This document shows positions 1 through 64,000 of a stretch of DNA of 64,000 bases, in pieces. This stretch comes from Bradyrhizobium sp. B124 (GTDB lineage: Bacteria; Pseudomonadota; Alphaproteobacteria; Rhizobiales; Xanthobacteraceae): positions 8,374,001 through 8,438,000 of the forward strand of contig NZ_CP152413.1 of assembly GCF_038967635.1 (NCBI RefSeq), given 5' to 3'. Position 1 is the first letter of the stretch. Each line of letters starts with the position of its first letter. The position numbers and the translations under genes are program-made. The notes under the pieces were generated by a model. The model made no database searches. It had not been told where the DNA came from and saw only the letters and a list, made by a program, of their open reading frames with translations.

Positions 1-1535
1 TGATCGCGCGCAAGGCGATCACGCTGGACGAGAACCGTCCGGCCTCGGTGGAGCGCCGCCGCAAGACCAACCAGCGCACCGCGCGCGAGAATATCGCGCA
101 GCTGGTTGATGAGGGCTCGTTCGTCGAATACGGCTCGCTCGCGATCGCGGCACAGCGCCGCCGCCGCAAGGTCGAGGACCTCATCAAGAACACGCCGGCC
201 GACGGCCTGATCGCGGGCGTTGCCACCGTCAACGCCAGGGATTTCGGCGCCGACGGTGCGCGCTGCATGGTGATCTCCTATGACTACACCGTGCTCGCCG
301 GCACCCAGGGCCACATGAACCACAAGAAGATCGACCGCATGCTCGGTCTTGCCGAGCAGTGGCGCATGCCGCTGGTGTTTTACGCCGAGGGCGGCGGCGG
401 CCGTCCCGGCGATACCGACCGGCTCGGCATGACAGGCCTCGACGGCCCGTCCTTCGTGCAGTTCGCCAAGCTGTCGGGGCTCGTGCCCGTGATCGGGGTC
501 GTTTCGGGCTATTGCTTCGCCGGCAACGCCGCGATGCTCGGCGTCTGCGACGTCATCATCGCCACCAAAAATGCCTCGATCGGCATGGGCGGTCCGGCGA
601 TGATCGAAGGCGGCGGGCTTGGCGTCTACCATCCCGCCGAGGTCGGCCCGGTCTCGTTCCAGTCGCCGAACGGCGTGATCGACATCCTGGTCGAGGACGA
701 GGAAGAGGCGACCACGGTCGCGCAGAAATATCTGTCCTACTTCCAGGGCGCGGTGCAGGACTGGAAGGCGCCGGACCAGCGGCTGCTGCGCCGCGCGATC
801 CCGGAAAATCGCCTCAGGGTCTACGACATCCGCAACGTGATCGACCTGATGGCCGACGAGGGCTCGGTGCTGGAGATCCGCAGGGATTTCGGCGTCGGCA
901 TGATCACGGCTTTCATCCGCATCGAGGGCAAGCCGTTCGGCCTGATCGCCAACAATCCAAAACATCTCGGCGGCGCGATCGACGCTGCGGCCGGCGACAA
1001 GGCCGCGCGCTTCATGCAGCTGTGCGATGCCTTCGACATCCCGATCGTCTCGCTGTGCGACACGCCGGGCTTCATGGTTGGCCCCGAGGCCGAGAAGACC
1101 GCGATCGTGCGCCACGTCGCGCGGATGTTCGTCACCGGCGCCAGCATCACGGTGCCGCTGTTTGGAATCGTGCTGCGCAAAGGCTACGGTCTCGGCGCCC
1201 AATCGATGATCGGCGGCGGCTTCCACGCCTCGTTCTTCACGGTGGCGTGGCCGACCGGCGAATTCGGCGGCATGGGCCTCGAGGGGTATGTCCGCCTCGG
1301 CTTCCGCAAGGAGATGGAGGCGATCGCGGACCCGGTGGAGCGCGAAAAGTATTTCCAGACCAAGGTCGCCGAGCTCTACGCCAACGGCAAGGCAGTCTCG
1401 ATCGCCTCGGTGCTCGAGATCGACGAGGTGATCGACCCCGCCGATACCCGGCATTGGATCATGGCCGGCCTCCGCTCGGTGCCGAAGGTAGAGCCGCGGA
1501 CGCACCGCAAGCGGCCGTGTATTGATGCGTGGTAG
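1..1535 (+). CDS. Acyl-CoA carboxylase, carboxyltransferase region (5' truncated by window edge)
   Basis: The frame is open to the left edge of the window, so the gene starts upstream; the GTG at 48 is only an internal codon. About 510 residues are visible and carry a carboxyltransferase domain of the crotonase fold: glycine-rich GGGGRPGD near the start, the GYCFAGNAAM oxyanion-type loop, and the C-terminal half with CDTPGFMVGPEAE and GFHASFFTVAWPTGEFGGMGLEG. This family moves carboxyl groups from carboxybiotin to acetyl-, propionyl- or related acyl-CoA. The residues before 48 (IARKAITLDENRPASVERRR) read as a linker rather than an N-terminus, so it may be the end of a long biotin carboxylase-biotin carrier-carboxyltransferase fusion. 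The acyl-CoA substrate cannot be told from this fragment. Confidence 0.85.
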   Translation, partial: IARKAITLDENRPASVERRRKTNQRTARENIAQLVDEGSFVEYGSLAIAAQRRRRKVEDLIKNTPADGLIAGVATVNARDFGADGARCMVISYDYTVLAGTQGHMNHKKIDRMLGLAEQWRMPLVFYAEGGGGRPGDTDRLGMTGLDGPSFVQFAKLSGLVPVIGVVSGYCFAGNAAMLGVCDVIIATKNASIGMGGPAMIEGGGLGVYHPAEVGPVSFQSPNGVIDILVEDEEEATTVAQKYLSYFQGAVQDWKAPDQRLLRRAIPENRLRVYDIRNVIDLMADEGSVLEIRRDFGVGMITAFIRIEGKPFGLIANNPKHLGGAIDAAAGDKAARFMQLCDAFDIPIVSLCDTPGFMVGPEAEKTAIVRHVARMFVTGASITVPLFGIVLRKGYGLGAQSMIGGGFHASFFTVAWPTGEFGGMGLEGYVRLGFRKEMEAIADPVEREKYFQTKVAELYANGKAVSIASVLEIDEVIDPADTRHWIMAGLRSVPKVEPRTHRKRPCIDAW

Positions 1536-1562
1536 CGAGGGCGAAGCTGCGTCCTCAACCCA

Positions 1563-1670
1563 ACTGTCATCGCCCGGCTCGACCGGGCGATCCAGTACGC
1601 CGCGGCCGATCGGCTCGATAACCACTGTCTCTGGAATACTGGATCACCCGCATGCGCGGGTGATGACACC
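1563..1670. repeat. Dispersed palindromic repeat, family 1 (copy 1)
   Basis: Begins CAACTGTCATCGCCCGGC and ends GGGTGATGACACC, with inner arms TCGCCCGGCTCGACCGGGCGA and GGATCACCCGC..GCGGGTGAT. The element folds on itself. A second copy in the same orientation is at 42759-42869. Confidence 0.8.
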
Positions 1671-1699
1671 GCATTTTTCGACGTCTTGAATTGCCAACC

Positions 1700-1832
1700 A
1701 TCCCATCGTCGTCCTGGCGAAAGCCAGGACCCATTACCCCAAATATTGATTGTTGCGCGACGCTGGGGCCGCGATCCCGTTCATCGCTGAATGCGGTGGT
1801 TATGGGTCCTGGCCTTCGCCAGGACGACGGCG
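1700..1832. repeat. Dispersed palindromic repeat, family 2 (copy 1)
   Basis: Arms CGTCGTCCTGGCGAAAGCC and GGCCTTCGCCAGGACGACG flank a centre containing GACGCTGGGGCCGC. A second copy is at 42908-43032, again directly after family 1. Together these two repeats fill the 340-bp gap before the next gene; nothing else was seen there. Confidence 0.8.
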
Positions 1833-1877
1833 GTGGATGGGTAGGCGCCTCGCTTCATCGAGAGAGCGATCCCAAGC

Positions 1878-3512
1878 TCACCCCAACCTCAACTCCGCAT
1901 ATCCCTTCGCCGCCACCTCATCGCACCGCGCGCGATACGCAGGCGCGCTGCCGCTGTAGCGGGCGACGATGCGCCTCTGCTTGCCTTCGACGTTGCGGTT
2001 GATGCCGGTCATCCAGGAATCGACCTCGTTGGACAAAAGTCCGACTCCGAGCGCCTTGACGTGATCGGTCCAGCCCGCGGTGCCCTCGGGCGTGGCGTCG
2101 AGGAAGGTCAGGCCGTTCTCCTGTGCGAAGCGGAGCAGGCCGGTGACCCAGTCGACGCTGTATTCGATGCTGCGCGGGATGTTGCCGAGCGCGGTGTGCG
2201 GGCCCATCAGCATCATCATGTTGGGAAAGCCGTCGACCATCAGCCCGAGATAGGTCTCCGGGCCGTGCGTCCACTTCTCCTTCAGCCTTGCGCCGTGCGC
2301 GCCGCGGAGATCGATCTTGTCGAAGCTGCCGGTGATGGCATCGAAGCCGGTGGCGTAGATGATGATGTCGAAGGCGTAGTCCTTGTCGGTGGTCCGGATG
2401 CCCTCGGGCGTGATCCGCTCGATCGGCGTCTGCTTCAGATCGACGAGCTCGACATTGTCGCGGTTGTAGACCTCGTAATAGAAGGTCTCGAGCGGCAGCC
2501 GCCTTGTGCCGAAGCCGTGATTCGTCGGGATCAGCTTCTCGGCGACCTCCGGATCCTTGACGCGCTCGCGGATCTTGCGCGCGACGAAGTCGCTGATCGT
2601 GGCATTCGCCTTGCGGTCGATCAGGATGTCCTTGAAGTTGCCTTGCCAGATGCCGAAGCCGCGCTCGCCGTAGAGCTTCTCGTAAAACGCCTCGCGCTCG
2701 GTGTCGCTGACCTCGAATGCGCCGCGCGGATCGGGCGTATGCACGAAGCAGGCGAAGGTCTCCTTGCAGCGCGCAAAGATTTCGGGATAGCCGGCCTTGA
2801 TCCTGCGTTGCGTCTCCGCATCGATCTTGCCGTTGTGCAGCGGCGCCGCCCAGTTGGCGGTGCGCTGGAACACGGTGAGGTGGCCGACCTCGCCGGCGAT
2901 GGTCTGGATGGTCTGGATGCCGGTCGCGCCGGTGCCGATCACGGCGACGCGCTTGCCGGCAAAATCCACCTTCTCCTTGGGCCAACGCGCGGTGTGAAAC
3001 GACTGGCCCTTGAAGTCGTCACGGCCCTCGACGCGCGGCAGGGTGGGCGTCGACAACGGACCGATTGCGGTGATCAGGAATCGGCAGCTATGGCGCGCGC
3101 CGTTCTCCAGTGTGACCTGCCAGCTTCGCGTGTCGTCCTGGTAGATCGCGGACGTGACGCGGCTCTCGAACTGGATGTCGCGGCGCAGATCGAACTTGTC
3201 GGCGACATAATTGCAGTAGCGCAGGGTCTCGGGCTGGCCGGCGAAATGCTCCGACCATTCCCATTCCTCGAGCAGCTCCTTCGAGAACGAGTAGCCGTAG
3301 GAGTAGCTCTCCGAATCGAACCGCGCGCCGGGATAGCGGTTCCAGTACCAGGTGCCGCCGACGCCGGTGCCGGCCTCGAACACGCGCGCCGAGAGGCCGA
3401 GCTCGCGCAGCCGGTAGAGCTGGTACATGCCGGACAGGCCGGCGCCGATGATGATGACGTCGTAGTCCAGCGCAGCCGACTGGGGGCTGTTGTCCTGGCG
3501 CAATGCGGCCAC
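1878..3512 (-). CDS. Flavin-containing Baeyer-Villiger monooxygenase
   Basis: Predicted NADPH- and FAD-dependent enzyme inserting oxygen next to a ketone carbonyl. N-terminal FAD-binding GAGLSG follows DYDVIIIGAG, then GGTWYWNRYPGARFD. The Baeyer-Villiger fingerprint FxGxxxHTxxWP is seen as FKGQSFHTARWP, followed by the NADPH-binding GTGATG. A GTG start at 3512 is preferred: it has a GGGAG box about ten bases upstream and gives 544 residues, the size of cyclohexanone monooxygenase. The longer frame to 3575 would need a TTG. It is divergent from the P450 operon, with 235 bp between the starts, suggesting shared control and a role in oxidising cyclic or aliphatic ketones or terpenoids. Substrate unknown. 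Confidence 0.85.
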   Translation of the reverse strand: MAALRQDNSPQSAALDYDVIIIGAGLSGMYQLYRLRELGLSARVFEAGTGVGGTWYWNRYPGARFDSESYSYGYSFSKELLEEWEWSEHFAGQPETLRYCNYVADKFDLRRDIQFESRVTSAIYQDDTRSWQVTLENGARHSCRFLITAIGPLSTPTLPRVEGRDDFKGQSFHTARWPKEKVDFAGKRVAVIGTGATGIQTIQTIAGEVGHLTVFQRTANWAAPLHNGKIDAETQRRIKAGYPEIFARCKETFACFVHTPDPRGAFEVSDTEREAFYEKLYGERGFGIWQGNFKDILIDRKANATISDFVARKIRERVKDPEVAEKLIPTNHGFGTRRLPLETFYYEVYNRDNVELVDLKQTPIERITPEGIRTTDKDYAFDIIIYATGFDAITGSFDKIDLRGAHGARLKEKWTHGPETYLGLMVDGFPNMMMLMGPHTALGNIPRSIEYSVDWVTGLLRFAQENGLTFLDATPEGTAGWTDHVKALGVGLLSNEVDSWMTGINRNVEGKQRRIVARYSGSAPAYRARCDEVAAKGYAELRLG

Positions 3513-3747
3513 CTGTCGTCGCTCCCTGATGGGTTGATTGCCGGTAAGGCTAGCCGGTCTTCTTGCCGCCGACAAACATCGAACAGCGGGGCTGCCATCG
3601 CGATTTGCCGGGTGCGCCGGCCTCTCCGCATTCCGCGCGGCGGACGCTCCGCCCTGCGGCTTTACTCAGCCGCGGGATTTCCTCTATCGTCGGCCCGACA
3701 AGGACGATCGCCCGCCAAGCGGCGACGGAACCAGCGGGAGTGAAGCG

Positions 3748-4971
3748 ATGGGAGAGGCGCTGCGCACGCCGACGTCAACAGACGTCAGCAACCCCCGGCT
3801 TTATCAGGATGACACCTGGCGGCCGCTGTTCGCGCAGCTCCGCCGCGACGACCCCGTGCATTATTGCGAGGCCTCGGCCTACGGTCCGTACTGGTCGGTG
3901 ACGCGCTACGACGACATCTTCGCGGTCGAGCTGGACCATCAGAACTATTCCTCGGCCTCCGAGCTCGGCGGTATCCAGGTCGCTGACCAGCCAAAGGGGC
4001 AGGAGCGGCCGAGCTTCATCCGCATGGACCCGCCCGGCCACACCGCGCAGCGCCGCACGGTCGCGCCGATCGTGGCGCCGTCGAACCTCGCCAATTTCGA
4101 TGCCTTGATCCGCCAGCGCACCGCGGCCGTGCTCGACGCACTGCCGCGCAACGAGACCTTCGACTGGGCCGAGCGGGTCTCGGTCGACCTCACCAACATG
4201 ATGCTGGCGACGCTGTTCGATTTTCCGGCTGAGGACCGCGCCAAGCTGACCTGGTGGTCCGATGTCGCGATCGCCAATGTCGAGTCCCCCGACGCGGTGG
4301 TGCATTCGGAGGCTGAACGCACCGCCGAGCTGATCAAGATGGGAGAATATTTCCGCAAGCTATGGGATGCGCGGATCGATGCGGCTCCGACCTTCGATTT
4401 GATCTCGATGCTGGCGCATTCGGAAGCAACGCGGAATCTGGAGCCGCGCGAGTTCATCGGCACGATCGGGCTTTTGATCGTCGGCGGCAACGACACCACG
4501 CGCAACTCGATGTCCGCCGGGCTGATGGCGCTGTGCGAGAATCCGGGGCAGTTCGAGCTGGTCCGCGCGAGGCCGGAGCTGATCCCGAACCTGGTCTCTG
4601 AGACCATCCGCTACCACACGCCGGTGCTGCACATGCGCCGCACCGCGCGCAACGATGTCGAGCTCGCCGGCCGCCGGATCAGGAAGGGCGACAAGGTGGT
4701 GATGTGGTATATCTCCGGCAATCGCGACGAGGACAAGATCGAGCGTGCCGATGAATTCATCATCGACCGCGCCAAGCCGCGCCAGCACCTCGCCTTCGGC
4801 GCCGGTGTCCACCGCTGCGTCGGCGACCGCCTCGCCGAGCAGCAATTGCGCATCCTCTGGGAGGAGGTGTTGGCGCGCGATCTGCGTTTTGAGCTGATGG
4901 GCCCGCCGCAAAGGCTCTATTCAAATTTCATCCGCGGTATACGAAGCTTGCCGGTGAGAATCGTGAATTGA
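3748..4971 (+). CDS. Cytochrome P450, CYP153-like alkane/fatty acid hydroxylase
   Basis: 407-residue soluble P450. I-helix oxygen-binding GGNDTT is at 246-251, ExxR at 285-288 (ETIR), and the haem loop FGAGVHRCVG has its cysteine ligand at 357. The stretch HMRRTA, RKGDKVVMWYISGNRDE, RPRQH-like KPRQHLAFG and YSNFIRGIRSLPVRI closely resembles CYP153 enzymes, which hydroxylate alkanes or fatty acids at the terminal carbon. The ATG at 3748 has a GGGAG box eight bases upstream; the frame extends further up but without CYP-like sequence. No ferredoxin or reductase gene lies next to it. The GMC oxidoreductase downstream would suit oxidation of the alcohol product. The subfamily is recognised by eye only. 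Confidence 0.85.
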   Translation: MGEALRTPTSTDVSNPRLYQDDTWRPLFAQLRRDDPVHYCEASAYGPYWSVTRYDDIFAVELDHQNYSSASELGGIQVADQPKGQERPSFIRMDPPGHTAQRRTVAPIVAPSNLANFDALIRQRTAAVLDALPRNETFDWAERVSVDLTNMMLATLFDFPAEDRAKLTWWSDVAIANVESPDAVVHSEAERTAELIKMGEYFRKLWDARIDAAPTFDLISMLAHSEATRNLEPREFIGTIGLLIVGGNDTTRNSMSAGLMALCENPGQFELVRARPELIPNLVSETIRYHTPVLHMRRTARNDVELAGRRIRKGDKVVMWYISGNRDEDKIERADEFIIDRAKPRQHLAFGAGVHRCVGDRLAEQQLRILWEEVLARDLRFELMGPPQRLYSNFIRGIRSLPVRIVN

Positions 4972-4983
4972 GCTGCATCACCG

Positions 4984-5069
4984 CGTCATTGCGAGCGAAG
5001 CAAAGCAATCCATCGTGCGTCATGCGCGGAAGCATGGATTGCGTCGTCGCTCCGCTCCTCGCAATGACG
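4984..5069. repeat. Dispersed palindromic repeat, family 3 (copy 1)
   Basis: CGTCATTGCGAGCGAAGCAAAGCAATCCAT at the left and its inverted form ATGGATTGCGTCGTC..CTCGCAATGACG at the right. It fills most of the gap between the P450 and GMC genes, so the transcript of this apparent operon would carry the hairpin. Another full copy is at 34884-34971 and a half copy at 56617-56652. Confidence 0.85.
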
Positions 5070-5091
5070 GGAGAATCGCCAGGAAACAAGA

Positions 5092-6693
5092 ATGAAGAAC
5101 GATCCCGTTGACGTCCTGATCATCGGCGCCGGCGCCTCCGGCGCCGCGATAGCGTGGAGCCTCGCCGATACTAAGATGCACATCCTCTGCCTCGATCAGG
5201 GCGGCTGGATGAACCCTGCCGAATATCCGAGCACCGGGCGCGACTGGGAGGCGAAGTTCTACGGCGAGTGGTCGTCCAGCCCGAATGTCCGCAAGCGGCC
5301 CGAGGACTACCCGATCAATGACGACAATTCGCCGATCAAGGTCGTCAATTTCAACGCCGTCGGCGGCTCGACCGTGATGTACACCGCGCACTGGCCGCGG
5401 CTGCATCCGTCCGACTTCAAGGTGAAGACGCTCGACGGCGTCGCCGACGACTGGCCGATCGACTACGACGCGCTCACGCCTTTCTTCGAGGAGAACGATC
5501 GCATGATGGGCGTCTCGGGGCTGTCGGGCGATCCGCTGTCGCCGCTCAGCCATCCACCGATGCCGCAGCAGCCGCTCGGGCTATCCGGCCCGCTGATCGG
5601 CAAGGCCATGAACAAGCTCGGCTGGCACTGGTGGCCGTCGGACACCACGGTCGCGACGATGGACTACGAGGGCAGGGCGCGCTGCATCAATCTCGGCCAC
5701 TGCACGCCGGCCTGCGCCCAGGGCGCCAAGGCCTCGACCGACATCACCTACTGGCCCCATGCGATCCGCGCCGGGGTCGAGCTCAAGACCCATTGCCGGG
5801 TGCGCGAGATCCTGACCAACGAGCACGGCATGGCCTCCGGCGTCGTCTACTACGACAAGGATGGCGTCGAGCAATTCCAGCCGGCGGAGGTCGTCATCAT
5901 CGCCTGCAACGGCGTCGGCACGCCGCGGCTGCTGCTCAATTCGGTGTCGGGAAAATTCCCGAATGGTCTCGCCAATTCGTCGGGCCTGGTCGGCAAGAAC
6001 CTGATGTTCCACCCCTATGCGCAGATCTACGGTTTCGTGAAGGAGCCGACCGACAGCAACCGTGCGCCGCCGACCTGCCTGTGGAGCAAGGAGTTTTACG
6101 ACACGGATCTCTCGCGCGGTTTCGTCCGCGGCTACGGCATCCAGTTCGGCCGCGGCGCCGGGCCGCTGTTCGAGGCGGTCGCGAGCGAGCAGAAGGGCAT
6201 CCTGCCCTGGGGTGGGGATCATCACCGCGTCTTCCGCAAGCTCAACGGTCATCGCCTTGCGGTGTCGGCGATCTGCGAGGATCTGCCGGAGGAGCACAAC
6301 CGCGTCACGCTCGATCCGGTCCTGAAGGACAGCCACGGCATTCCCGCGCCGAAGATCGACTACACGATCAGCGCCAACAGCCGCAAGATGATGGATCACG
6401 GCCTGGCGCGCGGCCGCGAGATTCTCGAGGCCGCGGGCGCCACCGACATCTGCATCAACGATCCGATCCCCTGGGGCGGCTGGCATCTGCTTGGCACGGC
6501 GCGGATGGGGACCGATCCTGCGCGCTCCGTGGTCAACGAATGGGGCCGCTCGCATGACGTGAAGAACCTGTTCATCGTCGACGGCAGCATCTTCGTCACC
6601 TCGGGCGGCGTGAACCCGACCTCCACCATCCAGGCCCTTGCGCTCTACATCGCCGACCAGATGAAGCAGCGCCTCGCCAATTTGTTCGACTGA
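5092..6693 (+). CDS. GMC-family FAD oxidoreductase (alcohol dehydrogenase-like)
   Basis: 533 residues. N-terminal Rossmann FAD motif IGAGASGAA, the GMC signature region NAVGGSTVMYTAHWPR, and the C-terminal GMC domain with GGWHLLGTARMG and DGSIFVTSGGVNPTSTIQALAL holding the catalytic His and the Asn/His pair expected in the family. No signal peptide is visible at the start (MKNDPVDVLIIG). The ATG has an AGGAAA box. It lies between a CYP153-like P450 and a small protein of gluconate 2-dehydrogenase subunit-3 size, so it probably oxidises an alcohol, possibly the P450 product, with the next gene as partner subunit. True substrate and acceptor unknown. Confidence 0.85.
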   Translation: MKNDPVDVLIIGAGASGAAIAWSLADTKMHILCLDQGGWMNPAEYPSTGRDWEAKFYGEWSSSPNVRKRPEDYPINDDNSPIKVVNFNAVGGSTVMYTAHWPRLHPSDFKVKTLDGVADDWPIDYDALTPFFEENDRMMGVSGLSGDPLSPLSHPPMPQQPLGLSGPLIGKAMNKLGWHWWPSDTTVATMDYEGRARCINLGHCTPACAQGAKASTDITYWPHAIRAGVELKTHCRVREILTNEHGMASGVVYYDKDGVEQFQPAEVVIIACNGVGTPRLLLNSVSGKFPNGLANSSGLVGKNLMFHPYAQIYGFVKEPTDSNRAPPTCLWSKEFYDTDLSRGFVRGYGIQFGRGAGPLFEAVASEQKGILPWGGDHHRVFRKLNGHRLAVSAICEDLPEEHNRVTLDPVLKDSHGIPAPKIDYTISANSRKMMDHGLARGREILEAAGATDICINDPIPWGGWHLLGTARMGTDPARSVVNEWGRSHDVKNLFIVDGSIFVTSGGVNPTSTIQALALYIADQMKQRLANLFD

Positions 6694-6710
6694 GACCGCC
6701 AGAGACCGAC

Positions 6711-7160
6711 ATGTCCGATAGCAAGCAACTGACCGCAGCCCAGCGCGCCGATCTCCGCACCGTCGCCGCGATGATCGTTCCCGAAAGCGCCGAGTACAAG
6801 GTGCCCGGGGCTGATGATGCCGTGATCCAGGCGGATATGCTTGCCACGCTGGGCCGGGATACGGCGCTGGTCGCTCAGGCGCTTGATCATCTGGCAAAGC
6901 TTGCGGGCAAGCCGCTCGCCGAGCTCGACGATGCCAGGCGCGACGCGGTGGCGCTGGAGTTTCGTAGCCATGGCGGCGCTGCCGCGGCCACGCTCGTCCG
7001 CGTGGTGCTGCAATGCTACTACCGCGACGACCGCGTGCTGCGCTCGCTCGGGCTCGAGCTGCGTGCGCCGTTCCCCAAGGGCCACGTGCTGCCGGACGGC
7101 GACTGGTCGCTGCTCGATCCGGTCAAAGCGCGCGGCGGCACGCTGCGGCGGGCGACCTAA
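6711..7160 (+). CDS. Small partner subunit of the GMC oxidoreductase (hypothetical)
   Basis: 149 residues, starting 17 bases after the GMC gene with an AGAGA box. It is mostly helical by composition: an N-terminal LTAAQRADLRTVAAMIVPES motif, of the kind seen in gluconate 2-dehydrogenase subunit 3 and similar dehydrogenase small subunits, then two Ala/Leu-rich segments. The usual Tat signal of the exported version is absent, which matches the lack of a signal on the GMC protein and points to a cytoplasmic two-subunit enzyme. Function is inferred from position and the N-terminal motif only. Confidence 0.65.
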   Translation: MSDSKQLTAAQRADLRTVAAMIVPESAEYKVPGADDAVIQADMLATLGRDTALVAQALDHLAKLAGKPLAELDDARRDAVALEFRSHGGAAAATLVRVVLQCYYRDDRVLRSLGLELRAPFPKGHVLPDGDWSLLDPVKARGGTLRRAT

Positions 7161-7252
7161 AGCATTTGCGAGCGAAGTGGATACCGGTTCGCGTAGAGAA
7201 AACGCGTCAAAACTTGAATCTAGGGCTCCGTTCCATTGGAACGGGACCCTAG
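7161..7252. repeat. Dispersed repeat, family 4 (copy 1)
   Basis: Core AGCGAAGTGGATACCGGTTC, then GAGAAAACGCGTCAAAACTT, ending in a hairpin CTAGGG..GTTCCATTGGAAC..CCCTAG. It begins directly after the stop codon of the preceding gene. Copy 2 at 22278-22379 lies inside a coding frame. The same reading frame (SEVDTGSR.ENASKLESRAP) is open in both copies. Confidence 0.85.
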
Positions 7253-7297
7253 CCATTCGGGCAGGTGCAGGCGTAACCACTTGCAGCGATGGGAGCA

Positions 7298-7317
7298 GGT
7301 CACCATTTGAGGTGACC
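7298..7317. promoter_or_regulatory. Inverted repeat just upstream of the protease gene
   Basis: Perfect 7-bp arms GGTCACC and GGTGACC separated by six bases, ending 14 bases before the start of the HtrA-type gene. It could be an operator or an mRNA hairpin near the ribosome-binding site. No known regulator match. Confidence 0.4.
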
Positions 7318-7331
7318 AAAGGACTCTCGCC

Positions 7332-8354
7332 ATGCTGGATTTTACCTCAGATACCGCCGCTGACACGCCGTCATCGCGGGCGGCTGATGCTGCTCAAACC
7401 GATGACCGGGTGTTGCTCGACGCCTATTCCAATGCCGTGATCGACGTCACCGACCGCGTCGGTCCCGCCGTGGTCCGCGTCGAAACCGGGCCGAAAGTGC
7501 GCAATGCGCGCGAGCGCGGCGGGCTCGGTTCGGGCATCGTCATCTCGCCCGACGGGTTCGTGCTGACCAACAGCCATGTGGTCGGATCGTCGAAGGAGAT
7601 CCGTCTGCGCGACACCGAGGGCTTCGTCACCGACGCCCATGTGCTCGGCGTCGATCCCGACACAGATCTCGCGCTGCTGCGGGCCGACGGCGCGCGCGAT
7701 CTGCCCTATGCCTCGCTCGGCAACTCCAAGTCGTTACGGCGCGGCCAGCTCGTGGTCGCGATCGGCAATCCGCTCGGCTTCGAATCGACGGTGACCGCCG
7801 GCGTGGTGTCGGCGCTCGGCCGCTCGATCCGCTCGGTCAGCGGGCGGACCATCGAGGACGTGATCCAGACCGATGCCGCGCTCAATCCCGGCAATTCCGG
7901 CGGGCCGCTGGTATCGTCGAACGGCGAGGTGATCGGCATCAACACCGCGATCATCAACGGCGCGCAGGGCATCTGCTTTGCGGTCGCCAGCAACACCGCG
8001 CAGTTCGTGCTGTCGGAGATCATCCGTCACGGCTATGTCCGCCGCGCCTATATCGGCGTCGCCGGCCAGACCGCGCCGGTGCCGCGGCGCCATGCGGTGC
8101 TGGCCGGCGTCGAGAACAAGATGGGCGCGCTGTTGATGCAGATCGAGCCGGACAGTCCGGCCGCGCGCGCGGCGCTCCTGCCGGGCGATGTGGCGATCAG
8201 GCTCGACGGCGTCGAGATCCACGGCGTCGACGATCTGATCCGCGCGCTCGATCACAGCCGGATCGACCGCACCCTGTCGATGGACGTGCTCCGCCTCGGC
8301 CGCCTGCGCGCGATCGACATCCACCCGATCGAGCGCAAGCCTGCGAAGCAGTAA
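7332..8354 (+). CDS. HtrA/DegP-type serine protease (S1C) with PDZ domain, no signal peptide
   Basis: 340 residues with a complete trypsin-like catalytic triad: His82 in TNSHVV, Asp112 in DTDLALL and Ser189 in NPGNSGGP. A single PDZ domain follows (about 250-335, GALLMQIEPDSPAARAALLPGDVAIRLDG). The N-terminus is polar (MLDFTSDTAADTPSSRAADA) with neither a signal peptide nor a membrane anchor, unlike periplasmic DegP/DegQ, so it is probably cytoplasmic. An AAGGA box precedes the ATG. It stands alone, after a dispersed repeat and before a long repeat-filled gap. A role in protein quality control or regulated proteolysis is likely; substrates unknown. Confidence 0.9.
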   Translation: MLDFTSDTAADTPSSRAADAAQTDDRVLLDAYSNAVIDVTDRVGPAVVRVETGPKVRNARERGGLGSGIVISPDGFVLTNSHVVGSSKEIRLRDTEGFVTDAHVLGVDPDTDLALLRADGARDLPYASLGNSKSLRRGQLVVAIGNPLGFESTVTAGVVSALGRSIRSVSGRTIEDVIQTDAALNPGNSGGPLVSSNGEVIGINTAIINGAQGICFAVASNTAQFVLSEIIRHGYVRRAYIGVAGQTAPVPRRHAVLAGVENKMGALLMQIEPDSPAARAALLPGDVAIRLDGVEIHGVDDLIRALDHSRIDRTLSMDVLRLGRLRAIDIHPIERKPAKQ

Positions 8355-8378
8355 GACAATCCATCCCCGCACGAGATG

Positions 8379-8545
8379 CATCCTCTCCCCTCATGTCCGC
8401 CGTAGCCTTGGCGAAGGCGGATGTGGGAGAGGGTCGCTTCGCGCAGCGAAGCGGGGTGAGGGGTCTGCCTCCACGATCTCATATGTGGAGAGAACCCCTC
8501 ATCCGGCGCTGCGCGCCACCTTCTCCCGCAAGGGGAGAAGGAAGG
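8379..8545. repeat. Long dispersed inverted repeat, family 5
   Basis: CCTCTCCCCTCAT at the left pairs with GGGGAGAAGGA-like sequence at the right; inside are CGCTTCGCGCAGCGAAGCGGGGTGAGGGGT and CCCCTCATCCGGCGCTGCGCG. A partial copy is at 12987-13046. A related CCCC/GGGG hairpin lies at 29168-29322. Confidence 0.7.
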
Positions 8546-8849
8546 AGGAGCTGCGGCATTGCTACTGCATCATCCGCCAAACTGCACCTTCGCCGTCCGA
8601 CGCGTGCCGCAGGCAGCCGCTCGGAAATTCTTTTCGACCGCCTGAGTGGTCGTGCTCTTGCAAAAATGTCGGGTCTTGGAGGCGAAGCGGAAATCTTGTG
8701 CTCGTCCTGAGCTTCGCCGGTTGTGTCCAGAGGCGGACGTCCCGTCTCTGTTGACCCGTGGCGTGTCACGTCTCGATAGGCTAACCTTGTGAACCTGACC
8801 GGACACTTACCCCCAAACAAACCGGCGGGAAAGAAACAAGGCGAGAGGC
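8546..8849. other. Gap with no recognisable gene
   Basis: About 300 bases of lower-GC sequence without a convincing coding frame. Fragments such as GTCCAGAGGCGGACG and TGACCGGACACTTAC resemble pieces of the dispersed repeat at 9235-9316 and 11370-11515, so this looks like decayed repeat sequence. Confidence 0.4.
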
Positions 8850-9236
8850 TTGAGCGCAACAGTCTTCCATGTCTGGTTCTATAGAATCTTCGATATCTGG
8901 GCTGGAGTATCGGGAATTCTTTATCTACTCGGCCTCATGCTGCGTTACAAAATGCTCCAACATCGGTTTCCTCGCCGAAGCTTGACGTTTTGGGAATTGT
9001 GGAATCTTCCTCGCGCTGGTGGCTTCGTGTTTCTAACCGATCCCACAGACTTTGACTTAACCGGCCGTATCTACCGCAAGTGGGTGATCCGCGTAGAGAC
9101 GCCCCTGTTGATCGGTTTTCGCTCGGCGCGGCCATCGCTTTTGTCATTCATCCGAAATAGTTTTGCCATGCTAGCGGTGAGCCTGGTGCAGCACTACCGA
9201 ATGTCGGGATTGGCCGATAGCTTACGGTCTGCATGA
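8850..9236 (+). CDS. Small hypothetical membrane protein, doubtful
   Basis: 128 residues from a TTG start with a GCGAGAGG box in front. A hydrophobic segment (IWAGVSGILYLLGLML, about 16-31) is followed by a basic stretch and WELWNLPRAGGFVFLTDP. The C-terminal 30 residues run into a dispersed repeat that begins near 9235, so the gene may be truncated. GC content is lower than its neighbours. No family recognised; it may be a remnant. Confidence 0.35.
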   Translation: MSATVFHVWFYRIFDIWAGVSGILYLLGLMLRYKMLQHRFPRRSLTFWELWNLPRAGGFVFLTDPTDFDLTGRIYRKWVIRVETPLLIGFRSARPSLLSFIRNSFAMLAVSLVQHYRMSGLADSLRSA

Positions 9237-9316
9237 CCGCCGGGAACGTCGGCTCTGCGAAGTGAACCGGAAGTCCTGAGGTCCGACCGCCAAGGGCGGC
9301 TTGTGACCCTGAGCGG
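9235..9316. repeat. Dispersed repeat, family 6 (copy 1)
   Basis: Shares GAACGTCGGCTCTGCG, AAGTGAACCGGAAGTCC and GGCGGCTT.TGACCC with 11370-11515. The two copies bracket the DUF1254 and DUF2721 genes in the same orientation. The rest of the gap up to 9418 shows nothing beyond a GGGAGAG ribosome-binding box. Confidence 0.7.
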
Positions 9317-9418
9317 ACATCGCCCACGGAAGAAGTGCGCCAGCACCCGTTGATATAAATCAAGGGCAATGGAACTCGGCCCGCTACTCTCGTCTGAACG
9401 AGGCTGGGAGAGCAAAAC

Positions 9419-10858
9419 ATGTCAATCGACCGTCGTCAGGCACTTGCCGGGCTGAGTGCTGCCGTTTCGACCCTTGCGATGTCTCGCGCCGCAAGCGCCC
9501 AGTCCGATGGTCCCGTCATTCGGGCGTTGGAAGCCGGTGAAGACTTCTGGCTCGCCCAGGACGCCTATATCTACGGATACCCGCTCCTGACGATGGAGAT
9601 GACCCGCCGGATCATGACCAATGTTGCGTCGCCTGAGGGCACGCGCGGGCCGATGGGACAGTTTATCAAGCTCCGCAAGTACCCGGATGCCACCTTCAAG
9701 GATGTAACGGCACCCAATGCCGATACCCTCTACACGTCAGCATGGATCGACGTCGGCGACGAGCCCTGGGTCCTGAGCATGCCGGACATGAAGGACCGCT
9801 ACTTTCTCTTCCCGATGCTCGATGGCTGGACCAATGTCTTCCAGGTACCTGGCAAACGCACGACCGGCACGACCGCGCAGACCTACGCGATCACCGGACC
9901 CGGCTGGAAGGGAACGCTGCCCGCCGGCGTCAAGGAATACAAATCGCCAACCAGCATCGTGTGGATCCTCGGCCGCATCTACTGCACCGGCACGCCGGAG
10001 GATTACGCAACGGTGCACGCCGCACAGGATCAATTCAAGTTGGTGCCGCTCAGTGCCTACGGCAAATCGTATACGCCACCGACGGGCAAGGTCGATCCTT
10101 CTATCGACATGAAAGTGGCGGTACGCGACCAGGTTAACGGCCTAGACGCTGTTGCGTACTTCACACTTCTTGCGCAACTGATGAAGCGCAATCCACCCGC
10201 GGCCGCAGACGCGGCTGAAGTTGCCAAGTTCGCAAAGATTGGTCTCGTTCCGGGCAAGGACTTTGATGCACGCGAATTCGATGCCGCATTCGCCAAGCGC
10301 ATCCCCCAGATCGCCTTCGACCGCATCATGCTGCAGTTCAAGGTCAACAAGGCGATCCGGAACACGAATGGCTGGGCTTTCGATCAGGAAGCCGGCGTCT
10401 ACGGCACCAATTATCTCAACCGCGCCCTCGTCACTGCGATCGGGCTTGGGGCCAATCGGATTCAGGATGCCTGCTATCCGACATCGCAAAAGGACGCCGA
10501 CGGCAAGGACTATGTCGGCAGCAACAAGTACGTCATGCGTTTCCCAAAAGGACAGCTGCCGCCGGTCGGAGGCTTCTGGTCGCTGACGATGTATGACGAA
10601 AATTACTTCTTCGTCGCCAATCCCATCAACCGCCAGTCCATCAGCGCCCGCCAGAAACTCAAGACCAATCCGGACGGGTCGGTCGATCTCTACATCCAGC
10701 AGGGCAGCCCGGGTCCTGACAAGGAGGAAAACTGGTTGCCCGCACCTGCTGGCAAGTTCGTGCTGATGCTGCGCATGTACTGGCCGAATGAAAAGTCACC
10801 GTCGATAATCAACGGGAGCTGGAAACCGCCGCCGGTACGGAAGGTGACCACCACCTAG
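9419..10858 (+). CDS. DUF1254/DUF1214 domain exported protein
   Basis: 479 residues. N-terminal export signal MSIDRRQALAGLSAAVSTLA..ASA, with a DRRQ motif that could be Tat-type. The DUF1254 domain covers roughly 45-190 (YIYGYPLLTMEMTRR, APNADTLYTSAWIDVGDEPWVLSMPDM) and the DUF1214 domain the C-terminal third (LPPVGGFWSLTMYDENYFFVANPINR, DLYIQQGSPGP). The family is widespread in soil proteobacteria and actinobacteria and is periplasmic or surface-located; no enzymatic role is established. The ATG has a GGGAGAGC box. It lies between two copies of a dispersed repeat, so this piece may have been gained as a unit. Confidence 0.8.
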   Translation: MSIDRRQALAGLSAAVSTLAMSRAASAQSDGPVIRALEAGEDFWLAQDAYIYGYPLLTMEMTRRIMTNVASPEGTRGPMGQFIKLRKYPDATFKDVTAPNADTLYTSAWIDVGDEPWVLSMPDMKDRYFLFPMLDGWTNVFQVPGKRTTGTTAQTYAITGPGWKGTLPAGVKEYKSPTSIVWILGRIYCTGTPEDYATVHAAQDQFKLVPLSAYGKSYTPPTGKVDPSIDMKVAVRDQVNGLDAVAYFTLLAQLMKRNPPAAADAAEVAKFAKIGLVPGKDFDAREFDAAFAKRIPQIAFDRIMLQFKVNKAIRNTNGWAFDQEAGVYGTNYLNRALVTAIGLGANRIQDACYPTSQKDADGKDYVGSNKYVMRFPKGQLPPVGGFWSLTMYDENYFFVANPINRQSISARQKLKTNPDGSVDLYIQQGSPGPDKEENWLPAPAGKFVLMLRMYWPNEKSPSIINGSWKPPPVRKVTTT

Positions 10859-10901
10859 CGCCATTTCGACTTACCTCGATGACATGAAGGAGGCAGGCGC
10901 G

Positions 10902-11339
10902 ATGCTGTTTCCCGATACGCCGTCTGTTGAGCAACTATCGCAGGTGATCGTTCAGGTTACTGCGCCTTCCTTTCTTCTCGGGGCTGTTGCAGGGTTTGTT
11001 TCCCTGCTCATGTCCCGCATGAACCGGGTGATCGACCGCATCCAAGTTCTTAATGCCCTTCCGGATGGCGAAGGTGCCAAGACCGTACCCAAGAAGGATA
11101 TCCCTAAGTTGAACCGCCGTGCCGAGTTGCTGAACAAGGCGGTGCAGTACTCCGGGATCAGCGCGATACTGACTTGCCTGCTGGTGATCGTGGCCTTCAT
11201 CAGCGCATATTATCAGCTGCGCCACGAATACGGCGTTGCGGTGCTGTTTGTTGTTGCGCTCAGCTTTTTCACGGCAGCACTGACAAACCTTGTCCGTGAA
11301 ACGAGAATTTCCGTGCACGAATACGAAGCGATCCGGTAG
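10902..11339 (+). CDS. DUF2721 family membrane protein
   Basis: 145 residues from the ATG at 10902, chosen because AAGGAGG ends eight bases before it; an in-frame ATG at 10884 would overlap that box. The protein has an N-terminal hydrophobic segment (TAPSFLLGAVAGFVSLLMSR), a basic cytosolic part with RRAELLNKAVQYSGISA, and two further membrane segments (ILTCLLVIVAFISAYY and GVAVLFVVALSFFTAAL). This arrangement matches DUF2721 proteins, small integral membrane proteins of unknown function. No operon partner is evident. Confidence 0.75.
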   Translation: MLFPDTPSVEQLSQVIVQVTAPSFLLGAVAGFVSLLMSRMNRVIDRIQVLNALPDGEGAKTVPKKDIPKLNRRAELLNKAVQYSGISAILTCLLVIVAFISAYYQLRHEYGVAVLFVVALSFFTAALTNLVRETRISVHEYEAIR

Positions 11340-11369
11340 TACGCGCGCACTGGCCCGGAGTGGACCGAA

Positions 11370-11515
11370 CCTTGAAATGCGATCGGGTCCGCTTCTGGCC
11401 CAAAGCTGACGGTCCGGATGACCATCGAGAACGTCGGCTCTGCGGAGTGAACCGGAAGTCCCGAGGTTCGATCGCTATCGGCGGCTTTTGACCCCAAAGC
11501 TGACATCTATGACCG
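11370..11515. repeat. Dispersed repeat, family 6 (copy 2)
   Basis: GTCCGCTTCTGGCCCAAAGC begins a longer copy of the element at 9235-9316, with GAACGTCGGCTCTGCG, AGTGAACCGGAAGTCC and TTTTGACCCCAAAGCTGAC. The remaining gap to 11603 contains no gene. Confidence 0.7.
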
Positions 11516-11603
11516 GGCAACTTTGACCTAAGCCATTAACCCGTCCAATAGGGTTTTCTCTTATCACGCCAGGGGCGGCGTTTCCTGACTTGGGCTTGGC
11601 AAA

Positions 11604-12314
11604 ATGAGGGCTCTGCTCGCACGGCTGGTGATCGCCTCCGCGGCAGCATGTCTCTGCATCGACGCAGCCGCACTTGCTGACGTTCCCTATTCCTTTTCTG
11701 ATCATCCTTAGCAGGACGGCCGCTGCCTCGGCGACCATGGCGTAGGCGAGATTGATCGCTCAGAGAAAGCCTGTCTGGAACAGGTTGGCGAATTGGCCCG
11801 ACGCGTAGGTCCTGGTTTGCAGTTGACGTTCAGGAACGGGAAGACGCGAGTTTATCTGAACGAGGAAGCGAAGTGTCAGAGCACTGACGCCGATGGCTGC
11901 GTCAAATATCAACTGACCGGCTATTTTCCCGAGCACGATCTGTTGCTGATCGAAGTCGATTATTGGGAAGGTGTGAGTTGGCGGCTTGTATGGGCGGACA
12001 CGGGCGACGATACAGGCATCGTTGCACCTCCGCACTATTCTCCCGACAAGCGCTGGCTGGCCTCCGTTGCCTCGGGGGAAGGTCCCTCCGGACCTCCCAA
12101 CGGAATGGATATCGTTCCGAGTAAGCCAAATTCATCTCTCAAGGAATGGCACTATCGCACTCCCGACGATGGGCAATGGCTCTACGAATTCATTGGTTGG
12201 GACGGGAATACCAGGGTCAATCTTCTTGCGTCATCACTGGGAGCGCCGCAACGAACGTCGCCGACCTCTATCGAGCGCCGAAAGGGAGATTGGCATCTGA
12301 GAGAGCCACAATAA
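11604..12314 (+). pseudogene. Exported hypothetical protein interrupted by a nonsense codon
   Basis: An ATG at 11604 begins a clear signal peptide (MRALLARLVIASAAACLCID..ALA) that runs 35 codons to a TAG at 11709-11711. The same frame is then open without a further stop to 12314. The downstream 173-residue open frame could only start at a TTG within the protein body. Reading through the TAG gives one coherent 236-codon gene: signal peptide, a Cys-containing lysozyme-inhibitor-like mature start (QDGRCLGDHG..EKACLEQV), then a Tyr/Trp-rich C-terminal half (YFPEHDLLLIEVDYWEGVSW). So it looks like an intact exported protein gene inactivated by one substitution, unless the TAG is a sequencing error or read through. 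No family recognised. Confidence 0.7.
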
Positions 12315-12423
12315 TCGGCGCGTTTCGCACCTTCGGCTGTTGGCCCGAAGCTGCCACCGCCGCGTCCGTCAGGGAACGATCACCACTTCTCCCGGAATGC
12401 GACCTGTTTGGCCTGATCGCTGT

Positions 12424-12708
12424 TCACCACCAGTACGGCCACCGCCACCCCTCATAGAGGTCCCAAGACGACACCACGGGCGGCCCATATGGATCGACCC
12501 GGTCGTCTTCAGGGCGATAACGGTATCGTGGAACAATATAATAATCCCACGGAGTCGGCGTTATCACGGGCGTCGAGATCACGACCCTCGTTCGTTCATG
12601 AACGACTTGTGCCTTCCGCGTCCGGGCTTCAGCACCTGACGTCCCGAGGTTACACAGCACCAGGGCCGTTCCGAGAGCGCACGCGACGGTCATTATCTTC
12701 ATCTTCAT
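12424..12708 (-). CDS. Small exported Tyr/Pro-rich protein
   Basis: 94 residues from the ATG at 12708, which has a GGAGG box just upstream. The signal peptide MKMKIMTVACALGTALVLCN..GAEA has a hydrophobic core of about 15 residues. The mature part is about 60 residues, basic at first (RTRKAQVVHERTRVV) and then rich in Pro, Tyr and Trp (PTPWDYYIVPRYRYRPEDD, YEGWRWPYWW). It probably sits in the periplasm or at the outer membrane. No domain recognised. It stands alone and converges with the broken gene upstream. Confidence 0.6.
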   Translation of the reverse strand: MKMKIMTVACALGTALVLCNLGTSGAEARTRKAQVVHERTRVVISTPVITPTPWDYYIVPRYRYRPEDDRVDPYGPPVVSSWDLYEGWRWPYWW

Positions 12709-13064
12709 GCATCGGCCTCCTAGCCTGAGAGTGCAAAAGGACTCAACGCAAGGCAAGCTAATTCGCTCTTCGCGACGGACGCCTACGCTGTCGGACTGGG
12801 CGTTCGCGGTATTTCGGAATAATAGAAGATATCGCTGAGTTGCCCGACGTGTCAAGTTGCTTGTCAGAGGGCCGGCGGCCGCCCTGCTACTTTGCATGGG
12901 GTTGTTTTCGATATTTTGGGGGAGTGGCCGCTAAGGCACTTCGAACGCGAAAGCATCTGAGCGGCCTCAGGGAGCTCTATCCGCGGAGACAAACCCCTCA
13001 TCTGGCGCGCTGCGCGCGCCACCTTCTCCACAAGGGGGAGAAGGGAAGAGGGATTTCGGCACCG
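12709..13064. other. Gap with part of repeat family 5
   Basis: No gene seen. 12987-13046 is a partial copy of the family 5 repeat (CCCCTCATCTGGCGCGCTGCGCGCG, then CCACAAGGGGGAGAAGGG). The remainder, 12709-12986, is lower in GC and would hold the promoter of the small exported protein on the minus strand. Confidence 0.5.
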
Positions 13065-13844
13065 CTACTGCAACGCCGCCAGCAGCTCGTCGGGCTGCTC
13101 GACCATCATCATGTGGCCGGCGCCTGGCAGCACCACGGTGCGGGCATTCGGCGTCGCCGCGGCGAGCGCCTTGCCGGCCTTGGCGGGGGTCATCATGTCG
13201 CGCTCGCCGAGGATGAAGGTCGCGGGCACCTTGACCGCGGCCGCAGCCGCGAGCGCGTTCTGGTAGGCGTTGCAGGCGTTGAGGTCGTTGTAGAGCACGC
13301 CGGGCTTGGCCTCCTGCAGCACCCGCTGCGCGCCCTGGTGCATCCAGAGGCCGGGCGCGAGGCTGCCGCCGAGCTCGGCCTTGAAGCCGAGGCCCCAGAT
13401 CGAGACCATGTCGATCGCCGCGACGTCGTTGGCCTCGGCAGCCTTCAACAGATCGGGGCCGACCGTCATGGTCGCGGCGGTGCCGATCAGCGCAAGGCCG
13501 GACACCTTGTCGGGATGCCGTGCCGAGGTCTCGATCGCGATCAGCGAGCCCATCGAGTGGCCGATCAGCCGCGCCTTCGACGCGCCGGCCGCCGTGATCA
13601 ACGCCGCGACCCAGTCGGCCATCTCGGCGATGGTCGCAAGCGGCTTGCCGGCGGAGCGGCCGTGGCCCGGCAGATCCGGCGCCAGCACGGAATAACCGTG
13701 ATGGGCGAACCAGCGGCTGTGCAGCGCCCAGGTCGAGGAGTCGAAGCCGGCGCCGTGGATCATCACGACAGCCGGCAGCGATGCATCGAACGGCTTGCCG
13801 CCGGTCGCGATGAAGGTGTCTGACCCGTTGACGGAAAGCTGCAT
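13065..13844 (-). CDS. Alpha/beta hydrolase
   Basis: 259 residues. Oxyanion motif HGAG, nucleophile elbow GHSMGS, an Asp in FILGERDMMTP and the catalytic His in LPGAGHMMMVEQP complete the alpha/beta hydrolase triad. No signal peptide. It starts four bases after the stop of the O-acetylhomoserine sulfhydrylase gene, so the two are almost certainly co-transcribed. Broad family (esterases, C-C hydrolases, lactonases); the pairing with metY does not settle its substrate. Confidence 0.85.
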   Translation of the reverse strand: MQLSVNGSDTFIATGGKPFDASLPAVVMIHGAGFDSSTWALHSRWFAHHGYSVLAPDLPGHGRSAGKPLATIAEMADWVAALITAAGASKARLIGHSMGSLIAIETSARHPDKVSGLALIGTAATMTVGPDLLKAAEANDVAAIDMVSIWGLGFKAELGGSLAPGLWMHQGAQRVLQEAKPGVLYNDLNACNAYQNALAAAAAVKVPATFILGERDMMTPAKAGKALAAATPNARTVVLPGAGHMMMVEQPDELLAALQ

Positions 13845-13848
13845 GGCC

Positions 13849-15144
13849 CTAAGTCCTTTGCGAGGCGCGGAGCGCCTGGCCGAGATCGTCGATGATGTCC
13901 TGCGCGGTCTCGATGCCGACCGACAGCCGCACCAGCTCCTCGCCGATACCGGCGGCCTTGAGCTGCTCGGCGTCCATCTGCTGATGCGTGGTGCTGGCGG
14001 GGTGGATCACCAGCGTCTTGGCATCGCCGACATTGGCAAGGTGGCTGATCAGCTTCAGCTGCTCGATGAACTTCTTGCCGGCGGCGCGGCCGCCCTTGAT
14101 GCCGAAGCTGACGATCGAGCCGGCGCCGCGCGGCAACAGCTTCTTCGCCAGCGCGTAGTCCGGATGCGTCTCCAGCGACGGATGCAGCACCCAGTCGACC
14201 GCCTTGTTCGTGGTAAGGAAATCCAGCACTGCATGGGTGTTGCTGACGTGGCGGTCCATGCGGACGCCGAGCGTCTCGATGCCCTGCAGCAGCTGGAAGG
14301 CGTTGGTCGGCGACAGGCAGGCGCCGAAATCGCGCAGGCCCTCGGTGCGGGCGCGCATGATGAAGGCGGCCTTGCCGAACTGCTCGTCGAAGACGATGCC
14401 GTGATAGCCGGCATAGGGCTCGGTCAGTTGCGGGAATTTGCCGGAGGCGCGCCAGTCGAACCGGCCGCCATCGACGATGACGCCGCCGATCGCGATGCCA
14501 TGGCCGCCCATCCACTTGGTCGCCGAATTCATCGCGATGTCGGCACCGAGCTCGATCGGCTGGCTCAGATAGGGCGTCGCAAAGGTGTTGTCGATCAGCA
14601 ACGGAATCTTCGCATCATGCGCGATTTGCGCGACCGCCGGGATATCGAGCACTTCGAGGCCGGGATTGCCGATGGTCTCGCCGATCACGAGCCGCGTGTT
14701 CGGCTTGATCGCGGCACGGAATTCGTCCAGCGCGCGCGGCTTCACGAAGGTCGTGGTGATGCCGAAGCGCGGCAGCGTGTGCGCCAGCAGGTTGATGGTG
14801 CCGCCATAGAGCGAGGCGGAAGCGACGATATGGTCGCCGGCATTGAGCAGCGTCGCGATCGCCAGATGCATCGCGGCCATGCCGCTGGCGGTGCAGATCG
14901 CGCCGACGCCGCATTCCAGCGCGGCGATGCGCTCTTCCAGAACAGCAGTCGTCGGGTTCGAGATGCGCGTATAGATGTGGCCGGCGCGTTCAAGGTTGAA
15001 CAGCGCCGCGGCATGGTCGGCGTCCTGGAACACGTAGGACGTGGTCTGATAGATCGGCACCGCGCGAGCGCCGGTTGCGGGATCGGGGCGCTGGCCGGCG
15101 TGCAGGCTCAGGGTTTCGAAGGCAGGCGGCTTGGGTGCGGGCAT
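13849..15144 (-). CDS. metY: O-acetylhomoserine (thiol)-lyase / sulfhydrylase
   Basis: 431 residues, the usual length of MetY. PLP-dependent Cys/Met-metabolism fold: the N-terminal FETLSLHAGQRPDPATGARAVPIYQTTSYVF, the cofactor-phosphate region SGMAAMHLA, and the PLP lysine in NSATKWMGGHG. It uses O-acetylhomoserine with sulfide or methanethiol to make homocysteine or methionine. The order pncB-metY-hydrolase on the minus strand with a 45-bp gap suggests one transcript. Sulfide and methanethiol handling also occurs elsewhere in the window (SBP56, sox). The gap upstream is too short for a SAM riboswitch. Confidence 0.9.
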   Translation of the reverse strand: MPAPKPPAFETLSLHAGQRPDPATGARAVPIYQTTSYVFQDADHAAALFNLERAGHIYTRISNPTTAVLEERIAALECGVGAICTASGMAAMHLAIATLLNAGDHIVASASLYGGTINLLAHTLPRFGITTTFVKPRALDEFRAAIKPNTRLVIGETIGNPGLEVLDIPAVAQIAHDAKIPLLIDNTFATPYLSQPIELGADIAMNSATKWMGGHGIAIGGVIVDGGRFDWRASGKFPQLTEPYAGYHGIVFDEQFGKAAFIMRARTEGLRDFGACLSPTNAFQLLQGIETLGVRMDRHVSNTHAVLDFLTTNKAVDWVLHPSLETHPDYALAKKLLPRGAGSIVSFGIKGGRAAGKKFIEQLKLISHLANVGDAKTLVIHPASTTHQQMDAEQLKAAGIGEELVRLSVGIETAQDIIDDLGQALRASQRT

Positions 15145-15189
15145 GCGAAACTCGTCGTGTCAGTCGATCGGAGTGATCGGTGCGTTGGT

Positions 15190-16494
15190 TTAGACGTGAA
15201 CTGCGGTGCGAACGCGGCCGACATTGCCGAACACGCGCAGATAGCGCTCGACTTCGGACGGGATGCCGGTCGCCTTCTCCGGATTGTCGGAGAGTTTGAC
15301 GGCCGGTCGGCCGTCGACCGACGTCACCTTGCACACGATCGAGATCGGGTCGAGCTCGGCGGTGCCGTCCGGCGCGCAGCCGACGAAATCGTTCGTGAGG
15401 TTGGTGCCCCAGCCGAAGCTGACGCGCACGCGTCCCTTGAAGTGATGGAACGTCTCCTCGATCGAGCCGACATCCATCGCGTCGGAGAACACCAGGAGCT
15501 TCTCCTTGGGGTCGCGGCCCTTCTGCTTCCACCACTTGATGATCTCTTCGCCGGCGGTGATCGGCGGCGCGCTGTCGGGACGAAAGCCGGTCCAGTCCGC
15601 GACCCAATCCGGTGCATCGCGGAGGAACGGCTTGGTGCCGAAGGCATCGGGCAGCGCGATCAGCAGGTTGCCGCCATAGGCGTGGCGCCATTGGTCGAGG
15701 ATCCGATAGGGCGCCCAGCGCAGCTCCTGGTCGTCGTCGGCGAGTGCCGCGGCGACCATCGGCAGCTCGTGCGCGTTGGTGCCGATCGCCTCTAGGTCGT
15801 TGTCCATCGCGAGCAGCACGTTCGACGTTCCGGTGAAGGACGGGCCGAGGCCTTCCTTCACCGCCTCGACGCACCAGCGCTGCCACAGGAAGCCGTGGCG
15901 GCGGCGCGTGCCGAAATCGGACAGCCGCAATCCGTCCAGCTTGCGCAGCCGCTCGACCTTGGCCCACAGCTTGGCCTTGGCGCGGGCGTAGAGCACGTCG
16001 AGCGCGAAGCGGCCGTAGGTCTTGGTCGCCGCGCGCGAGCGCAGTTCGTTGAGGATCGCGAGCGCCGGGATCTCCCACATCGTGGTGTGGGTCCACGGCC
16101 CGTGGAAATGCAGCTCATACTGGCCGTCGACCTTGTGCAGCTCGTATTCGGGCAGGCGGAAGGTCGAGAGCCAGTTGATGAAATCGGGCGAGAACATCTG
16201 GGTCTTGCCGTAGAACGTGTTGCCGGCGAGCCAGATCAGTTCCTTCTTGGTGAAGCGGATGGTGCGGGCGTGGTCGAGCTGGGCGCGCAGCTCGCCCTCG
16301 TCGATGACCTCGGCCAGCCGGATATGGGTCGAGCGGTTGATCACCGAAAAGGTCGTCTGCGTGTCCGGGTAGCATTCCCGGATCATCTGCATCATCAACA
16401 GCTTGTAGAAATCGGTGTCCAGCAGGCTGCGCACGATCGGATCGAGCCGCCAGCCGTGATTATAGGTCCGGGTTGCAATATCTGTGACCGCCAT
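15190..16494 (-). CDS. pncB: Nicotinate phosphoribosyltransferase
   Basis: 434 residues. The N-terminus [16 protein letters not shown] and FRLPEYEL are typical of PncB, followed by the [16 protein letters not shown] region, the conserved [10 protein letters not shown] phosphate-site loop, [10 protein letters not shown], and the C-terminal [19 protein letters not shown]. It converts nicotinate and PRPP to nicotinate mononucleotide in NAD salvage. It lies only 61 bp downstream of nicB on the same strand, so the salvage enzyme and the catabolic hydroxylase for the same substrate are neighbours and possibly co-transcribed. This supports nicotinate as the substrate of the cluster. Confidence 0.95.
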
Positions 16495-16555
16495 GCCGGA
16501 ACTGTAGCCTGCCGAACGGCGCCCGCCCAGTGGGTTTCGGGCGGAACATGGCAGG

Positions 16556-19500
16556 TCAGCGGGCTATATCCCGCCGGATACGGCCGACGGCTGTGGCAAC
16601 ATCGCTCCAGGCCGGCCTGCCCGGGGCGAATTGCTGCCGCAGGAAGCCGACGAGCTCGGCGACCTGGCCGTCGCTCATGCTGTCCTTGAAGGCCGGCATG
16701 TAGCCCAGATCGGTCACGGCCGGCTTGGCGATGCCGTGCAGGATCACCTGGATCAGATTGTCGGGGGCGTCGCTGTGCAAATTGCTGTTCAGCGCCAGCG
16801 ACGGCCGGCTGCCGAACAGCGGCGGGCCGCCGACCTCATGGCAGACGGCGCAGGCGCCCTGATAGATCCGCGCGCCCGCCGAGGCGGCGGTGGTCACGGC
16901 CGTGGCGGCTTCGAGCTCGGTAACCAGCGCATCGTGGGCGGGCCGATCGGCGGGCTCGTTGAACGAGGCGAGGTAGACCGCCATCGCGCGGATGTCCTGG
17001 TCGGGCAGCGCGGCGAGCTCCTGCACGACCGGCGCCATCGGTCCCGCGGCGACGCCATGCAGGCGGGACTCGCCGGTGCGCAGATAGGCGTAGAGCTCGT
17101 CCTCGCCCCAGGGGATCGGTGCCTTCGACAGCGACGTCAGCGCCGGTGCCTCCCAGCCCTCGGCGAAGCCGCCGGCGAGGTAGGCGCCTTGCCGCTCGGC
17201 GCCGAGCGCATTGCGCGGCGAGTGGCAGGCGCTGCAATGGCCGAGCCCCTCGACCAGATAGGCACCGCGATTCCAGATCGCCGATTTCGATGGATCGGGC
17301 TGGAACGAGTTCGGCTGGTGGAACAGCGCATTCCATCCTGCAAGCAGCGGCCGCAGGTTGAACGGAAAGGCCAGCGCGTTCGCCGGCGTCTCGGCGCGCA
17401 CCGGCGCCTGCACCATCAGATAGGCGTAGAGCGCCTGCCGGTCGGCATCACTGGTCTTGGCAAAATGCGTGTAGGGAAACGCCGGATAGAGATGGCGGCC
17501 GTCGCGATGAATGCCCTCGCGCATCGCGCGCTCGAACGCGGGATAGGACCAGGCGCCGATGCCGGTGTCGACATCGGGCGTGATGTTGGTCGTGTAGATC
17601 GTGCCGAACGGCGTCTCGAGCGGCCGGCCGCCGGCGTTCGCGATGCCATGCTCCGACGTATGGCAGACCGCGCAGGCGCCGAGCGCCGCGAGCTCCTTGC
17701 CGCGCGCGATCGTCGCGGCGGAATAGACCGAGGCATCGGGCCGGGCGATCGGTGCGATCGCGCGCCACGGCAGCACCGCCGCGCCGATTCCGATCGCCGC
17801 GGCGCAGAGCGCGGCAATGCCGGCGAGCACACCACCGCGCTTTACAAACGGATTTTGCCATCTGCTGAGGTCAGCCGCATGCGTGGGTGGTGCAAGCGGT
17901 ACGGGCGCCACGGGATGCTCGCCGCGCAAGCCCTTCAAAATGCGTTCCGGCGTGAACGGCGGCTCGCGAAAGCGCACGCCGGTCGCATCATAGATCGCAT
18001 TGGCGATCGCAGCGGCGCTCGGCACCGAGGCGGACTCGCCGACGCCGAGCGGCGGCTGGTCCTGCCGCGGCAGCATCAGCACATCGATCTCGGGCAGATC
18101 GGGGAATTTGATGATGGGATAGGCGCCCCATTCCCGCGCTGTGACAGCGCCGCGCTCGAACGAGACTTCTTCCATCAGCGCGCGGCTGGTCGACTGGATG
18201 ACATTGCCTTCGATCTGGTGCCGCACGCCCTCCGGATTGATCATCAGCCCGGAATCCTGGCCGGCGACGACGCGGGTCACGCTGACGTCGCCGGTCGCCT
18301 TGTTGACGGCGACGTCGGCGATCCATGCCGACCATGCCGCGCCGTAGCCGGGAAACTTGCTGTGTACGTAGAGCGCATAGGCAAAGCCGCGGCCGCGCAC
18401 GATATCGCCCTCGGCCTCGGGCTCCTGCCGCACCGGACGCGGCGTCCAGCCGGCGCGCTCGGCGACCGCGTTGACGAGGTCGATCGCGCGCTTATCCCTG
18501 AGATAGCGCAGCCGATATTCGATCGGATCGACCTCGGCCTCGGCGGCAAGCTCGTCGATATAGGATTCATGCGCGAACGTATTGGGCAGCGCCGAGACGC
18601 CGCGAAGCCATGAGGCGCGCACGATCGGCGGCATGTCGTTGGCGACGACGCGCATGTTCTCGTAGTCGTAGGGCGGGATCGCAGTGCGGTCGCCCATCTC
18701 GAACACGGCGGCTTCAGGTGCGATCCGCCCGGTGAGCAGCAGCGCCAGCGTAGGCGCGCCGTTGGAGGGATAGCGCGTGACGAAGTCGTAACCGGCGACG
18801 CTGCCATCGGCGTTGAGGCCGCCGTTGACATCCATCAGCTGCGCGGTGCCCTTCGGCTCCCACGCGTGTTCCTGCTCGCGGGTAAGCTGGACGCGCACAG
18901 GGCGGCCGACCGCGCGCGACAGCAGCAGCGCATCGGCGGAGACATCGTCGGCACAGTTGCGGCCGTAGCAGCCGGCGGCCTCCATCCTGACGATGTCGAT
19001 CTCGGATTCGGGCCGCTGAATTAGTAGCGCCAGATCGCCGCGCAGGATGTGCGGGTTCTGCGTGCCGGACCAGACCCGGATCGCTCCGTCTGCGTAATCG
19101 GCGACCGCGCAGGACGGGCCGATCGAGCCGTGCATCTGGTAGGGCCAGAGGTAGGTCCGTTGCATCGGCTTGGCCGCCGCCTTGATCGCGGCATCGACGT
19201 CGCCTCTGTCGATCAGCTGGCGCGGCGTCGAGGGATTGGCGCGCAGCGCCTTCTCGATGTCGGAAAGATCGGTCAGCGCCGGTCCCGGCTTCCAGCTCAC
19301 CTTGAGCTGCGCGGCGGCCTTGATCGCGTTCTCCTCGCGTTCGGCGACGACGCCGACGAAGTCACCGATCCGCACCACCGCGACGAGACCGGGGATGTCC
19401 CGCACCGAAGCTTCATCGACCGCGATCAGGCTGGTGCCGACGAACGGGCCGGCATCCACGCCGGCGTAGGGCGGCCGGACGACGCGGCCATGCAGCATGC

Positions 19501-20092
19501 CGGGCACGCGCACATCGTGGACATAGACCAGCTCGCCGGTGGCCTTCGCCGCCAGGTCGACGCGCGGCACCGACTTGCCGACGACGGAATAGGCGCTCAC
19601 GGCCTTGACGGGAACGTCGTCGGCGAGTTCGAGCCGGATGGTCTCATCCGCGATCAACTCGCCATAGCTGATGCTGCGGTTGTCGTGACCACGGATCAGG
19701 CCGTCCTCGATCGTGAGGTCGCCAGCCGGCAGTTCGAGCCGCTCCGCCGCGCGCGCGAGCAAAAAGTGCCGCGCCTGCGCGGCCGCCCTGCGCAGGGGAA
19801 TGGCGGTGATCTGGATGGTCTCGCTTGCGATCGTCGCGCCCTGGTTCGGCACCACGGCGGTGTCGCCGAGGATCACGACCACGCGGGCAAAGGAGACGTC
19901 GAGCTCTTCGGCGACGATCTGCCCGAGCGCGGTACGGATGCCGGTGCCGAGATCAACATGGCCGTTATAGGCACTGACCGAACCGTCTGATGTGATGGTG
20001 ACGAAGGTCTCGAACGCGCCTTCCGCGCCGAGCACCGCGGGGCGAACGACGGACAGCGAGCCGCGCATGCGTTGCTCCGAACCGGCCATCAA
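16556..20092 (-). CDS. nicB: Nicotinate dehydrogenase large subunit, molybdopterin and cytochrome c fusion (NicB-like)
   Basis: 1178 residues, close to NicB of Pseudomonas putida. The first ~750 residues are a molybdenum hydroxylase of the xanthine oxidase family, with [21 protein letters not shown] at the N-terminus and the catalytic Glu in [11 protein letters not shown] membrane segment ([22 protein letters not shown]) then leads to three c-type haem sites, CAVCH, CSACH and CAVCH. This layout lets electrons from hydroxylation pass to haem c and the respiratory chain instead of NAD. Predicted reaction: nicotinate to 6-hydroxynicotinate. It overlaps nicA by 4 bp. Other N-heterocycles or aldehydes are possible substrates, but pncB, hnr and ena nearby favour nicotinate. 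Confidence 0.85.
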
Positions 20093-20547
20093 TCGCGCGC
20101 CTCGAGCACGGCACGCATCGCTGCGCGGATGATTTCGATATGCGCGCCGCAGCGGCAGAGATTGTAGCGCAGCGCTTCCAGCACCTCATGCTCGGAAGGA
20201 TGGGGATTGCGCGTGAGCAGCGCCTTGGTGGTGATGATCATGCCGTTGAGGCAATAGCCGCACTGCGCGGCCTGTTCACGGATGAAGGCATCCTGCACCG
20301 GATCGGGATGCTCGCGGCTGCCAAGCCCTTCGAGCGTGACAATGTTGCGCCCGGTACAGCCTTCGATCGGAATCACGCAGGCGCGCGCGGCGACGCCGTC
20401 GATCAGCACCGCGCAGGCGCCGCACTCGCCGAGCCCGCAGCCGTATTTCGGTCCGTTCAATGCGAGATCGTTGCGCAGCACGTAAAGCAATGCGGTGTCG
20501 GGAGCGGCGTCGACATCATGATTCCTGCCGTTCACGGTCAGGCGCAT
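20089..20547 (-). CDS. nicA: Nicotinate dehydrogenase small subunit, 2Fe-2S (NicA-like)
   Basis: 152 residues from the ATG at 20547; the frame runs further upstream but only through the promoter region. Two [2Fe-2S] domains: the plant-type cluster Cys set in KYGCGLGECGACAVLIDG with a following Cys, and the helical second cluster in CGYCLNGMI..LCRCGAH. It passes electrons from the molybdenum site of NicB to its haems. The stop overlaps the NicB start by 4 bp (ATGA), giving translational coupling. Expression probably starts from the divergent promoter shared with the reductase gene, near the palindrome 63 bp upstream. Confidence 0.9.
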   Translation of the reverse strand: MRLTVNGRNHDVDAAPDTALLYVLRNDLALNGPKYGCGLGECGACAVLIDGVAARACVIPIEGCTGRNIVTLEGLGSREHPDPVQDAFIREQAAQCGYCLNGMIITTKALLTRNPHPSEHEVLEALRYNLCRCGAHIEIIRAAMRAVLEARD

Positions 20548-20610
20548 CGCTCCGGTTCTCCCCTGATGTTTGCGCTGCAATGTCAGCGTCAAATCCGCCG
20601 ATGAGGATAA

Positions 20611-20626
20611 CGTTTGTATACAAACG
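20611..20626. promoter_or_regulatory. GTATAC palindrome, candidate operator for nicAB
   Basis: Perfect 16-bp palindrome CGTTTGTATACAAACG, 63 bp upstream of the nicA start. The same core occurs at 20745, 33968 and 33982, always in front of a nicotinate-locus gene. The likely ligand is the NicR-like MarR protein encoded at 28704; a GntR-type regulator outside the window is the alternative, since TNGTATACNA-like sites suit that family too. Confidence 0.7.
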
Positions 20627-20715
20627 TGCAAGCGGCGGCATGCCGCGCTGCAGCGCGTGCACGCTTTATGAACAGGGTGCGCAAGCGAATGGCAGCGTTT
20701 GATTGCAAAGGCCGC

Positions 20716-20760
20716 TTGACAGGTCCCGGGCTCGCGCGCAGGATCATTCGTATACGAACG
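20716..20760 (+). promoter_or_regulatory. Candidate promoter and operator for the hnr operon
   Basis: TTGACA at 20716-20721 is a good -35 box, with a weak -10 (CAGGAT) 17 bp on. The 16-bp near-palindrome CATTCGTATACGAACG at 20745-20760 follows directly, about where transcription would start, and 64 bp before the reductase ATG. Such a position suits a repressor. Promoter boxes are by eye only. Confidence 0.55.
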
Positions 20761-20824
20761 ATATAGTCGGGGAGGCGGAAGCGCAGTATGATCGACCGCC
20801 ACCACAAGTCCAGGCTTGGTCACG

Positions 20825-22273
20825 ATGGCTGACACAATGACCGTCGCCGCCGGCGACAAGATCCGCTGCGATGCCTGTCCGGTGATGTGCTACATCAAGC
20901 CGGGCGCGGCCGGCGCGTGTGACCGTTATGCCAATCACGACGGCACGCTGGTGCGGGTCGATCCGCATGTCGTGCTGGAGCGCACGGTCTCGCACGGCGG
21001 CAAGCTGGTTCCGTTCCAGGCGAGCGGCGACTGGGACGGCAAGATCGTCCGTCAGCCCGAACTCTTCGTCACCGCGATCGGCGCCGGAACCACTTATCCG
21101 GACTACAAGCCGGCGCCCTTCATCGTGTCGTCGGAGGTCGACGGCGTCGACATGATCACCGTGGTGACCGAGGGCATTTTCTCCTATTGCGGCGTCAAGG
21201 TGAAGATCGACACCGACCGCTATCTCGGTCCGGAAACCGCTGTTGTCCGCGCCGACGGCGAGGCGGTTGGTCATGTCACGACCAGCGAATATGGCTCGCA
21301 GATGCTCTCGCTCGGCGGCGTGCATCATCTGACCGGCGGCTCCAAGAAAGAGGGCCGCGTCACCTGCGATACGCTGATGGATCTCTCCAACTGCAAGGCA
21401 GTGGAGCTGACCATCGACGGCGGCGCGACCGTGGTGGTGCAGGCGGGCAAGCCGCCGATCGTCAATGGCATGGCCGAAGAGCGGATGCGGGTCGGCTGCG
21501 GCTCGGCGACCATCGGCATGTTCGCCAAGCAGTGGCACGGCAAGGTCGACGAGGTCGTGGTGGTCGACGACCACATCACTGGGGTGCTCAGCGAGCACCA
21601 GGCCGGCAAGCTGCTCGACATCGCCGACACCGGCATCAAGATGAAGGGGCGCCGTTCGACGCCGGGCCGCTACTTCCAGGTCGCCGATCCCGGCACGGGA
21701 TGGGGCGGTACCAACATCTCCGACCCGCTGTCGATCCTGGGTCCCTTCAATGCCAAGGAAGCACGGCCGGGGCTCGCCATGCTGATGGTCTCGACCACCG
21801 GCGAGCATGCTTCTTACTACGTGCTCGACGAGGCGCTGAAGCCGATCGAGACCGAGATGCCGGCGGACCTGAAATTCTCGGTCGAGCGCATCCAGGAGAA
21901 TTGCGAGCCGGCGCTGTGCACGGTGCTGTTCATGGGCGGCGCCGGCGGCTCGCTGCGCGCCGGCGTCACCGACAATCCGGTGCGGCTGACCCGCTCGGTC
22001 AAGGACGCGCTGACTCGGGTGACCAGCGGCGGCGCGCCGGTCTATGTCTGGCCGGGCGGTGGCATCACCTTCATGGTCGATGTCACGCAGATGCCGGCCG
22101 GCGCCTTTGGCTATGTGCCGACCCCGGCGCTGGTGGCGCCGATCGAATTCACGATGAAGCTGTCGGACTATGCGGCGCTCGGCGGCCATATGGATTTTGT
22201 CCGGCCGCTGTCGTCGCTGCGGGACAGCGCCGAAGTCCGGCCGATGCCTCATCTTCCCGGGCGGCGCGCATGA
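20825..22273 (+). CDS. hnr: 6-hydroxynicotinate reductase-like iron-sulfur flavoprotein
   Basis: 482 residues from the ATG at 20825 (a TTG at 20816 is in frame but less likely). The N-terminus holds a cysteine set C15-x2-C18-x3-C22-x9-C32 (CDACPVMCYIKPG) suited to a 4Fe-4S cluster. The remainder has no common domain but matches the family annotated as 6-hydroxynicotinate reductase, with VYVWPGGGITFMVDV and GYVPTPALVAPIEFTM near the C-terminus. In Eubacterium barkeri this enzyme reduces 6-hydroxynicotinate to 6-oxo-1,4,5,6-tetrahydronicotinate using ferredoxin. It is the first gene of a forward operon that includes the transporter and is divergent from nicAB, which would make its substrate. 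Confidence is raised by the enamidase gene, the next pathway step, at 32.7 kb. Confidence 0.75.
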   Translation: MADTMTVAAGDKIRCDACPVMCYIKPGAAGACDRYANHDGTLVRVDPHVVLERTVSHGGKLVPFQASGDWDGKIVRQPELFVTAIGAGTTYPDYKPAPFIVSSEVDGVDMITVVTEGIFSYCGVKVKIDTDRYLGPETAVVRADGEAVGHVTTSEYGSQMLSLGGVHHLTGGSKKEGRVTCDTLMDLSNCKAVELTIDGGATVVVQAGKPPIVNGMAEERMRVGCGSATIGMFAKQWHGKVDEVVVVDDHITGVLSEHQAGKLLDIADTGIKMKGRRSTPGRYFQVADPGTGWGGTNISDPLSILGPFNAKEARPGLAMLMVSTTGEHASYYVLDEALKPIETEMPADLKFSVERIQENCEPALCTVLFMGGAGGSLRAGVTDNPVRLTRSVKDALTRVTSGGAPVYVWPGGGITFMVDVTQMPAGAFGYVPTPALVAPIEFTMKLSDYAALGGHMDFVRPLSSLRDSAEVRPMPHLPGRRA

Positions 22274-23280
22274 CGAGAGCGTTTTCCAGCGAAGTGGATA
22301 CCGGTTCGCGCAAAGAAAACGCGTCAAAACTAGAATCTAGAGCCCCGTTCCGATTCAATCGGAACGGAAAAGGCTCTAGGCTCCCGCAAATCGCGCTTCT
22401 TCCTGACGGCAAGCGGCTGCATTTGCAGGACGGCCCGATTGATCTGGTCATCGAGGCCAAGGGCAGGGACGCGGACGTCGGTGCCGCCTATCAGGCGGCC
22501 GCAGGGCGCTTCACCGGTTTGCTCGACGAACTCTGCGTGGAGCTCGCCGAGCTGCGCAGCGCGGCTCATCCGAAGCACAGCGCGCTGAAAGGCGTGGTCG
22601 CGCGGCGCATGCATGCGGCGGTCGCGCCGTTTGCCGCCGATTGCTTCATCACGCCGATGGCGGCAGTCGCGGGCTCGGTCGCCGAGGAAATCCTCGGCGC
22701 GATGCTGCAGGCGGCAGCGCTCGACCGCGCCTATGTCAACAATGGCGGCGATATCGCGCTGCATCTGTTTGACGGCGAGCAATTCACCGTCGGCCTGATG
22801 GACCGGCCGGACCGCCATGGCGTGATGCGCACGATGTCCGTCGATAGCGACATGCCGGTCCGCGGCATCGCGACCAGCGGCCGCCATGGCCGCAGCTTCT
22901 CGCTCGGGATTGCCGATGCCGTCACCGTGCTGGCGCGGACGGCGTCGCAGGCGGATGCCGCGGCGACCGTGATCGCCAATGCGGTCGATCTGCCCAACCA
23001 TCCTGCGGTGCTGCGCGTTCCGGCCAGCGAGCTGCAGCCGGACAGCGACCTCGGGTCACGGCTGGTGACCCGCGACGTCGGGCCGCTCGCGGAACATGAG
23101 ATCGAGCTTGCGCTGGAGGCAGGGGCAGCGCGGGTGCGCGACCTCCTGACGTCGGGATTGATCGAAGGCGCGGCATTGCGTCTACTGGGCGAAACGCGAA
23201 TTGTCGGTGCAACTGGGAACGGGACGCCGGCGTCGCACACGTTTCAGGGACGAACGACAGACAACATGCTGCAGGCATGA
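22270..23280 (+). CDS. UPF0280 family protein (ApbE-like), with repeat-encoded N-terminal segment
   Basis: 336 residues. The ATG overlaps the stop of the reductase gene by 4 bp (ATGA). After three codons the frame passes through a ~102-bp dispersed repeat, which adds about 34 residues. The conserved part then starts at LPQIALLPDGKRLHLQDGPIDLVIEA, followed by AAVAPFAADCFITPMAAVAGSVAEEIL and NNGGDIALHL, as in UPF0280 proteins. These are related to ApbE FAD:protein FMN transferases; the NNGGDIA segment corresponds to their NxGGD motif. An internal GTG at 22294, inside the repeat, is an alternative start. The tight coupling suggests a role in maturing or assisting the reductase, perhaps covalent flavin attachment. 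Confidence 0.75.
   Translation: MTRAFSSEVDTGSRKENASKLESRAPFRFNRNGKGSRLPQIALLPDGKRLHLQDGPIDLVIEAKGRDADVGAAYQAAAGRFTGLLDELCVELAELRSAAHPKHSALKGVVARRMHAAVAPFAADCFITPMAAVAGSVAEEILGAMLQAAALDRAYVNNGGDIALHLFDGEQFTVGLMDRPDRHGVMRTMSVDSDMPVRGIATSGRHGRSFSLGIADAVTVLARTASQADAAATVIANAVDLPNHPAVLRVPASELQPDSDLGSRLVTRDVGPLAEHEIELALEAGAARVRDLLTSGLIEGAALRLLGETRIVGATGNGTPASHTFQGRTTDNMLQA
22278..22379. repeat. Dispersed repeat, family 4 (copy 2), inside a coding frame
   Basis: Matches 7161-7252: AGCGAAGTGGATACCGGTTC, then AAAGAAAACGCGTCAAAACT, then a 3' hairpin with arms CTAGAGCC and GGCTCTAG around GTTCCGATTCAATCGGAAC. It is 102 bp long (34 codons) and contains no stop in the frame of the host gene. Confidence 0.85.
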
Positions 23281-23296
23281 CCGGGAGCGAGGCAAG

Positions 23297-23881
23297 ATGA
23301 GCGCCGTCATTCGCAAGATCGTCACCGTGGTCGAGGAGACCCATCTGGAGATGGGCAAGACCATCGCACCGCCGACCCGGCGCGCTGCCGCGATCGCCGT
23401 GATCGAAAATCCCTTTGCCGGCCGCTATGTCGAGGATCTGTCGCCGCTGATCGCGATCGGCGAGGAACTCGGCGAATTGCTTTCCAAGCGGGCGGTCGCC
23501 GCGCTCGGCATCGACGGCGCCAAGGCGCACAGTTACGGCAAGGCCGCCGCCGTCGGCGAAAATGGCGAGCTCGAGCACGCGGCAGCGATCTTGCATCCGA
23601 AGATGGGCGCACCGGTGCGCAAGGTGCTCTCGAAGGGCGCGGCGCTGATCCCGTCGTCGAAGAAGCGCTCGGGTCCCGGCACCACGCTGGACATTCCGCT
23701 CGGGCACAAGGACGCCGCCTTCGTGCGCAGCCATTTCGACGGCATGGAGGTGCAGATCAACGACGCGCCGCGGGCCAACGAGATCATGGTCGCGGTCGCG
23801 GTGACCGACAGCGGACGGCCGCTGCCCCGCGTCGGCGGGCTGACGGTTGACGAGGTCAAGGGCGAAGACGGATTGCGATAA
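23297..23881 (+). CDS. DUF1185 / amino acid synthesis family protein (PF06684)
   Basis: 194 residues from the ATG at 23297 with a GGCAAG box; 16 bp after the UPF0280 gene. N-terminus IRKIVTVVEETHLEMGKTIAPPTRRAAAIAVIENPFAGRYVEDLSPL, then KAHSYGKAAAVGENGELEHAAAILHPKMGAPVR and the C-terminal VAVAVTDSGRPLPRVGG are typical of PF06684. Solved structures of this family show a variant of the chorismate mutase fold with no assigned reaction. Its position between UPF0280 and the solute-binding protein ties it to nicotinate use, perhaps acting on a ring-opened or cyclic amide intermediate. That role is a guess from context. Confidence 0.8.
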   Translation: MSAVIRKIVTVVEETHLEMGKTIAPPTRRAAAIAVIENPFAGRYVEDLSPLIAIGEELGELLSKRAVAALGIDGAKAHSYGKAAAVGENGELEHAAAILHPKMGAPVRKVLSKGAALIPSSKKRSGPGTTLDIPLGHKDAAFVRSHFDGMEVQINDAPRANEIMVAVAVTDSGRPLPRVGGLTVDEVKGEDGLR

Positions 23882-23909
23882 TCTCTTTGAAGAAAAACTG
23901 GAGGACGGG

Positions 23910-25124
23910 ATGCGTGGTTATTTCGTAGGGGCGGGATTGGCGATCGCGGTCGCGACCATGGCAACGAGCGCCGTGACAACACACGCGTTGGCGCAGAGCG
24001 AGATCAAGATCGGCGAGATCAACTCTTATTCCTTACTGCCGGCGTTCACCGAGCCCTACCGCAAGGGCTGGCAGCTGGCGGTGGAAGAGATCAACGCGGC
24101 CGGTGGCATCAACGGCAAGAAGCTCGTCGTCATTTCCAAGGATGACGGCGGCAAGCCGGCGGATGCGCAGACCGCGGCGAACGAACTGGTGTCGAGCGAA
24201 AACGTCGCGATGCTCACTGGCACGTTCCTCTCTAACATCGGCCTCGCCGTCAGCGACTTTGCCAACCAGAACAAGGTGTTTTTCCTGGCGGCAGAGCCTT
24301 TGACCGACGCCATCACCTGGTCGAAGGGCAACCGCTACACGTTCCGCCTGCGTCCCTCCAACTACATGCAGGCGGCGATGCTGGTGGAGGAAGCGGCGAA
24401 GCTCCCCGCGAAGCGCTGGGCGACGATCGCGCCGAACTATGAATACGGCCAGTCGGCGGTCGCGGTGTTCAAGAAGCTGATGTCGGAGAAACGGCCCGAC
24501 ATCCAGTGGGTCGACGAGCAGTGGCCGCCGCAGGGCAAGATCGATGCCGGCCCGGTGGTGCAGGCGACTGCCGCGGCGAACCCCGAGGCGATCCTCAACG
24601 TCACCTTCGGCGCCGACCTCGTCAAGCTCGTGCGCGAAGGCAACACCCGCGGCCTGTTCAAGGGGCGCACGGTGGTGAGCTTCCTGACCGGCGAGCCGGA
24701 ATATCTCGATCCGCTGAAGGACGAGACCCCGGAGGGCTGGATCGTCACCGGCTATCCCTGGTATTCGATCAAGACGCCCGAGCACGACGTGTTCCTGAAG
24801 GCCTACCAGGCCAAGTACAACGACTATCCGCGGCTCGGCTCGATCGTCGGCTACCAGACCATCAAGGCAGCGGCGGCGATCCTCGCGAAAGCCGGCTCGA
24901 GCGATCCGGAGAAGCTGATCGCGGCCGCGGAAGGCATCTCGGTGCCGTCGCCGTTCGGCGAGATCACCTTCCGCAAGATCGATCACCAGTCGACGCTGGG
25001 GGCCTTCACCGGCAAGACCGCGCTGAAGGATGGCAAGGGCATCATGGTCGATACCGCCTATCGCAAGGGCTCGGACTATCTGCCCAGCGATGCCGAAATC
25101 GAGAAGCTGCGGCCGAAGGATTGA
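23910..25124 (+). CDS. ABC transporter periplasmic solute-binding protein (Liv type, nicotinate locus)
   Basis: 404 residues from the ATG at 23910, preceded by GGAGG. Signal peptide MRGYFVGAGLAIAVATMATS..ALA is cut near AQSEIKIGEI. The body is a type-1 periplasmic binding fold: LLPAFTEPYRKGWQLAVEEINAAGGINGKKL, KPADAQTAANELVSSENVAMLTGTF, and WATIAPNYEYGQSAVAVFKKL. It captures the substrate for the permease and ATPases that follow. The family usually binds amino acids, amides or small aromatic acids; nicotinate or a related pyridine is the likely ligand here by context. Confidence 0.85.
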   Translation: MRGYFVGAGLAIAVATMATSAVTTHALAQSEIKIGEINSYSLLPAFTEPYRKGWQLAVEEINAAGGINGKKLVVISKDDGGKPADAQTAANELVSSENVAMLTGTFLSNIGLAVSDFANQNKVFFLAAEPLTDAITWSKGNRYTFRLRPSNYMQAAMLVEEAAKLPAKRWATIAPNYEYGQSAVAVFKKLMSEKRPDIQWVDEQWPPQGKIDAGPVVQATAAANPEAILNVTFGADLVKLVREGNTRGLFKGRTVVSFLTGEPEYLDPLKDETPEGWIVTGYPWYSIKTPEHDVFLKAYQAKYNDYPRLGSIVGYQTIKAAAAILAKAGSSDPEKLIAAAEGISVPSPFGEITFRKIDHQSTLGAFTGKTALKDGKGIMVDTAYRKGSDYLPSDAEIEKLRPKD

Positions 25125-25139
25125 GGCTTCTCCTCGTCG

Positions 25140-25225
25140 CGTAGGGTGGGTTAGCCGAAGGCGTAACCCACCGCCTTTATTACGTGAGCCGACGGCGGGT
25201 TACGCTTGCGCTAACCCGCCCTACG
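25140..25225. repeat. Intergenic inverted repeat, family 7
   Basis: Arms CGTAGGGTGGGTTAGCC and GCGCTAACCCGCCCTACG enclose GGCGTAACCCACCGCC..GGCGGGTTACGC, forming a long stem. It sits between the solute-binding protein and permease genes of one operon and could act to adjust their relative expression. 25226-25308 is short and holds only a CTCTCCCCGCAAGCGGGCGAG hairpin. Confidence 0.8.
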
Positions 25226-25308
25226 AACTGGCGCTTGAATTCGACCTCTCCCCGCAAGCGGGCGAGGTGAAGGAAAGTGACGCTTGTGATCTCCAACGCG
25301 GACCGCCC

Positions 25309-27198
25309 ATGGCCTTCTATGTCGTCCAGTTCCTGACCGGTCTTGCCAGCGCGGCGTCGCTGTTCCTGGTCGCTTCGGGTCTGTCGATCATCTTCGGCGT
25401 GACGCGGATCGTGAATTTCGCGCATGGCGCGTTCTACATGCTCGGCGCTTATGTCGCCTTCACCCTGACCGAGCGCTTCTCGGGCGCGTTCGGCTTCTGG
25501 GGCGGCATCGTGCTTGCCGCACTCGCTGTTGCTGTGATCGGCGTGCTGGTCGAGATGGTGCTGCTGCGCCGGATCTATCATTCGCCCGAGCTGTTTCAGT
25601 TGCTCGCCACCTTCGGCCTCACGCTGATGGTCGAGGATCTCGTGGTGCTGATCTGGGGGCCGGACGATCTGGTCGGCCGCCGCGCACCCGGCTTCAAGGG
25701 TGCGATCGATTTCTTCGGTCAGAATATTCCGAGCTATGATCTGTTCCTGATCGTGCTCGGGCCGGTCGTGCTCGGTGTCCTCTGGCTCTTGTTCCAGCGC
25801 ACCCGCTGGGGCGTGCTGGTGCGCGCGGCGACGCAGGACCGCGACATGGTCGCAGCGCTCGGCGTCAATCAGAAATGGCTGTTCACCAGCGTGTTCGCGC
25901 TCGGCGTCTTTCTCGCTGCACTCGGCGGCGCGCTGCAGATTCCGCGCGATGCGGTCAATCATGCGATGGATCTGCGCGTCATCGTCGAGGTCTTCGTCGT
26001 GGTCGTGATCGGCGGCCTCGGCAGCATCATCGGCGCCTTCGTTGCGGCGGTGCTGGTGTCGGAGCTCAACGCCTTCGGCATCCTGATCTTCCCGAAGATC
26101 TCCATCATCCTGGTGTTCCTGGTGATGGCGGTGGTGCTGATCGTCCGTCCATGGGGACTGTTCGGCAAGCCGGAAGCGCCGGCGCGGCGCACACCGGGCC
26201 TCACCGTCAATCCGTGGCGGCCGCTGACGATGAACGAGCGGCTTGCCGCGATCGCGGTGCTCGTGGTCGCCGCCGCGCTGCCGTTCGTTGCCGGCAATTA
26301 CGTGCTCACAGTCGGCTCGGAGATTGCGATCTTCGTGATCTTCGCGGTCAGCCTGCACTTCCTGATGTCGGTCGGCGGGCTCGCCTCGTTCGGCCATGCC
26401 GCCTATTTCGGGCTCGGCGCCTATGGCGTGGCGCTGCTCGCCAAGATGGCTGGACTGCCGATGATTGCCTGCCTGCTGCTCGGCCCGTTGCTGGGGCTGC
26501 TCGGCGCGGCCGTGTTCGGCTTCTTCGCCGTGCAGCTCTCGGGCGTCTATTTCGCGATGCTGACGCTGGCCTTTGCCCAGATCGTCTGGTCGATCGCGTT
26601 CCAGTGGGTGTCGGTCACCGGCGGCGACAACGGCATTCTCGGCGTCTGGCCGGAAAAATGGGCGGCGAGCCCGTCGCATTTCTACTGGCTGTCGCTCGGC
26701 GTCGCCGCGCTTGCGGTCGTCATCCTCCGCATCATCGTGTTCTCGCCGTTCGGCTTTGCGTTGCGCGCCACGCGCGACTCTCCGCTGCGCAGCGAAGCGG
26801 TCGGCATCGACGGCAAGCGGATCCAGTGGACCGCCTTCGTGATCGCGGGCACGGTCGCCGGTCTCGCCGGCGCGCTGTTCGCCTACCTCAAGGGCAGCGT
26901 GTTCCCCGACAATATGGGCATCTCGCTGTCGGTCGATGCGCTGGTCATGGTGCTGCTCGGCGGCGTCGAGACGGTGTCGGGCGCGGTGGTCGGCGCGATC
27001 GTCTACAAGGCGCTCAACATCTGGCTGGTCAGCCAGACCGATCTCTCAAAACTCGTGCTCGGCGGCTTCGTCGTGCTGATCGTGGTTGCCTTCCCGAAGG
27101 GCATCGTCGGCACGCTGGATGCCCTCATGCATCGCCGGCGCAAATCCGCCTCGTCGGCGTCGCCTCTGCTCACCTCCCGCATCGAGACCGCCGAATGA
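25309..27198 (+). CDS. Fused LivH-LivM branched-chain-type ABC permease
   Basis: 629 residues, about the sum of a LivH and a LivM. The N-terminal ~290 residues are LivH-like (FLVASGLSIIFGVTRIVNFAHGAFYMLGAY, AATQDRDMVAALGVN, GGLGSIIGAFVAAVLVSELN). The C-terminal ~310 are LivM-like (SVGGLASFGHAAYFGLGAYGVALL, VSVTGGDNGILGVWP, RATRDSPLRSEAVGID). Each half has the EAA-type cytoplasmic loop. A single polypeptide thus supplies both halves of the channel. The ATG at 25309 is the only one consistent with the LivH start; the longer frame runs through a repeat. The second transporter at 56.8-61.4 kb has separate genes. Confidence 0.9.
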   Translation: MAFYVVQFLTGLASAASLFLVASGLSIIFGVTRIVNFAHGAFYMLGAYVAFTLTERFSGAFGFWGGIVLAALAVAVIGVLVEMVLLRRIYHSPELFQLLATFGLTLMVEDLVVLIWGPDDLVGRRAPGFKGAIDFFGQNIPSYDLFLIVLGPVVLGVLWLLFQRTRWGVLVRAATQDRDMVAALGVNQKWLFTSVFALGVFLAALGGALQIPRDAVNHAMDLRVIVEVFVVVVIGGLGSIIGAFVAAVLVSELNAFGILIFPKISIILVFLVMAVVLIVRPWGLFGKPEAPARRTPGLTVNPWRPLTMNERLAAIAVLVVAAALPFVAGNYVLTVGSEIAIFVIFAVSLHFLMSVGGLASFGHAAYFGLGAYGVALLAKMAGLPMIACLLLGPLLGLLGAAVFGFFAVQLSGVYFAMLTLAFAQIVWSIAFQWVSVTGGDNGILGVWPEKWAASPSHFYWLSLGVAALAVVILRIIVFSPFGFALRATRDSPLRSEAVGIDGKRIQWTAFVIAGTVAGLAGALFAYLKGSVFPDNMGISLSVDALVMVLLGGVETVSGAVVGAIVYKALNIWLVSQTDLSKLVLGGFVVLIVVAFPKGIVGTLDALMHRRRKSASSASPLLTSRIETAE

Positions 27199-27986
27199 GC
27201 ATGGTTCCCACATTGCTGTCGGTCGAGGGGCTGACCAAATCCTATGGCGGCGTGCACGCCGTGCGCGGTGTCTCGTTTGAACTGCGCGCCGGTGAGATCC
27301 TGGCGCTGATCGGACCGAACGGCGCGGGCAAGAGCACCTGCTTCGACATGCTCAACGGCCAGAACATTCCCGATAGCGGCCGCATCCGCGTGCTGGGTGC
27401 GGAGACCACCGGCAAGAAACCGCGCGTGATCTGGCGGATGGGCGTCGGCCGCACCTTCCAGATCGCGGCGACCTTCCCGACCATGACGGTGCGCGAGAAC
27501 GTGCAGGTCGCGCTGGTCTCGCATGGTGGGCAATTGTTCAACCTGTGGGCCTCGACCGCGCGTCAGGCACGCGACGAGGCCGGGCGGCTGCTCGATCTGG
27601 TCGGCATGGGCGCCTATGCGGAGCGGCCCTGCGGCGAGCTCGCCTATGGCGATGTCAAGCGGCTGGAGCTTGCGATCGCGCTCGCCAACCAGCCGAAACT
27701 GCTGCTGATGGACGAGCCGACCGCCGGCATGGCGCCGCGCGAGCGCGTCGAGCTGATGCGGCTGACGGCGCGGATCGCCCGCGAGCAATCGATCGGCGTG
27801 CTGTTCACCGAGCACGACATGGACGTGGTGTTCGAGCATGCCGACCGCATCCTGGTGCTCAACCGCGGTAGCCTGATCGCCGAAGGCTCGCCCGAGGAAG
27901 TGCGCGGCAATGCCCAGGTGCGGGCGATCTACCTCGGCGAAGGCCTCCTCTACGACGCCCGGCACCGCGAGGGAGCATCGGCATGA
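27195..27986 (+). CDS. ABC transporter ATP-binding protein, LivG type
   Basis: 263 residues. Walker A GPNGAGKST, a Q-loop in RTFQIAATFPTMTVRENV, an ABC signature replaced by ELAYGDVKRLELA, Walker B LLLMDEPTAGMAP and the switch His in FTEHDMDVVFEHADR. The LAYG..R signature is normal for LivG. It begins inside the stop codon of the permease gene (ATGA overlap) and ends overlapping LivF by 4 bp. It powers uptake by the transporter of the nicotinate locus. Confidence 0.9.
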   Translation: MSMVPTLLSVEGLTKSYGGVHAVRGVSFELRAGEILALIGPNGAGKSTCFDMLNGQNIPDSGRIRVLGAETTGKKPRVIWRMGVGRTFQIAATFPTMTVRENVQVALVSHGGQLFNLWASTARQARDEAGRLLDLVGMGAYAERPCGELAYGDVKRLELAIALANQPKLLLMDEPTAGMAPRERVELMRLTARIAREQSIGVLFTEHDMDVVFEHADRILVLNRGSLIAEGSPEEVRGNAQVRAIYLGEGLLYDARHREGASA

Positions 27987-28687
27987 AGCTTACGGTGAAG
28001 GACCTCAACAGCTTCTATGGTCCGGCGCATATCCTGTTCGACATCGCGCTCGAGGTCGGCGAGGGCGAAGTGGTCGCATTGCTCGGGCGCAACGGCGCCG
28101 GCAAGTCGACCACGTTTCGCTCCATCGTCGGCCTGGTCGAGAACCGCTCGGGCCGCGTCATGTTCGAGGGGAGGGACGTCTCGGAGCTGCCGACGCACGC
28201 GATCGTGCGCGGCGGGCTCGGCTACGTGCCGGAGGAGCGGCGCATCTTCACCGACTTGACGGTCGAGGAGAATCTCGAGGTCGGCCGCCAGCCGAAGCGG
28301 CCGGGCGCGCCGCAATGGGATCGCGAAAAACTGTTCAAGCTGTTTCCCAATCTCGGCGAGATGCGCGGCCGGCCCGGCGGGCGCATGAGCGGCGGCGAGC
28401 AGCAGATGCTGACGATCGCGCGCACGCTGATGGGCAATCCGTCGCTGGTGCTGCTCGACGAGCCCTCGGAAGGTCTGTCGCCCAAGATCGTCGAGCAGAT
28501 GGTCGACGCGATCCTGGCGATGAAGAAAGAGGGCGTCAGCATCGTCGTCTCAGAGCAGAATCTGCATTTCGCCCGGCTGATCTCGGATCGCGCCTACATC
28601 ATCGAGCGCGGCCGGATCTGTTTTGGCGGCACCATGGCGGAACTCGATGCGCGTCCGGATGTCCGCGACGCACATCTGTCGCTGTAA
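27983..28687 (+). CDS. ABC transporter ATP-binding protein, LivF type
   Basis: 234 residues. Walker A GRNGAGKST, Q-loop/early region GLGYVPEERRIFTDLTVEENLEVG, signature RMSGGEQQMLTIARTLM, Walker B LVLLDEPSEGLSP and the switch region VVSEQNLHFARLISDRAYIIERG. LivF-type proteins carry Gln/Asn near the switch position (EQN), as seen here. Partner of the LivG protein just upstream. A MarR regulator follows after 16 bp in the same direction. Confidence 0.9.
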   Translation: MKLTVKDLNSFYGPAHILFDIALEVGEGEVVALLGRNGAGKSTTFRSIVGLVENRSGRVMFEGRDVSELPTHAIVRGGLGYVPEERRIFTDLTVEENLEVGRQPKRPGAPQWDREKLFKLFPNLGEMRGRPGGRMSGGEQQMLTIARTLMGNPSLVLLDEPSEGLSPKIVEQMVDAILAMKKEGVSIVVSEQNLHFARLISDRAYIIERGRICFGGTMAELDARPDVRDAHLSL

Positions 28688-28703
28688 AGGGTGGGGTGAA
28701 AAG

Positions 28704-29159
28704 ATGGCGAGGAGTGCTGCACAGAAGCGAAGCGTCAAGGCGGCCAAGCCCGGTTACGTGCTCGATGACCAGATCGGCTTCATCCTGCGCCAGGTATCGC
28801 AGCGTCACGCCGTGATCTTCGCCCGCGAGATCGGCATCAACCTGACCCCGACGCAATGGGCGGCGCTGTCGAAGTTGTCGGAGGTCGGGCCGTGCTCGCA
28901 GAACCAGCTCGGGCGGCTCACCTCGATGGATGTTGCGACCATCAAGGGCGTGATCGATCGCCTGACCGCGCGCGGCCTGACCGAGACCTCGCCCGATCCC
29001 GACGACGGCCGCCGGCTGATGGTGAGCCTGACGCGTGCCGGCCAGCAGATGGCCGACAAGGCCGCGCCGAATGCGCTCGTGATTTCCAGGGAGACGCTGG
29101 CCCCGCTGGACGCCAAGGAGCGCGAGACGCTGATGGCGCTGCTCGGCAGGCTTCGCTGA
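28704..29159 (+). CDS. MarR-family regulator (NicR-like)
   Basis: 151 residues. The body LDDQIGFILRQVSQRHAVIFARE, LTPTQWAALSKLSEVGPCSQNQLGRLTSMDVATIKGVIDRLTARGLTETSPDPDDGRRLMVSLT has the winged-helix recognition region and the DPDDGRR wing of MarR proteins. This pattern resembles NicR of Pseudomonas putida, which represses nicotinate genes and is released by 6-hydroxynicotinate. It is the last gene of the hnr-transporter operon, so it would be under its own control. The palindromes at 20611, 20745, 33968 and 33982 are its likely targets. Confidence is high for the family, moderate for the NicR role. Confidence 0.85.
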   Translation: MARSAAQKRSVKAAKPGYVLDDQIGFILRQVSQRHAVIFAREIGINLTPTQWAALSKLSEVGPCSQNQLGRLTSMDVATIKGVIDRLTARGLTETSPDPDDGRRLMVSLTRAGQQMADKAAPNALVISRETLAPLDAKERETLMALLGRLR

Positions 29160-29167
29160 CCTTACCT

Positions 29168-29322
29168 TCCCCTGGAGGGGGAGGGTCGGATCGCAGCGAG
29201 CGAAGCGAGATGCGAGCCGGGGTGGGGTGATCTCTCCCCACGGGCAGAGTCTGTATGGAGAGACTGTTCACCCCACCTCGGTTCGCATTTCATGCGAACC
29301 GATCCTCCCCCTCCAGGGGAGG
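29168..29322. repeat. Long intergenic inverted repeat
   Basis: Left arm TCCCCTGGAGGGGGAGG pairs with CCTCCCCCTCCAGGGGA at the right, with secondary arms GCGAGCCGGGGTGGGGTGA and TCACCCCACCTCGGTTCGC inside. It lies between the converging MarR and membrane-protein genes and could serve as a bidirectional stop or be a mobile repeat. Confidence 0.75.
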
Positions 29323-29353
29323 ATGAAGAAAGTGCTACCGTGTCGCATCCGGA

Positions 29354-30022
29354 CTATGTCGCAACACCAAGCACCAGCGCGACGGCGCCGACCAGCACCA
29401 GGCTGACGGCCCAAACCGTGTCCAGATTGAACCAGCTCCGGGCCACGAATTTGAGGCCGAGGTATCGGTAGACCAGCCATGCCAGACATCCGCCGGCGGC
29501 GATCATTGCGCCGGCATGGACGATGGAAACCAGCACGGCCATCGTGAGGCTGGTGTCGATCAGGGAGCTGGCGGCGGCGTGGCCTTGGTCCGGCTCAGCC
29601 TCGCGGCATAGTCCGAGATAGATCGGCACCAGCATCAGCGCCGCGCCGTGGGCGATCGCCACCGCGAACGACCACAAAGCGAGTTGCGTCGGTGGTATCC
29701 GCGCCAGGGCCCGCGGATGGCGCCGGTCGATCAGCCGATAGATGCCGAAGGCGATCACAAGCAGGCTGGCGCCGATCCGGATCGTGCGCTGCCATTCGAC
29801 GAGGGTGATCAGCAGCGCAAAGGGAAGGATCACGAGCAGCATCGCCAGCAGGTGACCGATTGCGAGCGGGCCAAGCGCGGCCAGCAGCGCGCGGGAACTC
29901 CTCTCCATCAATCCGGCCGAAACCGCGAGCGGCCAGCCCATGCCCGGGTTGATCCCGTGGTAGAGGCCGCTCGCAATCACCGCCAGCCACAGCGAGGCCG
30001 CTGTCCAGTCGGCTGCACTCAC
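29354..30022 (-). CDS. Multi-pass membrane protein of unknown function beside SBP56
   Basis: 222 residues with about six hydrophobic helices. The N-terminus LWLAVIASGLYHGINPGMGWPLAV carries a His-Gly-x-Asn-Pro-Gly motif, and further on are GPLAIGHLLAMLLVILP and AVAIAHGAALMLVPIYLGL. Conserved His residues inside membrane segments recall metal or small-molecule carriers of the UreH/NiCoT type, but no family is assigned. It begins two bases after the SBP56 stop, so the two form an operon. It could move a metal (SBP56 needs copper in other species) or a sulfur product. Confidence 0.7.
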   Translation of the reverse strand: MSAADWTAASLWLAVIASGLYHGINPGMGWPLAVSAGLMERSSRALLAALGPLAIGHLLAMLLVILPFALLITLVEWQRTIRIGASLLVIAFGIYRLIDRRHPRALARIPPTQLALWSFAVAIAHGAALMLVPIYLGLCREAEPDQGHAAASSLIDTSLTMAVLVSIVHAGAMIAAGGCLAWLVYRYLGLKFVARSWFNLDTVWAVSLVLVGAVALVLGVAT

Positions 30023-30024
30023 AT

Positions 30025-31425
30025 TCAGGCCGATGGATAACAGAACGAATCCGTCGAGCAGTCGCCGCCGTCGAGCCGGATCTGGTGCGCGCGGTACCCG
30101 TCGGGGAGGCTGACCCAGTAGTCCTTTGCCAGTTCAAGCCCGCCGCCCGGGCTGGCATTCGCCATCACCTCGGCGCCGGGAATGCCTTGCGGATAGAACT
30201 GGTCGTCCCAGGTCGAGTAAAGCGAGTTGGTCCAGTAGACCCGCTTGCCGTCGCGGCTGATCTCGACCATCTGCGGACCGCCGGCAAATGCCTGTCCGTT
30301 GAGATGCGGCGTGCGGCGGGTGATTCCGCCGATGCGCACCGATCCGGCGAGCTTCGGCTTGTGCGGATCGCTGACATCGTATTGGCGCATCTCGCCGGTG
30401 GCCCAGCAGGAGACGTAAAGGAATTTGTCGTCCATCGACAGGTCGATGTCGGTCACCAGCGGCGGCACGGCGCCGAAACCCTGCAGCAGTGGCGGCAGCT
30501 GCTCCTTCGGCGCGGGTTCGGGTGGGATCGTCGCCGTCTTCTCGATGTGAAACTTGCCGCCCTCGCGCCACCAGGTCCAGATCGAGCCTTCGAGGTTTGT
30601 GGTATCGACCACGACGCCGACGAAGCCGTATTCGCGAACCGGATCGTGTGCGGGACGCACTTCCAGCGCCATCTGATGGTTGGCGCCGAGATCGATGGTC
30701 TGCACATTGCGTCGCGCCCGCAGATCCCAGAAGTGGATGCGATGGCCGTATTTGTTCGAGAGCAGGTCCTCCGGCACGATGCCGTTCTCGAACTGCGGCG
30801 GCAGCGCCCATTCGCTGCTCACCATGTAGTCGCGCGGCAGGTTCCACCAGAAGTCATAGTGCTTGGTCTGGGGACCGCGATCGATCTCCCAGCGTCCGAG
30901 CACCTCGAAGGTCTCGCAGTCCATGATGAAGACGCCGGGCGGTCCATCGGTGCCGTCCTTGCCGCCGCCGCCGAGCGTAGAGACGTAGATGCCGTCCGGG
31001 CCGCAGTGGATGGTATGCGGCCGCGAATAGCCGGTCTTCCTGAAGACCTCCTCGGGCTCGATGATCTTGTGGATCCTGGCCTGCGTCGGATCCGGCTTGG
31101 TGTCGATGATGTAGATCCGCGACGACCGCATGCCGGGAACGATGAGATAGCGGCGTTCGATGAAGGCATGTCCCGCAAGCGGGGACAATGCCGAGGAACA
31201 TGCGTTCCAGCCGAAATGGTGAAACTCGTCGCCCTTGTTGGGCATCGTCACGGTGTGGACGATCTTGCTGTAGGTCGGCGAGCCCGGCTTGACGTCGATG
31301 ACGGCGAGCGCGTCCGGCTTGGAAAAGTCCGGGCTGAGCAGCACGGTATAGGCGAAGTTCTCGGCCGGAGCTTCCATCGCAAGCTTCGGCGACGCGTGAA
31401 ACGTGGGATCTGGCCTCATCGTCAT
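30025..31425 (-). CDS. mtoX: Selenium-binding protein 56 family, methanethiol oxidase
   Basis: 466 residues, the size of SBP56/MtoX. The N-terminus FHASPKLAMEAPAENFAYTVLLSPD, then GDEFHHFGWNACSSAL, YLIVPGMRSSRIYIIDTKPDP, RPHTIHCGPDGIYVSTLGG, and the C-terminal half (THLNGQ-like PHLNGQAFAGGPQMVEISRDGKRVYWTNSLYS) follow the family. Bacterial members oxidise methanethiol to formaldehyde, hydrogen sulfide and peroxide, using copper, normally in the periplasm. No signal peptide is visible here, so it may be cytoplasmic. Co-transcribed with the membrane protein downstream. Confidence 0.85.
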   Translation of the reverse strand: MTMRPDPTFHASPKLAMEAPAENFAYTVLLSPDFSKPDALAVIDVKPGSPTYSKIVHTVTMPNKGDEFHHFGWNACSSALSPLAGHAFIERRYLIVPGMRSSRIYIIDTKPDPTQARIHKIIEPEEVFRKTGYSRPHTIHCGPDGIYVSTLGGGGKDGTDGPPGVFIMDCETFEVLGRWEIDRGPQTKHYDFWWNLPRDYMVSSEWALPPQFENGIVPEDLLSNKYGHRIHFWDLRARRNVQTIDLGANHQMALEVRPAHDPVREYGFVGVVVDTTNLEGSIWTWWREGGKFHIEKTATIPPEPAPKEQLPPLLQGFGAVPPLVTDIDLSMDDKFLYVSCWATGEMRQYDVSDPHKPKLAGSVRIGGITRRTPHLNGQAFAGGPQMVEISRDGKRVYWTNSLYSTWDDQFYPQGIPGAEVMANASPGGGLELAKDYWVSLPDGYRAHQIRLDGGDCSTDSFCYPSA

Positions 31426-31646
31426 CGTGCTGCCTCCTGTTTGCTGGTGTGGACCAACGGCACGGCGGCATGCGGCAGGAACTTAATCGTCGCGTGGCTC
31501 TTGCGAGCGCCGCCGGCTACGTTCGCGTGGCGGCACGATACACCTCAATGATGACGGGTGGAAACAAGGTTCGGTTACGGAGGCGGCGCGGCAAAGACGC
31601 GCGGTGCTTTACAGTTCCCTACGGACCAATCTCGCCGTCACCCTGA
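31426..31646. other. Gap upstream of mtoX
   Basis: No gene. Contains an AGGAGG-type box for mtoX (reverse of CTGCCTCCTG at 31431-31440) and, at its right end, the start of the palindromic repeat (CCGTCACCCTGA) into which the IS element inserted. Confidence 0.5.
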
Positions 31647-32581
31647 GAGCCTGACTGATAAATGGGGGTGAGTGATCCCAGCGAGGTGTGATTCCATCGG
31701 ATTTGCAAAGATTCGAAGGAGATCACGATGCCCTGGACTGAAATCACTCGAAAGCAATATCGGCGGGACGACCTGCGTTATGCAAGCGATATGACAGATG
31801 CGGAATGGAGGCTGATCAGGCGCCTTCTGCCGCGAGCACACCGGCGTGGCCGACCGCGCCGAACCGATCTTCGTAGTGTTGTGGAGGCGGTTCTCTACAT
31901 TCTATCGACAGGATGCCAGTGGCGGGCACTGCCGCAGGAGTTCCCACCCTATTCGACGGTGCAGGGTTATTTTTACGCGTGGCGAGATACGGGTCGATGG
32001 CAGAAGATCGCCAGCGTTCTTGTTCAGCGGGCGCGAAAAAAGCTGGGACGTGCTTCAAAGCCGACAGCTGCCGTGATCGACAGCCAAAGTGCGCCGACCA
32101 CGCAGGCCGGCGGGCCTCGTGGCTACGACGCGGGGAAGCGCATCTACGGCCGCAAGCGGCACATTGTGACCGACACCAATGGCCTGCTCCTCGGAGTTCA
32201 TGTGCATCCGGCCAACGTCCAGGACTGCCATGGTGCGGTACCGTTGCTGAAGATGGTACGGACGCAATTCCCTCGGCTGGGACACGTTTTTGCCGATCGG
32301 ATCTATCGTGGGAAGCAGCTTCTCGACGCCCTCTCGGACTGCGGTCCATGGACCATCGAGATCGTCGAGCGGCCTCAAGGCGTCAAAGGCTTCCAGCTGC
32401 TGCCGCGACGATGGGTTGTTGAACGGACATTCGCTTGGTTCGGCAGATGTCGACGTCTCGCCAAGGACTTCGAGGCCGCCACAGCCACCGAAGTCGCATG
32501 GTTACTCCTCGCCCACATCAGGCTCCTGACCCGCAGACTTGCCGCCGCTCATAGCGATTGACGGCATTATGAGTCAGACTC
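31647..32581 (+). mobile_element. IS5-family insertion sequence, copy 1 (935 bp)
   Basis: Terminal inverted repeats GAGCCTGACTGATAAATG at the left and GAGTCTGACTCATAATGC (read inward) at the right. Flanked by a 3-bp TGA duplication (31644-31646 and 32582-32584). It carries one transposase gene. By eye it is identical to the copy at 55652-56586 except for one base seen at 32408 (A here, C at 56413), which is silent. A TNA duplication fits the IS1031-like branch of IS5. Confidence 0.95.
31728..32561 (+). CDS. IS5-family transposase, copy 1
   Basis: 277 residues in one uninterrupted frame with a GAAGGAG box in front. N-terminal helix-turn-helix region (SDMTDAEWRLIRRLLP..HRRGRPRRTDLR), then the DDE catalytic core: Asp in AAVIDSQSAPTT followed by GYDAGKRIYGRKRHIVTDTNG, a second Asp in HVFADRIYRG and the Glu region RWVVERTFAWFGRCRRLAKDFE. 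The Y-2-R-3-E spacing in the last segment is typical of IS4/IS5 transposases. Apparently intact and active in sequence. Confidence 0.95.
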   Translation: MPWTEITRKQYRRDDLRYASDMTDAEWRLIRRLLPRAHRRGRPRRTDLRSVVEAVLYILSTGCQWRALPQEFPPYSTVQGYFYAWRDTGRWQKIASVLVQRARKKLGRASKPTAAVIDSQSAPTTQAGGPRGYDAGKRIYGRKRHIVTDTNGLLLGVHVHPANVQDCHGAVPLLKMVRTQFPRLGHVFADRIYRGKQLLDALSDCGPWTIEIVERPQGVKGFQLLPRRWVVERTFAWFGRCRRLAKDFEAATATEVAWLLLAHIRLLTRRLAAAHSD

Positions 32582-32678
32582 TGAGGAGGTCGCGAAGCGA
32601 CCGTCTCGAAGGGGCGACGGCCCGGCTGGCGGCCGTGCATCCTTCGAGGCTCGCTTCGCGAGCGCCTCAGGATGACGG
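32582..32678. repeat. Dispersed palindromic repeat, family 8 (copy A, split by IS copy 1)
   Basis: Starts left of the IS as CCGTCACCCTGA (31635-31646) and resumes here as GGAGGTCGCGAAGCG, TCTCGAAGGGGCGACGGCCC, CATCCTTCGAGGCTCGC, ending CCTCAGGATGACGG. The end arms CCGTCA.CCTGAGG and CCTCAGGATGACGG are inverted copies. Other copies at 55558 and 56680. Confidence 0.9.
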
Positions 32679-32693
32679 GTCATCTGTCGTAAC

Positions 32694-33890
32694 CTACTTC
32701 GCCACGATCTCCGGCACCTTGCCTGCGGGCGGTGTGTTGCGGCTGCGCTGGGTGCGGACGATGCCGTCGATGATGGTCATGCCGATGCCCGGGAGATCGC
32801 CGAGCTGAACGCTCTCCAGGATGTTCTTGCCCGGCGAATGCTGCGCCTTGTCCATCAGCACGAAATCGGCGGAACGGCCGACCTCGATCAGGCCGCAATC
32901 GAGCTCGCGCATCCGGGCGGTGTTGCCGGTCGCAAGGCAGAACGCCAGCTCGGCCGGCAGCTCGCCGAGCGAGGACAACAGCGAAACCATGCGCAGGATG
33001 CCGAGCGGCTGCACGCCGGAGCCGGCCGGCGCATCGGTGCCGAGGATGACGCGATGCAGATCGCCCATCTCGCGCGCGATGCGCAGCGTGAACAGCGCCG
33101 AGCGCTCATTGCCGTTGTGCACCAGCTCGAGCCCGCGTTTGCAGCCCTCACAGATGCAGCGGATCTGGTCGTCGGGAAGGGCGGTGTGGCCGCCATTGAT
33201 GTGGCCGACCACGTCGGTGTCGGCTTCCAGCACCACGTCCTTGTCGATCAGGCCGGAACCGGGGATCGAAGGACCGCCGGTGTGGATCGTGCTCTGAATG
33301 CCGTATTTGCGCGCCCAGCCGACCATTTTCCGCGCCGTCGGCCCGTCCTTCACACCACCTAGCCCGACCTCGCCGAGCAGCTTGACGCCGGCGGCGGCCA
33401 TTTCCTTGAAGTCGTCCTCCACCATCTCGCACTCGATCACGGGCGCGCCGGCATGCACCTTCACGCCGCCTGGCCGCAGCGTCCAGAATGCGCGCTGCGC
33501 GAAGATCGCCATCGCCTTCAACCCGACCACGTCGCGCGGCCGGCCGGGCATATGCACTTCGCCGGCGGAGATCATGGTGGTGACGCCGCCATGCAGATAG
33601 CTGTCGATCCAGTTGGTCTGGTTCTGCCGCGGCGTCCAGTCGCCGGCGACGGGATGGACGTGGCTGTCGATCAGGCCGGGCGCGACCGTCGTGCCGTTGG
33701 CATCGACGATGGTGGTGGCGCCTTCGGTGTCGACGTCCTTGAAGCGGCCGATCGCTGTGATCCTGCCGTTCTCGGCGACGATGGTATCGGCGTCCAGGAT
33801 CGGCCTCTCCAGGGCTCCCGACAGCAGTAGCCCGATATTGCGGATCACCAGCTTGCTGGGGCCGGTGGCCTGGGGCGCGTCGTGAGCCAT
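32694..33890 (-). CDS. ena: Enamidase-like amidohydrolase
   Basis: 398 residues. The metal-binding H77-x-H79 lies in PGLIDSHVHP, followed by HGGVTTMISAGEVHMPGRPRD, the GEVGLGG carboxylate, STIHTGG and VVGHINGG histidines, and the active-site Asp in LGTDAPAGSGVQPLGILR. The N-terminus (IRNIGLLLSGALERPILDADTIV) and RSRNTPPAGK at the end match enamidase of Eubacterium barkeri very closely. That enzyme hydrolyses 6-oxo-1,4,5,6-tetrahydronicotinate to 2-formylglutarate and ammonia, the step after 6-hydroxynicotinate reductase. It is divergent from a ferredoxin-NADP reductase, and the shared promoter has the same palindrome as nicAB/hnr. Confidence 0.85.
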   Translation of the reverse strand: MAHDAPQATGPSKLVIRNIGLLLSGALERPILDADTIVAENGRITAIGRFKDVDTEGATTIVDANGTTVAPGLIDSHVHPVAGDWTPRQNQTNWIDSYLHGGVTTMISAGEVHMPGRPRDVVGLKAMAIFAQRAFWTLRPGGVKVHAGAPVIECEMVEDDFKEMAAAGVKLLGEVGLGGVKDGPTARKMVGWARKYGIQSTIHTGGPSIPGSGLIDKDVVLEADTDVVGHINGGHTALPDDQIRCICEGCKRGLELVHNGNERSALFTLRIAREMGDLHRVILGTDAPAGSGVQPLGILRMVSLLSSLGELPAELAFCLATGNTARMRELDCGLIEVGRSADFVLMDKAQHSPGKNILESVQLGDLPGIGMTIIDGIVRTQRSRNTPPAGKVPEIVAK

Positions 33891-33935
33891 GGGTGTTTTC
33901 CTTTTTTCTTTCCGAAATTACCCGGGAATTTGAGC

Positions 33936-33961
33936 CCGGCTTGACTTTTCGATCAAGCCGG
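33936..33961. promoter_or_regulatory. Inverted repeat between ena and its operators
   Basis: Perfect 9-bp arms CCGGCTTGA and TCAAGCCGG with an 8-base loop, 46 bp upstream of the ena start. It includes the candidate -35 box TTGACT of the fpr promoter (TTGACT, 17 bp, TATTCG). It would be a hairpin in the ena leader or a second operator. No match known. Confidence 0.4.
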
Positions 33962-33967
33962 ATTATT

Positions 33968-33997
33968 CGTTTGTATACGAATGATCGTATACAAACG
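33968..33997. promoter_or_regulatory. Tandem GTATAC operators between ena and fpr
   Basis: Two overlapping 16-bp sites, CGTTTGTATACGAATG (33968-33983) and TGATCGTATACAAACG (33982-33997), with centres 14 bp apart, so on nearly the same DNA face. One is 77 bp from the ena start, the other 61 bp from the fpr start. They match the sites at 20611 and 20745. Confidence 0.75.
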
Positions 33998-34058
33998 ATC
34001 CGGCCGGTCAACTGGTTCAGGCCCTTGCCCGCCGCAGCACAAATCGGGGATTGGTGCG

Positions 34059-34832
34059 ATGAGCAATTTCAACCAGGAAAGCGTCCTCAGCGTTCATCAC
34101 TGGACCGACACGCTGTTCTCCTTCAAAACCACACGCAATCCGTCGTTCCGCTTCCGCAACGGCGAGTTCACCATGATCGGGCTCAAGGTCGGCGAGAAGC
34201 CGCTGCTGCGGGCCTACAGCGTCGCCAGCGCGAATTATGAGGACACGCTCGAGTTCTTCTCGATCAAGGTTCCGGACGGCCCGCTGACCTCGCGCCTCCA
34301 GCACCTGAAGGAAGGCGACGAGATCATCGTCAGCCGCAAGGCCACCGGCACGCTGGTCATCGACAACCTCGAGGACGGCCGCAACCTCTATCTGATCGGC
34401 ACCGGCACGGGGCTTGCGCCGTTCCTCAGCGTGATCAAGGATCCCGAGACCTATGACCGCTTCGAGAAGGTCGTGCTGCTGCACGGCTGCCGCCGCGTCA
34501 AGGAGCTCGCCTATGGCGAGATGATCACCGAGAAACTGCCGCAGGACGAACTGATCGGCGATCTTGTGCGCGACCAGCTGATCTACTACCCGACCGTGAC
34601 CCGCGATCCGTTCCACAACCGCGGCCGCATCACCGACCTCATCACCTCGGGCAAGCTGTTCGCCGACATCGGCCTGCCGGCGCTCGATGCCGCACATGAC
34701 CGCGTCATGATCTGCGGCTCGCCGGCGCTGGTCGCCGACACCCGCACGCTGCTGGGCGGCCGCGGCTTCGTCGAGGGCAATCACGGCGAGCCCGCGCAGT
34801 TCGTGGTGGAGAAGGCGTTCGCCGAGCGGTAA
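34059..34832 (+). CDS. fpr: Ferredoxin/flavodoxin-NADP reductase (FPR type)
   Basis: 257 residues from the ATG at 34059. FAD-binding RAYSVASANYEDTLEFFSIKVPDGPLTSRLQHL and the NADP-binding domain with LYLIGTGTGLAPFLSVI, VLLHGCRRVKELAY, MICGSPAL and the C-terminal NHGEPAQFVVEKAFAER are those of subclass II bacterial Fpr, ending in an aromatic-acidic tail typical of the family. It links NADPH to ferredoxin. Here it is divergent from enamidase under the shared palindromic operators, which suggests it supplies reduced ferredoxin for 6-hydroxynicotinate reductase. The housekeeping role of Fpr cannot be excluded. Confidence 0.9.
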   Translation: MSNFNQESVLSVHHWTDTLFSFKTTRNPSFRFRNGEFTMIGLKVGEKPLLRAYSVASANYEDTLEFFSIKVPDGPLTSRLQHLKEGDEIIVSRKATGTLVIDNLEDGRNLYLIGTGTGLAPFLSVIKDPETYDRFEKVVLLHGCRRVKELAYGEMITEKLPQDELIGDLVRDQLIYYPTVTRDPFHNRGRITDLITSGKLFADIGLPALDAAHDRVMICGSPALVADTRTLLGGRGFVEGNHGEPAQFVVEKAFAER

Positions 34833-34883
34833 TCGTCGCGTCTGGAACTACTATCTCCTCGTCCTGACGGGTCGTGAAATGTT

Positions 34884-34971
34884 CGTCATTGCGAGGAGCG
34901 GTAGCGACGAAGCAATCCATCTTCCGGTACAGCCAGAAGCAATGGATTGCTTCGCTTCGCTCGCAATGACG
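34884..34971. repeat. Dispersed palindromic repeat, family 3 (copy 2)
   Basis: CGTCATTGCGAGGAGCGGTAG..AAGCAATCCAT and the inverted ATGGATTGCTTCGC..TCGCAATGACG. It separates fpr from the converging sox operon and may help end both transcripts. Confidence 0.85.
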
Positions 34972-34990
34972 TGGATGGCGTCGTGTGCAA

Positions 34991-35764
34991 TCACGGCCTG
35001 ACCGCCGGCGTCTCGACCGGCATGCCGCGCGCCCGCGACATCAGATAGAGCTCGAGCTCGACCAGCTCGGGCGACCCATAATCATAGGCTTGCGCGCGGA
35101 TGCCGGTGATGCAGGCGCGCAGCCGCCGCTGCAACGATCCGAGCGACTGCCATTCAAGCCGGTACAGCGGATAGCCGGTGGGCTGTCCTTGCGTGATCGC
35201 GCTTCCCGCGAGCTTCTTGTCCCAATTGTCGTCGTGGCAGTTGGTGCAGCCGAGATTGAGCTGGCCCTGCCGCTGCATGAACAGCGCGTGGCCCTTCTCG
35301 ACGAATGGCGCCAGTTCCGGATCGTCTGTGGCCGCGATCGGCATTCCCCGTGACTGCTGCGCGACATAAGCGGTCAGCGCCAGCAGCTCGCGGCTTTCAT
35401 AGGCGAACGGCGAGGCCTGCTGGTGGTTGGTGCGGCAAAGATTGATCCGCGCTTCGATGTCGACCGGCTTGCCCAGCGCCTTCTCGAAGGCCGGATAGTG
35501 CGCCGCGACGCCCTTCATGCTGACCCGCGCATCGTTATGACAATCGGCGCAGGCCTTGTCCGCGCTGCCGGCCTTGCGGGTCCACAGCGCCTCGCCGTCG
35601 AGCACGAACAGCATGCCGGGATTGGCGGTGTCCTCGTCCTGCATCGCCCTGGTATCCGGGCTCATGAAGCTGTAGCCGGAGCGGCGCTCGGATAGCGGAA
35701 TCTCCGCGGCGAGTGCCGCGCCCGCCATCGCCGTCAGCAGCGCGATGCAGACCGCAATCTTCAT
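34991..35764 (-). CDS. soxA: SoxA, c-type cytochrome of the sulfur-oxidising system
   Basis: 257 residues from the ATG at 35764. Signal peptide MKIAVCIALLTAMAGAALA. Two CxxCH haem sites, CADCH and CTNCH, and the conserved RLRACITGIRA segment whose Cys is the modified haem ligand of SoxA. With SoxX it links thiosulfate or sulfide oxidatively to the SoxY carrier in the periplasm. It is the last gene of soxFXYZA; its start overlaps the SoxZ stop by 4 bp. It is followed by a repeat, not by soxB. Confidence 0.95.
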   Translation of the reverse strand: MKIAVCIALLTAMAGAALAAEIPLSERRSGYSFMSPDTRAMQDEDTANPGMLFVLDGEALWTRKAGSADKACADCHNDARVSMKGVAAHYPAFEKALGKPVDIEARINLCRTNHQQASPFAYESRELLALTAYVAQQSRGMPIAATDDPELAPFVEKGHALFMQRQGQLNLGCTNCHDDNWDKKLAGSAITQGQPTGYPLYRLEWQSLGSLQRRLRACITGIRAQAYDYGSPELVELELYLMSRARGMPVETPAVRP

Positions 35765-36081
35765 TCGACCGTGATCGAAGCCTGCGCGGTCTCCGAAAAT
35801 CCCTTGTCGCCGATCCACTCGAACTCGAACTTGCCGCTCTCGGTCACCATGGTGAAGAAGGTGATGAACGGATTGGCCGCGATCGCGGGAAACAAATCGG
35901 CGCGAAACACCTCGGTGCCGTTGAAGCGGCAAATGAAGCTCGTGATGATGTCGCGCGGCACCACGTCGCCCGACGCGGTGTGGCGGTAGCCGGTCTCCAT
36001 GATGTGCGACATCAGCGTCTTGATCTCGATGACGCTGCCGCGCCTGGCCTTGGCCGGCACGTTGATCAGGGCCGACGGCAT
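35761..36081 (-). CDS. soxZ: SoxZ, sulfur-carrier complex subunit
   Basis: 106 residues. PSALINVPAKARRGSVIEIKTLMSHIMETGYRHT and VPRDIITSFICRFNGTEVFRADLFPAIAANPFITFF match SoxZ. No signal peptide; SoxZ is exported in complex with Tat-borne SoxY. Its start is joined to the SoxY stop by a shared base and its end overlaps SoxA. Confidence 0.95.
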   Translation of the reverse strand: MPSALINVPAKARRGSVIEIKTLMSHIMETGYRHTASGDVVPRDIITSFICRFNGTEVFRADLFPAIAANPFITFFTMVTESGKFEFEWIGDKGFSETAQASITVE

Positions 36082-36545
36082 CAGATCGCCTCCTCGGTGC
36101 AGGCGGCGAGTGTCACCACGACGTCAGCGGTTGCCGACCAGAACGTGTCGTCGGACAGCCGCGCGATCGCGGTCACCTTCTGGCTGTCGGCGAGGCGGAT
36201 GCGGGTCGATATTTGCGCGCGTCCGGCGCGCGGCCAGAGATAGAAGTTGCCGATATTCGGCTGCGGGTTCTTCTCGTTGAAGACGTGGATGCTCTTCACA
36301 TACTCGTCCGCCGTCATTGGGCTCGTGACGCTGACCGTCATGGGCACCGTGTTGCCGTTCTCGACCAGCGGCGGGATGTCGAGCTTGACCTTGCCGGTCC
36401 GCACATTGGCTTCGCCGACGACATTGCGGATCGCGGCCGACAGCATCGCCGGCGTTGCGTCGACAGGGCGCACGATCACCAACACTGCGGCGCCTCCGGC
36501 GAGGCCCAGAACCGTGCGGCGTGTGGTGTGGTTTGAATTCGCCAT
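36081..36545 (-). CDS. soxY: SoxY, sulfur-carrier protein with unusual C-terminus
   Basis: 154 residues. Tat signal with TTRRTVLGLAGGAAVLV. The mature Ig-like domain includes NVRTGKVKLDIPPLVENGNTVPMTVSV and PNIGNFYLWPRAGRAQISTRIRLADSQ, typical of SoxY. SoxY normally ends in GGCGG, with the Cys carrying the sulfur substrate on a flexible arm. Here the end is TLAACTEEAI: one Cys (149) but no glycines around it and five residues after it. The protein might still carry sulfur, or it may be a divergent version. Co-transcribed with soxX (3-bp gap) and soxZ. Confidence 0.9.
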   Translation of the reverse strand: MANSNHTTRRTVLGLAGGAAVLVIVRPVDATPAMLSAAIRNVVGEANVRTGKVKLDIPPLVENGNTVPMTVSVTSPMTADEYVKSIHVFNEKNPQPNIGNFYLWPRAGRAQISTRIRLADSQKVTAIARLSDDTFWSATADVVVTLAACTEEAI

Positions 36546-36548
36546 GCT

Positions 36549-36998
36549 CTATTCTCGCAACGTTACCAGGTAGGCCACGATATCCTCGATCTGCTCCGCC
36601 GACAGGATCGGCTTGCCGCGCCATGAGGCGCCGACACGCGTAAGCCCGCCGACGCGATAGTAGGACGGCATGATCGTCGTCGCATTGAGGTGTGATGCAT
36701 CGACCAGCCGGAGCCGCAATTGTCCTTCCGACCAGCGGCTGCCGCTGCCGGTGAGGTTCGGCGCGAGGTCACCCTGGAACGCCTGCTCGGGAAATGGGCC
36801 GCTGTGGCAGAGGATGCAAGTCGAGGAACGCTCGACGATCAGCGCCCGGCCGCGGGTTGCGTCGCCTTTGCTTCCCGTCAGCGGTTGCGGAATCACATCG
36901 CCGACCACGGTGTAGGGCCGCAGTTCCTCGGCACGGGCGGACGCGCAGGTCGCGAGCAGTTCTGCGGCGAAGACTATTGTGAGAGCGAGCCTAGCCAA
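36549..36998 (-). CDS. soxX: SoxX, monohaem cytochrome c
   Basis: 149 residues. Signal peptide MARLALTIVFAAELLATCASARA. One CILCH haem site and a likely Met ligand in NATTIMPSYYRVGGL, then ILSAEQIEDIVAYLVTLRE at the C-terminus, as in SoxX. Accepts electrons from SoxA-catalysed sulfur conjugation. It overlaps the SoxF stop by 8 bp. Confidence 0.95.
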   Translation of the reverse strand: MARLALTIVFAAELLATCASARAEELRPYTVVGDVIPQPLTGSKGDATRGRALIVERSSTCILCHSGPFPEQAFQGDLAPNLTGSGSRWSEGQLRLRLVDASHLNATTIMPSYYRVGGLTRVGASWRGKPILSAEQIEDIVAYLVTLRE

Positions 36999-38262
36999 AG
37001 GCGTCTCCCGTGATGCTCCTGAACCAGTCGATCGCCTGGTTGGCCTCGCGCTGGCGAACCTCGCGCGGCGCGTCGACCGGGCTCGTGCTCACCTCGGCCT
37101 CGGCGTACTGATCCTCCTTGGGCTGATAGATGCCCTTCAAAGAGAACGCGTAGCCCGGCGCGACTGTGTTGTAGCAGGCGCCGTCGAGCCGCGGTGTCTC
37201 CGGCGCCTTGCCTGCGAGCGAATTGACGATCGCGGCCGCACAGGCGCGGCCTTGCGCCGCCGCAGCGGAAGCGGATTTCGGAATGCCGCCCGCGATCGCG
37301 GCGTCGCCGATCACGTGGATATTGGGCACCAGCTTCGAGGCAAAGGTCACGGGATCGATCGGGCACCAGCCGGTATGGTCGGCGGCGCCCGCGATCTCCG
37401 CGATGCGGCCGGCCCGCTGCGGCGGAATCACATTGGCGACTGCGGCGGTGTAGTTGCCGAAGTCGGTGACGATCTCGTTGGTTGCCGGATCGACCGAGGT
37501 CACCCGTCCGCCTTGCGACAGGGCGATCCGCTCGATCATGCCGGGATAGAGCTCCGCCCAGGCTTTTTCGAACAGCTTCTGCTGCGAGTAATTGTCCTTG
37601 GCGTCGAGCACCAGGATCTTCGACTTCGGCTTGCTGGCCTTGAGGTAATGCGCAATCAGGCTGGCGCGCTCGTAAGGCGCCGGCGGACAGCGCAACGGCG
37701 CGGCCGGCACCGCGATCACGACGAGGCCGCCATCGTCCATGGCCTCGAGCTGCTTGCGCAGCAGCAGGGTCTGCGCGCCGGCCTTCCAGGCATGCGGCAT
37801 CTTCTCGGCGGCGGCCTCGTCATAGCCGGAGAGGGCGTCGAAGCGCATGTCGATGCCGGGGGCGAGCACAAGCCGGTCATAGGATAGCGTTGTGCCATCG
37901 GAGAGCGTGATGGTGCGCGCCTGCGCATCGACCTTGGTGGCCGCCTGTGCGGCGACCGTGATGCCGTCGGCCGCAACCTTGTCGTAGCTGAACTGCTGCG
38001 CCGAGAGTTCACGCAGGCCTGCGATCATCTCGTTGCTGAACGGGCAGGCGGTGAAGACCTTGCTCGGCTCGATCAGTGTGACCTGGAGTTTTGCATCAAG
38101 CCGCCGCAGCGCCCGCGCGCAGACCGCGCCGCCAAAACCGCCGCCGATCACCGCGATGCGCGGCGCGCCTTGCGCCAGCGCCGGACGCGCCAAGGCCGCC
38201 GCTGCGACGACAGCGGCGCCACGGACCACATCCCTGCGCGTCGGATGACGCGTGACGGCCAT
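36991..38262 (-). CDS. soxF: SoxF / flavocytochrome c sulfide dehydrogenase flavoprotein
   Basis: 423 residues. Tat signal (PTRRDVVRGAAVVAAAALARPALA), FAD motif IAVIGGGFGGAVCARALRRL, and the two redox cysteines of the sulfide dehydrogenase active site, one in TACPFSN and one in GWCPIDP. The C-terminal part, with VTFASKLVPNIHVIGDAAIAGGIPKSASAA, completes the FccB fold. It oxidises sulfide in the periplasm, passing electrons to a cytochrome. First gene of the sox operon, starting 57 bp after the preceding gene, beyond a terminator. Confidence 0.9.
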   Translation of the reverse strand: MAVTRHPTRRDVVRGAAVVAAAALARPALAQGAPRIAVIGGGFGGAVCARALRRLDAKLQVTLIEPSKVFTACPFSNEMIAGLRELSAQQFSYDKVAADGITVAAQAATKVDAQARTITLSDGTTLSYDRLVLAPGIDMRFDALSGYDEAAAEKMPHAWKAGAQTLLLRKQLEAMDDGGLVVIAVPAAPLRCPPAPYERASLIAHYLKASKPKSKILVLDAKDNYSQQKLFEKAWAELYPGMIERIALSQGGRVTSVDPATNEIVTDFGNYTAAVANVIPPQRAGRIAEIAGAADHTGWCPIDPVTFASKLVPNIHVIGDAAIAGGIPKSASAAAAQGRACAAAIVNSLAGKAPETPRLDGACYNTVAPGYAFSLKGIYQPKEDQYAEAEVSTSPVDAPREVRQREANQAIDWFRSITGDAFG

Positions 38263-38275
38263 GCACGAGAATCCG

Positions 38276-38310
38276 GAAAAAGGAAGCGGCGGCCGGTCCG
38301 GCCGCCGCTT
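38276..38310 (-). terminator. Rho-independent terminator of the molybdenum hydroxylase operon
   Basis: On the minus strand a perfect 12-bp stem AAGCGGCGGCCG / CGGCCGCCGCTT with a 3-base loop is followed by CCTTTTTCC. It directly follows the large-subunit gene and separates it from soxF, so the sox promoter must lie in or near this short gap. Confidence 0.8.
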
Positions 38311-38319
38311 CTGGTTTGA

Positions 38320-40530
38320 TCAGGCGAAAGAGATGTTCTGGTTGCGCAGCGGGAAAGTACGGATGCGTTTTCCCGTCGCGGCGAAATAGGCGTTGAGCAC
38401 CGCCGGCGCGGCAACGCCGATGGTCGGCTCGCCGACGCCGCCCCAGAACCCGCCGCTCGGCACCATCACCGATTCCACCTTCGGCATTTCGTTGATGCGC
38501 ATCGAGTTGTAGGTGTCGAAATTGGTCTGCTCGATGCGGCCGTCCTTCACGGTGCAGCCGCCATAGAACAGCGCGCTGAGGCCATAGACGAAGGAGCCCG
38601 CGATCTGCCGCTCCACCTGCGCCGGGTTGACGACATAGCCGGGATCGGTGGAGGCGACGATACGATGCACCTTGATCTTGCTGCCGTCGGTCACCGAGAT
38701 CTCGGCGGCGCCGGCAACATAGCTGCCATAGCCCATCACCTGCGCGATGCCGCGATAGACGCGCTGCGGCGCCGGCGTGCCCCAGCCGATCTTCTCGGCC
38801 ACGGCGTTGAGCACGGCGAGATGCTTGGGGTGCTTGCCCATCAGCTTGCGGCGGAATTCGAGCGGGTCCTGGCCGACAGCCTGGGCCAGCTCGTCCATGA
38901 AGCACTCCAGGTAGATCGCGTTGTGATTGACGTTGACGCCGCGCCAGAAGCCCGGCGGGACGTGCGGGTTGCGCATCGCATGCTCGACCAGCAAATTCGG
39001 CACCGAATAGCCGATCGCGGCCTCGCCGGATTGCGCGACGCCCTGGAACGCGGCGGGGTCCATGCCGTTCTGCAGCGCTTCCGGGCGCACCGAGAACAGG
39101 ATGGACTGACCCGACAGCCGGTAGTGCAGCGCGACCAGATTGTTGTCGGCATCGAATGCGCCGGTCAGCTTGCACTGCGTGATCGGGTGATACTTGCCGT
39201 GCTGCATGTCCTCCTCGCGCGACCACAACAGCTTGATCGGCGTGCCCGGCATCTGCTTGGCGATCGCCACCGCCTGTCGGACATAGTCGGTCATGCCGCG
39301 CCGGCCGAAGCCGCCGCCGAGCATCAGCTTGTGCACGTCGACTTTATCGGCCGGCAGGCCGGAGGCCTCAAGCGCCGCCGCGAACGCCGCCTCGCCATTC
39401 TGCGTGCCGCACCACACCTCGCATTTGTCAGGTGTGTAGAGCACGGTGGCGTTCATCGGCTCCATCGTGGCGTGGTTCTGGTAGGGATAGCTGTAGACCG
39501 CCTCGACCTTCTTGGCCGCACCGGCAATGGCTGCCTTTGCATCGCCGTTCTGGTTGCCGACATAGGCCGGCTGCGCATTGTCGAGCCCTTCGGCAAGCCA
39601 CTTCGCAATCGTCTCGCTGGAGACCTTTGCATTGTCGCCTTCGTCCCAGACGATCGGCAGCGCGTCCAGCGCGGTCTTGGCGTGCCACCAGGTGTCGGCG
39701 ACGACGGCAACGGCGCTGTTGCCGACCGGCACCACCTTCTTGACGCCCTTCATGCCGGCGATCTTGGCTTCGTCAAAGCTCTTCAGCTTGCCGCCGAACA
39801 CCGGGCAGTCCTTGATCGCGGCGTTCAGCATGCCGGGCAGCTTGACGTCGATGCCGTAGGTCATCTTGCCGGTGGTCTTATCGACGGTGTCGAGCCGCTT
39901 CAGGCCCTTGCCGGCGATGGTCCAGTCCTTCGGGTCCTTCAGCTTGACGTCGGCCGGCGGCTCGAGCCTGGCCGCGGCTTCCGCAACCTTGCCGTAGGTC
40001 GTGGTCTTGCCCGACGGCGCGTGCGTGATGACGCTGTTCGCGGCCTTGCACTCGGTGGCCGGCACCTTCCACTCATTGGCGGCGGCCTGGATCAGCATCA
40101 CGCGCGCGGTGGCGCCGCCCTTGCGGACATAGTCCTGCGAGGTGCGGATGCCGCGGCTGCCGCCGGTCGAGAAATCGCCCCAGGCGCGCTTGCGGGCGAC
40201 GCTCTGGCCGGGCGTCGGGAATTCGGTGGTGACCTTCGACCAGTCGCACTCCAGCTCTTCGGCGACGAGCTGGGCGAGGCCGGTCAGCGTGCCCTGGCCC
40301 ATTTCGGAGCGGGCGATGCGGATCACCACGGTGTCGTCGGGCCGGATCACGACCCAGGCGTTGACTTCAGGTGCGCCGTCGGCGGCGCGCACCACGGAGG
40401 GACCGCCGAACGGCAGATCGAGGCCGAGCGCGAGGCCGGCGCCGGCGGTTGCCGTGCCGATCACGAAGGCGCGGCGGTTCAGCCGAGAAGAGAGCTTTGG
40501 CATGGCGTGCTGGTTGACTTGCAGATTCAT
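38320..40530 (-). CDS. Molybdopterin-dependent dehydrogenase large subunit (IorB-like)
   Basis: 736 residues from the ATG at 40530, with AGGAGGCAGCC just before it. Tat signal LNRRAFVIGTATAGAGLAL. Xanthine-oxidase-family motifs of the isoquinoline 1-oxidoreductase type: MGQGTLTGLAQLVAEELECDW, GWRGVNVNHNA-like FWRGVNVNHNAIYLE, and the active-site Glu in WGGVGEPTIG. With the 2Fe-2S partner it hydroxylates an N-heterocycle or oxidises an aldehyde in the periplasm. Unlike NicB it has no fused cytochrome. Substrate unknown; its closeness to the nicotinate locus may be coincidental. Confidence 0.85.
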   Translation of the reverse strand: MNLQVNQHAMPKLSSRLNRRAFVIGTATAGAGLALGLDLPFGGPSVVRAADGAPEVNAWVVIRPDDTVVIRIARSEMGQGTLTGLAQLVAEELECDWSKVTTEFPTPGQSVARKRAWGDFSTGGSRGIRTSQDYVRKGGATARVMLIQAAANEWKVPATECKAANSVITHAPSGKTTTYGKVAEAAARLEPPADVKLKDPKDWTIAGKGLKRLDTVDKTTGKMTYGIDVKLPGMLNAAIKDCPVFGGKLKSFDEAKIAGMKGVKKVVPVGNSAVAVVADTWWHAKTALDALPIVWDEGDNAKVSSETIAKWLAEGLDNAQPAYVGNQNGDAKAAIAGAAKKVEAVYSYPYQNHATMEPMNATVLYTPDKCEVWCGTQNGEAAFAAALEASGLPADKVDVHKLMLGGGFGRRGMTDYVRQAVAIAKQMPGTPIKLLWSREEDMQHGKYHPITQCKLTGAFDADNNLVALHYRLSGQSILFSVRPEALQNGMDPAAFQGVAQSGEAAIGYSVPNLLVEHAMRNPHVPPGFWRGVNVNHNAIYLECFMDELAQAVGQDPLEFRRKLMGKHPKHLAVLNAVAEKIGWGTPAPQRVYRGIAQVMGYGSYVAGAAEISVTDGSKIKVHRIVASTDPGYVVNPAQVERQIAGSFVYGLSALFYGGCTVKDGRIEQTNFDTYNSMRINEMPKVESVMVPSGGFWGGVGEPTIGVAAPAVLNAYFAATGKRIRTFPLRNQNISFA

Positions 40531-40540
40531 GGCTGCCTCC

Positions 40541-40990
40541 TCACGCGTTCGCGGCAGCATGGATCGCCTCGCGCACCTGCTGGAAGGTGCCGCAGCGGCA
40601 GATATTGGTGATGGCGTCGTTGATGTCGTCGTCGGTCGGCTTCGGGTTTTCCTTCAAGAGCGCCGCGACCGCCATGATCATGCCGCTCTGGCAATAGCCG
40701 CATTGCGGCACGTCGTTCGCGATCCAGGCGAGCTGCACCTTGTGCATCACGCCGCCCGCCGCGAGGCCCTCGATGGTGGTGATGTCCTTGCCGGCCACTT
40801 CGTTCACCGTCACGCCGCAGGAGCGCATCGCGACCCCGTCGACATGCACGGTGCAGGCGCCGCACTGTGCAATACCGCAGCCGTATTTGGTCCCTGTCAG
40901 TCCGACGTTCTCGCGAATCGCCCACAAAAGTGGCGTGTCGTCCTCGACGTCTACATTGATCGTCTTGCCGTTGATTTTGAGGTTTGCCAT
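40541..40990 (-). CDS. 2Fe-2S small subunit of molybdenum hydroxylase (IorA-like)
   Basis: 149 residues. First cluster Cys set [18 protein letters not shown] with a following C, second cluster in [16 protein letters not shown]. The N-terminus [33 protein letters not shown] is that of the family. It lacks an export signal and would cross the membrane with the Tat-borne large subunit, 10 bp downstream. Confidence 0.9.
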
Positions 40991-41144
40991 CGCGATCCCC
41001 TGAATGGTCCGATCCTCCGATCGGACTTCGGGGCGATGTTGGCCTTGAAACTGGAACGGTTCAAATCAAGAAAATGCGCTTGCAGTGCGGAAGAAAGTTG
41101 ATGGCGCGGTGTATGGTCGCGCCCCTGCGCGCGCAACATGCCTG

Positions 41145-42581
41145 TCATGTCTTTTGCGGTGAGGCGACGGCCAAACGCAGGAAGCTCATGACGCTGCCGA
41201 GCGCGGCAAATCCGGCACCCAGCGCCAGCGCGACGGTGGCGCCCTCGCGATCGGCGAGTGCGAAGCAGAGCGCGGCCAGCGCAGCGCCGGCGGTCTGTCC
41301 GGTCAACCGCGCGGTCGCAACGATGCTGCTGGCGCTGCCGCTGCGATGCGACGGCGCGCTCGACATGATCGCCTTCATGTTGGGGGTCTGGAAGAAGCCG
41401 AAACCGATGCCGCAGATCATGGTGCGCCAGACGATGTTGGCGATGCCGGGCTCGGTCGGCAGGGTCGCGAGCAGCACCATGCCAACGCCCAGCAGCAGCA
41501 TGCCGATGCCGCCGAGGATGCCGGCCGGATAGCGATCCGACAACCGGCCGCCGATCGGCGCCATGAAGGCGACCACCAGCGGCCAGGGCGTCATGAAGAA
41601 GCCGGTCTCGACCTGCGAGCGGTGCAGAATGTCCTCGAAGTAGAACGGCAGCGACACGAAGGCGAGGCCCTGCACAGCAAATGAGCAGACGGCGGTCGCG
41701 GCCGACAGCGCGAAGATCGGACGGCGGAACAGGTCGATCGGCAGCATCGGCGCCGGATGATCGGCATGCCGCCGGGTCAGGATCCAGCCGAACAGGAGGG
41801 CGCCGGCAAACTCCGAGATGACAAGCGTAGGCGCCGCCTTGTGGGCGGCGCTGCCGATGCTGATGATGAAGAGCCCGAGGCAGGCGCAGGCCAGCGCCGC
41901 ACCGGCGAAGTCGAAGGCGTGGGTGGCGCGCGGCGTCTTCGGCAGCGTCTTCATGCCGATCAGCAACGCGACGATGCCGAAGGGAATGTTGACGGCGAAC
42001 AGCCAGGGCCACGGTCCGAGCGCGAGGATGCCGGAGGCGATGGTCGGCCCGAGCGACATGGCGCTCGCGACCACGAGCGCATTGTGACCGAAGCCGCGGC
42101 CGAGCATCCGGCTCGGATAAACGAAGCGGACCAGCGCGGTGTTGACGCTCATCAGGCCGCTGGCGCCGAGCCCCTGCAAGGTGCGCGCGACCAGGAGGCT
42201 CGGCAGCGACCACGCCAGCGCACAGCCGAGTGACGCGAATGTGAACAGCAGGAGGCCGCCGATGTAGATCCGCTGGTGGCCGACGATTTCGCCGAGCGCA
42301 CCGAGCGGCAGCAGCGTGGCGACCAGGGCGATCTGATAGACGTTGACGACCCAGACCACTTCCGCAGGGCTGACATGCAGATCGCTGGCGATCGCGGGTA
42401 GCGCGATGTTGGCGATCGCGGTATCGAGCGAGGCCATCGCCAGCGCGGTGAAGATCGCGGCTACTGCCCAGCGCCTCCGTTCCCAAGGCAATCCATCCGG
42501 CAATCCATCGGTGATCGGCGCCGTTGCCGCGGTGGTCGGGGTCTTCTCGAGCATGCCTGAAAATGTCTCCGAGACCGCCAT
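41145..42581 (-). CDS. MFS transporter, DHA2-type drug/solute exporter
   Basis: 478 residues with about 14 hydrophobic segments. Motif A region GALGEIVGHQRIYIGGLLLF and motif C-like GPTIASGILALGPWPWLFAVNIPFG place it in the EmrB/QacA branch of proton-driven exporters. Early acidic-residue motif LDTAIANIALPAIASDL is typical. Upstream of the molybdenum hydroxylase genes on the same strand with a 154-bp gap; it may export a toxic substrate or product. Substrate unknown. Confidence 0.85.
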   Translation of the reverse strand: MAVSETFSGMLEKTPTTAATAPITDGLPDGLPWERRRWAVAAIFTALAMASLDTAIANIALPAIASDLHVSPAEVVWVVNVYQIALVATLLPLGALGEIVGHQRIYIGGLLLFTFASLGCALAWSLPSLLVARTLQGLGASGLMSVNTALVRFVYPSRMLGRGFGHNALVVASAMSLGPTIASGILALGPWPWLFAVNIPFGIVALLIGMKTLPKTPRATHAFDFAGAALACACLGLFIISIGSAAHKAAPTLVISEFAGALLFGWILTRRHADHPAPMLPIDLFRRPIFALSAATAVCSFAVQGLAFVSLPFYFEDILHRSQVETGFFMTPWPLVVAFMAPIGGRLSDRYPAGILGGIGMLLLGVGMVLLATLPTEPGIANIVWRTMICGIGFGFFQTPNMKAIMSSAPSHRSGSASSIVATARLTGQTAGAALAALCFALADREGATVALALGAGFAALGSVMSFLRLAVASPQKT

Positions 42582-42758
42582 GTACTACGGCGGCATCCCA
42601 TTCCCCAGCCGCGCCATTGCATGATGCATATGCGAAGCGGCCTTGCCGGACGCGCAGGCCGGCTGCGGCCGTGGGGGCGGTCTCGGGGTGAGGGGCGGAA
42701 CGAAGAGCAAAGCTCGGGCAACCCATGTCGCTAGAATGCGGAGCTGCGTCTCCACTTC

Positions 42759-42869
42759 AACTGTCATCGCCCGGCTCGACCGGGCGATCCCAGTACGCCG
42801 CGGCTTCTCGATTCAAGCGCCGGCGTCTCTGGAATACTGGATCGCCCGGTCGAGCCGGGCGATGACACC
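42759..42869. repeat. Dispersed palindromic repeat, family 1 (copy 2)
   Basis: CAACTGTCATCGCCCGGC..GGGCGATCCCAGTACGCCGC at the left and CTGGAATACTGGATCGCCC..GGGCGATGACACC at the right, as at 1563-1670. Confidence 0.85.
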
Positions 42870-42907
42870 GAGATGAAGTACGTCGTATCGCGCGAGAACC
42901 ATCCTCA

Positions 42908-43032
42908 TCGTCGTCCTGGCGAAAGCCAGGACCCATCACCCCCAATGCTGGTTGTCGCGTGACGCCGGGGCCGCAGCTCACTCTCACAACGCAACCCAGT
43001 GGTTATGGGTCCCTGCTTTCGCAGGGACGACA
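42908..43032. repeat. Dispersed palindromic repeat, family 2 (copy 2)
   Basis: ATCGTCGTCCTGGCGAAAGCC, GACGCCGGGGCCGC, and CTGCTTTCGCAGGGACGAC, as at 1700-1832. The rest of the 650-bp gap before the permease (42582-43233) shows no gene. Confidence 0.85.
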
Positions 43033-43233
43033 CTCAGTTTGCAGCGCGTGAGCGCGATCAATCGAATTCGTGCTCCCGCGCTGTGTCACATTAGCGCGCC
43101 GGAGCGACTTTCGGATAGCTTGCGTCACGGTCGCGATCGACTACGCTTGGCATACAAGCAGGCGCGACGTCAGATCGGGCCGCAAGAGGGGACGCGCGCA
43201 TTGCACGGACAGACCGACCGGCGCAGCGAAGCC

Positions 43234-44976
43234 ATGCGAAGCGCCAGGGAGGGAACCCGGCGCCGCGCATTCACCGGCCTCTGGGTCGCGGCGCTGCTGG
43301 CGATCCTCGGCTTCCTCGTCATCTATCCCGTCTTGATGCTGCTGCTCGGCGCGCTCACCGACACCAACCCGGTGGTCGACGGCATCCGTCTCAGCCTGAG
43401 CCATCTGTCGATCGCGAATTTCCTCGCCGTGCTCGCCAATCCGAATGTCGGCGAGGCGTTGCTCAACACGCTGATCGCCTGCGGCGGCGGCACGGTGATC
43501 GCGGTTGCGATCGGGCTGTTCTTCTCCTGGATCGTGGTTCGCACCAACACGCCGTTCAAGGGCTTCATCGCCGCGGCCAGCGTCCTGCCGCTGTTCGCGC
43601 CGCCGCTGGTGGCCGGCGTGGCCTGGGCCATCCTCGGCTCGCCGAAGACCGGGCTGATCAACACGATGTTCAAGTGGATGGGATCCGACCTGCGCATCGA
43701 TCTCTATTCGATGTGGGGCCTGGTGTTCGTGTTCGGCATCTACTACGCGCCCTATGTCTACATGTTCACATCGTCGGCGCTGCGCAACATGGACCCGAGC
43801 CTGGAGGAGGCCGCGGAAATCTCCGGTGCCAGCGCGTTCGCCACCCTGTTCACGGTGACGTTTCCGCTGATCATGCCGGCGATCGTCTCGGGCATGCTGC
43901 TGTCGTTCATCGTGATGCTCGGCATCTACGGCATCCCGGCCGTGCTCGGCGCGCCGACCAATCTGAGCGTGCTCACGACCTACATCTTCAAGCTCACCAA
44001 CTGGTCGCCGCCGCTCTACAACACCGCAGCGGCGGTTGCGATCATCCTGATGATGGTGACGGGGCTCCTGGTCTATCTGCAGCAGAAATTGCTCAGCGGG
44101 CGCAGCTACACCACCGTTGCGGGCAAGGCGTTCCGGCCGCGCAGCCTCGATCTCGGGTCATGGCGCTGGCTCACCTTCGCGCTCGGGGTCGTCTATCTCA
44201 TCATCGTCGTGGTGCTGCCGTCGCTGGCGCTGATCGTCGCCGCCTTCCGCAAGTTCATGTTCATCCGCGACGCCGCGAGCCTGTTCGACATGCGGCAATA
44301 CTCGCTGACGCATTTCGAGAGCATCTTCGACAATCCGCTGACGATGAAGTCGATCTACAACGCGATCGAGGTCGGTGTCATCACCGCTGTCGTCGGCGGC
44401 GCGCTCGCCTTTGCGATCGGCTACACGATCCATCGCACCCGCGTCGCCGGACGCGGCGCCATCGACCTGATCTCGACGCTGCCGGTCGCGATCCCCGGGC
44501 TCGTGGTCGGCGTCGCCTATCTCTGGGCCTGGATCGGCGTGCCCGGCGGGCTCTACGGCACGATCTGGATTCTCGCGCTCGCCTTCATCGCGCGCTTCAT
44601 GCCCGATACGGTGAAGGCGCTGTCGACCTCGTTCCTGCAGATCCATCGCGAGCTCGAGGAGGCCGCCTGGGTCTGCGGCCGGGGCATGCTCGGCACCATC
44701 AGGACGATCGTGCTGCCGCTGGCGCGGCCGGGCGTGCTGGCGTCGATGACGCTGCTGTTCGTGCTGGCGATCCGCGAGCTCGGCTCGTCGCTGTTCCTCT
44801 ACACCAGCAACACCATGGTGATGTCGGTGTTGCTGCTCGACTATTACGAGGGCGGCAACATCGGCAAGACCGCGGCCTTCAGCCTGGTGCAGACCGTGCT
44901 GCTCGGCGTCCTGATCGGCGGCGCCAACTGGCTGTCGCGTGGGGCGGCGCAGGGCAACGTGGCGCGGACCGGATAA
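43234..44976 (+). CDS. Fused ABC permease of Fbp/Afu (iron or solute) type
   Basis: 580 residues from the ATG at 43234; the longer frame passes through repeats. Two halves, each with six membrane segments and an EAA loop (EEAAEISGASAFATLFTVTFPLIMPA in the first, EEAAWVCGRGMLGTIRTIVLPLARPG in the second), as in FbpB/AfuB. First gene of permease-binding protein-ATPase. No strong ribosome-binding box, so the start is less certain; a TTG at 43201 is possible. Likely substrates are ferric iron or a small organic solute. Confidence 0.85.
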   Translation: MRSAREGTRRRAFTGLWVAALLAILGFLVIYPVLMLLLGALTDTNPVVDGIRLSLSHLSIANFLAVLANPNVGEALLNTLIACGGGTVIAVAIGLFFSWIVVRTNTPFKGFIAAASVLPLFAPPLVAGVAWAILGSPKTGLINTMFKWMGSDLRIDLYSMWGLVFVFGIYYAPYVYMFTSSALRNMDPSLEEAAEISGASAFATLFTVTFPLIMPAIVSGMLLSFIVMLGIYGIPAVLGAPTNLSVLTTYIFKLTNWSPPLYNTAAAVAIILMMVTGLLVYLQQKLLSGRSYTTVAGKAFRPRSLDLGSWRWLTFALGVVYLIIVVVLPSLALIVAAFRKFMFIRDAASLFDMRQYSLTHFESIFDNPLTMKSIYNAIEVGVITAVVGGALAFAIGYTIHRTRVAGRGAIDLISTLPVAIPGLVVGVAYLWAWIGVPGGLYGTIWILALAFIARFMPDTVKALSTSFLQIHRELEEAAWVCGRGMLGTIRTIVLPLARPGVLASMTLLFVLAIRELGSSLFLYTSNTMVMSVLLLDYYEGGNIGKTAAFSLVQTVLLGVLIGGANWLSRGAAQGNVARTG

Positions 44977-44996
44977 CAATAAGGGGAGGATTGGCG

Positions 44997-46028
44997 ATGG
45001 ACAGACGAACCTTCACCACACTGGCCTTGACACTGGCCTTGGCGAGCGTCGCAACGCTGGCGCAGGCCGCGCGGTCGCAGGAGTTCGGCTCGGCCGAATT
45101 GATCGCGGCCGCGAAGGCCGAAGGCAAGCTCGTATTCTACACGGCGAATTTTGCCGAGATCGAGCAGCAGGTGATCAAGGCGTTCAACAAACGCTTTCCC
45201 GAGATCACGGTCGAGATGGTGCGCGCGCCCGGCGGGCAGCTCATCACCCGTGTGAAGACCGAAGCCGCGGCCGGCAAACTGATCGCCGACGTCGTCGATC
45301 ACTCCGATCGCGCGCTGATGCAGCCGCTGGAGGATCTGTTCCAGGACTATGCGCCGCCGAACGCGGCCGATTACAGCAAGGACGCGCTGATCTCGCCGAA
45401 GCTGTGGCCACGCGCCACCATCGCCTGGTCGATCGGCTACAACACCGAGCTGGTGAAGGATCCGCCGAAATCGTGGATGGACCTGACCAAGCCGCAATAT
45501 GACAAGCTGATCGGGCAGGTGTTCGCGCAGTCCGGCGGCACCACCTGGACCCGGATCATGTTCGAGCGCCAGGTGCTCGGCGAGGACTACTGGGCGAGGC
45601 AGGCCGCCACCCATCCGGTGCTGTATCCCTCCGGGGCGCCGACGGCCGACGCGCTGGTGCGCGGCGAGATCGCGATCGCGCCGCTGCTCTACAACGTGAT
45701 CTACCAGAAGAAGAAGGACGGTGCGCCGATCGAGATTTTCTTTCCGCCCGAGGGCGCGCCGGTCAATCCCTATGCGAGCGGCATCCCGAAGACAGCCGCC
45801 CACCCCAATGCGGCGAAGCTGTTCTTGAACTGGTGCCTGTCGAAGGAAGGACAGACCTTCATGATCAAGGAGCTCGGCAATCTCACCTCCTTGAAGGAGC
45901 CGCCGGCCTTTCCGGAGGGGTTCGATCCCAAGGTGGTCAAGCTCTGGTACCCGAAGTTCGACGAGTATGTGAAGCTGCATGCGGCGTGGGTGGCGGAGTG
46001 GGACAAGACGTTCGGTTACCGGCAATAG
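44997..46028 (+). CDS. ABC transporter solute-binding protein, Fbp/Afu family
   Basis: 343 residues from the ATG at 44997, preceded by AGGGGAGGA. Signal peptide MDRRTFTTLALTLALASVATLAQA. The body (ELIAAAKAEGKLVFYTANFAEIEQQVIKAFNKRFPEITVEMVRA, RATIAWSIGYNTELVKDPPKSWMDL, YASGIPKTAAHPNAAKLFLNWCLSKEGQ) is a family-1 binding protein of the ferric-ion group. The tyrosine pair that binds iron in FbpA is not obvious, so another ligand is possible. Confidence 0.85.
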   Translation: MDRRTFTTLALTLALASVATLAQAARSQEFGSAELIAAAKAEGKLVFYTANFAEIEQQVIKAFNKRFPEITVEMVRAPGGQLITRVKTEAAAGKLIADVVDHSDRALMQPLEDLFQDYAPPNAADYSKDALISPKLWPRATIAWSIGYNTELVKDPPKSWMDLTKPQYDKLIGQVFAQSGGTTWTRIMFERQVLGEDYWARQAATHPVLYPSGAPTADALVRGEIAIAPLLYNVIYQKKKDGAPIEIFFPPEGAPVNPYASGIPKTAAHPNAAKLFLNWCLSKEGQTFMIKELGNLTSLKEPPAFPEGFDPKVVKLWYPKFDEYVKLHAAWVAEWDKTFGYRQ

Positions 46029-46043
46029 GCTGATGGTGCAGCG

Positions 46044-47147
46044 ATGACGGCAACGCTCGAGGTCAGCGATCTCAGGAAGCAGTTTGCGATCGGCCGCCCG
46101 GCGATCGATGGCGTCAGCTTTGGCGTGCCGGCCGGCGAGATCGTGGTGCTGCTCGGGCCGTCCGGTTGCGGCAAGACCACGACGCTGCGCTGCGTCGCGG
46201 GGCTCGAGCATCCGACCGATGGCGAGATCAGCATTTCCGGGCGGGTGGTGTCGTCACCGGCGCGCGGCATTCTCGTGCCGCCGCGCTTGCGCAACCTCGG
46301 CATGGTGTTCCAATCGTATGCGGTGTGGCCGCATATGACGGTGCGGCAGAATGTGATCTATCCGCTGAAGCACCGGACGATCGGGCGCACCGATGCCGCG
46401 CGCATGGTCGACGACGCGCTGGCGCTGGTCGGGCTGTCCGACTATGCCGACCGGCCGGTGGTGGCGCTCTCAGGCGGCCAGATGCAGCGCGTCGCGCTGG
46501 CACGCAGCATGGTGTACCGGCCGCAACTCTTGCTGCTTGACGAGCCGCTGTCGAATCTCGATGCCAAACTGCGCCTGCGGCTGCGCGACGACCTCCGCGT
46601 CATCCTCAAGCAGACCGGCATGACCGCGCTCTATGTCACCCATGATCAGGCCGAGGCGGTCGTGCTCGGCGATCGGATCGGCGTGATGCGCGACGGCAAG
46701 CTGTTGCAGATGGACACGCCCGACGTGATCTACAACCGTCCAGCCGATCTGTTCGTCGCCAATTTCACCGGCGCGACCAACGAGCTCGCCGGCACGCTGG
46801 TCGCGTGCAAAGGCGGCTATGGCGTGGTCGATTTCGGCGATGGCCGGCAGGGTGAGGTCGCGCTGTTCCAGGCGCTAAAGCCCGACGAGAAGGTGCGGGT
46901 GGCGCTGCGGCCCGAGAACATCGCGATCGGCCGGCCCGATGGCGCCAACACGTTTTCAGCGAAGGTGCTCGACCGGCGCTACCAGGGCACCCAGACCGCC
47001 TACGGCCTCGAGCTGTTCGGCAAACGGCTGGAGGCGATCGAGCTCGGCACCGCCGCGCGCCATCAGGTCGGCGTCGCGGCGCAGGTCGCGCTGCCGCGCG
47101 AATGCCTGTGGGCCTACCGTGACAATGGGCCGCCATCGCATGATTAG
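46044..47147 (+). CDS. ABC transporter ATP-binding protein (FbpC-like)
   Basis: 367 residues. Walker A GPSGCGKTT, Q-loop in GMVFQSYAVWPHMTV, signature ALSGGQMQRVALARSM, Walker B LLLLDEPLSNLDAKLR and switch His in YVTHDQAEA. The C-terminal ~120 residues hold a TOBE-type domain (VRVALRPENIAIGRPDG). It follows the binding-protein gene by 15 bp. Confidence 0.9.
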   Translation: MTATLEVSDLRKQFAIGRPAIDGVSFGVPAGEIVVLLGPSGCGKTTTLRCVAGLEHPTDGEISISGRVVSSPARGILVPPRLRNLGMVFQSYAVWPHMTVRQNVIYPLKHRTIGRTDAARMVDDALALVGLSDYADRPVVALSGGQMQRVALARSMVYRPQLLLLDEPLSNLDAKLRLRLRDDLRVILKQTGMTALYVTHDQAEAVVLGDRIGVMRDGKLLQMDTPDVIYNRPADLFVANFTGATNELAGTLVACKGGYGVVDFGDGRQGEVALFQALKPDEKVRVALRPENIAIGRPDGANTFSAKVLDRRYQGTQTAYGLELFGKRLEAIELGTAARHQVGVAAQVALPRECLWAYRDNGPPSHD

Positions 47148-47267
47148 TGGCGCCGCGGGACGCAGTTAATATTTCCTGAACGCGACGCAATCGATTCAAT
47201 TTTAGCGATCTGGACCCCGGTGCCTTTACGTCCATCCGATATGCTGCCGGTCGTATCGGGGGAGACC

Positions 47268-48431
47268 ATGCAGTTCGGAAGATTCAGGTCTGGCGCCGCA
47301 TCGATCTCCGATGCTGTCTATCTGGAGGTTATCGGCAATCTCTATGGGACCACGGTTCCGATCCTGATTGCAGGCGGTTGTCTGGCGATTGTCGGCGCGA
47401 TCTCGGTCAGCGCGACCGGGGACCGCCTCTCCGCGGCGCTGACCATCGCTGGCGTCGTCGTCGCCGTGGTACGGCTGCTCGGCGTGCTCGCATTCCGGAC
47501 CGAAACACGCCGCAGGCCGCTGCGCGACCGGGCTGAGGCCGTGGTCTGGGAATGGCGCTACGCGGTCGGCAGCGTCGCCGCGGCCTTGATCATCGGGTTG
47601 TTTGCCGGCCGGAGCCTGTTCGTCGGTGACGCAATCTGTCTGGTCATGGCGGTCGGCATTGCCTTTGGCTTCAGCGCCGGGATCGTGGCGCGGCTGTCGT
47701 TGCGGCCGTTGGTGGCGATCCTGGATTTCGCGGCGGTGGGTCTACCTGCGGTCGTCGCGAGCTTCATGAAGGGGTCGGATGTGCCGCATGTCGCGCTCAG
47801 CGTCATGTTCCTGGTCTTCATCGTCGCGGGCGTCGAGATGGTTCGTCTGTCCTACGACAACACGCTGAACCAGATGTCGCTGAAGCGGAAGTTCGAGCAG
47901 CTCGCGCGGCTGGACCCCATGACCGGCCTGCTCAACCGCTCGGTGCTTGCCACCGACCTCGCCGGGATCATCGCGCAACGCGGCAGCGCGATGGTCGCGG
48001 TCCACGCCATCGATCTCGATCATTTCAAAGCAGCCAATGACCGCTTTGGCCATCCGGTCGGCGATGCCCTGCTGCGGCAGGTGGCGGCAAGGTTGTCGTC
48101 GCTTGCCGGCCGATCCGATCTCGTCGTCCGTATGGGCGGCGATGAATTCATTCTGCTGCAGGGCGCGCCGCAGTCCCGCGGCGATGCCGAAGCCATGGCG
48201 CAGCGAATCTTCGACACGGTCAGCGCGCCCTATCAGGTAGGCGATCATGAGATCGTCATCGGGGCCAGCATCGGCATTGCCCTGTCGCCGGACCACGGCA
48301 GGACGGTTGAGGCGCTGCTGTCCCGGTCCGACGCGGCGCTGTATCGGGCGAAGGAGCGTCGCGGCGGCTACGTCTTCGCGGCCGAGCCGGCACGCGTCGA
48401 TGACGATCGCAGCCGCCAGCGCGCCGCCTGA
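47268..48431 (+). CDS. Membrane-bound diguanylate cyclase (GGDEF)
   Basis: 387 residues from the ATG at 47268, chosen for its GGGGGAGA box; earlier in-frame GTG and ATG lack one. The N-terminal half has about five hydrophobic helices (PILIAGGCLAIVGAISV to VMFLVFIVAGVEMV). The C-terminal GGDEF domain has LDPMTGLLNRSVL, DLDHFKAANDRFGHPVGDALL and an intact active site MGGDEFIL. The inhibitory RxxD site five residues upstream is GRSD here and probably absent. Makes cyclic di-GMP. No EAL domain. Confidence 0.9.
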   Translation: MQFGRFRSGAASISDAVYLEVIGNLYGTTVPILIAGGCLAIVGAISVSATGDRLSAALTIAGVVVAVVRLLGVLAFRTETRRRPLRDRAEAVVWEWRYAVGSVAAALIIGLFAGRSLFVGDAICLVMAVGIAFGFSAGIVARLSLRPLVAILDFAAVGLPAVVASFMKGSDVPHVALSVMFLVFIVAGVEMVRLSYDNTLNQMSLKRKFEQLARLDPMTGLLNRSVLATDLAGIIAQRGSAMVAVHAIDLDHFKAANDRFGHPVGDALLRQVAARLSSLAGRSDLVVRMGGDEFILLQGAPQSRGDAEAMAQRIFDTVSAPYQVGDHEIVIGASIGIALSPDHGRTVEALLSRSDAALYRAKERRGGYVFAAEPARVDDDRSRQRAA

Positions 48432-48458
48432 CGTCCTTGGAATGATGCAAACCAAAAT

Positions 48459-49439
48459 CTACTGCAGCGCCATTCCCGAGGTCTTGATCACGGTCGTCAG
48501 CTTCTGCTGATCGGCCTTCATCAGCGCGGCGAGCTCATCGAGCGACATCGGCTTGCCCGGAATGTTGGCGAGCGACAGCTGGCGCTGCACGTCGGGATTC
48601 TGCAACGCCTTGTTGATCGCCGCGTTGATCTTCGCAAGCAGCGGCGCCGGCGTCGCGGCCGGCACGTAGATGCCGTACCAGGGAACGTAGGCGGCCTCGG
48701 CAAAGCCGGCTTCCGCGATGGTCGGGACGTCGGGCAGGTCGGGGACGCGCTTGTCGGTGAAGACCGCGAGCGGCTTGACGCTGCCGGCCTTGATGTGCGG
48801 CAGCGCGAGCTCGAGCGAGACGATCTCGAAATGCATCAGGTTGGTCATCAGGTCGATCAGCGCTTGCGGCTGGCCCTTGTAGCCGACATTGGTAAGCTTG
48901 ATGCCGGCGGCCTGAAACAGTTTTTGCGCACTGAGGTCGATCGACGATCCGGTGCCGGGATTGCCGAAATTGAACTCTCCGGGCTGCTTGCGGGCCAGCT
49001 CGACGAATTCACCGATGCTCATCACCGGCATCGACGGGTGCACTAGCGCCACGCTCTGATTCCACACCGCGAGGCCGACGCACCTGAAATCCCTTGCCGC
49101 GTTCCAGCCGGCGTCCTTGTAGAGATCCGGGTTGACCAGCAGCGCGGGGCCGGTGACGACCCAGGTGTAGCCATCCGGCTCGCTGCGTGCGACGGCTGAT
49201 GTGCCGATATTGCTGTTGCCGCCGGGCCGTGCCTCCACCACGACGGTCTGCTTCCAGTCGCGGCCGACCTGCTCGGTCACGGCGCGCGCGACGATATCGA
49301 CGATGCCGCCGGCAGGGTAGGGCACGATGATGTGGATCGGCCGGCTCGGATAATTGTCCTGCGCGTTGGCGCCGGCGCTAACCAGCAGGCCGGATGCGAT
49401 GGTCGCGAGCAGTCGAATGGCGGTTGCGATGCCGCGCAT
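48459..49439 (-). CDS. Bug/TctC-family periplasmic solute-binding protein
   Basis: 326 residues. Signal peptide MRGIATAIRLLATIASGLLVSAGANA. Bug-family features: YPSRPIHIIVPYPAGGIVDIVARAV, VVVEARPGGNSNIGTSAVARSEPDGYTW, and VPTIAEAGFAEAAYVPWYGIYVPAATPA. It binds carboxylates or aromatic acids in the periplasm. No TctAB membrane partner in the window. It is transcribed from the same strand as the IclR gene; its substrate may belong to the IclR-controlled pathway. Confidence 0.85.
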   Translation of the reverse strand: MRGIATAIRLLATIASGLLVSAGANAQDNYPSRPIHIIVPYPAGGIVDIVARAVTEQVGRDWKQTVVVEARPGGNSNIGTSAVARSEPDGYTWVVTGPALLVNPDLYKDAGWNAARDFRCVGLAVWNQSVALVHPSMPVMSIGEFVELARKQPGEFNFGNPGTGSSIDLSAQKLFQAAGIKLTNVGYKGQPQALIDLMTNLMHFEIVSLELALPHIKAGSVKPLAVFTDKRVPDLPDVPTIAEAGFAEAAYVPWYGIYVPAATPAPLLAKINAAINKALQNPDVQRQLSLANIPGKPMSLDELAALMKADQQKLTTVIKTSGMALQ

Positions 49440-49489
49440 ATCCCCCTCCCCATATCTGCCGCATCGTCTGCGTGATGCGTACCTTTAAT

Positions 49490-49534
49490 GCGTGATCTCT
49501 TCGGAAAACCGCTTCACACTTTTCCGGATCATGC
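49490..49534. repeat. Dispersed repeat, family 9
   Basis: GCGTGATCTCTTCGGAAAACC..CACTTTTCCGGATCATGC, with GGAAAA..TTTTCC and GTGATC..GATCAT arms. A short element known in form from many Bradyrhizobium intergenic regions; single copy here. Confidence 0.5.
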
Positions 49535-49535
49535 C

Positions 49536-50324
49536 CTAGTCGTTGGCCACCAGCGAGCGGATGCTGCGGGCGAGCCCGAGCATGCGCGGCCCGCATTCGC
49601 GCTCGATCTGCTCGGCGCTGAAGCGGAACGAGGGGATGCCGCAATTGACCGACAGGCACTCGCCGGCGGGCGTGCGATAGAGCGGGGCGGCGACGCCGAA
49701 GATCTCGCGTCGCCATTCGCCGAGCGAGACCGCGAAGCCGCGCTCGTTGCAGAGCTCGACGTCCGGCAGCGTGCGCCGTTCGACGTAGTCGAGCTCCTCT
49801 GGGCGCTCGGCCTTCACGCGCGCGACATAGGCGTCGAGTTCGTCCTTCGTGAACAGCGACAGCAAAGCGCGCCCGACCGCAGTCGGCGCCAGCGAGGAGA
49901 CAAAGCCGACGTCAGGCACGTGCGGCACCGCGTCCGTCGTGCGCAGCGTTTCGACATAGATGAAGTCGAGCCCGAACGGCATCGCGATCGACACCGTGCC
50001 GCCGGTATAGGCAGCGAAATCGCGCATCAGCGGACGCGCGAGCTGGCGGACCTTCAGCGACGACAGCACCGGATAGGCGGCGGCAAGCACGCCGAGCCCG
50101 AGCACGAAGCGGCCCTTGGCGTCGCGCCTGAGATAGCCGAGTTGCTCCAGCGTGTAGGTCAGGCGCGAAACGGTCGGCCGCGACAGGCCGGTGTGCTCGG
50201 CAAGCTCCGCATTCGAGAGCGGGCCGGTGTGGTTGCGGAAGGCGGCCAGCAGATCGAGCCCGTGCGCCAGGGTGGTCGCAAAGGAGGGATCCGCCTGGGA
50301 TTCGAGAGAGGACAATGCCGTCAT
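49536..50324 (-). CDS. IclR-family transcriptional regulator
   Basis: 262 residues from the ATG at 50324. N-terminal winged helix (LLAAFRNHTGPLSNAELAEHTGLSRPTVSRLTYTLEQLGYLRRD) and C-terminal ligand domain (GGTVSIAMPFGLDFIYVETLRTTD, SLAPTAVGRALLSLFTKDE, NCGIPSFRFSAEQIERECGPRMLGLA). Such proteins control breakdown of aromatic or carboxylic compounds. It faces the acyl-CoA dehydrogenase operon across a 103-bp gap with an ATCGAAA/TTTCGAT inverted repeat. Confidence 0.9.
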   Translation of the reverse strand: MTALSSLESQADPSFATTLAHGLDLLAAFRNHTGPLSNAELAEHTGLSRPTVSRLTYTLEQLGYLRRDAKGRFVLGLGVLAAAYPVLSSLKVRQLARPLMRDFAAYTGGTVSIAMPFGLDFIYVETLRTTDAVPHVPDVGFVSSLAPTAVGRALLSLFTKDELDAYVARVKAERPEELDYVERRTLPDVELCNERGFAVSLGEWRREIFGVAAPLYRTPAGECLSVNCGIPSFRFSAEQIERECGPRMLGLARSIRSLVAND

Positions 50325-50363
50325 ACGAAATAATGGTCCAGAACAGATAGAGATGTCAATATA

Positions 50364-50392
50364 TCGAAATGAATTTGCAAATCGTTTCGATG
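50364..50392. promoter_or_regulatory. Candidate IclR operator
   Basis: Perfect 7-bp inverted repeat ATCGAAA, 15-base spacer, TTTCGAT, centred in the divergent gap between the IclR gene and the acyl-CoA dehydrogenase operon. The gap is AT-rich compared with its surroundings. Position and symmetry suit an IclR-type site. Confidence 0.5.
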
Positions 50393-50427
50393 TGGGTTTA
50401 TCTCCCGGCCAAAAGACGGGAGGCGGC

Positions 50428-51672
50428 ATGGATTTCGATCTGTCCAAACGGTCGGAACGCTGGCGGCAAGATCTGTTGGCCTTCTTCGAGAAGGCGGTGC
50501 TGCCGCGCCATCGCGTCTGGCTCGACCATGTCCGCGAGCACAGCGACACGCCGCCGTTCATGACCGAGCTGCAGCAACAGGCCCGTGCGGCGGGCCTGTG
50601 GAATCTCGGTCTGCCCGAATTGGCGGACGATGAACCGGGCACGCGCCTCTCCAATCTCGACTACGCGCCGCTGGCGGAGATCATGGGCCGGCTGTTCTGG
50701 GCGCCGGAGGTGTTCAACTGCCAGGCGCCCGACGTGCCGAACATGATCGCGTTACAGGCCTGCGCGACGCCGGCGCAGAAGAAGCGTTGGCTGGCGCCGC
50801 TGCTCAACGCCGAGACGCGCTCCGCCTTCGGCATGACCGAGCCCGATGTCGCCTCATCCGACGCCACCAACATCGCAACGCGGATGGTGCGCGACGGCGA
50901 CCACTACACCATCAACGGCCGCAAATGGTTCATCACCGGTGCTGCGCATCCGCGCTGCAGCTTCCTGATCGTGATGGGCGTGACCGATGCCGGCGCCGAG
51001 CGCACCAGCCGGCATTCTTGCATCATCGTGCCGATGGATGCGCCCGGCGTGCGGCTGGTGCGGCGGCTGCGCTGGATGGGTTGCGAAGATCATACGGCGC
51101 CGATTGGCGAGCTGGTGTTCGACAATGTACGCGTGCCGGTCGAAAATCTGCTCGGCGCCGAGGGCGAGGGTTTCAAGGTCGCGCAGATCCGGCTCGGCCC
51201 GGCGCGCATCCACCATTGCATGCGCTCGATCGGGCTCTGCGAGCTGCTGATCGAGCTGATGATGGCGCGTGCCGCGGAGCGCAGTGCATTCGGGCGTACC
51301 GTGATCCAGTACGACACCGTCCAGCGCTGGATCGCTGAAGCCCGCGTCGAGCTGGAGCAGGCGCGGCTGCTCGCCTGGCGCTGCGCCTGGCGGCTCGATC
51401 AGGCCGGCCATCACGGCGCCTGGCGCGACGTCTCGCTGATCAAGGTTGCGGTGCCCGCGATGCTGCAAAAGATCGCCGACCGCGCGATGCAGGTGTTCGG
51501 GGCGATGGGCGGCTCAGACGATACGCCGATCCATCAGGCGCTGGCGTGGGGACGCCTGCTCCGGATCGGCGACGGGCCCGACGAGGTGCATTTGCGGCAG
51601 ATCTTCCGGATGGAGCCGATGCCGGAATGGTCGATCGCTAATTCGCCCTATCTTGCTGCCCATCCCGCCTGA
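50428..51672 (+). CDS. Acyl-CoA dehydrogenase (ACAD10/11-like)
   Basis: 414 residues from the ATG at 50428 with a GGGAGG box. N-terminal helical domain FDLSKRSERWRQDLLAFFEKAVLP, the FAD/substrate loop AFGMTEPDVASSDATNIAT, and the C-terminal helices with ERSAFGRTVIQYDTVQRWIAEARVELEQARLLAW and QVFGAMGGSDDTPI. These are typical of the branch resembling ACAD10/11. It would introduce a double bond into an acyl-CoA. First gene of an operon with a monooxygenase and an alkylsulfatase. Substrate unknown. Confidence 0.9.
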   Translation: MDFDLSKRSERWRQDLLAFFEKAVLPRHRVWLDHVREHSDTPPFMTELQQQARAAGLWNLGLPELADDEPGTRLSNLDYAPLAEIMGRLFWAPEVFNCQAPDVPNMIALQACATPAQKKRWLAPLLNAETRSAFGMTEPDVASSDATNIATRMVRDGDHYTINGRKWFITGAAHPRCSFLIVMGVTDAGAERTSRHSCIIVPMDAPGVRLVRRLRWMGCEDHTAPIGELVFDNVRVPVENLLGAEGEGFKVAQIRLGPARIHHCMRSIGLCELLIELMMARAAERSAFGRTVIQYDTVQRWIAEARVELEQARLLAWRCAWRLDQAGHHGAWRDVSLIKVAVPAMLQKIADRAMQVFGAMGGSDDTPIHQALAWGRLLRIGDGPDEVHLRQIFRMEPMPEWSIANSPYLAAHPA

Positions 51673-51721
51673 GCGGCGCTACAGTGTCCACCGAATGATC
51701 TTGAAACGAGGCGCCGTTCCG

Positions 51722-53542
51722 ATGACGATGACCGAGCAAGCCCGAGACGCAAAGCCAGCCGCGATCGACAAGGAGCGGCTGCGCCTGAAATATCAGGAGG
51801 AGCGCAACAAGCGGCTGCGTCCCGACGGCAATGACCAGTATCTCCAGATCAAGGGCCAGCTCGCGCATTATCTCGAGGATCCCTACACGCCGGTGGTGGA
51901 GCGCGCGCCGAAGACCGATCACGTCACCTTCGCCTTCATCGGCGGTGGCTTTGCCGGGCTCGCCACTGCATCACGGCTGACCGAGGCCGGGGTCAAGGAT
52001 GTCCGCATTGTCGAGAAGGGCGGCGATTTCGGCGGCACTTGGTACTGGAACCGGTATCCCGGCGCGCAGTGCGACACGGCGTCGATGGTCTACATGCCGC
52101 TGCTCGAAGAGACCGGCCACATGCCGTCGGAGAAATACGCGCATGCGCCCGAAATCCTGGCGCATTGCCAGCGCATCGGCCGGCAGTTCAATCTCTACGA
52201 CAATGCATTGTTTCACACCGAGGTGACGAGCCTCGATTGGGACGCGGCGCAATCGCGCTGGATCGTCCGCACCACCAGGGGCGACGCCTTCACCGCGCAA
52301 TATGTCGGAATCGGCACCGGCCCGCTGCATGTGCCGAAGCTGCCCGGCATTCCCGGCATCGAGCGCTTCAAGGGCCACTCGTTCCATACCAGCCGCTGGG
52401 ATTACGACTACACCGGCGGCGATCCCAAGGGCGCGCTGATGGACAAGCTTGCCGACAAGCGCGTCGGCATCATCGGCACCGGCGCAACGTCGGTGCAGTG
52501 CATTCCGCACCTCGCGCGCGCCTGCAAGGAACTCTACGTGTTCCAGCGCACGCCGTCGTCGGTCGACGTGCGCGGCAATGGACCGATCGATCCGGACTGG
52601 TTCGCCGATATCGCAACGCCGGGCTGGCAACAGCGCTGGCTGGAGAATTTCACCGCCAACCAGGCCGGTGGATCGGCCGAGGAAGACCTGGTGCAGGACG
52701 GCTGGACCGACCTGTCGAAGCGGATCCGCGCCAAGGTGATGCTGCTGCCGCGCGAGCAGCGGACCGTGGAAAACATGCGGGCGGTCTTCGAGGATTCCGA
52801 CTTCGAGAAGATGGAGGAGATCCGCAACCGGGTCGACGCCATCGTCGGCGACCCGGAGACGGCCAGAAACCTCAAGGCCTGGTACGGCCAGCTCTGCAAG
52901 CGGCCATGCTTCCATGACGCCTATCTTCAGGCGTTCAACACACCCGGCACGCATCTGATCGATACTGACGGCAAGGGTGTCGAGGAGATCACCGAGAACG
53001 GGATCGTGGTCGCGGGCAAGGAATACAAGCTCGACTGCATCATCTACGCGTCGGGCTTCGAGGTGGGGACCGAGTATCGCAGGCGCGCGGGCTTCGATCT
53101 GACCGGCCGCGACGGCTTGAAGCTGTCGGAGCATTGGGCCGCGGGCATGCGCACCAAGCACGGCATCCACGTGCATGGCTTCCCCAACGTGTTCTTCGTG
53201 CAGCCGACGCAGGGCGCCAACCTCATTTCCAACGTGCCGCACAACCTGACGGAAGCGGCGCGCACCATCGCCTTGATGGTCGCTCATGCGCGGGACAACG
53301 GCTTCACGGAAATCGAAGTCAGCAAGGAAGCCGAGGATCGCTGGGTCGAGCTGCTGCTGACGGCGGTCGGCCGAATGATCGGCGGGCCCGACTGCACGCC
53401 CGGCTATTACAACAACGAGGGACGCGAGCCCGGGCCTGCCGCCAAGCTCAATGTCGGCTATCCGGCGGGCGCGTTGGCCTACTTCAAATACATCGACGGC
53501 TGGCGCCGCAGCGGCCAGTTCGAAGGCGTGCAATTCCGCTGA
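51722..53542 (+). CDS. Baeyer-Villiger monooxygenase (long type)
   Basis: 606 residues from the ATG at 51722. An N-terminal extension of about 60 residues precedes the FAD motif IGGGFAGLATASRL; then GGTWYWNRYPGAQCD and the Baeyer-Villiger fingerprint FKGHSFHTSRWDY, with NADPH-binding GTGATSVQ. The extension and the WD ending resemble cyclopentadecanone and steroid monooxygenases more than cyclohexanone monooxygenase. It may turn long-chain or cyclic ketones into esters or lactones. 49 bp after the acyl-CoA dehydrogenase and 50 bp before the alkylsulfatase. Confidence 0.85.
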   Translation: MTMTEQARDAKPAAIDKERLRLKYQEERNKRLRPDGNDQYLQIKGQLAHYLEDPYTPVVERAPKTDHVTFAFIGGGFAGLATASRLTEAGVKDVRIVEKGGDFGGTWYWNRYPGAQCDTASMVYMPLLEETGHMPSEKYAHAPEILAHCQRIGRQFNLYDNALFHTEVTSLDWDAAQSRWIVRTTRGDAFTAQYVGIGTGPLHVPKLPGIPGIERFKGHSFHTSRWDYDYTGGDPKGALMDKLADKRVGIIGTGATSVQCIPHLARACKELYVFQRTPSSVDVRGNGPIDPDWFADIATPGWQQRWLENFTANQAGGSAEEDLVQDGWTDLSKRIRAKVMLLPREQRTVENMRAVFEDSDFEKMEEIRNRVDAIVGDPETARNLKAWYGQLCKRPCFHDAYLQAFNTPGTHLIDTDGKGVEEITENGIVVAGKEYKLDCIIYASGFEVGTEYRRRAGFDLTGRDGLKLSEHWAAGMRTKHGIHVHGFPNVFFVQPTQGANLISNVPHNLTEAARTIALMVAHARDNGFTEIEVSKEAEDRWVELLLTAVGRMIGGPDCTPGYYNNEGREPGPAAKLNVGYPAGALAYFKYIDGWRRSGQFEGVQFR

Positions 53543-53592
53543 GGGATGCGCGATCGGGACTGATTTTCTGCCAGATGAGGGAGTGCCTGAGT

Positions 53593-55536
53593 ATGACCCA
53601 GACAACCGCAGGTGAGACGTCGCACGAAGTTCCGAAGGCGGCATCCGCGCCGGTCATCGCGCAGCATGAAGCAACGCTGAAAGCGCTGCCGTTCGCCGAT
53701 ACCAGGGATTTCGACGATGCCGCGCGCGGCTTCCTCGGCACCATCGAGAACGCGCGCGTCACCTCGGCCCAGGGCAGGGTGGTCTGGAGCCTCGAGCCTT
53801 ACGGCTTCCTCTCCGACGAGAAGGCGCCTGCGACCGTCGATCCGAGCCTGTGGCGGCAATCGCGGCTCAACATGCATCACGGCCTGTTCGAGGTGGTGCC
53901 GGGCGTCTACCAGGTGCGCGGGCTCGACATCGCCAACATGACGCTGATCGAGGGCGAGAAGGGCGTCATCGTGGTCGACACCCTGACCTCGATCGAGGGC
54001 GCACGCGCCGCGATGGAGCTGTATTTCCAGCATCGCGGCAAGCGGCCGGTCGCCGCCGTGATCTTCACCCATACCCACACCGACCATTGGGGCGGCGCGC
54101 GCGGCGTGCTCGACGACGCCATGCTGGCGGCCGGCGTGCCGATCATCGCGCCGAACTTCTTCATGGAGCACGCGGTCTCCGAGAACATCATCGCAGGGCC
54201 GGCGATGCTGCGCCGCGCGCAATACCAGTTCGGACCGTTCCTTGCCAAGGGCGTGCGCGGCCAGGTCGATTGCGGCTTGGGCAAGACAATGGCGGCGGGC
54301 GGTGTGGCGCTGCTGCGGCCGACCGATCTGATCATCGCGACCGGCGACAAGCGCGTGATCGACGGCGTCGAGTTCGAATTCCAGATGGCGCCGAACAGCG
54401 AAGCGCCGGCCGAGATGCACTTCTTCATTCCGCGCTACAAACTCTTGAACCTCGCGGAGAACTGCACGCACAACTTCCACAACCTGCTGCCGTTCCGCGG
54501 CGCCGATGTACGCGATGCGCTGGCTTGGTCGAAATATCTCGGCGAGGCGTTGCAGATGTGGGGCGGCAAGGCCGAGGCGATGTGCGGCCAGCATCATTGG
54601 CCGGTGTGGGGGCGGGAGCGGATCGACACCATGATCCGCCAGCAGCGCGATCTCTATAAATACGCGCATGACCAGACCATCCGGCTGATGAACCACGGCC
54701 TCAATGCGGCCGAGATTGCCGAGACGATCCGGCTGCCCTCGAGCCTCGAAGGCGCCTGGCACGGCCGCGGCTATTACGGCCACATCAGGCACAATGTGAA
54801 GGCGATCTACCAGAAGTATCTCGGCTGGTACGACGCCAATCCGGTCAACCTCGATTCCTTGCCGCCGGTCGATGCCGGCAAGAAGTATGTCGAGTATATG
54901 GGCGGCGCCGACGCGATCCTGAAACGCGCCACCGCCGATTTCGCCAAGGGTGAATTCCGTTTTGTGGCGCAGGCGGTCAGCCACCTCGTGTTCGCCGAGC
55001 CTGATAATCAGGCGGCGCGCGCGTTGCTGGCCGACACGTTCGAGCAGCTCGGCTATGCCGCCGAGAGCTCGACCTGGCGCAACGCCTATCTGTTCGGCGC
55101 CCAGGAGCTGCGGCAGGGCATGCCGAAGACGCCGCCGCGCTCGCCGATGCCGCGCGAGACGCTGGCTGCACTCCGCACCGAGCAGCTCTGGGACGTGCTC
55201 GGCGTCCGCCTCAACGGCCCCAAGGCCGAAGGCAAGCGCATCGTGCTGAACTGGAATTTTACCGATACGGGCGAGAGCTTCGTGCTCAACCTCGAGAACT
55301 CGGCCCTGACCTACGTCAAGGGCGCGCAGGCCGCCGATGCGCACGCCAGCTTCACGCTGGCGCGCAGCGTGCTGGACGAGGTGATCGCCAAGCTGACCAC
55401 GTTCCCGGACGCCGTCGGCGCCGGCAAGGTCAAGGTATCAGGCGAGCCGCTGCGGCTCGGCGAATTGATGATGCTGATGGACGAATTCCCGCGGATGTTC
55501 GAGATCGTCGAGCCGAAGCGGACAGTGGTGACGTAG
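53593..55536 (+). CDS. Alkylsulfatase of the metallo-beta-lactamase family (SdsA1/BDS1-like)
   Basis: 647 residues from the ATG at 53593. Zinc motif HTHTDHWGG, further ligands in ENCTHNFHN and GQHHWPVWG, a dimerisation region, and a C-terminal sterol-carrier-like domain (about 520-645, LNWNFTDTGESFVLNLENSALTYVKG). This is the layout of SdsA1, which splits alkyl sulfates to alcohol and sulfate. No signal peptide is visible. In the IclR-controlled operon it could free an alcohol that the other enzymes process. Confidence 0.85.
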   Translation: MTQTTAGETSHEVPKAASAPVIAQHEATLKALPFADTRDFDDAARGFLGTIENARVTSAQGRVVWSLEPYGFLSDEKAPATVDPSLWRQSRLNMHHGLFEVVPGVYQVRGLDIANMTLIEGEKGVIVVDTLTSIEGARAAMELYFQHRGKRPVAAVIFTHTHTDHWGGARGVLDDAMLAAGVPIIAPNFFMEHAVSENIIAGPAMLRRAQYQFGPFLAKGVRGQVDCGLGKTMAAGGVALLRPTDLIIATGDKRVIDGVEFEFQMAPNSEAPAEMHFFIPRYKLLNLAENCTHNFHNLLPFRGADVRDALAWSKYLGEALQMWGGKAEAMCGQHHWPVWGRERIDTMIRQQRDLYKYAHDQTIRLMNHGLNAAEIAETIRLPSSLEGAWHGRGYYGHIRHNVKAIYQKYLGWYDANPVNLDSLPPVDAGKKYVEYMGGADAILKRATADFAKGEFRFVAQAVSHLVFAEPDNQAARALLADTFEQLGYAAESSTWRNAYLFGAQELRQGMPKTPPRSPMPRETLAALRTEQLWDVLGVRLNGPKAEGKRIVLNWNFTDTGESFVLNLENSALTYVKGAQAADAHASFTLARSVLDEVIAKLTTFPDAVGAGKVKVSGEPLRLGELMMLMDEFPRMFEIVEPKRTVVT

Positions 55537-55557
55537 TGCCGCGCGCAGAATTGCAAC

Positions 55558-55651
55558 CGTCACCCTGAGGAGCGCGGAACGCGCGTCTCGAAGGGTCGAC
55601 GGCCCGGCTGGTGGCCGTGCATCCTTCGAGGCTCGCTCCGCTCACACCTCA
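55558..55651. repeat. Dispersed palindromic repeat, family 8 (copy B, split by IS copy 2)
   Basis: CCGTCACCCTGAGGAGCGCG, TCTCGAAGGGTCGACGGCCC, CATCCTTCGAGGCTCGC, ending CACCTCA at the IS junction; it continues after the IS as TCAGGATGACGG (56587-56598). Confidence 0.9.
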
Positions 55652-56586
55652 GAGCCTGACTGATAAATGGGGGTGAGTGATCCCAGCGAGGTGTGATTCC
55701 ATCGGATTTGCAAAGATTCGAAGGAGATCACGATGCCCTGGACTGAAATCACTCGAAAGCAATATCGGCGGGACGACCTGCGTTATGCAAGCGATATGAC
55801 AGATGCGGAATGGAGGCTGATCAGGCGCCTTCTGCCGCGAGCACACCGGCGTGGCCGACCGCGCCGAACCGATCTTCGTAGTGTTGTGGAGGCGGTTCTC
55901 TACATTCTATCGACAGGATGCCAGTGGCGGGCACTGCCGCAGGAGTTCCCACCCTATTCGACGGTGCAGGGTTATTTTTACGCGTGGCGAGATACGGGTC
56001 GATGGCAGAAGATCGCCAGCGTTCTTGTTCAGCGGGCGCGAAAAAAGCTGGGACGTGCTTCAAAGCCGACAGCTGCCGTGATCGACAGCCAAAGTGCGCC
56101 GACCACGCAGGCCGGCGGGCCTCGTGGCTACGACGCGGGGAAGCGCATCTACGGCCGCAAGCGGCACATTGTGACCGACACCAATGGCCTGCTCCTCGGA
56201 GTTCATGTGCATCCGGCCAACGTCCAGGACTGCCATGGTGCGGTACCGTTGCTGAAGATGGTACGGACGCAATTCCCTCGGCTGGGACACGTTTTTGCCG
56301 ATCGGATCTATCGTGGGAAGCAGCTTCTCGACGCCCTCTCGGACTGCGGTCCATGGACCATCGAGATCGTCGAGCGGCCTCAAGGCGTCAAAGGCTTCCA
56401 GCTGCTGCCGCGCCGATGGGTTGTTGAACGGACATTCGCTTGGTTCGGCAGATGTCGACGTCTCGCCAAGGACTTCGAGGCCGCCACAGCCACCGAAGTC
56501 GCATGGTTACTCCTCGCCCACATCAGGCTCCTGACCCGCAGACTTGCCGCCGCTCATAGCGATTGACGGCATTATGAGTCAGACTC
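55652..56586 (+). mobile_element. IS5-family insertion sequence, copy 2 (935 bp)
   Basis: Same ends as copy 1. Flanked by a 3-bp TCA duplication (55649-55651 and 56587-56589). Same orientation as copy 1 with an exact offset of 24005 bp. The single difference noticed is C at 56413 in place of A. Confidence 0.95.
55733..56566 (+). CDS. IS5-family transposase, copy 2
   Basis: 277 residues, identical in protein sequence to the transposase at 31728. The one base difference (56413) is a silent change in an Arg codon. Intact DDE motifs. Near identity points to recent movement or recent gene conversion between the copies. Confidence 0.95.
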   Translation: MPWTEITRKQYRRDDLRYASDMTDAEWRLIRRLLPRAHRRGRPRRTDLRSVVEAVLYILSTGCQWRALPQEFPPYSTVQGYFYAWRDTGRWQKIASVLVQRARKKLGRASKPTAAVIDSQSAPTTQAGGPRGYDAGKRIYGRKRHIVTDTNGLLLGVHVHPANVQDCHGAVPLLKMVRTQFPRLGHVFADRIYRGKQLLDALSDCGPWTIEIVERPQGVKGFQLLPRRWVVERTFAWFGRCRRLAKDFEAATATEVAWLLLAHIRLLTRRLAAAHSD

Positions 56587-56616
56587 TCAGGATGACGGGA
56601 CATTCAGATGTGGCCA

Positions 56617-56652
56617 CGTCATTGCGAGGTGCAAAGCGACGAAGCAATCCAT
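56617..56652. repeat. Half copy of repeat family 3
   Basis: CGTCATTGCGAGGTGCAAAG, then ACGAAGCAATCCATCCG. Only the left arm is present; the inverted arm found at 4984 and 34884 is missing. Confidence 0.7.
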
Positions 56653-56679
56653 CCGTCGCGGGATCGAGCAACTCCGCCA

Positions 56680-56810
56680 CCGTCACCCTGAGGAGCGCGT
56701 AGCGCGTCTCGAAGGGTCGACGGCCCGGCTGGTGGCCGATTCATCCTTCGAGGCTCGCTCCGCTCGCACCTCCAGCGACAAAAGGCGAAGCCTTTGCGCG
56801 GGGATGACGG
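56680..56810. repeat. Dispersed palindromic repeat, family 8 (copy C, no IS)
   Basis: CCGTCACCCTGAGGAGCGCG to GGATGACGG, like copies A and B. The right arm reads CACCTCC and then has an extra AGCGACAAAAGGCGAAGCC segment, so its CCTCAGG site is lost. Confidence 0.85.
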
Positions 56811-56827
56811 TTCGATAGTTGGGCCTG

Positions 56828-57532
56828 TCAAATCCCGAGATACGCCGCCTGCACCTGCTTGTTGTTGGCGAGTTCAGCGCTTGTTCCCTGCATGATCACG
56901 TTGCCGCTTTCCAGCACATAGGCGCGCTGCACCAGCGACAGCGCGCGGCTGACATTCTGCTCGACCAAGAGGATCGCGGTGCCCATCTTGTGGATCTCGG
57001 CGATCTTCTCGAAGGTGACGTCGGTCATGACAGGCGCAAGGCCCAGCGAAGGCTCGTCCAGCATCAACAGGCGGGGCTTCAGCATCAGCCCGCGGCCGAC
57101 CGCGACCATCTGCTGCTCGCCGCCGCTCATGGTGCCGGCGAGCTGTTTCCTGCGGTCGGCGAGCCGCGGGAAGATGCTGTAGACGAGCTCCATCGTGCGC
57201 CCGCGATCCGCCTTGGCCTTCGGCGTGTAGGCGCCGATCTCAAGATTTTCCTGTACCGTCATTTCCGGGAACACCTGGCGGCCTTCCGGGACATGCGCGA
57301 TGCCGAGCTCGGGGATGCGGTAGGGCGGCAGCGTCGCGAGGTCGACGCCGTCGAAGGTGACCTTGCCGGCGAACAGTTTCACGAGGCCGGAGACGGCGCG
57401 CAGCGTCGTGCTCTTGCCAGCGCCGTTGGCCCCCAGCAGGCCGACGGCTTCGCCCTCGCCGATGGAGATGCTGACGTCGGTGATGGCGGGGACCGAGCCG
57501 TAGCTGGCGCTGACGCGGGAGAGCTCAAGCAT
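56828..57532 (-). CDS. ABC transporter ATP-binding protein, LivF type (second Liv cluster)
   Basis: 234 residues. Walker A GANGAGKST, signature TMSGGEQQMVAVGRGLM, Walker B LLMLDEPSLGLAP and EQNVSRALSLVQRAYVLESG. Last gene of the livK-H-M-G-F order on the minus strand, overlapping LivG by 8 bp. Confidence 0.9.
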   Translation of the reverse strand: MLELSRVSASYGSVPAITDVSISIGEGEAVGLLGANGAGKSTTLRAVSGLVKLFAGKVTFDGVDLATLPPYRIPELGIAHVPEGRQVFPEMTVQENLEIGAYTPKAKADRGRTMELVYSIFPRLADRRKQLAGTMSGGEQQMVAVGRGLMLKPRLLMLDEPSLGLAPVMTDVTFEKIAEIHKMGTAILLVEQNVSRALSLVQRAYVLESGNVIMQGTSAELANNKQVQAAYLGI

Positions 57533-58274
57533 GGGCGTCTCCCTGCGCCGGCGGATGCACGTAGGAGCCGAGATAGGCGCGGATCACTTCCGGATTCTCC
57601 ACTATCTCCTTTGGCGTACCCTCGGCGATCTTCTGGCCGTGGTCGAGCACCACGATGTGACGGGCCACCGCCATGATCGCGCGCATCACGTGCTCGACGA
57701 TCACGATTGTCAGGCCGCGCGCCGAGAGTTTCTTCACCAGCGCCACCGCCTGGTCGATCTCGGCCGGGTTGAGCCCGGCCATCACCTCGTCGAGCAGCAG
57801 GATCCGTGGCTGGGTCGCCAGCGCGCGGGCCATCTCCAGCCGGCGCTGGTCGATGGTGGTGAGATCCTTGGCCGGCGTCTGCTCCTTGGCGCCGAGGCCG
57901 ACGAACTCGATCGCCTCAAGCGCCTTGTTGCGTGCGGCGGCGACATGGCGGTCACGCAGGAAGGCGCCGGTCATCACATTGGCGAGCACCGTCATCGCGC
58001 CGAACGGCTTCGCCACCTGGAAGGTGCGGGCGAGGCCGAGCGCGCAGACGTCGTGTGGCCGTAAGCCCACGACTTCGTGGCCGAAGGCGAGCACCGATCC
58101 GAAGTCCGGCCGATGAAATCCCGTGATCAAATGAAAGCTCGTGGTCTTGCCGGCGCCGTTCGGCCCGATCAGCGCGACCGTCTCGTTCTCCTGCACCGTG
58201 AAGCTGACGTCCTGCACCGCGCGCAGGCCGCCGAAGCGCTTGCTGAGACCCTTGATGACCAGTGCTTCCGCCAT
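57525..58274 (-). CDS. ABC transporter ATP-binding protein, LivG type (second Liv cluster)
   Basis: 249 residues from the ATG at 58274; the longer frame lies within the LivM gene. Walker A GPNGAGKTT, RTFQVAKPFGAMTVLANVM, DLTTIDQRRLEMARALA in place of the usual signature, Walker B ILLLDEVMAGLNP with Val in the position after Glu, and VEHVMRAIMAVARHIVVLDHG. Confidence 0.9.
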   Translation of the reverse strand: MAEALVIKGLSKRFGGLRAVQDVSFTVQENETVALIGPNGAGKTTSFHLITGFHRPDFGSVLAFGHEVVGLRPHDVCALGLARTFQVAKPFGAMTVLANVMTGAFLRDRHVAAARNKALEAIEFVGLGAKEQTPAKDLTTIDQRRLEMARALATQPRILLLDEVMAGLNPAEIDQAVALVKKLSARGLTIVIVEHVMRAIMAVARHIVVLDHGQKIAEGTPKEIVENPEVIRAYLGSYVHPPAQGDAHA

Positions 58275-58285
58275 CGCAACGGCCC

Positions 58286-59272
58286 TCAGGCGCGCGCCGG
58301 CTTGCGCCGGACATAGCGGTGATAGATATCGGTCGCAAATCCGATCAGCCCGGTCGGCCGCCACAGGATCACCGCCATCAGGATCAGGCTGTAGACGGTG
58401 AGCTGGATGCCGCCGACCGAGCTGCCGAGCCAGCTTTGCAGCAGCGCGGAAGTTGTCTCCAGCAGCACGGTGCCGATCACCGGGCCCCACAACGTGCCGA
58501 TGCCGCCGACGATCGAGACCAGCGCGGCCTCGATCGAGACGCTGAAGCTGAACGCGGTCGCGGGATCGATGAAGTAGATGTACTGGGTGTAGAAGGTGCC
58601 AGCGAGCGCGGTCAGGAACGCGCTGATCATGTAGATGTCGCGCTTGACCTTCGGTGCGTTGACGCCGATCGCCTCGGCCGCATCCTCATCCTCGCCGATC
58701 GCAACGAGGTAGTAGCCGATCCAGGATTTCTCGATTTGGTGTGTGATCCACAGGCCGACCACGAGCAGGCCAAGCACGACGTAGTAGTACGACGACTTCT
58801 CCTCGAACTGCATCATCAGCGGCGCGCTGCCGAGGTTCGGGATCGTGGTGCCTTCGGCGCCCCAGGCGAAGTCGCGGAACTTGAGGAAGATCAGCATCAG
58901 CACCTGGGCGGTCGCGATGGTGGCGATGGTGAAATAGGGGCCGCGCAGACGGAAGCAGAGCCAGCCGATCGGCAGGCTCGCCAGCATCGCGACCACGCCG
59001 CCCGCGATCATCCCGATCCAGGGCGAGATGCCGTAGTTCACCTGCATGATGGTCGAGGTGTAGGCGCCGAGCCCGAAATAGGCTGCGTGACCGAGCGACA
59101 GCTGCTTGGCATAGCCGCCCATCAGGTTCCAGGCGACGCCGATGAAGGAGAACAGCAGGATGCGGATGAAGATGTCGATCGCAAAAGACGAGGTGACGAG
59201 CTGGGGCAGGACGAGCATGACGGCGGCCCCGATAGCGAGCCACAGCCATTTCATGTTGCCGGAGGTCAGCAT
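58286..59272 (-). CDS. ABC transporter permease, LivM type
   Basis: 328 residues from the ATG at 59272 (TGATG overlap with LivH). About nine hydrophobic segments, with MGGYAKQLSLGHAAYFGLGAYTSTI, LRGPYFTIATIATAQVLMLIF and AIGEDEDAAEAIGVNAPKVKRDIY (EAA-like loop). Confidence 0.9.
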   Translation of the reverse strand: MLTSGNMKWLWLAIGAAVMLVLPQLVTSSFAIDIFIRILLFSFIGVAWNLMGGYAKQLSLGHAAYFGLGAYTSTIMQVNYGISPWIGMIAGGVVAMLASLPIGWLCFRLRGPYFTIATIATAQVLMLIFLKFRDFAWGAEGTTIPNLGSAPLMMQFEEKSSYYYVVLGLLVVGLWITHQIEKSWIGYYLVAIGEDEDAAEAIGVNAPKVKRDIYMISAFLTALAGTFYTQYIYFIDPATAFSFSVSIEAALVSIVGGIGTLWGPVIGTVLLETTSALLQSWLGSSVGGIQLTVYSLILMAVILWRPTGLIGFATDIYHRYVRRKPARA

Positions 59273-60141
59273 CAGCGGCCCCTCCTGGCGCCGAGCCCGC
59301 TCGGCCTGAAGGCAAGTGTCAACAGCAGCAGCGCGAACACCACGATCAGGCCTGAATCGGCGCCGACGAACTGGATACCGAGCGATTCCGCCACGCCCAT
59401 CATCAGGCTCGCGACCAGCGCGCCCATCACATTGCCGAGCGTGCCCATCACGACGGCGACGAACGCCATCAGCACGAACACCTGGCCGACGAATGGATAG
59501 GCCGAATAGAACGGCATCAAGAGCGAGCCGGCGGCACCAGCGAGCGCCAGTGCAGTGCCGAACGCGACCGCGAACACACGGTTGGGATTGATCCCCATCA
59601 GCATCGCGACGTCGCGGTTCTGCGACGCCGCGCGCATGGCGCGGCCGAGATCGGTGGTGTGCAGGAACACCCAGAGCAGCCCGCTGAGCGCCATCGCGAC
59701 CGCGAAGGCGATCAGTTTCGCCACCGGAATGTACAGCCCGCCGATGTGCCACGCTTCATCCGAATAGGAGGTATGGACGGTGCGGTAATTGGCGCTGAAC
59801 AGCATCAGCGAGAGATTGAGCAGCAATAGCGACAGCGCAAAGGTCAGGAAGATCTGCGGCATGTCGTTCGGCCCGAGCACCCTGCGGATCAGGAAGTGCT
59901 GGATCAGGACGCCGGCGAGGAACAGCACCGGCATCGAGACCACCAGCGAGACCAGCGGATCGATGCCGAACTGAGTGGCGAGGAAGAACGAGATATACAT
60001 CCCGATCATCACGAATTCGCCTTGGGCGAAGTTGACGATCTTGACCACGCCGAAGATCAGCGTGACGCCGATGCTGACCAGCGCGTAGATGCCGCCGATG
60101 AGCAGGCCGTTGATGACAGCCTGGGCCAATGTCTCCCACAT
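59272..60141 (-). CDS. ABC transporter permease, LivH type
   Basis: 289 residues. INGLLIGGIYALVSIGVTLIFGVVKIVNFAQGEFVMIGMYISFFL is the LivH N-terminus; RAASQNRDVAMLMGINPNRVFAVAFGTALALAGAAG holds the ATPase-contact loop. It follows the binding-protein gene by 16 bp. Confidence 0.9.
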   Translation of the reverse strand: MWETLAQAVINGLLIGGIYALVSIGVTLIFGVVKIVNFAQGEFVMIGMYISFFLATQFGIDPLVSLVVSMPVLFLAGVLIQHFLIRRVLGPNDMPQIFLTFALSLLLLNLSLMLFSANYRTVHTSYSDEAWHIGGLYIPVAKLIAFAVAMALSGLLWVFLHTTDLGRAMRAASQNRDVAMLMGINPNRVFAVAFGTALALAGAAGSLLMPFYSAYPFVGQVFVLMAFVAVVMGTLGNVMGALVASLMMGVAESLGIQFVGADSGLIVVFALLLLTLAFRPSGLGARRGR

Positions 60142-60157
60142 GCGATGCGACCGCGGT

Positions 60158-61411
60158 TCAGGTCTTCATCAGCGGGGCGCGGGCGTCTTCCTTGGGGAAG
60201 ATGCTGGCGAGATCGGCGTTCTGCCACTGCACGCCGACCGGACGGCCATAGACGTTCTTGCCGTCGGGGCCGAACTTCACCTTGCCGCCCGGGGCCATCG
60301 CCGCGTAACCCGAGGAGACGTCGAGTGTCGAGAGTGCCTCGCGCACCTTCTTCGGATCGGCGGAGGCGGCGCGCTCCAGCGCGTCGGCCAGCATGAAGGT
60401 CTGCGCGACCAGGCCGCCGGCATATTCGAACGCGAACTCGCCGGTGCGCTTCTTGAACTCGGCGTTGACCTTCTGCGCATCGTCGTTGACGTCGTGGTTC
60501 CAGTGCGCGACGCCCTGCAGGCCTTCGGCGGCCTTGCCGACATTCTTGTAGAAGTCCGGCATCACGAAGCCGCCCGAGCCGCCATTGATCGCGATGTTGA
60601 GCCCGACCTGCTTCACCGTGCGCACGATCAGGATGAGGTCGTTGAGATAGGACAGCGAGAACAGCGTGTTGGCGCCGGAGGCCTTGACCTTGTTGATCAG
60701 CGGGCTCGCATCGGTGAAGCCGGCCGAGTAGGGCTCGAACATCACGATCTCGACGCCTTCGCCGGGCGCCAGCTCCTTCAGCCCGTTCGAGGTCGAGGTG
60801 CCGAATGCGGTGTTCTCGAAGATGACGGCGACTTTGGCCTGGTCGCTGACGAGCTTGGCCATCTGCAACTGCGCCTTGGCGAATTGCGAGGCGCGCGCGA
60901 ACGGCGTGAAGGTGTAGGTGCGTCCCTTGTTGAGCTGGTCGGAGCTCGATCCGGTGATGATCGGAACCCTGGCGCGCTCGCAGACTTCGCTTGCGATCAG
61001 GGTCAGCGCGCTGGCGTAGCAGCCATGGATCGCCGACAGCTTGTTGCCGGTGATGAGCCGGTCGGTCTCGGTGCGTGTCACCGTGGTGTCGCTCTGCACG
61101 TCGGAGACGATGAGGTTGAGCTTGGCGCCGCCGAGCGACTTGATGCCGCCGTCTTCGTTGACCATGTCGACCGCGAGCTTGGCTGCTGCGACGCAGCCGA
61201 CGCCGATCTGCGCCATGCTGCCGGTGCTCGGATAGAGCGCGCCGATATTGATCGGGTCGGCGGCCCAGCCGCGCAGCGGGACGGCGCCGAATGCGCCAGC
61301 CGCGAGCACGCCGCCGGTTTTGACCAGGAACTTGCGGCGGTTCAGCTTTGTCCGTGAGGCCTTGGTCGGCGCGGCATTATTAATGGCCGACGGCTTGCGG
61401 TCCCCTGTCAT
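60158..61411 (-). CDS. ABC transporter solute-binding protein, Liv type, Tat-exported
   Basis: 417 residues from the ATG at 61411. Tat signal in the N-terminus (KLNRRKFLVKTGGVLAAGAFG), placed after about 25 residues. The type-1 binding fold follows: INIGALYPSTGSMAQIGVGCVAAAKLAVDMVNEDGGIKSLGG, CYASALTLIASEVCERARVPIITGSSSDQLN, and GGSGGFVMPDF. First gene of a complete importer (K-H-M-G-F), probably for amides, amino acids or aromatic acids. Confidence 0.9.
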   Translation of the reverse strand: MTGDRKPSAINNAAPTKASRTKLNRRKFLVKTGGVLAAGAFGAVPLRGWAADPINIGALYPSTGSMAQIGVGCVAAAKLAVDMVNEDGGIKSLGGAKLNLIVSDVQSDTTVTRTETDRLITGNKLSAIHGCYASALTLIASEVCERARVPIITGSSSDQLNKGRTYTFTPFARASQFAKAQLQMAKLVSDQAKVAVIFENTAFGTSTSNGLKELAPGEGVEIVMFEPYSAGFTDASPLINKVKASGANTLFSLSYLNDLILIVRTVKQVGLNIAINGGSGGFVMPDFYKNVGKAAEGLQGVAHWNHDVNDDAQKVNAEFKKRTGEFAFEYAGGLVAQTFMLADALERAASADPKKVREALSTLDVSSGYAAMAPGGKVKFGPDGKNVYGRPVGVQWQNADLASIFPKEDARAPLMKT

Positions 61412-61716
61412 GGCGCTCCCCCTGTGCGACGGCGGCACGGTTGCTCCGTCCCGCGCGCTTATTATTTTTTTGCTCAAGCGGGGCGCATAAGAGCACGTAA
61501 TCCGGCAATCGCAAAGGCGACATCGGCCGGGTTCACGGGGAAAACGCGTTGCGGCTGGTGCGTCGCAGCAATCGCGCGACGCGCGCATTTGAGCCGCTTC
61601 GCTGCATGAGAGTTGCCGCCGGATGCGACGGTATTATTGACAATCGAATGACCGACCGACCGGCGCAGAGGGGTGCCGGCCGGTCCGCCGGATCATTCGA
61701 TCGGCCGCTGCAACGG
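61412..61716. other. Gap upstream of the second Liv cluster
   Basis: No gene or known repeat seen. Contains the promoter region of the binding-protein gene on the minus strand, including an AT-rich run ATTATTTTTTTG at 61459-61470. Confidence 0.4.
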
Positions 61717-62784
61717 CTATTCCGCGCTCGACACCAGCTTGAAGCGCGGCTTGGCTTCCATCAGGCTGCGATAAGCGGCGAGATAGTCGAGCGCCATGCG
61801 GCGCGCGGTGAAGCGGGTCTCGAACTGCTTGCGGATGGCGTCGCGGTTGAGCGTCGAAAGCCGGCCGACCGAGGAGATCGCGCTGATCTCGTCCTCGACG
61901 ATGAAGCCGGTCAGGCCATCCTCGATGATCTCGGGCACCGAGCCGCGGTTATAGGCGATGACGGGCGTGCCGCAGGCCATCGCTTCGATCATCACGAGGC
62001 CGAACGGCTCGGGCCAGTCGATTGGAACCAGCAGCCCGATCGCGCCGCTGAGAAAATGCGACTTCTCGCGGTCGCTGATCTCGCCGATGAACTCGATCAG
62101 CGGATTGTTGGTGATCAGCGGCTTGATCAACTCGTCGTAATATTCCTGGTCGGCGCGATCGACCTTGGCTGCGATCTTCAGCGGAATGCCGCAGCGGGTC
62201 GCGATCTTGATCGCGCGATCGACGCCTTTCTCCGGCGCGATGCGCCCGAGCACGGCGAGATAGGATTGCTTGGCCGGTTGCGGCGTCAGCAAATTCTCCG
62301 GCAGGCCGTGATGGATGGTGCGCACCCAGTGCGCCTGCGGTACCGGCCGCCGCTGGGCATTGGAGATCGAGATCACCGGGATCTTGGAGAAGGTGTTGAA
62401 GACGGGCTGGTGCTCCGGCAGGTCGAGCCGTCCGTGCAGCGTGGTCACGAACGGCGTCGGCTGCCGCGAGAACGCCGACCACGGATAGTAGTCGAGATGG
62501 AAATGCAGGAAGTCGAACTCGTCGTCGTCGGCTTTCTGCCGGACGCGCTCCAGCATCACCATGTGCAGCGCATTGGGGTCGCGGACGGAACCGTCGAGCC
62601 GCAGTGCCTTCGGCCAGGTCGCATCGAGCTTCGCGGAGGTCTGTGAGTCGCCGCTGGCGAACAACGTCACGTCATGTCCAAGTGTTACAAGTTCTTCGGT
62701 CAGCCAGTGCACGACCCGTTCGGTGCCGCCGTAGAGCTTGGGGGGAACAGCCTCCGTCAGCGGGGCAACCTGCGCGATGCGCAT
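61717..62784 (-). CDS. Glycosyltransferase, GT4 family
   Basis: 355 residues from the ATG at 62784. N-terminal donor/acceptor region MRIAQVAPLTEAVPPKLYGGTERVVHWLTEELVTLGHDVTLFASGDS, then YLAVLGRIAPEKGVDRAIKIA and the GT4 nucleotide-sugar motif VPIDWPEPFGLVMIEAMACGTPVIAYNRGSVPEII with the E-x7-E pattern. Soluble. It probably adds sugars to a surface glycan or osmoprotectant; substrate unknown. Confidence 0.85.
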   Translation of the reverse strand: MRIAQVAPLTEAVPPKLYGGTERVVHWLTEELVTLGHDVTLFASGDSQTSAKLDATWPKALRLDGSVRDPNALHMVMLERVRQKADDDEFDFLHFHLDYYPWSAFSRQPTPFVTTLHGRLDLPEHQPVFNTFSKIPVISISNAQRRPVPQAHWVRTIHHGLPENLLTPQPAKQSYLAVLGRIAPEKGVDRAIKIATRCGIPLKIAAKVDRADQEYYDELIKPLITNNPLIEFIGEISDREKSHFLSGAIGLLVPIDWPEPFGLVMIEAMACGTPVIAYNRGSVPEIIEDGLTGFIVEDEISAISSVGRLSTLNRDAIRKQFETRFTARRMALDYLAAYRSLMEAKPRFKLVSSAE

Positions 62785-63094
62785 TTCTCCGTCTCCTGTT
62801 TTGTGGTGTGGATGGCCCTCAGCCCTCTGATGGCAGCGACATGCCAATGACGGGAACGTTCTCGCACGTGCGAGGTTCCTTAGGTGTGGGAGATCTGCCG
62901 CTTCTTTCTTCCATCACACTGTGGTCTTGCTGATGCCATCTCGCTCCAACACGTTTTTGCCGACGCCAGCGTTGCAAAAATGCCGTGCAGTGATGGCTGC
63001 ATCAAGGAATCCCAACGCCGCCCTTCACGTCATCGTGCACGAGAGCTTCGACTAAAATTTTCTCGTTCACCTTCAACAGCTTTTGCAGGACGTC
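62785..63094. other. Divergent gap between glycosyltransferase and ABC exporter genes
   Basis: No gene seen. AT-richer than the neighbours, as expected for two divergent promoters. A GGAGACGG box for the glycosyltransferase (reverse of CCGTCTCC at 62791) and a GCAGGA box for the exporter (63085-63090) are present. Confidence 0.4.
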
Positions 63095-64000
63095 ATGGAC
63101 CATCTGTCAGGATACGCGCATCGCCCGTTCCCCTTTGTGCTGCGCTATCTGCGCCGGCGGCTTCCGTCGCATGTTGTGATTTTGTCGGCCGTCGTCGCGG
63201 CGGTTGCCTGCTCGGTAGGCACGCAATACGGCGTGAAGAATCTGGTCGATGCGTTGTCGGCAGGGCCGTCGGCCGCGAATGGCGTATGGCTGGCATTCGC
63301 TCTGCTCATGTCGCTGATCGCAGCCGACAATTTTTTGTGGCGGATCGCGAGCTGGACCGCGAGCTATACCTTCGTCAGCGTCAGCGGCGACCTTCGCCGC
63401 GACATGTTCCGACATCTCACCGGCCACGCGCCGAGCTACTTCACGGACCGGCTGCCGGGCATGCTGACCAGCCGGATCACGGCGACGTCGAACGCGGTCT
63501 ACACCGTCCAGAACATGTTCGTATGGAACGTGTTGCCGCCTTGCATCGCGACCGTGGCGGCGATCACCCTGGTTGGAACCGTCAGCGTGACAATGTCAGC
63601 AGTGCTGATCCTGATTGCGGGAACCATGGTGGTAGCCATGTTCCGCATGGCGGCCGCCGGCAGACCGCTGCATGACGATTTCGCCAACAGGGCGGCGGCG
63701 GTGGACGGCGAAATGGTCGACGTCATCAACAACCTGCCGCTGGTGCGCGCGTTCTGTGGCCTCGGCTATGAGCACGACCGCTTCGATGCGACCGTCAATC
63801 GGGAACTTGTGGCGCGCGGCCGTTCCCTGCGCTATCTCGAAAAGCTTCGCCTCGTTCACGCTGCCGTGACCGTCATTCTGACGATCGCGATGCTGGCCTG
63901 GGCTCTCAATCTCTGGCAGCAGGGCGCAGCGACCACCGGCGACGTCGTGCTGGTCTGCACGCTCGGCATCTCGATCCTCAGCGCCACCCGCGATCTCGCC
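63095..64000 (+). CDS. ABC exporter, transmembrane domain (3' end beyond window)
   Basis: 302 codons from an ATG at 63095, open to the end of the window. The N-terminus MDHLSGYAHRPFPFVLRYLRR is followed by a type-1 ABC exporter membrane domain: helices at about 28-42, 65-80, 145-165 and 255-275, with the cytoplasmic loop RRDMFRHLTGHAPSYFTDRLPGMLTSRITATSNAV and coupling region EMVDVINNLPLVRAFCGLGYEHDRF. The ATP-binding half must lie downstream. Members export lipids, peptides or glycans; the adjacent glycosyltransferase fits glycan or glycolipid export. Confidence 0.85.
   Translation, partial: MDHLSGYAHRPFPFVLRYLRRRLPSHVVILSAVVAAVACSVGTQYGVKNLVDALSAGPSAANGVWLAFALLMSLIAADNFLWRIASWTASYTFVSVSGDLRRDMFRHLTGHAPSYFTDRLPGMLTSRITATSNAVYTVQNMFVWNVLPPCIATVAAITLVGTVSVTMSAVLILIAGTMVVAMFRMAAAGRPLHDDFANRAAAVDGEMVDVINNLPLVRAFCGLGYEHDRFDATVNRELVARGRSLRYLEKLRLVHAAVTVILTIAMLAWALNLWQQGAATTGDVVLVCTLGISILSATRDLA

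Follow-up and report, generated by a model that had tools for sequence, protein, structure and literature searches.

In Eubacterium barkeri, 6-hydroxynicotinate reductase (Hnr) contains covalently bound flavin together with several Fe-S clusters. The nicotinate fermentation of this organism, with its Hnr and enamidase (Ena) steps, was reportedly described by Alhapel in 2006. The nic cluster of Pseudomonas putida is said to have been described by Jimenez in 2008, and a nicotinate pathway of Azorhizobium was reportedly published by Kitts et al. in 1992. A nicotinate cluster is shared by Azorhizobium caulinodans, B. japonicum USDA110 (blr3818-blr3830), R. palustris HaA2, and SG-6C (PMC3511419). 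SG-6C, a related strain, grows on nicotinate and forms 6-hydroxynicotinate, and the same cluster and route have been proposed for it (PMC3511419).

The window, i.e., the whole stretch of DNA analyzed here, comprises 64,000 nt of Bradyrhizobium sp. B124 (NZ_CP152413.1, 8,374,001-8,438,000, forward strand), and the cluster lies at 15190-34832 of the window. Domain, profile, and PDB searches located all the genes named by an earlier note on this DNA at or close to the coordinates it gave. The best-supported reading, to which we assign a probability of roughly 0.87 from sequence comparison, is that of a nicotinate catabolic cluster of the Azorhizobium type with a reductive and then hydrolytic route. 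This agrees with the earlier note in joining a hydroxylase to reductive ring opening. Its view of the gene set as poorly described has to be given up, since Shettigar et al. (2012; PMC3511419) had already described the cluster in Azorhizobium and relatives, and the B124 cluster is one of many copies of that set. The Azorhizobium, USDA110, HaA2, and SG-6C clusters have in common with B124 the genes of the first three steps including an hnr homologue, an ABC transporter, two conserved proteins, and the THON route (PMC3511419). The two conserved proteins are presumably UPF0280 and DUF1185. Compared to these clusters, known here from the legend of Fig. 4 and the text of that paper, B124 differs by an IS5 element, SBP56, and ORF222 between marR and ena and by a repeat inside its UPF0280 gene. 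What appears to be new here is the co-occurrence of UPF0280 with hnr and the presence of HyuA/HyuB in place of enamidase at some hnr loci; neither was met in the literature searched, subscription papers being outside its scope.

The identity of the genes and their conservation in relatives are shown by sequence comparison, and their linkage to hnr, counted in the best 80 hnr loci with flanks that often end at a contig edge, far exceeds chance. The nicA-like gene (about 20089-20547, reverse strand; Fer2 and Fer2_2) encodes the 2x[2Fe-2S] subunit of the nicotinate hydroxylase, its start being taken as the methionine preceding RLTVNGR. This subunit was found in 69 of the best 80 hnr loci, in 47 of them at an identity of at least 50%. 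The nicB-like gene (16556-20092, reverse strand; MoCoBD_1/2 and cytochrome c domains) encodes a fusion of a molybdopterin subunit and a triheme cytochrome c with CxxCH motifs at residues 807, 953, and 1081, and its PDB matches include 8gy3 and 3hrd, the latter being E. barkeri nicotinate dehydrogenase. Thus, from the domains and the three CxxCH motifs, B124 possesses the molybdenum hydroxylase with c hemes of the Azorhizobium-type cluster. The adjacent pncB (15190-16494, reverse strand; PF04095/PF17767, TIGR01514 above cut-off) encodes the nicotinate phosphoribosyltransferase of salvage and is only loosely linked, being near hnr in 17 of the best 80 loci.

The hnr gene (20825-22273, forward strand) is assigned by the names of plasmid relatives, by invariant cysteines, and by comparison with the published cluster (PMC3511419). 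Its product has no Pfam or NCBIfam match at E 0.001, and neither a solved relative in the PDB search nor a curated family at the cut-offs used was found; the putative activity therefore stands on homology and context. Among 26 plasmid records holding a relative 66-74% identical to Hnr, 17 give it the name 6-hydroxynicotinate reductase, and the identity to E. barkeri Hnr reported for a homologue in Bradyrhizobiaceae (SG-6C) is 42% (PMC3511419). The available part of PMC12472160 gives the enzyme name 6-hydroxynicotinate reductase only. Cys 18, 21, 25, 35, 228, and 363 (numbering from 20816) are invariant in both alignments. Of 297 genomes sampled from the order, 74 (about one quarter) have the gene.

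The ena gene (32694-33890, reverse strand) encodes an enamidase whose alignment with E. barkeri Ena, PDB 2vun, runs from residue 12 to residue 395 of 398 (E 4.9e-108). With the names of the plasmid relatives of Hnr, this match indicates that B124 carries both the hnr and the enamidase genes of an Azorhizobium-type cluster. Enamidase was found in 42 of the best 80 hnr loci. However, 31 of the 74 hnr genomes are without an enamidase of at least 60% identity (3 of these 31 have one at 41-42%), so the exact route is not proven by hnr alone. An oxoprolinase-type HyuA/HyuB pair was found at 18 of 31 hnr loci without close enamidase, which were selected because the genome is without one, versus 0 of 42 loci with enamidase.

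Compared to E. barkeri, B124 has the Hnr and Ena steps in common, with Ena homologous over nearly its full length, whereas the B124 hydroxylase is cytochrome c linked. The hydroxymethylglutarate dehydrogenase, dehydratase, B12 mutase, isomerase, and aldolase of E. barkeri were not recognized among the window ORFs scanned. P. putida shares with B124 a NicAB-type hydroxylase and a MarR-type regulator; ring opening is by a dioxygenase in P. putida and is predicted to be hydrolytic in B124, and no NicC/NicX-like Pfam families were found among the window ORFs scanned.

Downstream of hnr on the forward strand lie UPF0280, discussed below, and DUF1185 (23297-23881; PF06684, AA_synth, E 1.8e-74; PDB 2qtp and 3byq), which is a B-type paralogue found in 72 of the best 80 hnr loci. 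A and B paralogues of DUF1185 exist, in relatives as an A/B tandem, and they tend to divide between HyuA/B loci and enamidase loci, without this being a rule. The available part of the DUF1185 structure paper suggests amino-acid metabolism only (PMC2954203). A branched-chain-type ABC importer follows on the same strand, with a substrate-binding protein (23910-25124; Peripla_BP_6), a fused LivH-LivM-type permease (25309-27198; two BPD_transp_2 stretches), ATPase 1 (27201-27986; ABC_tran, BCA_ABC_TP_C), and ATPase 2 (27983-28687; ABC_tran). The binding protein was found in 53 and ATPase 1 in 54 of the best 80 hnr loci. The MarR-family regulator (28704-29159, forward strand) contains PF01047 and matches PDB 2nnn (E 5.2e-48). 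An Fpr-type ferredoxin-NADP reductase, fnr (33981-34832, forward strand, start possibly 34059), carries PF00175/PF00970 and is PRK10926-like, below the model cut-off; it was found in 31 of the best 80 hnr loci and adjoins hnr or ena in all three annotated plasmid loci examined (3 of 26 matches).

These genes suggest the following pathway in B124. Nicotinate would be taken up by the ABC importer and converted by NicAB to 6-hydroxynicotinate, with electrons probably passing through the c hemes to the respiratory chain. NADPH may supply Hnr through the ferredoxin-NADP reductase and a ferredoxin for the predicted reduction of 6-hydroxynicotinate to 1,4,5,6-tetrahydro-6-oxonicotinate, whose hydrolytic opening by Ena would release ammonium and leave 2-formylglutarate. 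Decarboxylation and oxidation of the latter could then yield glutarate for central metabolism. An SSADH-type aldehyde dehydrogenase above the curated cut-off is encoded in the B124 genome, and no decarboxylase gene for 2-formylglutarate was identified. DUF1185 was considered for this missing decarboxylase, and no evidence for such a role was found. The MarR protein, with its presumed ligand, would regulate the gene set, and PncB would divert nicotinate to NAD.

UPF0280 (22270-23280, forward strand) overlaps the hnr stop codon and encodes a protein that matches PDB 2o34 and has an ApbE fold. UPF0280 and hnr occur together in 71 of 297 genomes, with hnr in 74 and UPF0280 in 72; UPF0280 lies immediately downstream of hnr in 66 genomes and elsewhere in 5 of the 71, and it was found in 77 of the best 80 hnr loci. 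A structure model (pLDDT 86.7) gave 2o34 as the first Foldseek match (E 9.2e-11), followed by FmnB, Ftp, and ApbE (E 2.5e-5 to 1e-3), the TM-scores to the ApbE/Ftp flavin transferases being modest at about 0.3-0.45. A profile match to ApbE (E 2e-5) covers the ADA...T motif of the ApbE metal site, and A228, D229, and T233 of UPF0280, aligned with the ApbE ADA, are invariant in 42 sequences. While the fold and this motif are common to UPF0280 and the flavin transferases, the D-P-x-T-G loop of ApbE falls in a gap of UPF0280 in the profile alignment. The His of the H-x-x-D-P-x-T-G loop is the catalytic residue of ApbE; of the nine ApbE sequences used, six have it and three, including this genome's own ApbE, have D-P without it. 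ApbE recognizes a target motif, [ST]GA[ST], in its partner protein, and this motif is found in none of 46 Hnr sequences. The missing loop and the missing target motif speak against a plain ApbE flavin transferase, a reading rejected here, and suggest that UPF0280 is likely an accessory factor of Hnr with chemistry other than that of ApbE.

Could the cluster serve another ring, such as hydantoin, barbiturate, 5-oxoproline, or another pyridone, with enzymes merely related to those of nicotinate catabolism? The replacement of Ena at related hnr loci by HyuA/HyuB, which belong to the hydantoinase/oxoprolinase type, would fit such a reading, as would the presence of Ena with DUF1185 beside other genes at loci without hnr and the six genomes with Ena of at least 60% identity and no hnr. 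However, the ring-opening enzyme of the window scores 365 bits against enamidase and at most 29 bits against any other listed PDB chain (hydantoinase, 26.5), and no HyuA/B family was found among the window ORFs scanned, making another ring very unlikely. A nicotinate cluster that has been inactivated is likewise very unlikely. ORF222, SBP56, and IS5 at 29354-32582, which the earlier note's span took in together with the nicotinate genes, are bystanders and not cluster members. The IS5-family element (31646-32582, forward strand; NF033580 above cut-off), a second copy of which lies at 55651-56587 with 1 mismatch in 937, comes within 111 bp of the ena stop codon, but it occupies the space separating sbp56 from ena, past the 3' end of ena. 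Similarly, a 102-bp dispersed repeat (22274-22375, forward strand), for which this genome has 40 matches at least about 90 bases long, its own copy counted, stands at the start of UPF0280 and is missing from all four aligned relatives, but it adds 34 in-frame codons before all conserved UPF0280 residues. Since the reading frames of the cluster are also open, neither IS5 nor the repeat is supported as an inactivating event.

For UPF0280, we tentatively propose, at somewhat less than even odds, that it may be a dedicated and near-obligate maturation or cofactor-loading factor of Hnr with non-ApbE chemistry, while the ring-opening step would be interchangeable between enamidase and HyuA/HyuB. It is also possible, if short of probable, that UPF0280 serves the cluster otherwise, e.g., in sulfur trafficking, and follows hnr by operon order only. 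According to the available part of PMC5764234, homocysteine synthesis in D. vulgaris requires COG2122 together with DUF39 and a NIL/ferredoxin protein, and the available part of PMC12068725 describes the COG2122 protein of M. acetivorans as one of sulfur trafficking. Nevertheless, UPF0280 accompanies hnr in the five genomes where it is not directly downstream and also at loci without enamidase, which argues that it follows hnr and not the whole cluster.

The occurrence of HyuA/HyuB in place of enamidase suggests an alternative means of opening this reduced ring or one like it. No biochemical role has been agreed on for UPF0280/COG2122; its association here with a single enzyme, Hnr, which can be produced and assayed, makes that role accessible to experiment. 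If the proposed function in Hnr maturation is true, COG2122 would act as an accessory family not only in the sulfur assimilation of anaerobes but also for reductive enzymes of aerobes.

The window covers positions 8374001 to 8438000 of a 9.17-Mb single-contig genome, and the nicotinate cluster lies at 15190–34832 within it. The cluster opens with pncB, nicB and nicA on the minus strand, followed on the plus strand by hnr (20825–22273), a UPF0280 gene (22270–23280) that overlaps the hnr stop, a DUF1185 gene (PF06684; 23297–23881), a four-gene branched-chain-type ABC importer and marR. ORF222, the gene for a 56-kDa selenium-binding protein (SBP56) and an IS5 element separate marR from the enamidase gene ena (32694–33890, minus strand), which closes the cluster together with a divergent ferredoxin-NADP reductase gene. 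In the importer, both permease domains (25309–27198) belong to one fused protein of about 630 residues; three annotated plasmid clusters likewise have a single permease gene of similar length. The IS5-family element occurs twice (31646–32582 and 55651–56587) as 937-bp copies with one mismatch and the inverted ends AGAG(C/T)CTGACT. A second molybdenum hydroxylase pair (38320–40560 with 40541–40990) lies in the region 36081–40990, near a cytochrome c gene (36549–36998), a flavoprotein gene and a SoxY-related gene of the family named 'SoxY-related AACIE arm'.

Homology and gene context most likely assign these enzymes to a nicotinate route. Nicotinate would be taken up and hydroxylated by NicAB, with electrons passing to c hemes; reduction by Hnr would yield tetrahydro-oxonicotinate, which Ena would open to 2-formylglutarate and ammonium, and 2-formylglutarate would enter central metabolism by way of glutarate. 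The cytochrome c part of NicB carries three CxxCH motifs and is joined to molybdopterin domains, and the PDB matches of the whole protein include a cytochrome-linked aldehyde dehydrogenase and the Eubacterium barkeri nicotinate dehydrogenase. The enamidase can be assigned firmly from sequence, with the characterised E. barkeri enamidase 2vun matching over residues 12–395 at 365 bits versus 29 bits for the next PDB chain. Electrons may reach Hnr from NADPH through Fpr and ferredoxin, a path suggested by the reductase gene adjoining ena, by its position beside hnr or the enamidase gene in all three annotated plasmid clusters examined and by its presence in 31 of 80 hnr loci. For the conversion of 2-formylglutarate into glutarate semialdehyde, the proposed route has no gene. 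A succinate-semialdehyde-dehydrogenase-type enzyme encoded elsewhere in the genome scores above its curated cut-off, which fits the route and is no proof of it.

At the cut-offs applied, Hnr matched nothing in Pfam, NCBIfam or the PDB, and its name comes from PMC3511419 and from annotated relatives on plasmids: '6-hydroxynicotinate reductase' is the entry in 17 of 26 such records, the other nine being 'hypothetical protein', nameless or without annotation. Cysteines 18, 21, 25, 35, 228 and 363 (numbered from a start at 20816) are invariant in alignments of 15 and 46 rows alike. PMC3511419 describes the cluster for four strains: Azorhizobium caulinodans ORS571, Bradyrhizobium japonicum USDA110, Rhodopseudomonas palustris HaA2 and SG-6C. 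The last of these is reported to break down nicotinate by way of 6-hydroxynicotinate, which appears transiently, and to have a reductase 42% identical to E. barkeri Hnr. The Azorhizobium and E. barkeri route is also cited in PMC9304392. The nicotinate reading of the earlier note is borne out by homology, context and this literature, and its description of the gene set as poorly described has to be given up, four strains being covered in PMC3511419.

Within the order, 74 of 297 genomes have hnr; within the phylum, 32 of 398 do, and so do all nine further genomes of the genus, three of which have no match to canonical ApbE (PF02424). Scanning species representatives with a pattern yielded at least 594 hnr loci. 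The best 80 were retrieved, and 33 of these are titled Bradyrhizobium, including the nearest eight (91–97% identical). Neighbours were counted from best matches with E ≤ 1e-8 covering more than 30% of the query, and the counts are lower bounds because many flanks stop at contig ends: UPF0280 77, DUF1185 72, NicA-like 69 (47 at ≥50% identity), MarR 55, permease and each ATPase 54 (which may take in unrelated importers), binding protein 53, NicB 49, enamidase 42, ferredoxin-NADP reductase 31, PncB 17 and SBP56 5. Outside Bradyrhizobium, the hydroxylase encoded upstream of hnr is of another kind in many loci: its Fe-S and Mo parts are fused in one subunit, and a second, smaller subunit is separate and goes by 'FAD-binding' or 'subunit M' in the annotated plasmids.

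UPF0280 is absent from three of the 80 loci (L090, L115 and L092, whose contig stops 193 bp past hnr) and lies 8 kb from hnr in L095. Among the 297 genomes, 72 have UPF0280 (two of them, G245 and G274, with a stop inside the matched stretch) and 71 have both genes, which gives 1e-63 in Fisher's test with genomes treated as independent, which they are not. The exceptions are G185, with UPF0280 and no hnr, and three genomes with hnr only, where hnr is matched as a fragment on the edge of a contig (G183, G224) or the contig stops 187 bp past hnr (G120). In 66 of the 71 genomes, UPF0280 lies downstream of hnr in the same orientation and no more than 1.5 kb away, with a median of 100 bp between matched ends; in the other five it lies on another contig (three), 228 kb away (one) or 8 kb upstream (one), which speaks against operon order alone as the explanation.

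The UPF0280 model (pLDDT 86.7) matches 2o34, then the ApbE and Ftp flavin transferases at modest TM-scores, and a profile match to ApbE (probability 77%, E 2e-5) aligns the ADA...T motif. Several points speak against a plain flavin transferase. The D-P-x-T-G loop of ApbE falls in a gap of UPF0280, though the His of this loop is also missing from three of the nine ApbE sequences used, and none of 46 Hnr sequences contains an ApbE target motif. The best match, 2o34, is a Desulfovibrio protein, and we take COG2122 and UPF0280 to be one family. PMC5764234 reports that Desulfovibrio needs COG2122 to make homocysteine and that the homology of COG2122 seemingly stops short of the flavin-binding region of ApbE, which also speaks against a plain transferase. 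The reading that survives is that of UPF0280 as a putative accessory factor of Hnr.

The window's UPF0280 gene itself carries a 102-bp repeat (22274–22375) directly past its start codon, which adds 34 codons in frame and is absent from all four aligned relatives. Across the genome, 40 matches reach about 90 bases or longer, counting the window's own copy (186 candidates, 40 scored), and six further copies found at the protein level likewise lie in open frames. Palindromic elements are known to insert into genes, and this repeat is much alike.

Among the 74 hnr genomes, 43 have an enamidase of ≥60% identity and 31 have none such, although G004, G020 and G245 of the latter encode one of 41–42% identity. 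One hnr locus was fetched for each of the 31; the oxoprolinase/hydantoinase-type pair HyuA and HyuB was found in 18, one of the pair in one and neither in 12, for which 18–20 kb of sequence was available in six and less in six. Because absence of a close enamidase was the criterion for picking these 31 loci, only the unselected 80 bear on exclusion: 42 have Ena, two have HyuA/B, none has both and 36 have neither. HyuA/B is present in one of the three annotated plasmid loci, and the other two have an enamidase of 70–72% identity. On a quick Hnr tree of 113 of 114 loci (SH-aLRT support only; loci cut short scored 'none'), the HyuA/B state needs eight changes, at least six forced by well-supported branches, so it changed more than once. 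Stretches with HyuA/HyuB and hnr-UPF0280 and without an enamidase are L124, L125, L129, L132, L133, L135, L138, L153–L155, L159–L161, L164, L166, L168–L170, L173, L176 and L177. In L129, L131, L170 and L176, the gene for a Rieske ring-hydroxylating dioxygenase alpha subunit adjoins the hnr cluster; one guess is that its product acts as an N-demethylase and supplies nicotinate from trigonelline.

Two DUF1185 matches occur in 30 of the 80 loci (neighbours in 29), one in 42 and none in eight. Type A is 43–51% and type B 69–88% identical to the window's protein, and Bradyrhizobium loci have a single B-type copy. The two sets together hold 20 HyuA/B loci: a single copy of 42–56% identity is present in 15, two copies in four (L124, L125, L170, L176) and none in one; a Sagittula plasmid locus has two. 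This pattern suggests a tendency, not a strict rule, for B to accompany Ena and for A to accompany Hnr. Six genomes encode an Ena of ≥60% identity and no hnr. L136 (genome G099, without an hnr match) and L137 (G087, with hnr elsewhere) have Ena and DUF1185 and no hnr in the stretch, and perhaps represent an undescribed pathway with the same ring opener; genes judged by eye from their translations to be nucleoside-hydrolase-like and isochorismatase-like lie nearby.

Collectively, the cluster is a sound observation of a set already described, and its testable lead is UPF0280 with Hnr. A side lead is HyuA/HyuB in place of the enamidase, a pair that could possibly provide hnr-UPF0280 clusters with a second ring-opening route.
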